Notes under the pieces: model-generated
Told to the model about the DNA's origin: nothing
The model's input: the letters and a program-made list of their open reading frames with translations, nothing else
Databases searched by the model: none
From: a virus
Strand: one strand, 5' to 3'
DNA length: 20,622 nucleotides
IMG/VR virus record: IMGVR_UViG_3300036835_000057
Span: 1-20,622 of that record
Shown: in pieces, positions 1 through 20,622 of the stretch
Layout of the letters: the number at the start of each line of letters is the position of its first letter
Position numbering within the stretch: position 1 is the stretch's first letter
Program-made: the position numbers and the translations under genes

Positions 1-32
1 TGGACGCTGCCAGACTGACCACAGCGCGCGGT

Positions 33-79
33 CAACTTTCCAACTTTCAGATGTTCTGTGCTCGAAAGTTGAAAAGTTG
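33..79. repeat. 16-bp inverted repeat in the leader of the left operon
   Basis: Arms at 33-48 and 64-79 match at 15 of 16 positions and are separated by a 15-nt spacer. The left arm is itself a tandem repeat of the octamer CAACTTTC. The element is clearly richer in A+T than its surroundings and ends about 40 nt before the first gene. I infer an operator or promoter element for the operon starting at 118. A hairpin that terminates upstream transcription is the alternative, but no T-tract follows. No further copy was noticed in the window. Confidence 0.6.
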
Positions 80-104
80 GCCACACAGCGTTCACCAAAC
101 CGGG

Positions 105-113
105 AAGGTGCGA
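105..113 (+). promoter_or_regulatory. AAGGTGCGA start-associated motif / RBS
   Basis: The 9-mer lies 4 nt before the ATG at 118. Its AGGTG core can pair with the anti-Shine-Dalgarno stretch CACCT of 16S rRNA. The same 9-mer precedes several other genes that begin after a gap, and it supports the start chosen for this gene. Confidence 0.6.
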
Positions 114-117
114 ACCA

Positions 118-312
118 ATGAATGAAGCAGCACTACGTGCGATCACGCAAGCACTCTGGTCACCAACACATGAAGACAGCAACATGGAAATGGCAAACAT
201 CACTGACGCCATCTTCGCTGTTGCGCATGCACTGGACCACGTTGCTGAGGCCATCACCAACGCAGATGACTTCACGCTGCACCAAGGTGGAACGTGGTTG
301 GTGGACAGATGA
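118..312 (+). CDS. small hypothetical protein, first gene of left operon
   Basis: This is a 64-residue acidic, probably helical protein with many Ala, His and Asp residues. No domain is recognised. The start is the ATG 4 nt after the AAGGTGCGA leader; a second frame starting at 122 has no comparable leader and is rejected. The stop codon overlaps the next gene as ATGA, so the two are probably translationally coupled. It is the first gene after the palindromic leader and may therefore be the first product of this transcript. No signal peptide or membrane segment is evident. Its function is unknown. Confidence 0.65.
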   Translation: MNEAALRAITQALWSPTHEDSNMEMANITDAIFAVAHALDHVAEAITNADDFTLHQGGTWLVDR

Positions 313-656
313 CCACTGAACCACTGAACCCTGCGCTGATTGAACGTGTCTACAAGACGCTGTTGAAGCAGCAGGACATACCCATGATCCAAGACAAAGC
401 AGCTGAACTGTGCAGTGCAGTGTGTGCGTTTCGTAGCGTCAGCCGCTTGATGAAGTACACACAAGCCATCAATGAAGATCACAGCTATCCGTGCAAGTGG
501 GTTGCGCTCCGACCCAAGCGTCTGTACCACCAGCTGACTGCTGATCCAGTGCTCATAGACGACTACTGCGAATACTGCCGCGAACACAACCACACGCGGT
601 CATGCACGATCGCAGGTCTGCGTTACGCAGCAGAACACAACCCACTGGTGGACTGA
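309..656 (+). CDS. hypothetical protein with Cys/His-rich motif
   Basis: This gene encodes 115 residues. I chose the ATG at 309, which forms an ATGA overlap with the previous stop, over the ATG at 294, because ATGA coupling is the common junction in this cluster. The C-terminal third contains a compact Cys/His cluster, CEYCREHNHTRSC, that could bind zinc. The N-terminal half is predicted helical from its Leu/Ala/Lys content. I do not recognise the family. It precedes a VRR-NUC nuclease with a TGATG overlap, so it may belong to the same DNA-handling group, but that is context only. Confidence 0.65.
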   Translation: MTTEPLNPALIERVYKTLLKQQDIPMIQDKAAELCSAVCAFRSVSRLMKYTQAINEDHSYPCKWVALRPKRLYHQLTADPVLIDDYCEYCREHNHTRSCTIAGLRYAAEHNPLVD

Positions 657-1036
657 TGGACATTGAACCATTGCAGTTCGGTCAGCTGTCACCAGAACAG
701 AAAGCCATGCTGCACAACCAGCGAGGCCAAGCATGGCAGTACGAAAGTGAACGTGAGTGGCACACGTACGTGGTGGAACTGGCGCACGTCTGTGGATGGC
801 GCACGTACCACACGCATGACAGCAGACGTTCCAACCCAGGATGGCCAGACCTAGCGATATGGAAACCACCACAGTTCATGCTGGTGGAACTGAAGACCAA
901 CAAAGGCAAGCTGTCACGCACACAGCAGATGGTGCTGGCAGAACTGCACGCATGCCATGTGGAAGTGCACGTGTGGCGACCGGTAGACGAACACAACGTG
1001 CGTGCACGTCTGAAGGATGTGAAGCACCGTGGATGA
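656..1036 (+). CDS. VRR-NUC domain nuclease
   Basis: The 126-residue product looks like a stand-alone VRR-NUC (PD-(D/E)XK superfamily) domain. Glu33 lies in an E-x-x-W context. GWPD at 62-65 supplies the catalytic Asp, the strand ending VELK at 77-80 supplies the E-x-K pair, and S-x-x-Q follows at 87-90. These match the motif order of phage VRR-NUC proteins, which are structure-selective nucleases related to Holliday-junction resolvases. The ATG at 656 overlaps the upstream stop as TGATG; the in-frame ATG at 602 would overlap the previous gene by about 55 nt and is less likely. A role in resolving branched DNA before packaging is plausible from its place upstream of the terminase. Confidence 0.85.
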   Translation: MDIEPLQFGQLSPEQKAMLHNQRGQAWQYESEREWHTYVVELAHVCGWRTYHTHDSRRSNPGWPDLAIWKPPQFMLVELKTNKGKLSRTQQMVLAELHACHVEVHVWRPVDEHNVRARLKDVKHRG

Positions 1037-1475
1037 ACAGCAACTGGTATTGGACTGGCGCATGGTGCGTGGTGCCACGTTCAGCAACGCAGTGGTGGAA
1101 CGCTGCTGTTGCATCACACCCAAGCAGCTGTACCGGGAACGTAAGCAGCTGCACTATCGCAACCGTGGTTGGTTCACGTACGGGGAAGCAGTCACGTTGG
1201 TGATGGTGAACGCTGCATGCATTCCACTGCACAGCGAAAAGCGTATGGCGTTACGTGCACTCGCACGATTGCTAGACGCCACACGCACTGAGTACGCATA
1301 CGTTGGGATAGCACAGCGTGAAGGTCAGTGGTTCCCGTACGCAACACCAGAGATGCAGTCACTGGACGGTGACGTGGTGCTAGTAGCGCACCTACCCACC
1401 GTGAGTGAAAGCCTGGCCAGCGTGCACGCACTCACGTACAACAGTGGTGGTGTCACGCAAGCAAGCGCGTCCTGA
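1029..1475 (+). CDS. hypothetical protein upstream of HNH/terminase
   Basis: A 148-residue protein starting at GTG 1029 and overlapping the nuclease gene by 8 nt. The N-terminal part, residues about 18-55, carries a Cys triplet and a basic stretch (KQLYRERKQLHYR) that could be helix-turn-helix or DNA-binding. The middle is helical (residues about 60-85) and the C-terminal part looks like mixed alpha/beta. I do not recognise a family. Since no small terminase is identifiable elsewhere, this basic protein is one of the few candidates for that role, but the sequence itself gives no proof. It overlaps the start of the HNH gene. Confidence 0.65.
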   Translation: MDEQQLVLDWRMVRGATFSNAVVERCCCITPKQLYRERKQLHYRNRGWFTYGEAVTLVMVNAACIPLHSEKRMALRALARLLDATRTEYAYVGIAQREGQWFPYATPEMQSLDGDVVLVAHLPTVSESLASVHALTYNSGGVTQASAS

Positions 1476-1779
1476 TCTTCAAACAACTGAATGGCGCAAG
1501 CTAAGTGCACGTGCACGCGCCATGGTTGGCCACTGCGAACAGTGTGGCAGCACTGACTCACTCGCACTTGACCACGTAGCTGACCGATCACTGGTCCATG
1601 GTGTGCAAGTGCTGTGTCGCGATTGCAACAACGCGAAACGTACGCACTACGGACGGAAAGCTGATCCACGTAACGCTGCTGGTTCTTGGTCGCGGCATGC
1701 GACGATGACCACAGCCGTCCGCCAATCTCTGTCCGCTCGCAGCTGGCCAGCGCAGTCTGACCCTAGGCGCGCCAGATGA
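1450..1779 (+). CDS. HNH endonuclease
   Basis: From the GTG at 1450 the product has 109 residues. It shows the standard HNH order: C29-x2-C32, then ALDHV with catalytic Asp41-His42, then LCRDCNN with C56-x2-C59 and Asn60/61. The two Cys pairs should bind structural zinc and the HNH residues a catalytic metal. HNH proteins encoded next to the large terminase are known partners in cos-type DNA packaging (HK97 gp74 is the model), which suits this position 4 nt inside the terminase start. The start is uncertain because GTG codons at 1444, 1447 and 1450 are all in frame; an ATG at 1405 overlaps the previous gene more deeply. The C-terminal 35 residues are Arg/Ser-rich and probably disordered. Confidence 0.85.
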   Translation: MSRKQARPDLQTTEWRKLSARARAMVGHCEQCGSTDSLALDHVADRSLVHGVQVLCRDCNNAKRTHYGRKADPRNAAGSWSRHATMTTAVRQSLSARSWPAQSDPRRAR

Positions 1780-3248
1780 CTGCTGTGTTGGACGCGTTGG
1801 TTCCTACGGTCGGCAGCACAGCGCCACGTGTGTTCACACCACCGTTGTTTGAACAGTCGCTTGGCAGTGATGCTGTGACGTTCAGCGAGGAAGTGTGTGG
1901 CATCGAACTGATGCCATGGCAGTGTTGGCTGTTTGATGCTGCGTTGGAACTGCGTGCACCGTGGACTGATGTAACAGCGCCACCACCGTTCAGGTATCGG
2001 ACGGTTGTGGTGCTGGTTGCACGTCAGAACGGTAAGACGTGTGTGCTTCAGCTGCGCGCGCTGGCAGGGATGTTCTTGTGGCGTGAACGTCTTGCTGTGT
2101 CCATGGCGCAGACGCGCAGTATCGCGTTTGAACCGTGGCGTGAAGGTGCGTTGTTGGTGCGTGATGTGCAAGCACTCGCGAATGAAGTGCGCAGCGTCCG
2201 CACTTCCAATGGCAGTGAGGCCATCGAACTGCGTAATGGTGCACGGTGGGTGGTGGTCGCTGCGAATGATGGTGGCCGCGGACTGAGCAGTGATCTTGTG
2301 CTGATGGATGAAGTGCGCCAGCAGCACACTGGTCATGCATGGTCTGCTGTCGAAAAGTCTCGTAGCGCGAAACCACATGGCCAGCTGTGGGCGTTCAGCA
2401 ACGCTGGCGATGACAACAGCGTGGTGCTGAACAATCTGGTTGCGCGTGGTCGCGAAGTTGCAGCTGATCCTGAGCGCGACCCAACGCTTGGGTTCTTTGA
2501 GTGGTCTGCACATGATGACTGCGACCCATCAGACGTGCGTGAGTGGCAGCTTGCGAACCCTGCACTTGGTTACACCATTCCGGTCAGCACTGTGCGCGCC
2601 GAACTGGCGCAGGACGCGCCTACAGACTTCCTGACTGAACGTCTGTGTGTACGTGTGAAGCACCTTGGTAGCTGGTTGCCACCAGGCTTGTGGGACAGCT
2701 TGCACAGTGAACGTGCACGGATAGACAGCAGTGCTGTGACGTTTGCAGTGGACGCTGCACCAGACCTGATGCATGCAGTGATCGTGGCAGCGTCACAGCT
2801 GCGCGATGGCAGCACTGCCATCACTGTCTACGCAGAACTGGACGCGCTACCGGGAAGGCCAGTCGCAGCGATGGTGGCAGACACGGTGCAGTCAGTGCTG
2901 CACGCCTACCCACACGCACAAGTGCTGTATGACGCGCGCGGACCGATCGCAGCAACCATGGGTGACCTTGCAGCTGCTGGCCTCGCATGCGCAGCGATGG
3001 ACGCAACAGACGTACAGCGCGCGTGTGAACGGTTCTATGAACTGTGCGTCAGCAGGAACGTGGTGCACGATGGCAACCAACTGCTTGCAGACCACGTGAG
3101 CAACGCTGCGCCGAACACATACCAAGACGCATGGAAGTTCGCACGTCGGCATGCAGCAGGACCAGTCAACGCATTGATTGCAGCAGTGCTCGCAGTCGCC
3201 AGTGCTCGAGCACCCAGACCTGCAACACCAGCTTGGACTGCGTACTGA
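1776..3248 (+). CDS. terL: terminase large subunit
   Basis: The 490-residue protein has both halves of a phage packaging motor. In the ATPase domain the Walker A-like ARQNGKT lies at 82-88, Walker B LVLMDE at 174-179, and the coupling motif WAFSNAG at about 205-211. In the RNase H-like nuclease domain VDAAPD (Asp326) and YDARGP (Asp386) give two acidic metal ligands. The last conserved position, in GPVNALIAA near 463-470, has Asn where an Asp is often found, so the third ligand may be Asp451 or elsewhere. The length suits the Terminase_1/HK97 type. The enzyme translocates DNA into the prohead and cuts it. It overlaps the HNH gene by 4 nt and the next microprotein by 1 nt. Confidence 0.95.
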   Translation: MTAVLDALVPTVGSTAPRVFTPPLFEQSLGSDAVTFSEEVCGIELMPWQCWLFDAALELRAPWTDVTAPPPFRYRTVVVLVARQNGKTCVLQLRALAGMFLWRERLAVSMAQTRSIAFEPWREGALLVRDVQALANEVRSVRTSNGSEAIELRNGARWVVVAANDGGRGLSSDLVLMDEVRQQHTGHAWSAVEKSRSAKPHGQLWAFSNAGDDNSVVLNNLVARGREVAADPERDPTLGFFEWSAHDDCDPSDVREWQLANPALGYTIPVSTVRAELAQDAPTDFLTERLCVRVKHLGSWLPPGLWDSLHSERARIDSSAVTFAVDAAPDLMHAVIVAASQLRDGSTAITVYAELDALPGRPVAAMVADTVQSVLHAYPHAQVLYDARGPIAATMGDLAAAGLACAAMDATDVQRACERFYELCVSRNVVHDGNQLLADHVSNAAPNTYQDAWKFARRHAAGPVNALIAAVLAVASARAPRPATPAWTAY

Positions 3249-3334
3249 TGGAACCAGCGTATTGGTTCGTCGTCTTCATCTTGGTGTGTATCGCCATCCT
3301 GTTCGTAACGCTGACAGTCATTGCAGTGCGATGA
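3248..3334 (+). CDS. 28-residue single-pass membrane microprotein
   Basis: The ATG overlaps the terminase stop as TGATG and the stop overlaps the next ATG as ATGA. The product is 28 residues: five N-terminal residues (MEPAY), a continuous hydrophobic span of about 21 residues rich in Val, Ile, Leu and Phe, and a terminal Arg. This fits one transmembrane helix. No family is recognised. Its tight coupling on both sides and its codon use, typical of the neighbours, argue that it is translated. A second 28-residue membrane protein lies after the capsid gene. It could be a holin-like or portal-associated membrane factor; neither is shown by sequence. Confidence 0.6.
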   Translation: MEPAYWFVVFILVCIAILFVTLTVIAVR

Positions 3335-3516
3335 ACAGTCACGTACGGCTGTTCCTGTGGTTGCTCGCATGCGTAGCAGTCGCAGGACTCACAGCCGGTT
3401 GCGTACTCGCCATCAGTGGTTACTCATCAGCTGGACCATTTGCTGTGGCCTCGGCATGCGTTGGTGTTCTCGGAACACTCGCAGCTGAGAACATCAGAAA
3501 GGACCATGACCAATGA
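3331..3516 (+). CDS. 61-residue two-helix membrane protein
   Basis: The ATG at 3331 overlaps the previous stop by ATGA. The product has a short N-terminus with Arg6, a first hydrophobic helix (residues about 7-30), a Gly/Ser turn, a second hydrophobic segment (about 37-53) and a charged tail, NIRKDHDQ. Two closely spaced helices and small size are typical of holins, but the position between terminase and portal is unusual for lysis. The first helix ends in TAGC (Cys24), weakly similar to a lipobox, so a small lipoprotein is an alternative. The end of this gene carries GAAAGGACC, the ribosome-binding site of the portal gene, which overlaps it by ATGA. Confidence 0.6.
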   Translation: MNSHVRLFLWLLACVAVAGLTAGCVLAISGYSSAGPFAVASACVGVLGTLAAENIRKDHDQ

Positions 3517-4754
3517 GACTGCGACGCGCACAGAGGCCACCCACTGAAGACACGGTTGTAAGCAGTGGTGCATGGCCACACGCACAGTTCGGTGGCCTAG
3601 ATGCGTTCCAACAGTGGTGGGCATCACAGCTGAACAACATCTGGACTGGTCTTCCTTGGGCTGATGAGGAAGCAGCACTAGGTGTGCCAGCAGTCAGCGC
3701 GTCACTGCAACTGCTCGCTGCGTACGTAACGCAGATGCCACTGGAAGCAGTGAACGACAGCACCACACCACCAACCACGATCACGCCAGCGCCAACAATC
3801 ATCCGTGCACCACTCGGTGACGCGCGCGCAACCAACTTCACCACGCAAGACTGGATTGAACCGTTGCTGCGTGACCTTGCACTGTGGGGGAACTATCTGG
3901 CTGTACTCGGGAACGTGGACTGGACTGGATGGCCTACGCAGCTGTTCCCGGTAGCAGTAGGTCTGTGGTCAGTGGAAGTGCGCAATGGTTTCCGCGTGTA
4001 CCACGTAGGTGACTTGGAATATGACGCGAGTGAAGTGCTGCATGTGAAGATCAATGCGCGTGATGGCGAACTGGTAGGCCGCGGACTGATGAACACAAAC
4101 CGCGACACACTCGCAGCAGCCATCGCAGCAGAACGTTGGGCAGCTACCTACTTCAGCACTGGCGCAGGTCCGTCCGTGCATATCGCACATCCCAACCCTG
4201 ACCTGACACAAGACCAGGCCAGTGACCTGAAGCAGAAGTTTCTTGACTCGCAAGCAGGATCACGCCAACCAGTCGTGACACCAGTTGGAACTGAAATCAC
4301 GGTGCTTCCGAATGATGCAGAGAGTGCGCAGCTGGTGGAAGCGCGCAAGTGGGCGAACCAAGCACTGGCGATGGCGCTTGGTGTGCAGCCCGCGATGCTT
4401 GGCCTTGAAGGTCCGTCCATGACGTATCGCAACATCACGGAAGTCAACCAACAGACAATCAACACCACCGTGATGCGTTACCTAGTTCCAGTTGAGCAAG
4501 CACTCAGTGCGCAGTGTCTGCCACGTGGCACACGTGCACGGTTCGCAACCAGCGCGCTGGTGAGGCCAGACCTTGGTGAACGCATCACGCAAGCGACAGC
4601 TGCACTGCAAGCAGGAATCATTGATGTGCAGGAAGCGCGCGCGTGGCTTGACCTGCAACCGAACGAAAGCGTGCAACAACCAGTGGAAGTGCCAGCACTC
4701 GCTGCGCCACCAGCGCAAGACGTTCCTGCGCTGCAAGTAGTTGGGGGACAGTGA
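3513..4754 (+). CDS. portal protein (HK97 family)
   Basis: The 413-residue product sits between terminase and prohead protease, the usual place of the portal. Sequence features fit the HK97-type phage portal family: an N-terminal segment with ASLQLLAAYVTQMP, a clip/stem region with LLRDLALWGNYLAVL, a YDASEVLHVK strand near the middle, then RGLMNTNRDTLAAAIAAERW and the C-terminal MTYRNITEVNQQT helix. The last 30 residues are Pro/Ala-rich and probably disordered. Twelve copies would form the ring through which DNA passes and to which the terminase docks. The ribosome-binding site GAAAGGACC lies 7 nt before the ATG, inside the upstream gene. Confidence 0.93.
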   Translation: MRLRRAQRPPTEDTVVSSGAWPHAQFGGLDAFQQWWASQLNNIWTGLPWADEEAALGVPAVSASLQLLAAYVTQMPLEAVNDSTTPPTTITPAPTIIRAPLGDARATNFTTQDWIEPLLRDLALWGNYLAVLGNVDWTGWPTQLFPVAVGLWSVEVRNGFRVYHVGDLEYDASEVLHVKINARDGELVGRGLMNTNRDTLAAAIAAERWAATYFSTGAGPSVHIAHPNPDLTQDQASDLKQKFLDSQAGSRQPVVTPVGTEITVLPNDAESAQLVEARKWANQALAMALGVQPAMLGLEGPSMTYRNITEVNQQTINTTVMRYLVPVEQALSAQCLPRGTRARFATSALVRPDLGERITQATAALQAGIIDVQEARAWLDLQPNESVQQPVEVPALAAPPAQDVPALQVVGGQ

Positions 4755-5323
4755 TGTACACACGCAGCTTTGAAGGTGACCTGACAGTGCGTGGTGATGG
4801 TCGCACTGTGTATGGGTTCGCAGTTCCGTACAACGTGGATGCCATCATCAATGATGGCTTTGGTGACTACGTAGAACGCTTCCAACGTGGCGCATTCAAG
4901 AACGTTGTGCGCGCGCCGCAGTATGTGAAGTTCCAGTACCAGCATGACGATGACCTGTTGGCTTGGGTCGGGAACGCAGTGCTGCTGCGCGAGGAAGACC
5001 GCGGGCTGTTCGGTGAGTGGCGACTAGACAACAGTGAACGTGGCAGGCAAGTGGCCTACAAGATTCACGATGGTCAGTTGCCTGGCCTCAGCATCAGCTT
5101 TGTACCGGCGCGCGATGACCGCGACATAGCAAGCAACGGTATGCAGCGCGTGACGCGCCGACTGGTGAAGAACTTGGATCACGTTGCAGCAGTACGGTCG
5201 CCAGCGTACGCATCACCAGAACCACTGATGGTGCGTGAACAGACCACGGTGGTCCAATCGTCCGTGGAACGCTGGCGCGCATGGCGCGCGTCTGTCACCA
5301 TCGCCACTGAGCAGCCCACATAG
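4754..5323 (+). CDS. prohead maturation protease (HK97 / peptidase family S78)
   Basis: The 189-residue product matches the short prohead proteases that cut the scaffold domain from the capsid protein. It begins with the typical FEGDLTVRGDGRTVYGFAVP region. A likely catalytic His64 lies in VKFQYQHDDD and the nucleophilic Ser113 in LPGLSISF. Residues RRLVKNLDHVAAVRSPAY near 135-152 form the conserved C-terminal strand region. I chose the ATG at 4754, which overlaps the portal stop by one base; the GTG directly before it (4751) would add one residue. It would act inside the prohead on the capsid protein encoded 87 nt downstream. Confidence 0.9.
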   Translation: MYTRSFEGDLTVRGDGRTVYGFAVPYNVDAIINDGFGDYVERFQRGAFKNVVRAPQYVKFQYQHDDDLLAWVGNAVLLREEDRGLFGEWRLDNSERGRQVAYKIHDGQLPGLSISFVPARDDRDIASNGMQRVTRRLVKNLDHVAAVRSPAYASPEPLMVREQTTVVQSSVERWRAWRASVTIATEQPT

Positions 5324-5410
5324 CTGCTGGACGAACATCCGCGCGGCGTCGCGTACTGCGCACCCACCGTGCGAGGCCTCGGCACAGAACCGTCTGAAAG
5401 GCCTTGCACC

Positions 5411-6646
5411 ATGCGCGGATTCATCGAACGTCTGGAACGTGAACGCAGTGACGCACTCGCCACCATTGATGGTGCGCTGGAACGTGCAGCTGCTGAAGAC
5501 AGAGACCTGACCGACAGCGAAAACAGCATGCTGTCGGATGCACGCACACGTCTGGAACGTGTGGAACGTGAACGCACCACATGGGCCGAACTTGCAGAGT
5601 CACGTGCACAAGGTGACGCACTGCAAGGCAGGATTGATGTTGCGTTGTCACGTGATACGCAACTAGTGCGCGTCGCACACGCGCCCGAACAGCAGCCCGA
5701 AATCACGCAGCTGTTCCGTGATGCTGGCGACTACATCCACTGTGTGTCGCTTGCACGCGCTGGCGACAGTGAGCAGAACCAACGCTTGCAGCGCGCCATC
5801 GCCAACCAGCTGCTTGCAGATAACCCTGGTGTGGTACCCACACCCATCATCGGGCCGGTAGTCAACCTGATTGACCGCGCGCGTCCTTTCGTCAACAGCG
5901 TTGCACGTAAGGCGATGCCTGGTGGTGGTCAGTTCTTCACGCGTCCCAAGGTGACTGCACACACACAAGTTGGTGAGCAGACAGCAGAGAAGACAGAGGT
6001 TGCATCGCGCAAGATGGCAGTCACACCCATGAACGTGCAGAAGCACACGTTTGGTGGTGCGCTGGACATCAGCTTCCAAAACCGTGACTGGACCGATCCC
6101 GCAATCTTGCAGATTGTGGTGGATGACCTTGCAGTGCAGTACGGAAAGGAAACCAACAACTTTCTTGCTGACTACGTTGCAAGTGAAGTGACAGCAACGC
6201 AGGAAGTTCCTGGTACTGCACCAGCAACCGGCGCGCAGCTGTTGCAAGCCATCACCACAGCAGCAGGAACGATTGATGCAGCTGTTGGTTCACTGCCTGA
6301 CACGTTGTGGGCGTCACCGGATATGTGGGCGTCCATCGTGAGCGCAAGCGACACCACTGGTCGGCCTCTGTTTGTTGCGTTCAGTCCAAGCAACGCACCA
6401 GGCAGCGCGAGTGTGACCAGCACAGCTGGCAACATCTTTGGCCTCAACTTGGTGGTGGACTCGTCACTGGCAGCAGGAACACTGATCCTCGGCATTTCTT
6501 CACTCGTAGAGTTTTACGAGCAGATCGGTGGGCAGCTGTCAGTCACAGAACCCACCATCTTGGGTTTCGTAGTCGCTTACTACGGATACTGCGCGTCACT
6601 GGTGGTGGAACCGGCCGGATTTGTCAAGCTGGTGAATCTCGCATGA
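5411..6646 (+). CDS. major capsid protein (HK97 fold) with N-terminal delta domain
   Basis: I place the start at the ATG 5411, preceded by GAAAGGCC, giving 411 residues. An in-frame ATG at 5369 lies in the gap after the protease gene without a good ribosome-binding site. Residues 1 to about 85 are charged, helical and heptad-like (FIERLERER, RTRLERVERER) and form the expected scaffolding delta domain. The rest fits the HK97 fold, with a conserved FTRPKVTAHTQV strand, the HTFGGALDISFQNRDW region, NNFLADYVA helix, TLWASPDMWASI and a C-terminal PTILGF segment. The protease encoded upstream should remove the delta domain, probably somewhere near residues 85-110; I cannot fix the bond by eye. Confidence 0.93.
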   Translation: MRGFIERLERERSDALATIDGALERAAAEDRDLTDSENSMLSDARTRLERVERERTTWAELAESRAQGDALQGRIDVALSRDTQLVRVAHAPEQQPEITQLFRDAGDYIHCVSLARAGDSEQNQRLQRAIANQLLADNPGVVPTPIIGPVVNLIDRARPFVNSVARKAMPGGGQFFTRPKVTAHTQVGEQTAEKTEVASRKMAVTPMNVQKHTFGGALDISFQNRDWTDPAILQIVVDDLAVQYGKETNNFLADYVASEVTATQEVPGTAPATGAQLLQAITTAAGTIDAAVGSLPDTLWASPDMWASIVSASDTTGRPLFVAFSPSNAPGSASVTSTAGNIFGLNLVVDSSLAAGTLILGISSLVEFYEQIGGQLSVTEPTILGFVVAYYGYCASLVVEPAGFVKLVNLA

Positions 6647-6729
6647 CTGAAGCGCAAGCCTGGTGGCTGATCGCGCTAGTAGCAGTCATCGCACTAGTGC
6701 ACCTAGTGCAGCTGCTGCGCGCGCGCTGA
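6643..6729 (+). CDS. 28-residue single-pass membrane microprotein (second copy of type)
   Basis: The ATG overlaps the capsid stop by ATGA. The product is 28 residues: seven N-terminal residues, a hydrophobic stretch rich in Leu, Val, Ile and Ala of about 17 residues starting at the Trp-Trp pair, and an Arg-containing tail (LLRAR). One membrane helix is likely. It is not obviously homologous to the 28-residue protein at 3248, yet has the same length, design and coupling. The next gene starts 17 nt downstream. No family is recognised. Confidence 0.55.
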   Translation: MTEAQAWWLIALVAVIALVHLVQLLRAR

Positions 6730-6746
6730 TCCTGGGGGATGTCACG

Positions 6747-7121
6747 GTGGCCAACAGCGTTGCAACGTATCTAGACCTGAACAGCGTGAAGGCCTATCTA
6801 CGGCTGAACGTTGCAGACACGTTGGATGATGCGCTGTTGGTCACTGTGATGTTTGCAGTGGAAGCAGAACAACGTGCGCGCTGCAAGCCTGAAGCGTTCA
6901 GCGTGATCGAACCACCACCCACTGATCCTGAAGTGCCGACAGCAGTAGCAGTCTCGGATGTGTACCACGCAGCCTTGATGCGCTGCGCGCGCTTGTATGT
7001 TCGGCGCGCGAGTCCTGAAGGCCTAGTTGGCCTCGGTGACTTGGGTGTCGCGCGCGTCCCAACGTATGACCGCGACATAGACGCGCTGGAAGCACCATGG
7101 CGCGTGGTGGTGCTCGCATGA
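6747..7121 (+). CDS. head-tail adaptor (gp6-like connector)
   Basis: From GTG 6747 the product has 124 residues. The opening YLDLNSVKAYLRLN followed by LDDALLVTVMFAVEAEQRAR is characteristic of the gp6-like head-tail connector family, whose helices dock under the portal ring. The start is supported by GGGGGA 7 nt upstream; the frame is open further up, but those codons lie within the upstream microprotein. The C-terminal half contains a helix, VYHAALMRCARLYVRRASP, and a tail with a YDRDIDALEAPW segment. It overlaps the following gene by ATGA. The position directly after the capsid gene agrees with this role. Confidence 0.8.
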   Translation: MANSVATYLDLNSVKAYLRLNVADTLDDALLVTVMFAVEAEQRARCKPEAFSVIEPPPTDPEVPTAVAVSDVYHAALMRCARLYVRRASPEGLVGLGDLGVARVPTYDRDIDALEAPWRVVVLA

Positions 7122-7537
7122 CACTGCTGCACTGTCGCACGATTGACCTTGCAGCAGTGCGCGATGCGATGACGGATGCGTTGGAAGCAGGAACGTTCTA
7201 CAACCAACCAATCAGAGTGTGTCCATGGTTGGCAGACCAGTGGTCACCACCGTGTGCACTCATCGGCACATTCACTGTTGAGTTCACAGACACCAGTTAT
7301 GAAGGCCTTACAACAGCTGCTGTGAACACACGTCTGGTAGTGCCGACACAAGCACTGCGACCAGCACAGCAAGACCTAGACCTGTTCTTGACTGCATACG
7401 TGGACGCGCTGAACGCAGCACCAAACCTTGGTGGCGCGTGCATGCGCGTCATCCCTGTGCGAGCGCAACCCATCACTACGCCATACGGAAACCAAGACTT
7501 GGCCTCGTATGACGTAGACACAACCGTGGTCCTGTAG
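7118..7537 (+). CDS. tail terminator-like protein
   Basis: The 139-residue product has the profile of siphovirus tail terminators: an N-terminal helix (DLAAVRDAMTDAL), a proline-containing strand near WSPPCALIG, a strand pair around TTAAVNTRLVVP, a helix containing AQQDLDLFLTAYVDAL, then PNLGGACMRVIPVR and a last strand ending DVDTTVVL. Tail terminators cap the tail tube and join it to the head. The identification rests on this pattern plus its location immediately before the tube gene. A head-closure protein is the main alternative. The ATG at 7118 overlaps the previous stop (ATGA); an ATG at 7097 is also in frame. Confidence 0.7.
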   Translation: MTLLHCRTIDLAAVRDAMTDALEAGTFYNQPIRVCPWLADQWSPPCALIGTFTVEFTDTSYEGLTTAAVNTRLVVPTQALRPAQQDLDLFLTAYVDALNAAPNLGGACMRVIPVRAQPITTPYGNQDLASYDVDTTVVL

Positions 7538-7548
7538 GAAGGAAACAC

Positions 7549-8022
7549 ATGGCTGGCAATCCTGCCTTCATCTTCATGAACCCAACCATCAAGATTGCCA
7601 CTGATGTGGCGACTGGAACAGACATGGTCTGTGAAGTCACCAAGGTGGAACTGACCAATGACGTGAACATGGTGGATACCGGTTCACTGTGTGGTCCTGC
7701 GCAACAGCCTGGCAAGATCAGCTGGACGCTTTCAGTTGAGGGTTACCAGGATTACGCAGCTGGTTCGCTGTGGCGTTTCCTGTGGGATAACCAAAGGAAG
7801 CAAGCACAGTTTGAAATCATTCCCAAGGACACAGACCTAACACCAGCTGGTGCAGACAATCCCACCATCAGTGGAACGATTGTGTGCGTACCGGGAACCG
7901 TTGGTGGTACTCGCGAGGAAGTGGCCAGCTACAGCGTGGAACTTCCGCTAGTTGGTGATCCAGTGCTGGACGATGGTGTTGTGGCCATGGAAGCTGAAGC
8001 ACAGGGTGCAGCTGCGTTCTAA
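7549..8022 (+). CDS. major tail (tube) protein
   Basis: The 157-residue product starts at an ATG preceded by GAAGGAAAC. It is rich in beta strands, with a pattern (VCEVTKVELTNDVNMVDTGSLCG, then KISWTLSVEGYQD and LWRFLWDNQRKQAQFEI) common in actinophage and HK97-like tail tube subunits. The C-terminal part contains VPGTVGGTREEVASYSVELPL followed by an acidic end. It should polymerise into hexameric rings around the tape measure. It lies directly upstream of the two chaperone frames, in the usual order. Its stop overlaps the next start as TAATG. Confidence 0.85.
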   Translation: MAGNPAFIFMNPTIKIATDVATGTDMVCEVTKVELTNDVNMVDTGSLCGPAQQPGKISWTLSVEGYQDYAAGSLWRFLWDNQRKQAQFEIIPKDTDLTPAGADNPTISGTIVCVPGTVGGTREEVASYSVELPLVGDPVLDDGVVAMEAEAQGAAAF

Positions 8023-8354
8023 TGGATGTCGGCACACAGCTGACCGCGATCCTGACTGATGGCAGGCGCGTGGAAGGCAAGATGACATTTGGCGATTTGG
8101 CGCGCGCAGAAATCCAGACCAACAGCAACTTCATGCAGCGTTTCCGTGATGAAGACAACATCACAGTGAATGATCTTGCAGTGCTCACATACCAAGTGGC
8201 GATACGTCTTGGTGTCTTCACTGACAGCTATGAGCAGTGGCTGTTGCAGCTGGAAAGCTTTGAAGTACCAGACGATGAACCAGACACCAACGGTGCAGAG
8301 GCCACCAAGGATGTGTCAACAGTGCATCCTTTCCCGATGGCAGCGCCGGAATGA
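8022..8354 (+). CDS. tail assembly chaperone, upstream frame (gpG-like)
   Basis: A 110-residue acidic protein located between tube and tape measure genes, where the lambda G/T-type chaperones are found. It shows an N-terminal strand (QLTAILTDGRRVEGKMTFGDLARA), a helical core (DLAVLTYQVAIRLGV, YEQWLLQLESF) and an acidic, likely disordered end. The last codons contain the heptamer TTTCCCG in slippery phase, and the following gene lies in the -1 frame. Two products are therefore expected, the 110-residue form and a longer fusion. Such proteins coat the tape measure and recruit tube subunits during tail assembly. Confidence 0.8.
   Translation: MDVGTQLTAILTDGRRVEGKMTFGDLARAEIQTNSNFMQRFRDEDNITVNDLAVLTYQVAIRLGVFTDSYEQWLLQLESFEVPDDEPDTNGAEATKDVSTVHPFPMAAPE
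8330..8336 (+). promoter_or_regulatory. programmed -1 frameshift slippery site TTTCCCG
   Basis: In the frame of the gene at 8022 the codons read CCT TTC CCG, so the heptamer is T TTC CCG, of the form X XXY YYZ. Both tRNAs can re-pair one base back, on TTT and CCC. Translation would then continue GAT GGC AGC GCC GGA ATG ATG without a stop into the frame of the gene at 8351. The fusion would be 162 residues long. Slippery sites at this position are established in long-tailed phages; this particular heptamer is my reading of the sequence. Confidence 0.75.
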
Positions 8355-8509
8355 TGCTCACACGTCTGGCGCTGTTCTCGCACATTCCATTTGATGTGTG
8401 GGCGAACACTGATCCAGTGGTGGTGATGACTGCCATGAAGGTCATAGACGATGACGAGCGCGCGCGCCGACGTGAGGAAGCGAAGATGTACGCGCGTTCA
8501 CGTAGGTGA
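8351..8509 (+). CDS. tail assembly chaperone, downstream frame (gpT-like)
   Basis: The reading frame encodes 52 residues from the ATG at 8351, which overlaps the upstream stop as ATGA. It lies in the -1 frame relative to the upstream chaperone. The product starts with a hydrophobic/aromatic helix (LTRLALFSHIPFDVW), followed by VVVMTAMKVIDDDERARRREEAKMYARSRR, an acidic-then-basic helix typical of the T half of G-T fusions. It could be made as a C-terminal extension by frameshifting at 8330-8336, as a separate coupled protein, or both. It sits immediately upstream of the gp10-like gene, with a 3-nt gap. Confidence 0.75.
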   Translation: MMLTRLALFSHIPFDVWANTDPVVVMTAMKVIDDDERARRREEAKMYARSRR

Positions 8510-8512
8510 CAC

Positions 8513-8971
8513 ATGGCCAAGTCAGCGCGCACTACGCAGTCAGTGCAAGTGGATGGACTGAAGGAAACGCTGCGCGCATTCAACAGACTTGGGAAGGATG
8601 CGAGCAGAGAACTGCGTAAGGCCTCGGTCGATATCGCACAGCACACAGCAAGCGATGCGATGGGTGCAGCGTCTGCACTTGGTGGTGTCTACGCAGCTGC
8701 TGGTTCCAGCATCAAAGCGCGCAGCGACCGGTCACCCAAGGTCATTGCTGGCACAGCCAAGAAAGTCACCAAGCGCAAGACCAGCGCCGGTTCCATCATC
8801 TTCGGTGCAGAGTTCGGTGGGCGCGGACGCGCAACCACGCAACAGTTCGCACAGCACAGAGGCCAACAGGGTTTCTTCCTGTGGCCAACCATCAGACACA
8901 ACAAAGCGCGAGACATTGCGCGCTACCAACGTGCGATGGATGACCTAGTGCGGAAGTGGTCACGTGGCTGA
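8513..8971 (+). CDS. HK97 gp10-like tail/neck protein
   Basis: The 152-residue product starts at ATG 8513. It has the HK97 gp10-like organisation: an N-terminal segment with VDGLKETLRAFNRLGKDASRELRKA followed by Ala-rich helix, a basic middle (AKKVTKRKTSAG) and a strand IIFGAEFGG leading to FFLWPTIRHNKARDIARYQ and a final helix. Proteins of this family are tail-completion or head-tail joining components. In many phages the gene lies in the neck cluster before the tube gene; here it lies between the chaperones and the tape measure. It overlaps the tape measure start by 8 nt. The family call is from pattern, not a search. Confidence 0.7.
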   Translation: MAKSARTTQSVQVDGLKETLRAFNRLGKDASRELRKASVDIAQHTASDAMGAASALGGVYAAAGSSIKARSDRSPKVIAGTAKKVTKRKTSAGSIIFGAEFGGRGRATTQQFAQHRGQQGFFLWPTIRHNKARDIARYQRAMDDLVRKWSRG

Positions 8972-10688
8972 TGCCACACGCACGCTTGGTGTCAAGTGGA
9001 CTGGTGACACCAGTTCGCTAGAGAAATCCACTGCGCAAGCAAGCAAGAAAGTTGGTGCGTTCAGTGGGTCGCTGTCCAAGATCGGAACCACAGCAGCTGG
9101 TGTGTTCACTGGCCAAGGCATGCTGGACGCTGGCAAGCAAGTGGTGTCGTTCCTTGAAGACAGCGTGCAGAAAGCACAGGAAGACCAGCAGTCGCAGACT
9201 GCACTTGCTCGCACGCTGAAGAACACCACTGGCGCGCGCAAGGATGACATTGCGCAAGTGGAAAAGTGGATCAGCAAGCAGTCCAAGGCGACTGGCGTTG
9301 TTGACGATGAACTGAGGCCAGCACTCGGAACCCTGGTGCGCGCAACCGGTAACGCACGTTCTGGTTTCAAAGAACTGCAACTAGCACAAGACGTAGCAGC
9401 TGGCAGTGGCAAAGACCTGCAATCAGTCGCTGGTGCAATCGCGAAAGCACAAGGTGGAAACTACGGTGCACTGAAACGTCTGGTCCCAACGCTTGACTTG
9501 ACCAAGGCCAAGACGCAAGGCATGACCTACGTGCAGGCCAAGCTGAATGAAACGTTTGGTGGTCAAGCAGCAGCAGCTGCGAACACCAGCGCAGGGAAGA
9601 TGAAGCGACTGCAAGTGCAGTGGCAAGAAATGCAGGAACAGATTGGTTACAAGGTGCTACCGGTACTGACCGCGGTAGCAGACTTCCTGCTGAACAAACT
9701 TCCCGTCGCCATCCAAGCCACCATTGATTGGTTCAAACGCATTTACCCTGGCGTAGTTGGTGCACTGCAACCAGTCATCAGTTTCTTTGCCAGCTACGTG
9801 CGCGCCATCGTCCTATACGTGCAAGGCATCATCCAAGTGTTCCAAGGCCTCATCCAGTTCATTCGAGCAGTGTTCTCTGGTGATTGGGGAAAGGCTTGGG
9901 ATGGCCTGGTGAAGATGTTTGGTGGTTTCGTCAAGATATTTGCAGGCATGTGGGATGCGCTGTGGGCATACGTCAAGCTGGTGTTCACACTCGCATGGCG
10001 CGCCATCATCACGCTGTTCCAGTATTACATCAAGCTGTGGGTGCTACTCATTCGCACGTACTTCAACATCGTCATCAGCCTGGCACAAGGCCTGGTGTCA
10101 TTCCTTGGACGCGTGCTCAGTACTGCGTGGAATGGCCTCATCAATGGACTGCGCATCGCATGGTCTGCTGTGGTGTCGTTCTTCAAAGGTCTACCGGCGC
10201 AAGCGTCTGCGTTCATCGGGAACGCACTCAGCTTTGGTGGCAGTATCGGCAGCAGCATTGTGAATGGCATCACTGGTGCGTTCACCAACCTAGGCAGCGC
10301 GCTTGGTTCCATCATCCGTGGCGCGATCAACTACGTCATAGATGCGTACAACGCACTTGACCTAGGTATCCACTTCACCATTCCCGGTTGGGTTCCTGGT
10401 GTTGGTGGCAAGACGTTTGGCATAGATGACATCTTCCCTGACATCAGACGCTTGGCCACTGGTGGTGTCACCACACAAGCTGGCCTTGCCTACTTGCACG
10501 CCAATGAAGCAGTCATCCCACTGTCACGCGCGCCGATGACGATGGCAGGCAACACCTACAACATCAATGTGAACGTGCCAGCAGTCGCGAACCCTGCTGC
10601 TGTCGGCGCAGCCATCGTCACAGCAGTGCGCGAGTACGAAAAGCGTAACGGTGCAAGCTGGCGCACTAGCAGCACACGGAATGCGTGA
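8964..10688 (+). CDS. tail tape measure protein
   Basis: From GTG 8964 the product has 574 residues. The N-terminal 250 residues are Ala/Lys/Gln-rich helix (STAQASKKVGAFSGSLSK, DSVQKAQEDQQSQTA) with the short GDTSSLEKS opening common in tape measures. Residues about 220-470 contain several long hydrophobic helices rich in Trp, Phe and Ile, followed by Gly/Ser-rich segments. The C-terminal region holds LATGGVTTQAGLAYLHANEAVIPL, a motif recurrent in actinophage tape measures. At roughly 1.5 angstrom per residue the tail would be near 85 nm long. The hydrophobic segment may insert in the host membrane during DNA entry. It overlaps the next gene by one base when ATG 10688 is used. Confidence 0.93.
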   Translation: MADATRTLGVKWTGDTSSLEKSTAQASKKVGAFSGSLSKIGTTAAGVFTGQGMLDAGKQVVSFLEDSVQKAQEDQQSQTALARTLKNTTGARKDDIAQVEKWISKQSKATGVVDDELRPALGTLVRATGNARSGFKELQLAQDVAAGSGKDLQSVAGAIAKAQGGNYGALKRLVPTLDLTKAKTQGMTYVQAKLNETFGGQAAAAANTSAGKMKRLQVQWQEMQEQIGYKVLPVLTAVADFLLNKLPVAIQATIDWFKRIYPGVVGALQPVISFFASYVRAIVLYVQGIIQVFQGLIQFIRAVFSGDWGKAWDGLVKMFGGFVKIFAGMWDALWAYVKLVFTLAWRAIITLFQYYIKLWVLLIRTYFNIVISLAQGLVSFLGRVLSTAWNGLINGLRIAWSAVVSFFKGLPAQASAFIGNALSFGGSIGSSIVNGITGAFTNLGSALGSIIRGAINYVIDAYNALDLGIHFTIPGWVPGVGGKTFGIDDIFPDIRRLATGGVTTQAGLAYLHANEAVIPLSRAPMTMAGNTYNINVNVPAVANPAAVGAAIVTAVREYEKRNGASWRTSSTRNA

Positions 10689-11947
10689 TGCTGAACACAC
10701 TGTGGTCTGATGACGCGCAGCTGCAAGTGATGATTGCAGTGGGTAGGCCTGATGACCAGACGTTCACGCTTGACGATGCAACGTTGGGACAGCTGGACGG
10801 CATCGGCACACTTGGCAGTCCTGACTCACCATGGCTTGATGTCACGTGTGATGTGCGCGCAGCAAGTTGGCAGTCTGGTGCGACGCGCACAGATGGTGTG
10901 CTCACACGTTGGGAAGCTGGCAGCTGCGCCATCACGTTTGACAACAACGCTGCGCAGTTCGATATCACTGCACCCAACACACGCTTCCTGCCGATGGTCG
11001 CAGTACGCATCAGATACAAGCTGACTGCTGACACTGACTGGACGCCAGCGTGGTACGGATACGCAGACAGCTGGACGATTGCATGGTCTGACGATGATGA
11101 CGAGACAGTAACGCTCGCAGCGACAGACGGAACCAAACTGCTGAGTGCGTATGACGCGCCCGAACTGACAACACCAGTTGGTGATGGCGAGACAGCAGCG
11201 CAGCGCGTGCAACGCATCCTTGCTGAAGCAGAGTGGACACAAGGAACCAGGATCACTGCTGGTGGTCGCACCATGCAGTCCACCACCATGGCGCAGGATT
11301 CATGGACGCAGCTACTGCTGAACCAAGACGCCGAACTAGGCGCAACATACATAGCGATGGATGGCGCGCTGGTGTTCTGGCCACGTGACTTGTGGCTTGA
11401 CCAGACAACTGGCAGTGACGTAGTTGCAACCTGGGGACCATCAGACCTGCGTTACGAGCACGCGCAGCTAGTGAATGATGATGACAACTTCCGCAACATC
11501 GTGGACGCAGCGATGAACGGTGGAACAGAAATCAGCATGCGTGATGTGCTCAGCGTGCAGAACTTCCTTCCTCATCGCTACGGACGCAATGACCTACCAC
11601 TGAAGGTGCAAGCAGACGTGCAGGACTGGTGCAGCATTGTGTTGCAGACCAGCAACAGCCTGGTGCCACGTGTGGACTCGCTGGAAGTAGTGCCACAAGT
11701 AGTTCCAGATGAACTGTTCCCGGTTGTGTTCAGTACGCACTACGCAGACCGCTGGCGCGTCACGGTTGACCCACCAGGCAAACCGACAGCGACCACCAGG
11801 CCAGTGCAAGTGCGTGGTTGGAAGCATGACGTAACGCCAGAACAGTGGCGCGTGACCTACGCACTCAGTGACGCACTGCTGTTCCAACCGTTCCAACTTG
11901 ACAGCACTGATCCTGACGCGCGCCTAGACGTGATGCGCTTGATTTGA
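10688..11947 (+). CDS. minor tail protein / baseplate component
   Basis: A 419-residue protein starting at ATG 10688 (TGATG overlap; GTG 10685 is also possible). It is acidic and strand-rich. The N-terminal half has WLDVTCDVRAASWQ, CAITFDNNAAQFD and TDWTPAWYGYADSWTIAWSDDDDETVTLAATDG, a pattern seen in actinophage minor tail proteins of the distal tail/hub type. The C-terminal half has VPRVDSLEVVPQ and DRWRVTVDPPG segments as in hub-domain proteins. Its position after the tape measure suggests a combined Dit/Tal-like function joining tube to receptor-binding proteins. No peptidase motif is obvious. Confidence 0.75.
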   Translation: MLNTLWSDDAQLQVMIAVGRPDDQTFTLDDATLGQLDGIGTLGSPDSPWLDVTCDVRAASWQSGATRTDGVLTRWEAGSCAITFDNNAAQFDITAPNTRFLPMVAVRIRYKLTADTDWTPAWYGYADSWTIAWSDDDDETVTLAATDGTKLLSAYDAPELTTPVGDGETAAQRVQRILAEAEWTQGTRITAGGRTMQSTTMAQDSWTQLLLNQDAELGATYIAMDGALVFWPRDLWLDQTTGSDVVATWGPSDLRYEHAQLVNDDDNFRNIVDAAMNGGTEISMRDVLSVQNFLPHRYGRNDLPLKVQADVQDWCSIVLQTSNSLVPRVDSLEVVPQVVPDELFPVVFSTHYADRWRVTVDPPGKPTATTRPVQVRGWKHDVTPEQWRVTYALSDALLFQPFQLDSTDPDARLDVMRLI

Positions 11948-11956
11948 AAGGTGCGA
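11948..11956 (+). promoter_or_regulatory. AAGGTGCGA start-associated motif / RBS
   Basis: The 9-mer starts immediately after the stop of the previous gene and ends 4 nt before the ATG at 11961, the same spacing as at 105-113. It fixes the start of the tail gene downstream, which lies after a small gap in the otherwise overlapping operon. Confidence 0.55.
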
Positions 11957-11960
11957 GGCC

Positions 11961-12548
11961 ATGCCTTGGAAGCAGTGGGCATTCCTAGAGAAAGTCAGCA
12001 GCGCAGACTTTCAGACGTACATGCAGAACCAAGTGGTGCCACAGTTCACGTCTACGTCACAGCGCGACACCATGTGGACCACACCAGTGAAAGGTGCGTA
12101 CTGCATCACCACAGACACCATGACGCTGTGGGTGTATGACGGAACCGGCTGGCGACTGAGCACACCAGTAGGTCAACGCATTGGTGCCACCGCGATGCTG
12201 CAACTGGATGCAGGCCAAGGTGTGCGCAGCGTTGGGTCCGTACCGTTCACGCTTGCGTCACAGCGTCTGTGTCGCTTGGAAGTGGCTGGTGGTTACCAAC
12301 AGATCACTGGCGCATCCAACAACGCCATTGGTATCGGTATTGGTTTCGACACTGCGCGCTTACTGAACTTGGCCTACAGCACCAACCTGCCACTGAACCA
12401 GTTTGCTTGGGGATACCAAGCGATTTGGGCGACGCTCGCAGCTGGCGCGCACACTGGTGACGCGCAGATATCCATGAACAGCACAGTTGGTGCTGCACGC
12501 ATACAACCCAACGGATACCTAGCAGTGCAGGATTACGGACCCATCTAG
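11961..12548 (+). CDS. putative receptor-binding / minor tail protein
   Basis: The 195-residue product follows the baseplate gene and precedes the lysis genes, where adsorption proteins are commonly encoded. It begins with helix-forming WKQWAFLEKVSSADFQTYMQ and VVPQF, then GAYCITTDTMTLWVYDGTGWRLST, a motif common in the collar of actinophage tail fibres, where a Trp-rich strand precedes the beta domain. The rest is Ala/Thr/Gly-rich beta sequence with IGIGIGF and a terminal QPNGYLAVQDYG. No enzymatic motif is visible. Receptor binding is an inference from position and composition. Confidence 0.65.
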   Translation: MPWKQWAFLEKVSSADFQTYMQNQVVPQFTSTSQRDTMWTTPVKGAYCITTDTMTLWVYDGTGWRLSTPVGQRIGATAMLQLDAGQGVRSVGSVPFTLASQRLCRLEVAGGYQQITGASNNAIGIGIGFDTARLLNLAYSTNLPLNQFAWGYQAIWATLAAGAHTGDAQISMNSTVGAARIQPNGYLAVQDYGPI

Positions 12549-12561
12549 AAAGGAACCCACC

Positions 12562-12792
12562 GTGGAAGACAAGCGTGAAGAACAGCAGAACCAGCAGCCT
12601 GACGATGAGCAGCAGGAACGTCTGCACGTTCCCGAACCGGGAACAGATGGACCAGACGTAACCGACATCACTCCTGGCATCCCTCCTGGCGTTGTGGTGG
12701 ATGCAGAGGAAGGCGACGCCGAACAGTCAGACGTAAGTGATGCACCAGACAGCACAGACACTGGTGATGACAGTGGCGCTGGTACCGACTGA
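12562..12792 (+). CDS. acidic low-complexity protein
   Basis: GTG at 12562, preceded by AGAAAGGAACC, starts a 76-residue protein that is extremely rich in Asp, Glu, Gln, Pro and Gly and has no predicted fold. The centre has a Pro/Gly segment, PGIPPGVVV. It contains only a few basic residues, mostly near the N-terminus. It overlaps the endolysin gene by about 26 nt. It could be a virion decoration or a disordered linker subunit; no function can be assigned. Two of the five CTCC tetramers of the whole window (12671 and 12683) lie here. Confidence 0.6.
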   Translation: MEDKREEQQNQQPDDEQQERLHVPEPGTDGPDVTDITPGIPPGVVVDAEEGDAEQSDVSDAPDSTDTGDDSGAGTD

Positions 12793-13723
12793 CTACCCAC
12801 AACGTTTGGCCAAGCGTGGCCTGAACGTGCAAGTGATGGGTGACTGGCAATCATGTGGTGGTAGCGCGGATCACGCTGCATTGGTGTTGCATCACACTGC
12901 GAGCAGTAGCAGCACCAAACCAGCAGACGATGCTGCGTACTGCCACCACGGTTCTGGTGATGCACCGTTGTACAACGTGATGGTGGATCGCACTGGCGTT
13001 GTGTGGGTGCTCACGCGCAGGAAGTCAAACAACGCAGGGAAGATCAGTGGCACTGCACTGAATGAAGCACTGCGAGGCCAAGCGCAACTGACACCAGCTG
13101 CACAGCGAGGCCTTGCAGACACCACCAGTGCGAACAGTCAACTGTTCGGCATCAGCGCGCAGAACAACGGAACTGGCGAGTGGTGGTCCGACGCACTGGT
13201 GGATGCCATGTGCGTTGTTGCAGACGAAACGCTGAAGTGTCTTGGCCTCAGCGTTGGTCATGTGTCCACGCATCGCACGCTGACTGCTCGCAAGATTGAC
13301 ACCACTGATGGCCAGTATGGCGTTCCTGCCGACTGGCACAGCGCGATCCAGAACGCTGGTGGTTACGCACCAGCACCACCACAACCAGAGGAAGACGAAA
13401 TGTGGACCATCGTGGGTGAAGTACCAGCAGGAACATCACGCGAGCAACCCGGTTCACTCACACTCGCACTGCCAGCTGGTCGCAAGTCAGCCAAGTTGCA
13501 GATGTACGCAGCATGCCCACCAAGCCAAGGTGTATCGCTGTGGGCAGCGCAGTGTCTGAACGGTAAGAACTTTGGCATGTGGTCGAAAGGCAACACTTGG
13601 GAACAGTGGCTGAATGGCAGCAAGCAGTTCACTGTTGACCTGATGCCAGAGGCCTACGCAGTGCAGTTCCAGCACATGGGTGGAACGAAAGCACCACTAG
13701 TGGTCAGCATCAGTGGTACGTGA
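12767..13723 (+). CDS. endolysin, N-acetylmuramoyl-L-alanine amidase (Amidase_2/PGRP-like)
   Basis: From ATG 12767 the protein has 318 residues; GTG 12764 and GTG 12773 are alternative starts. Residues 20-200 form an Amidase_2-type zinc amidase: LVLHHTAS with His42/43, LYNVMVDRTGVVW with a Tyr as in T7 lysozyme, and HVSTHRTLTARKID with His169 and Asp178 as further probable zinc ligands. A Pro-rich linker (about 201-210) leads to a 107-residue C-terminal domain, beta-rich with several Trp, which probably binds the cell wall. No signal peptide is visible, so release would need a holin. The linker also contains a good internal ribosome-binding site and ATG (see 13387-13402). Confidence 0.88.
   Translation: MTVALVPTDYPQRLAKRGLNVQVMGDWQSCGGSADHAALVLHHTASSSSTKPADDAAYCHHGSGDAPLYNVMVDRTGVVWVLTRRKSNNAGKISGTALNEALRGQAQLTPAAQRGLADTTSANSQLFGISAQNNGTGEWWSDALVDAMCVVADETLKCLGLSVGHVSTHRTLTARKIDTTDGQYGVPADWHSAIQNAGGYAPAPPQPEEDEMWTIVGEVPAGTSREQPGSLTLALPAGRKSAKLQMYAACPPSQGVSLWAAQCLNGKNFGMWSKGNTWEQWLNGSKQFTVDLMPEAYAVQFQHMGGTKAPLVVSISGT
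13387..13402 (+). promoter_or_regulatory. candidate internal translation start within endolysin gene
   Basis: AGAGGA at 13387-13392 stands 7 nt before an in-frame ATG (13400-13402) at the exact boundary between linker and C-terminal domain. Initiation here would yield a free domain of 107 residues (MWTIVGEV...). Several clostridial, enterococcal and other phage endolysins are known to use internal starts to make separate wall-binding subunits. For this gene it is an inference. Confidence 0.45.
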
Positions 13724-13982
13724 TGATGGTGTCCTAGCTGCGCTGGTCATCCTCACTGCGCTGGTTGGCGCAGTCGTCTGGTCAGTGTGGCGTCACCACG
13801 TGATGGAAGACCTGCACGCCATACGCAAGATGTTGGAACAGCGCCACGTGTGGGAGCAGCGCATAGCTGCTGACCTTGACGTACTCGCGAGCAGTCACAC
13901 TGATGAAGTGACAGATGACCAGACGCGAACGTCAAGTGAAGCTTTCACCAGTGACACCACGCATAGTGATGACGTAGGGTGA
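13713..13982 (+). CDS. putative holin / membrane-anchored coiled-coil protein
   Basis: GTG 13713 overlaps the endolysin by 11 nt. The 89-residue product has one hydrophobic helix at about residues 7-26 (GVLAALVILTALVGAVVW), then a charged helix with heptad character (HHVMEDLHAIRKMLEQRHVWEQRIAADLDVL) and a Ser/Thr/Asp-rich tail. Location next to the amidase and a single membrane span are consistent with a holin or with another lysis accessory of Gram-positive phages. The two small membrane proteins in the head cluster and this one are the only membrane candidates. It is the last gene before the hairpin at 13988. Confidence 0.6.
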   Translation: MVRDDGVLAALVILTALVGAVVWSVWRHHVMEDLHAIRKMLEQRHVWEQRIAADLDVLASSHTDEVTDDQTRTSSEAFTSDTTHSDDVG

Positions 13983-13987
13983 ACGTA

Positions 13988-14073
13988 CGTAAGGCCACTG
14001 GCACTTGTGCACGCTTGCAGCGTTGGTTCTTCGCACCTTCCAACGCGTCAGCTGTGTCGCCAGTGGCCTTACG
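13988..14073. terminator. large nested hairpin between convergent operons
   Basis: A perfect 15-bp inverted repeat (13988-14002 with 14059-14073) encloses a second perfect 7-bp stem (14020-14026 with 14040-14046) and a 13-nt apical loop. It begins 6 nt after the stop of the rightward lysis operon and about 105 nt before the end of the leftward operon, so a bidirectional transcription terminator is the simplest reading. No U-run follows either arm, as is frequent in actinobacteria. The apical loop contains the complement of the AAGGTGCGA motif. A structured RNA or recombination site cannot be excluded. Confidence 0.65.
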
Positions 14074-14178
14074 CATCCATGGCCACGTGGCGAGTGCTCA
14101 GCCCTAGTCACCAGCTGTGTGACCTGTGTTCCCGCGCGCTGACGCTAGGCCTTCCACTTCAGCTGTGCAACAGGATGT

Positions 14179-14385
14179 TCACAGCAAGTTGGTCAGCACA
14201 TCTTCCACGCGTAGATCAGGACACGTTCCCGGTTCGCACTCACATCTGTAACCAGCGCGCACGATCAGGTCATGCAGTGCGTTGTCACGCACCATCGCCA
14301 GCGACAGAACGTTTGGTCCATCAGCTTCACGGCAGGCCACGTACGCAGCTGCAAACCGGTACGCAGCCACTTCCAAGTCAGTCAT
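14179..14385 (-). CDS. small hypothetical protein with Cys cluster
   Basis: The product is 68 residues starting at ATG 14385 on the minus strand, overlapping the end of the upstream regulator by 8 nt. Most is helical (TDLEVAAYRFAAAYVACREAD). Near the C-terminus lies CECEPGTCPD, a Cys-rich turn that could bind a metal. No family is recognised. It is co-transcribed with the putative regulator and may be its partner. A further in-frame ATG six residues upstream (14403) is possible but would deepen the overlap. The 105 nt between its stop and the hairpin hold no gene that I can see. Confidence 0.6.
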   Translation of the reverse strand: MTDLEVAAYRFAAAYVACREADGPNVLSLAMVRDNALHDLIVRAGYRCECEPGTCPDLRVEDVLTNLL

Positions 14386-15307
14386 GGCTGTTGCCATTGG
14401 CACTGACCGGTATGGCGCGCATCAGCCGATCAATGGCAGCGCGCTGGTCATCATCCAGCGTGAAGTTGGCGCTGATAGAACGCATCTGCTGCGCCATCGT
14501 CTGCACGTTGCTGTCAGCTTGCTTCAGCTGGCGCTGCGACTCGCCTAGTTCCACTCGCAGTGCTTTCACGTGACCAGTACGCACAGTCAGTTCCTGTTCC
14601 AGCTGCTGCACTCTGCGCTTCAGTTGGTCAGTGATCCTGTGCTGGTTCGATAGCTGCGCGGACAGACCTGCGTACTGCAACGCAAGCTTTTCCTCATCAA
14701 GTACCGGCGCGCTCATCACTGCCACACATTCTTGAAGCAGTGCAGTCGCAAGTGCGTGGTAGTCCACTGGTGCTAGGTCAAGATCAGGCAGCCACGGCCG
14801 ATCTTGCATGGCGTCCACGCTGAAGGCCTGTGACGCTTCCTGCGCCGGTTCTGTGGCCTCTGGAACGTCTTGCGCTTCCTCGCTGGCCTCTGGCGCTTCA
14901 GACGGTTCTGGTTCGCTCACAGGGAACCACTCGGCAGGCAACGCATCAGCGTCTATCGCCAGCTGGATTGCGTAGGTGCGCTTGCCACCTTCATTGGTTT
15001 CACGCTTCACCAGTCCTAGCTGTTCCATGTTGCGCAGCACTGGTGTCATACCGGTTGCACCCAAGTTGGCCTTGGTGTCATGCAGTCGCTTGAAGTGACG
15101 CGTGTAGCGGCCATGCAGCTTGCGCGCAGCTTGGCCAGTCTTACGGTCTTCCACGTCACCATCCACTGCTAGCGCAATCAGGATGGCCGCGAAGTTGTGT
15201 GCACCGTTGCTTGGCTGACGTTTTCCGCTAGGCAGTCGCAGAGGCCATACCAATCGGCCATCGTCATCCAGTTCCACCACTAAGTTGGTCCTTCCATTGC
15301 CAGACAT
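14378..15307 (-). CDS. putative winged-helix regulator with C-terminal coiled coil
   Basis: I place the start at ATG 15307, four nt after AAGGTGCGA on the minus strand, giving 309 residues. The frame is open further upstream, but that sequence lies in the divergent control region. Residues about 35-120 look like a winged helix-turn-helix: a helix in NFAAILIALAV, basic KLHGRYTRHFKRLHD, the recognition-type MTPVLRNMEQLGLVKRET and wing GGKRTYAI. Residues 130-165 are an acidic Pro/Glu/Ala linker. Residues about 205-280 form a coiled coil. It is divergent from the integrase, the normal place of an immunity repressor. A plasmid-type partition or replication function is an alternative. Confidence 0.7.
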   Translation of the reverse strand: MSGNGRTNLVVELDDDGRLVWPLRLPSGKRQPSNGAHNFAAILIALAVDGDVEDRKTGQAARKLHGRYTRHFKRLHDTKANLGATGMTPVLRNMEQLGLVKRETNEGGKRTYAIQLAIDADALPAEWFPVSEPEPSEAPEASEEAQDVPEATEPAQEASQAFSVDAMQDRPWLPDLDLAPVDYHALATALLQECVAVMSAPVLDEEKLALQYAGLSAQLSNQHRITDQLKRRVQQLEQELTVRTGHVKALRVELGESQRQLKQADSNVQTMAQQMRSISANFTLDDDQRAAIDRLMRAIPVSANGNSHD

Positions 15308-15311
15308 ACGC

Positions 15312-15320
15312 TCGCACCTT
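15312..15320 (-). promoter_or_regulatory. AAGGTGCGA start-associated motif / RBS of the regulator
   Basis: Read on the minus strand the 9-mer ends 4 nt before ATG 15307, the same spacing as for the genes at 118 and 11961. It decides the start of the regulator in a frame that remains open well upstream. Confidence 0.6.
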
Positions 15321-15399
15321 TCGCTGTGAACCAGTGTGGCAGGACCAACAGAGACAGATGCAAGATTGGGCGGGCATGCAGTCGCACCTTCATCCCTGC

Positions 15400-15427
15400 T
15401 GGTCCCACCACCCGCGATGGTCCCACC
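15400..15427. repeat. direct repeat of TGGTCCCACC, candidate operator
   Basis: Two identical decamers start at 15400 and 15418, an 18-bp step. Further TGGTCC/GGACCA hexamers lie nearby at 15286, 15342 and 15558. Their place between divergent regulator and integrase suggests binding sites for the regulator. The hexamer also occurs elsewhere in the window, so only the exact pair is notable. Confidence 0.4.
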
Positions 15428-15481
15428 GTTGGGCAGGATTGGCAAGCACCCTGTTGGCCTCTGACCAGGCCTTTCAGTGTG

Positions 15482-15521
15482 GGTAACGCAGCTTGCACCT
15501 AACGGTGCTGGTTGCGTAACC
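15482..15521. other. attP: candidate phage attachment site (attP), 40-bp imperfect palindrome
   Basis: Centred between 15501 and 15502, 14 of 20 symmetric positions pair. The paired blocks are GGT/ACC, ACGCA/TGCGT and GCACC/GGTGC, around a central TAAC. Serine integrase attP sites are known to be about 40-50 bp imperfect palindromes with a non-palindromic central dinucleotide, often next to the integrase gene. This one ends 61 nt before the integrase start and has AA (or TT) at its centre. It could instead be an operator, because it overlaps a possible integrase promoter. Confidence 0.5.
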
Positions 15522-15567
15522 TGTAGATGACCGCGCGCGCGTGCGCGTGGCGTCACAGGACCAACCA

Positions 15568-15576
15568 AAGGTGCGA
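15568..15576 (+). promoter_or_regulatory. AAGGTGCGA start-associated motif / RBS of the integrase
   Basis: The 9-mer lies 6 nt before GTG 15583, which is in frame with the catalytic domain and shortly before the YARRS motif. It argues against an upstream start at the in-frame GTG 15541, which lies in an alternating G/C/T run. Confidence 0.6.
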
Positions 15577-15582
15577 ACCCAA

Positions 15583-17145
15583 GTGCAGACCACACAGCAA
15601 GCGCGTGCGAGCAAAGCAGCCATCTACGCAAGACGTTCCAAGGATTTGGAACTGGCAGGCAAGAACGTTGCCAGTCAAGTGCGCGATATGACAGCACTAG
15701 CTGCAAGCAAAGGTGATGACAACATCACTGAAGACCGTATCCACGTGGACAATGACGTGAGTGCTTCCCGGTTCGCACGTAAGCAGCGAACAGCGTGGAA
15801 GGAACTAGTGGCGCAGATCGAAGCAGGCAGCGTCCGGCGCATCTACACACTGTGGTTGAACAGACTGCTGCGACTGCCAATGGAACTGGAACACCTAATC
15901 AATCTTGCGCTGGCAGGCAAGTTTGAAAGCATCATCACTGAAAGCATCACGCTAGACCTGCGCACTCCTGAAGGTCAGATGATGGCGCGCCAGATGGCAG
16001 GCCACGCAGATATGGAAGTGCAGCAGCTGTCTCATCGCATCAAGCGCAAGATGGATGAGAACCGGCGCGAGGGTAAGGCCACGCATGGTGTGGTCAGCTT
16101 TGGATGGCTTGGCACTCGCCATGGCCACAAGGATGACGCTGGCCTGATCCACCATGAAGTTGAAGCAGCACTCATCCGTGAAGCAGCACAGCAAGTGCTT
16201 GCTGGTCGCACGCTGTCAGCCATCGCACGTGAGTGGACAGCAGCTGGCGTGGACCAACCAATGCAGCTGCACAAGTGGGTGAAGGCAGGCAGCAATGGCG
16301 AAAGGCCAACACCCAACTGGATGCCCAACCACATCCAACGTGTGCTGACACTGCCACGTAACGCTGGATACCAGACACATGAAGGTGCAGTGGTTGGTCA
16401 ACCGTGGTCACCCATCTTGGATGCAGACACGTACGCACAGCTGGTGGCGCACTTTGAGCGCAGGAAGTATGGCGCACGTTCTGCGCGCAGTAGCGAGTGG
16501 ACAGGCTTTGTGCGCTGTGGTGGAACCAAGGACGATGGCAGCGTCTGTGGTGCAACCATGCTGTACACACCAGCGAAGAACAACCGTCCAAGTGCTTTCA
16601 AGTGCGCAGCGATAGTTGGGCGCGATGCATGTGGCCACAATGGTGTGAGTGGCCACCACGTAGAACGTCTGGCGCACGACTGGTTGGTGCAGCTGCTGGA
16701 CGATGAGACGATGCGTACGCTGTCCACGGACGATGAAGCAGACACAGCACAGCTGTTCGCACGCTTGCAGCAACTGAACCAGCTGCAAGTTGAACTGGAT
16801 GAAGACCGCGGTAGTGGTGCGATGCCACGTGAGGCCTACAACCGTGCGAGCAAAGCCAACCAGCGTGAAGTGGAAGCAGTGTCACGTGAACTGGCGTCCA
16901 CGTCAGTGCGGAACGCCATGACACCGTACTTGGGTCGCGGTCAGTTCATCCGTGGTGTTCTCGACAGTGGCGATATGACAGCAGACGAACACCGCGCGCT
17001 GTTCCTGGCCACAGGTCAGTTCGCATGGATCAGGCCACAAGGGTTTCGACACAAGCACTTCGATGTCACGCGCGTGGCGTTCAGTGAGGAAGCACCACCG
17101 GAATGGACCACCAAGGTCAGTGACAGCAAGCAGGATGCTGCGTAA
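15583..17145 (+). CDS. int: large serine integrase (site-specific recombinase)
   Basis: From GTG 15583 the enzyme has 520 residues. The N-terminal catalytic domain starts with AAIYARRSKD (nucleophile Ser19, with Arg17/18), followed by VDNDVSASRFARKQRTAW and the VRRIYTLWLNRLLRLPMEL region. A recombinase domain follows, with GKATHGVVSFGWLG and NHIQRVLTLPRNAGY. A zinc ribbon has Cys in RCGG, VCGA, KCAA and ACGH. A coiled coil around LFARLQQLNQLQVELDE should mediate synapsis. Large serine integrases recombine attP with attB without host factors, and need a directionality factor for excision. The typical loop motif DRLxR is replaced by NRLLR. The gene is divergent from the putative regulator and has a hairpin 41 nt after its stop. 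Confidence 0.94.
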   Translation: MQTTQQARASKAAIYARRSKDLELAGKNVASQVRDMTALAASKGDDNITEDRIHVDNDVSASRFARKQRTAWKELVAQIEAGSVRRIYTLWLNRLLRLPMELEHLINLALAGKFESIITESITLDLRTPEGQMMARQMAGHADMEVQQLSHRIKRKMDENRREGKATHGVVSFGWLGTRHGHKDDAGLIHHEVEAALIREAAQQVLAGRTLSAIAREWTAAGVDQPMQLHKWVKAGSNGERPTPNWMPNHIQRVLTLPRNAGYQTHEGAVVGQPWSPILDADTYAQLVAHFERRKYGARSARSSEWTGFVRCGGTKDDGSVCGATMLYTPAKNNRPSAFKCAAIVGRDACGHNGVSGHHVERLAHDWLVQLLDDETMRTLSTDDEADTAQLFARLQQLNQLQVELDEDRGSGAMPREAYNRASKANQREVEAVSRELASTSVRNAMTPYLGRGQFIRGVLDSGDMTADEHRALFLATGQFAWIRPQGFRHKHFDVTRVAFSEEAPPEWTTKVSDSKQDAA

Positions 17146-17186
17146 CGTGTGACACGCCTTCCTTGCACGTAGGTGCGCTGTGAACC

Positions 17187-17225
17187 AGAGGCCTCGCTAC
17201 TCACCTTGCCAGTAGCGAGGCCTCT
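17187..17225. terminator. hairpin after integrase, perfect 14-bp arms
   Basis: Arms 17187-17200 and 17212-17225 are exactly complementary, with an 11-nt loop. The stem contains GAGGCCTC. It begins 41 nt after the integrase stop; there is no U-run. It most likely ends integrase transcription or insulates the early genes at 17381. A small dyad, CGTGT-G-ACACG, lies just after the integrase stop (about 17145-17155). Confidence 0.6.
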
Positions 17226-17368
17226 GCGCGTCCGTACCCTTGATGTAACTAACCCTGTGGGTGCACACTCGCAGACGTTCATGGTGCGAAGAACCCAAGC
17301 CAGCGAGGAAGTGCACGCACGCTGCGCTGCTGTGCTCCGCGCGTTTCTTGCTCGCATGGCAGGCAAGG

Positions 17369-17377
17369 AAGGTGCGA
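17369..17377 (+). promoter_or_regulatory. AAGGTGCGA start-associated motif / RBS
   Basis: The 9-mer, within AAGGAAGGTGCGA, lies 3 nt before ATG 17381. It decides the start of the first early gene; the frame is open for 40 more codons upstream. Confidence 0.55.
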
Positions 17378-17380
17378 ACA

Positions 17381-17794
17381 ATGCGAAACGCAATGGCGGC
17401 CGCAGCCGTACGCGTCGCGCGTCTGGTTCCCAACGTGGTGCTGGATGAAGCTGCTGATGATGACACTGCACTGGTTCGCTGGTTAGAACCAGCTGAGTAC
17501 CGGTCACTGTCTACCGGTGAGCAAGCTGCGTATGACATTGCGCGTGAACTGTGGATTGGTAGTGGTCCACTCGCGCGCTTCCTGATCTACGCAGATCAGC
17601 ACTACGCAGAAACACTGCTGTCTGCGATCACTGTTGCACTTGGACCAGTCATGGTTCCGGTTGGTGCACGCACTGAGGAAGACGCACGATGGAACCGTCA
17701 TCTGCGTGCACTGCACCACACTGACTGGCAGCCGTCGCACGCTGATGCTCAGCACTACGTGGAAGCTGTGGACGATGACTGGCAGCAGCCATGA
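17381..17794 (+). CDS. hypothetical early protein
   Basis: 137 residues from ATG 17381. The N-terminus is Ala/Arg/Val-rich and helical; a middle region has LEPAEYRSLSTGEQAAYDIARELW, followed by a hydrophobic segment (TLLSAITVALGPVMVPVG) and a His/Trp-rich end. No domain is recognised and the hydrophobic segment is interrupted by Pro and Gly, so a membrane helix is doubtful. It is the first gene after the integrase hairpin and probably the first of the early operon. The 235-nt gap upstream, 17146-17380, carries the hairpin and perhaps an early promoter. It overlaps the next gene as ATGA. Confidence 0.65.
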   Translation: MRNAMAAAAVRVARLVPNVVLDEAADDDTALVRWLEPAEYRSLSTGEQAAYDIARELWIGSGPLARFLIYADQHYAETLLSAITVALGPVMVPVGARTEEDARWNRHLRALHHTDWQPSHADAQHYVEAVDDDWQQP

Positions 17795-18030
17795 CCATGC
17801 GCGAGGAAACGCTTGCAGCGTGGTCTGCTTGGGATGAAGCGCCGACTGGCAAGCGTGAAGCGCAAGCCATGGTTGACGCCATGACTGCACTGGCACTGCC
17901 TTACGCACTGCCACCAGCAACCGTGCGTGATGTGCTGCTGGCGTTCAGACGTGCAGGCATTCCACGTGGTGTGTGTATGGATGCGTTCATTGCTGGCGCG
18001 CAGCTGGTACGTGAACGCGTGCCACGGTGA
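17791..18030 (+). CDS. small hypothetical early protein
   Basis: 79 residues beginning with an ATGA overlap. The sequence is Ala-rich and helical throughout: REETLAAWSAWDEAP, then AMVDAMTALALPYALPPATVRDVLLAFRRAGIPRGVCMDAFIAG. The motif ATVRDVLLAFRRAGIPRGV has helix-turn-helix flavour, but I do not recognise a family. It overlaps the next gene by GTGA. Small helical proteins of this kind in early operons are often host-takeover or regulatory factors; here that is only context. Confidence 0.6.
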   Translation: MTMREETLAAWSAWDEAPTGKREAQAMVDAMTALALPYALPPATVRDVLLAFRRAGIPRGVCMDAFIAGAQLVRERVPR

Positions 18031-18197
18031 CGCAGGAAGAACGTCTGGCGCAGCTGGAACGCACACTGCTTGCGTTGCTGGTCATGCTGCTGGACGTAGC
18101 TGATGGTCACTATCCACTGCGCAACTGTGGTAGCGCGCTGGATGCGTTGGTGCGCTTGCACAAAGAACAGATGCCTGACTGGCAGGAAGACCGGTGA
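18027..18197 (+). CDS. 56-residue hypothetical early protein
   Basis: The reading frame starts at GTG 18027 and overlaps the genes on both sides by GTGA, giving unbroken coupling from 17791 to 19039. The product begins with TQEERLAQLERTLLALLVMLLDVADG, an amphipathic leucine-rich helix probably forming a coiled coil, followed by GSALDALVRLHKEQMPDW. No family is recognised. The frame is fully open and fits exactly between the neighbours, and codon use is like theirs. Confidence 0.6.
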   Translation: MTQEERLAQLERTLLALLVMLLDVADGHYPLRNCGSALDALVRLHKEQMPDWQEDR

Positions 18198-19039
18198 CCA
18201 GTGTTGTCTGGCCTCGCGCGCAGACAGTTGACCGCGCGCTGTTGCCAGCTGATGCAATCGAATGTTGGTCAGTCACTGAAATACTGAAGCTGCTGGAAAA
18301 GCCTGGCCTGACGTACTGGTTTCAGCAGCAGGTTGCTCGCACTGCATGGAACCGGCGCACTGCACTTGATGCGCTGACTGAACGTGAAGCTACGCAGCTG
18401 CTGCTGAAGCGAGACAACTGGACGCAGGACCACGAACTGTCTGACGCGCAGTGTGGTTCTGCTGTGCATGCTGCACTGGAAGCACACACGTTGGGTGACG
18501 TGCCAGACGTGCATCCTGAAGCGCAGCCTTTCGTCAAGCAGTTCTACGCATGGCTTGATGCTGTGCAGCCTGAGTACCAAGCAGCTGAAGCAACTGTGTT
18601 CCATCCTGAACTGCTGTACGCAGGAACACTGGATGCGCTCGCACGTATTGATGGCCAGCTGTGGCTGATCGACTACAAGACCACACGCAACCCACTGGAC
18701 GCGCGCGGGAAGCTGCGCGGACCCTACAGCGAATGGTTGCTGCAACTTGCTGCGTATCGCTTCGCACCGTACGTGTGTGCGTTCCGGCCCTACGTCTTAG
18801 AGACTGACTACAGCCCGCGCCGCTACTACATCAGTCCGCAAGATATGGACCACGCAGTAGCCATGCCCAAGGTGGACGGTTGCATGGTGTTGCAGCTGGA
18901 ACCCAACGCATGGCGCATGTATCCAGCGCGTGTGGGCAACGCTGCGCATGATGCGTTCCTGCAACTGCGTTCACTGCAGCGTTACCTAGACCTGACTGCG
19001 CGTGGCGCGTGGTCAAGCTACGTGGAAGGCAAAGCATGA
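18194..19039 (+). CDS. Cas4/RecB-type PD-(D/E)XK nuclease
   Basis: From GTG 18194 the protein has 281 residues with the motif order of the RecB/Cas4 exonuclease group: GSAVH (His92), a Glu in AEATVF (132), GTLDAL (Asp147), LIDYKTT (Asp160, Lys162) and QLAAYR (Gln184, Tyr188). These residues form the metal-binding active site. No helicase domain and no C-terminal cysteine cluster for an iron-sulfur centre is seen, so it is a stand-alone nuclease. In phages such enzymes process DNA ends for recombination or replication. It lies two genes upstream of the Gp3-like protein and overlaps the next gene as ATGA. Confidence 0.85.
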   Translation: MTSVVWPRAQTVDRALLPADAIECWSVTEILKLLEKPGLTYWFQQQVARTAWNRRTALDALTEREATQLLLKRDNWTQDHELSDAQCGSAVHAALEAHTLGDVPDVHPEAQPFVKQFYAWLDAVQPEYQAAEATVFHPELLYAGTLDALARIDGQLWLIDYKTTRNPLDARGKLRGPYSEWLLQLAAYRFAPYVCAFRPYVLETDYSPRRYYISPQDMDHAVAMPKVDGCMVLQLEPNAWRMYPARVGNAAHDAFLQLRSLQRYLDLTARGAWSSYVEGKA

Positions 19040-19326
19040 ACCGTGGAAGGCCTCGCACTCATCACACACACAGGATGCGCGCTGGTGACTTGCGCGCGTC
19101 CATGGACGCACTGGAACACCTAGCTGGTGTTGCCAGTGATGAAGCAATCATTGAAGTGGAACGCACTGACTATGAAGACACTGCTGGTTCCTTCAGTCCT
19201 GAAGCACTGAATGAAGCGCGCGACTGCATGGAAGCTTGGGTTATCAGTCGCATACTGCGCCAGTGGAACCAGAGTGGCACTGCACCTAAGCGCATGACCA
19301 TCAGGGTGCGCGTGGTGGTGGCCTGA
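19036..19326 (+). CDS. hypothetical early protein
   Basis: 96 residues starting at ATG 19036 with an ATGA overlap. The basic N-terminus (NRGRPRTHHTHRMRAGDLR) suggests nucleic acid contact. The middle is acidic and helical (SDEAIIEVERTDYEDT, PEALNEARDCMEAWVISRIL) and the end is a basic strand (MTIRVRVVV). It might be a small single-stranded or structural DNA-binding protein. No family is recognised. It lies between the nuclease and the Gp3-like gene, with a TGATG overlap to the latter. Confidence 0.6.
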   Translation: MNRGRPRTHHTHRMRAGDLRASMDALEHLAGVASDEAIIEVERTDYEDTAGSFSPEALNEARDCMEAWVISRILRQWNQSGTAPKRMTIRVRVVVA

Positions 19327-20513
19327 TGTCGCCGATGTTGGATGTACAACGCAGGGTGCATGAAGTTGGACGCATCAGGCTTGGTGTGCAAGGTGCGGAC
19401 CATCCACGTGCACTGTCCACGTTTCGTTTCACGTCTGCGCGCGCTGACCTGATCGCACAGCTTGCTGCGCAACTTGGTGGCGAACCAACGCAGTGGCAAG
19501 GCCAACATGAACTGGTGTCTGATGCGAGCGCACTTGATGTGCTGATACCACCAGCTGATGTTGGGTTCAGTCAGTGGCATGAACTGTGGTCAGCAGCAGG
19601 TTGCCAACGTAGGTGCGACGGATACCGGGAAGTGCTGACTGACCAACCATGTGTGTGCACTGAGGAAGGCCAGCGCAAGTGTGATGACGTAACCCGGTTG
19701 TCTGTGCTGCTTCCTTCACTGCGCACGTTTGGACTGTGGCGCGTCGAAACGCACAGCTGGTATGCAGCAGCCGAACTGCGCAGCGCGATCGAACTTGCGC
19801 TTGGCCTCGCTGCACGTACTGGTGAACATCTTGCACAAGGTGTGCTGCGCATCGAACAGCGCGCGGTGAAGCGACCAGGCCAGTCTGTGCAGCGTTTCAC
19901 GGTGCCAGTGCTGGATGTCGCACTGTCGGCGCAAGCGTTGCCTGAATCGGCGGCAGCGAGGCCTACAGCGTCTGTGAGCGCACGTGACGCGCTCGCTCTG
20001 GTCGCACCAAGCGATGGCGAGGAAGCAGAGTCCACACGTGCACGTGATCGCGGCGCGCCAACTACGCCAGTCACGTCACTGCCACCAGATGAAGACGATG
20101 GTGCGCCACCCACACTGACTGCACATGAACGTGAAGCGCGAGACACAGCGCGTGCGACCCATCCAGCTGCTGATCCTGAGCGCGCACGTTCACTGCGCGC
20201 CATGTTCGCAACCGTCGCCGCGATCCTTCCCGATGCCGACAAGGACGCGCGCAACAGCTTGCGTTACGCACTCGCAGTCATGGTCACCACCAAGACGCGC
20301 GCCGAACAGAACCAACCACCAGCGACCAGTTGGAATGACCTGACCGGTAGGGAACTGGTGAAGGTGGAACAGCTGTTGCGCGATGTGCAGAACGGTGGCA
20401 TGGTCGCGGAGCCACGTGGCGATGGTGGTTGGCACTTCGCACTGCGCAGTGGTCGCAGCTGCGACATCTACCAGGACACCAACGGTGCGTGGACGTACAA
20501 CGTTGCCATTTGA
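19326..20513 (+). CDS. phiC31 Gp3-like protein, candidate recombination directionality factor
   Basis: The first ~200 of 395 residues carry the hallmark order of phiC31 Gp3-like proteins: STFRFTSARADLIAQLAAQLGG, DVLIPPADVGFSQWHELWSAAGCQRRCDG (93-99), a second Cys set (C109, C111, C119), TRLSVLLP (123-130), FGLWRVETHSWYAAAEL, and QRFTVPVLDV. The Cys residues probably bind zinc. In phiC31, Gp3 binds the serine integrase and switches it to excision. Here the protein extends about 150 residues further, through an acidic Pro/Ser/Asp linker, to a C-terminal domain (PERARSLRAMFATV, SWNDLTGRELVKVEQLLRDV, GGWHF). The family also occurs in phages without serine integrases, so a DNA-replication or recombination role cannot be excluded. 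Confidence 0.8.
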   Translation: MSPMLDVQRRVHEVGRIRLGVQGADHPRALSTFRFTSARADLIAQLAAQLGGEPTQWQGQHELVSDASALDVLIPPADVGFSQWHELWSAAGCQRRCDGYREVLTDQPCVCTEEGQRKCDDVTRLSVLLPSLRTFGLWRVETHSWYAAAELRSAIELALGLAARTGEHLAQGVLRIEQRAVKRPGQSVQRFTVPVLDVALSAQALPESAAARPTASVSARDALALVAPSDGEEAESTRARDRGAPTTPVTSLPPDEDDGAPPTLTAHEREARDTARATHPAADPERARSLRAMFATVAAILPDADKDARNSLRYALAVMVTTKTRAEQNQPPATSWNDLTGRELVKVEQLLRDVQNGGMVAEPRGDGGWHFALRSGRSCDIYQDTNGAWTYNVAI

Positions 20514-20533
20514 CATACGAGCAGAAAGCCAAT

Positions 20534-20541
20534 AGGTGCGA
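20534..20541 (+). promoter_or_regulatory. AGGTGCGA start-associated motif / RBS
   Basis: An 8-nt version of the repeated leader (TAGGTGCGA with T instead of A at the first position) lies 2 nt before ATG 20544. The preceding 20 nt are the gap after the Gp3-like gene. Confidence 0.45.
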
Positions 20542-20543
20542 CT

Positions 20544-20622
20544 ATGGCGACACGCGAACCCTTGCAGTACCACGCTGTAGACCAACTGCCTGAAGTGACA
20601 CGCAGTGGTGGTGGTGGTGGGA
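20544..20622 (+). CDS. partial early gene, cut by the window end
   Basis: The ATG at 20544 follows the AGGTGCGA leader. Twenty-six codons are visible before the window ends; the last residues are Arg-Ser followed by a run of Gly from repeated GGT/GGG codons. The start (MATREPLQYHAVDQLPEV) has a form seen in small actinophage proteins of unknown function, but too little is present for a call. The Gly run may be a flexible linker. Confidence 0.55.
   Translation, partial: MATREPLQYHAVDQLPEVTRSGGGGG

What the first reader, a model, noticed from the sequence alone, without database searches (positions are those of the whole stretch)
1..20622. Near-absence of the tetramer GGAG/CTCC across the whole window
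Reading every line on both sides, I find GGAG only at 13853 and 20408, and CTCC only at 507, 12671, 12683, 15965 and 17335. Chance at uniform composition would be about 80 of each in 20.6 kb. GGA and GAG occur freely separately, and GAGG is common, so the constraint is on GGAG itself. Since most genes are rightward, selection at mRNA level would hit GGAG only; equal loss of CTCC points to a DNA-level pressure. A non-palindromic host restriction, BREX-like or DNA-modification target that the phage has purged is the most attractive explanation. Runs of GGGG and CCCC also looked scarce.
Basis: partly seen in the sequence, partly recalled or inferred. Interest (0 to 1): 0.85.

Follow-up and report, generated by a model that had tools for sequence, protein, structure and literature searches.

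The report
Phage genome with many purged words
This small bacterial virus really has almost no GGAG/CTCC, but that is only the most visible of about thirty short DNA words missing from both strands of a genome whose letter order is far more constrained than in any of the roughly 190 comparison sequences, for a reason still unknown, so it is not the footprint of one host defence enzyme.

Summary
The count is right: GGAG 2, CTCC 5, at the stated positions. Expected is 26/24 (order-2 Markov) or 59/39 when synonymous codons are shuffled. The interpretation, one purged asymmetric defence target, does not hold. GGAG is one of 30 minimal words purged to 20% or less of expectation; control pieces have a median of 2 and a maximum of 16. 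The whole genome follows a strand-symmetric, phase-independent rule about six bases long. Cross-validated order-5 entropy falls 0.22 bit/base, against at most 0.13 in 137 controls and 0.045 for the same proteins with codons shuffled. A model trained only on the opposite strand still gains 0.14-0.15. GAGGC is followed by C 38 of 38 times. A/T runs, homopolymers and local GC variance are also suppressed, evenly along the genome and in intergenic DNA. None of 30 genes has GGAG near its start (17/39 and 17/40 in two comparator phages). The window is a divergent temperate actinophage-like siphovirus without a recognised methyltransferase. No close relative or host was found. The nearest trends lie in small-genome Acidimicrobiia; one (G1643) has GAGGCC:CCGGAG 195:17. 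Best reading: an extreme DNA-level word regime, probably inherited from an unsampled host lineage. Multi-target restriction, a phage-specific DNA constraint, or recoded DNA are not excluded.

The parts
1..20622 (.). Whole window: strand-symmetric word-usage regime of about 6 bases; GGAG/CTCC nearly absent
   Evidence: Gain over base composition 0.199-0.246 bit/base in every 2-kb stretch; CV order-5 1.759 vs order-0 1.984
13853..13856 (+). One of two GGAG sites (codons GTG TGG GAG CAG)
20408..20411 (+). Second GGAG site (GCG GAG)
507..510 (+). CTCC site
12671..12674 (+). CTCC site, in the short imperfect repeat CATCACTCCTGG
12683..12686 (+). CTCC site, second copy of the same repeat
15965..15968 (+). 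CTCC site inside the integrase gene
17335..17338 (+). CTCC site
653..1036 (+). VRR-NUC nuclease (start approximate)
   Evidence: PF08774 6e-11
1776..3248 (+). Terminase large subunit
   Evidence: PF20441; 32-40% identity to actinobacterial phages and prophages
3513..4754 (+). Portal protein
   Evidence: PF04860 1e-47
4751..5323 (+). Prohead protease
   Evidence: PF04586
5369..6646 (+). Major capsid protein (HK97-type)
   Evidence: PF05065 at threshold; 33% identity to a viral contig
8964..10688 (+). Tail tape-measure protein
   Evidence: PHROG 991 and others
12737..13723 (+). Amidase_2 endolysin
   Evidence: PF01510 8e-11
13983..14178 (.). Intergenic DNA under the same word regime (gain 0.256 bit/base)
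15541..17145 (+). Large serine integrase (indicates a temperate phage)
   Evidence: PF00239 + PF07508
18194..19039 (+). PD-(D/E)XK nuclease
   Evidence: PF12705
19326..20513 (+). Gp3-like recombination directionality factor
   Evidence: PF18897 2e-35

Best explanation
The near-absence of GGAG/CTCC is one symptom of a genome-wide, strand-symmetric word regime acting on the DNA itself, about six bases in reach. Shown: it sits in the order of synonymous codons (protein content and codon frequencies alone do not produce it), in all phases, on both strands and between genes, evenly across all modules. It suppresses A/T runs, homopolymers, purine tracts and dozens of short words and over-uses others (CAGCTG, GAGGCC, ACCA). 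Inferred: the phage took on this regime from long residence in one unsampled actinobacterial host lineage with the same extreme word usage, produced by that lineage's mutation, repair and DNA-level selection. A streamlined Acidimicrobiia-like host is the best current guess. As a consequence, translation starts lack GGAG-type Shine-Dalgarno cores and use AAGG/GGAA/AGGA-type ones or none.
For: Order-5 gain 0.22 bit/base in the window; next highest of 137 pieces 0.13. Codon-shuffled version of the same genes: 0.045, and 0.005 with an opposite-strand model, against 0.224 and 0.142 real. Uniform along all modules and in intergenic DNA. 30 purged words vs median 2, maximum 16 in 146 controls. 0/30 starts with GGAG within 25 nt vs 17/39 and 17/40. 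Phages generally take on host word usage (PMC5831537). Among controls the nearest values for CA/TG excess (L119 1.39, L204 1.36; window 1.66), few homopolymers (L120), low zero-order GGAG (L193) and low GC variance (L118) come from genomes in the class of G020, an Acidimicrobiia by the title of L090. G1643 of the same order has GAGGCC:CCGGAG 195:17; no other genome counted exceeds about 3.6, the window is 38:0.
Against: No host with the full regime was found. None of 162 pieces of 8 kb or more, used as a model, predicts the window clearly better than base composition (later batches likewise). In the Acidimicrobiia pieces profiled, GGAG is mostly about as frequent as its trinucleotides predict (range 0.69-1.43), so the specific tetramer loss is not reproduced. 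CAGCTG reaches 1.03/kb at most in counted genomes vs 3.4/kb here. Phages usually have weaker word bias than chromosomes (PMC3305612), so the host would have to be even more extreme. G1643 could not be profiled.
Confidence: 0.45

Rival explanations
1. The phage has purged recognition words of a host, or rotating set of hosts, carrying many DNA-targeting defence systems at once; GGAG is one of many targets and the over-used words are simply the permitted synonyms.
For: Some purged words are classic palindromic restriction sites: CTGCAG 1/21, TGATCA 0/8.6, AGCGCT 0/9.7, GGCGCC 0/5.9, GATC 56/99. No phage methyltransferase or anti-restriction gene was recognised.
Against: 25 of 30 purged words are asymmetric, a class phages rarely purge (PMC6286503). 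Four related words GAGGCA/G/T and GAAGCC all vanish while GAGGCC abounds. Restriction does not explain loss of A/T runs, homopolymers and GC variance. The phage is temperate. Palindromes are only mildly low overall: 438 vs 519.
Confidence: 0.2
2. A phage-specific DNA-level constraint, for example escape from an AT-tract-binding silencer such as Lsr2 or a packaging/replication requirement for locally balanced, run-free DNA, shapes this genome independently of host signature.
For: Five-base A/T stretches 7 vs about 290 expected (0.024); homopolymers of 4 or more 18 vs medians about ten times higher; GC variance half of binomial. Promoter-like sites 0 vs 5.8 in shuffles. Lsr2-type silencing of AT-rich DNA is known in actinobacteria (PMC12239563).
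Against: Silencer escape does not predict loss of GGAG, CTGCAG, CCCAG or AGCTC, nor hexamer-level choices such as GAGGC always followed by C. Very low A/T runs alone also occur in some high-GC controls.
Confidence: 0.18
3. One asymmetric restriction, BREX-like or modification target containing GGAG has been purged.
For: GGAG/CTCC is among the most depleted tetramers on both strands. A Bacillus cereus BREX site, TAGGAG, contains GGAG (PMC6326788).
Against: Many words equally purged. Known targets of this kind are 5-6 bases, and GGAG is lost in every context. No known 4-base asymmetric target was identified. Temperate lifestyle.
Confidence: 0.04
4. The record is recoded or otherwise artificial DNA (codon-designed) rather than a natural genome.
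For: Even local GC, few homopolymers, and synonymous order far from any natural comparison; no close relative in the IMG/VR, INPHARED or GTDB searches made.
Against: Intergenic DNA shares the regime; natural 4-base gene overlaps (ATGA/GTGA) at many junctions; repeats as numerous as an order-5 model predicts, so no repeat purging; divergent natural phage proteins.
Confidence: 0.07

Closest known systems
Restriction-site avoidance in phages (Rusinov et al. 2018, PMC6286503)
   Same: Short words strongly under-represented in a phage genome, including some Type II palindromes
   Different: About 30 words, mostly asymmetric, in a temperate phage, combined with over-used words and base-balance effects
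Genome-signature amelioration of phages to hosts (reviewed in PMC5831537)
   Same: Genome-wide, strand-symmetric, uniform word bias affecting all modules
   Different: Magnitude (0.22 bit/base, six-base reach) exceeds every control; no host with matching signature found
BREX (TAGGAG site of Bacillus cereus, PMC6326788)
   Same: Asymmetric target containing GGAG
   Different: Six-base target; here GGAG is lost in nearly all contexts and many unrelated words are lost too
Lsr2/H-NS xenogeneic silencing of AT-rich DNA
   Same: A genome nearly free of A/T runs would give such a silencer few sites
   Different: Does not predict G/C-rich and mixed forbidden words

Membership tests
Restriction-site avoidance (orthodox Type II) | Purged words are mainly palindromic | tested here: not met
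   5 of 30 purged words are palindromes
Restriction-site avoidance (orthodox Type II) | At least some individual Type II palindromes purged beyond sub-word expectation | tested here: met
   CTGCAG, AGCGCT, TGATCA, GGCGCC
Restriction-site avoidance (orthodox Type II) | Host carries the cognate system | not testable with these tools
   Host unknown
Single asymmetric target purge (Type III/BREX-like) | One word stands out; others near expectation | tested here: not met
   7 tetramers, 4 pentamers and 2 hexamers with z below -4; control medians 1, 0, 0
Single asymmetric target purge (Type III/BREX-like) | Depletion acts on DNA, not on one coding strand | tested here: met
   GGAG and CTCC both low; opposite-strand model predicts the window
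Host-signature amelioration | Uniform, strand-symmetric bias over all modules and non-coding DNA | tested here: met
Host-signature amelioration | Host chromosome shows the same signature | tested here: inconclusive
   No match in genomes counted or pieces profiled; only directional similarity in Acidimicrobiia, with G1643 the best lead
Evasion of AT-tract silencers | A/T runs purged genome-wide | tested here: met
   WWWWW 0.024 of expected
Evasion of AT-tract silencers | Non-AT words unaffected | tested here: not met
   GGAG, CCCC, GCCC, CCGC, CTGCAG strongly depleted

The most novel reading that the evidence does not exclude
A previously undescribed DNA-level selective pressure forces this phage to write its whole genome in a locally balanced, run-free, hexamer-restricted alphabet on both strands (GGAG, A/T runs and dozens of words forbidden), independent of any single restriction target and not simply inherited from host composition.
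Probability: 0.17. Interest if true: 0.88.

Novelty: new variant of a known kind. Interest (0 to 1): 0.62.

Why it matters
Phage word bias is used to predict hosts and infer defence targets. This genome shows that a striking missing word can be one facet of a much larger regime, so inferring one enzyme from one missing word would mislead. The regime itself (0.22 bit/base, strand-symmetric, no GGAG at translation starts) lies outside every comparison made here. Finding the host would show directly whether such extreme DNA grammars arise by mutation and amelioration or by DNA-targeting selection.

Tried and rejected
Codon bias or protein content: rejected by synonymous shuffles. mRNA-level Shine-Dalgarno avoidance: rejected because CTCC and opposite-strand words are equally lost. 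Repeats or low-complexity DNA: none that matter. Systematic sequencing error: long conserved reading frames make it unlikely (inference). Close relatives: IMG/VR scans with single proteins found only distant hits (capsid 33%, directionality factor 31-32%; the portal scan matched only unrelated stretches) and none for terminase, integrase or amidase. A terminase alignment returned 80 loci from genomes (101 had passed confirmation) and 80 from IMG/VR, none with the signature. Host hunt by word counts: Actinomycetota 396 genomes, Chloroflexota 301, Bacillota 199, Acidimicrobiia class 198 and its sub-groups, Coriobacteriia 298. CAGCTG-rich Coriobacteriia looked promising but their profiles did not match. 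Rfam and tRNA scans were empty.
Full report
What was claimed.

Observation. The counts and positions are exact. The expected number depends on the null: 124 and 87 from base composition, 26 and 24 from an order-2 Markov model, 59 and 39.5 when synonymous codons are shuffled with proteins and codon usage fixed. Every null is far from 2 and 5. In 190 control pieces of at least 12 kb the lowest ratio of observed to order-2 expected GGAG is 0.56; the window has 0.15. The statement that GAG occurs freely needs correction: GAG is at 0.27 and CTC at 0.35 of zero-order expectation, and GAGG/CCTC at 0.27-0.30.

What the window is. It is a viral record of 20,622 bases encoding a VRR nuclease, HNH-like protein, terminase, portal, prohead protease, capsid, tape measure, amidase, large serine integrase, PD-(D/E)XK nuclease and Gp3-like recombination directionality factor. 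The integrase indicates a temperate phage. The terminase is 32-40% identical to those of actinobacterial phages and prophages. No recognised methyltransferase, anti-restriction or convincing defence gene was found among the proteins scanned. No close relative was found.

The missing tetramer is one of many. With sub-word frequencies taken into account, CCGC/GCGG (64 vs 147), CTCC/GGAG (7 vs 50), ACGA/TCGT, AGCC/GGCT, ACCT/AGGT, GATC and CAGG/CCTG fall below z = -4. So do CCCAG (4 vs 31), AGGCG, AGAAG (3 vs 26), AGCTC (0 vs 17), and CTGCAG (1 vs 21) and AGCACG (2 vs 22); controls have medians of 1, 0 and 0 such words for lengths 4, 5 and 6. A hierarchical count gives 30 minimal words at 20% of expectation or less, against a median of 2 and a maximum of 16 in 146 control pieces. 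25 of the 30 are not palindromes. Other words are over-used: ACCA/TGGT, CAGC, CTGC, GGCC flanked by A or T, CAGCTG (70 sites), GAGGCC.

The rule acts on DNA and reaches about six bases. GAGGC is followed by C in all 38 cases. Glu-Glu is GAGGAA 14 times and GAAGAA 3 times, and the second codon is never GAG; Glu-Ala uses GAG only before GCC; Leu-Gly almost never uses CTG before GG. Cross-validated entropy falls from 1.984 bits per base at order 0 to 1.759 at order 5, and order 5 still improves on order 4, which happens in none of the 17 controls of that run, whose gains are 0.02-0.095. In the larger set of 137 control pieces the highest gain is 0.13, in a 77% GC genome. A model trained only on the reverse complement still gains 0.15. 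When the same genes have their synonymous codons shuffled, the gains drop to 0.045, and to 0.005 with the opposite strand. So proteins and codon frequencies alone do not make the pattern; the ordering of synonymous codons is what is extraordinary. The gain is even along the genome (0.199-0.246 per 2 kb), across structural, lysis and integration genes, and is present in intergenic DNA.

Physical description. Five-base A/T stretches occur 7 times against about 290 expected; homopolymers of four or more 18 times (0.87 per kb; control median 8.8 per kb). GC variance in 5-300 base windows is 0.48-0.64 of binomial. CA/TG is 1.66 of expectation against at most 1.39 in controls. Purine and pyrimidine tracts are halved. 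Codon-shuffled genes have about 100 A/T stretches and 90 runs. Promoter-like sigma-70 sites are 0 against 5.8 in shuffles. None of 30 genes has GGAG within 25 bases upstream, against 17 of 39 and 17 of 40 in two annotated comparator phages; 12 have AAGG, GGAA, AGGA or GAGG. The regime therefore overrides the usual ribosome-binding core.

Search for a host or sister. Direct counts with built-in reversed-pattern controls were made in Actinomycetota, Chloroflexota, Bacillota, Acidimicrobiia and Coriobacteriia, about 2,000 genome scans in all. Roughly 140 pieces from these genomes and 160 terminase relatives were fetched, and those long enough were profiled. Nothing matches. Directional similarity concentrates in small genomes of the class Acidimicrobiia (identified through the title of L090 and shared class lists): lowest SSGGAGSS:SSGAGGSS ratio (G1109, 306:1662; the window is 1:16), highest CA/TG, fewest homopolymers, low GC variance, high own word bias. 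The most striking single genome is G1643, with GAGGCC:CCGGAG 195:17; no other genome counted exceeds about 3.6, and the window is 38:0.

Interpretation. Shown: a genome-wide, strand-symmetric, phase-independent word regime of about six bases, of which GGAG loss is one facet. Inferred: the regime comes from an unsampled host lineage to which the phage has been ameliorated. Phages generally drift toward host word usage (PMC5831537), every module is equally affected, and the nearest trends cluster in one class. Against this, no host was found and phages usually have weaker bias than chromosomes (PMC3305612). A multi-target restriction purge would explain some palindromes, but the published survey finds avoidance essentially limited to orthodox Type II sites and weaker in temperate phages (PMC6286503), whereas here most purged words are asymmetric and base-balance effects are large. 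Silencer escape explains A/T runs but not the rest. A recoded sequence is unlikely given intergenic coverage, natural gene overlaps and unpurged repeats, but is not excluded.

Verdict. Observation confirmed; a single defence target is not supported; the finding is larger and stranger than reported, with the cause open.

Noticed in passing
window 623-20622: No sigma-70 promoter-like site at all on either strand (0 vs 5.8 +/- 2.3 in dinucleotide shuffles), consistent with loss of A/T runs; the phage's promoters must look different.
   Followed up: partly
G1643 (order of G386, class of G020): A 1.7 Mb Acidimicrobiia-class genome with GAGGCC 195 vs CCGGAG 17 and CAGCTG 725 vs GTCGAC 141, the strongest GAGGCC skew of all genomes counted; possible host lineage.
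   Followed up: partly
L236, L239, L241, L243, L246, L253, L277: A group of IMG/VR contigs at 43-45% GC with 31% identical terminase shows mild GGAG depletion (0.35-0.7 of order-2 expectation) and CA/TG about 1.2-1.3.
   Followed up: no
L192-L195 (G1109, G1078): Small-genome Acidimicrobiia-class members have unusually strong own word bias for mid-GC genomes (0.10-0.12 bit/base) with CG at 1.44-1.50 of expectation.
   Followed up: partly
G983 (Bacillota): A 5.6 Mb genome has GAGGCC 80 vs CCGGAG 1740, an opposite extreme skew.
   Followed up: no
L005 (MZ923504.1, Microcystis phage MinS1): Listed as a Microcystis phage but 72% GC with Lsr2-family and DUF3263 genes and an actinophage-like directionality factor; the host label looks doubtful.
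   Followed up: no
Coriobacteriia genomes: CAGCTG:GTCGAC ratio varies from below 0.2 to above 20 within one class (e.g. G1484 1011:44), showing how fast hexamer usage diverges.
   Followed up: partly
window 14378-15706, minus strand: Leftward ORF with a coiled-coil C-terminal half and no family match beyond coiled coils, overlapping the start of the integrase ORF; the true start is probably near 15310.
   Followed up: no

Follow-up and report, generated by a model that had tools for sequence, protein, structure and literature searches.

The window analysed here, i.e., the whole 20,622-base virus record, carries terminase, portal, capsid, tape measure and amidase genes together with an exonuclease and a Gp3-like protein. 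A large serine integrase, a class recognized here by recombinase and zinc-ribbon domains that come after a resolvase catalytic domain carrying Ser and Arg residues, is encoded on the plus strand at positions 15583–17145 (int). The initial annotation had placed a serine integrase beside a palindrome, and the profile searches bear this out: PF00239 and PF07508 both score above cut-off, the product falls in PHROG 95, and its profile matches solved integrases. The catalytic residues Ser19, Arg17, Arg94 and Arg97 are retained, as are the aligned Cys residues that bind zinc. Two details of the sequence are less usual. The RxxR motif has an Asn before its first Arg (LNRLLR), where most relatives have Asp and both phiC31 and phiBT1 have Ser, and the first and second zinc cysteines are spaced by 9 residues instead of 2. 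The start codon is most likely the GTG at 15583, because it is preceded by AAAGGTGCGA, a Shine-Dalgarno-like motif that recurs before several genes of the phage; 15541 and 15571 are possible starts. The Shine-Dalgarno-like AAGGTGCGA, found ahead of starts, occurs at window positions 106, 11949, 15313, 15569 and 17370, and helps in the choice of start codons.

Upstream of int, the minus strand carries a divergent gene at 14378–15310. Its product shows MarR-like winged-helix similarity, with weak profile matches only, along with a coiled coil, and is a possible regulator. A 40-bp imperfect inverted repeat (IR1) occupies 15482–15521, within a 272-bp stretch ahead of int that makes up 1.3% of the window. 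The letters of IR1 are GGTAACGCAGCTTGCACCTA followed by ACGGTGCTGGTTGCGTAACC, with the dyad between 15501 and 15502 and AA at the centre. In the symmetry profile, the left half-site (15482–15501) reads TAGGTGCAAGCTGCGTTACC on the minus strand, while the right, int-proximal half-site (15502–15521) is ACGGTGCTGGTTGCGTAACC on the plus strand. Watson-Crick pairing occurs at 14 of 20 positions, in the blocks GGTGC, G, TGCGT and ACC from the centre outward, which occupy positions 3–7, 10, 12–16 and 18–20. On recount, the palindrome of the initial annotation, with its extent, its 14 pairs and its central AA, is exactly as described, and the 61 nt given there from palindrome to integrase start is right if the start is the GTG at 15583; the distance becomes 19 or 49 nt for the in-frame GTG codons at 15541 and 15571, respectively. 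An imperfect dyad of about 40–50 bp with an even centre is the form expected of an attP, and IR1 has this form at the short end of the range; the even centre also fits a 2-bp crossover. The symmetry ends at 20 bp per arm, while the sites of A118, phiJoe and Bxb1 reach about 25, a difference that speaks against an attP. The intergenic region contains other repeats as well, namely a direct repeat, TGGTCCCAC, at 15391–15426 with 18-bp spacing, and CAGGACCAAC at 15340 and 15556, both of which are possible regulator or origin sites.

How unusual IR1 appears depends on the measure and on the stretch over which it is taken. The strict count of 14 pairs in 20 is found at two other sites in the window and is reached in most simulated windows, so that the raw symmetry on which the annotation had relied is not rare over the window; the same count is, however, reached in only about 2.5% of 240-bp regions. 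A palindrome score based on squared run lengths was not significant for IR1 (P 0.12). By an in-register dyad score, in which G.T pairs are allowed and the central 4 nt are left out, IR1 is the best dyad over all window positions, with 14 Watson-Crick and 2 G.T pairs of 18, corresponding to a P of about 0.001 per 272-bp region and 0.07 per window. This score was picked post hoc, after the IR1 fold had been seen, and it was therefore checked against known attP sites.

The attP positions of phiJoe and phiBT1 are annotated in their records, whereas those of phiC31, Bxb1 and A118 are taken from our own dyad scans and general knowledge. The attP of phiC31 ranks 1 of 5,492 positions by the in-register score, with a nearly identical value, that of phiJoe 1 of 18,942 (14 Watson-Crick and 2 G.T pairs, a score identical to that of IR1), that of phiBT1 5 of 6,832, and that of Bxb1 16 of 5,001. 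For phiJoe, the dyad centre obtained from the score is the annotated crossover pair. The score is only moderately informative when applied to 15 further integrase loci: about half of them have their best upstream dyad among the top three, and some of the dyads so ranked resemble terminators.

Comparison with individual phages places IR1 in a familiar setting. The phiC31 attP resembles IR1 in its upstream position and in its TT/AA centre, and its arm blocks lie at 4–6, 9 and 11–19 from the centre, nearly the distances observed in IR1. Both phages also encode a Gp3-like protein. The integrases, however, are about 18% identical, the site sequences differ, and the phiC31 site is proven while IR1 is a candidate. 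In phiJoe (PMC5311408; KX815338), the space between int and a divergent gene likewise holds, close to int, an imperfect inverted repeat; this attP, located 18 bp before int, had been predicted in a like manner and was later confirmed (PMC5311408). Its symmetry of 25 bp per arm is longer than that of IR1, its integrase is about 19% identical to that of the window in alignment, and its divergent gene is the RDF, unlike that of the window. The blocks of IR1 are closer to the centre than those of A118 or Bxb1. In the A118-family LI integrase, the zinc-domain motif is at 16–24 in attP and 5 bp further inward in attB (PMC3783163).

The Gp3-like protein of the window (395 aa, plus strand, 19326–20513) matches PF18897 with an E value of 1.7e-35 over residues 14–198. 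This family takes its name from the phiC31 directionality factor. The gene lies in the exonuclease operon, and the protein has an extra C-terminal half. Judged by its sequence, it is a possible RDF, although the role is uncertain because a relative in the Microcystis phage MinS1 sits beside tyrosine integrases, and the name of the family may therefore not imply an RDF.

The position of IR1 between two divergent genes could also be that of an operator in a divergent promoter region, bound by the product of 14378–15310 or by another phage regulator and controlling both that gene and int. The weak MarR-like similarity of the product agrees with this, since such proteins bind dyads, and the motif GTGCNNGNNGCGTNAC, common to both arms of IR1, recurs once more at 15541–15556. 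That recurrence falls within a second inverted repeat abutting IR1 (IR2, 15520–15559) and is weak evidence for a common binding protein. On the other hand, a site of 40 bp in which each arm has two separate blocks is long for one winged helix-turn-helix dimer, about 170 bp lie between IR1 and the closest start of the divergent gene, the window holds no second full copy of the dyad, and the enrichment of the half-motif is within composition. We thus regard an operator as unlikely. Enrichment of TGCGTNACC had been considered as a sign of many operators and was rejected, being within base-composition expectation.

The three strongest hairpins of the window, 17187–17226, 15520–15559 and 15482–15521 in that order, are all beside int, and the first two had been overlooked in the initial annotation. 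The strongest, on the plus strand downstream of int, has perfect 15-bp arms and an odd centre; it is not followed by a T-tract and is probably a terminator of the actinobacterial type. IR2 is a bulged, CG-rich repeat that may be a weaker rival attP or an RNA hairpin in the int leader. IR1 and IR2 might act as a pair of RNA hairpins in that leader, restricting int at the level of transcription or translation. Their folds are strong (z about -5 and -4.7, respectively), and terminator-like hairpins were found upstream of int in other actinophages. However, no T-tract of the kind that marks an intrinsic terminator follows IR1 on either strand, IR1 is missing from the terminator scan, and known attP sites fold equally well, those of phiC31, phiJoe and phiBT1 having fold energies similar to that of IR1. 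A role of the two repeats as leader hairpins consequently seems rather improbable.

The side of int on which attP is to be expected was examined in related integrative elements. Overall identity to the closest integrases found is about 30%, rising to about 39% at most where only part of the protein is compared. In G039, from the Microbacteriaceae family set, the host sequence is interrupted at GCCGTT (L098 1936–1941), just ahead of int, and continues from 6546, where these six bases are repeated; the element is thus a 4.6-kb insert (L098 1936–6551), and the host sequence is intact in three relatives. In G135, from the same set, a 3.4-kb insert (L112 2389–5758, reverse complement) with a serine integrase sits within a single copy of a multi-copy gene; the shared core, CCCCGTT, is again found just before int. 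An HNH-like stretch was recognized by eye in the target genes of both. In G197, host homology ends about 190 nt before int is reached; the region in common between G197 and a related element in G373 starts about 30 nt upstream of int. The junctions in the three dissected actinobacterial elements are therefore upstream of int, and, judged from these sequences, attP is directly upstream of int in this integrase group, as the initial annotation had assumed. IR1 adjoins int on this same side.

The elements in G039 and G135 resemble the window in having the att junction directly upstream of int, with integrases that are among the closest found, about 30% identical to that of the window. They differ in their small size (4.6 and 3.4 kb) and their insertion in HNH-type genes, and their attP is less palindromic and has a different motif. 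The attP and attB of both were rebuilt from attL and attR, and each rebuilt attP is a weak palindrome with 9–10 Watson-Crick pairs of 18. A strong palindrome is thus not required, and the palindrome of IR1 is by itself no proof.

Since a genuine attP can be weakly palindromic, the site might lie elsewhere near int, e.g., at IR2 or in the downstream gap at 17146–17380, with IR1 incidental. In favour of IR2 are its second place among the hairpins and its contact with a possible int start, a contact that attP also makes in G039 and G135; our own scan placed the attP-like dyad of A118 on the downstream side of int. Yet the in-register dyad of IR2 ranks only 59 and rests on a CG run, the odd centre of the 17187–17226 hairpin is at odds with a 2-bp crossover, and the upstream side is used in 3/3 dissected relatives. 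Such a location appears very unlikely.

No lysogen, attB or attL/attR hybrid of the phage or of a close relative was found in the collections searched. Across IMG/VR, GTDB contigs, phage records and about 1,200 genomes, from which records very near the window may be left out, no integrase relative exceeded about 40% identity, and the integrase, terminase, capsid and Gp3-like protein all had no close relatives. Whole-dyad and half-site pattern searches of IMG/VR returned a perfect hairpin in an unrelated large phage and two further matches that were dismissed as chance, in coding or near-coding DNA of unrelated phages.

The attP reading starts from observation: there is an integrase gene, and there is a dyad whose rank and position are established. 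Location and form support it, and IR1 (15482–15521) is probably the attP of this phage. Of the initial proposal to this effect, what stands is the match in place and shape to proven actinophage attP sites (PMC5311408) and the use of the same side of int in related lysogens. By analogy with the family, we infer that the integrase binds IR1, that crossover occurs at its centre, and that IR1 is used as attP. A dimer of the integrase would bind the two half-sites through its recombinase and zinc-ribbon domains, and the IR1-bound dimer would pair with a dimer on the host attB. Cleavage of both sites at the central AA/TT, staggered by 2 bp, would be followed by an exchange of ends. One end of the resulting prophage would then carry int beside the right half-site, and its other end the divergent gene 14378–15310 beside the left half-site.

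A more far-reaching proposal is that the serine integrase is an orphan, far removed from every integrase found in the collections searched, and that it has an attP of its own with half-sites of about 20 bp; IR2, which shares a half-site motif, could then serve the integrase as an additional binding site through which int or directionality is regulated. We consider this a long shot. Read as attP, IR1 is a fresh example of a well-known arrangement in a phage without close relatives. The arrangement is biologically expected. If the reading is true, it would fix the integration site for such a phage, and would add a new, probably orthogonal integrase/attP pair of the type used as genome-engineering tools.
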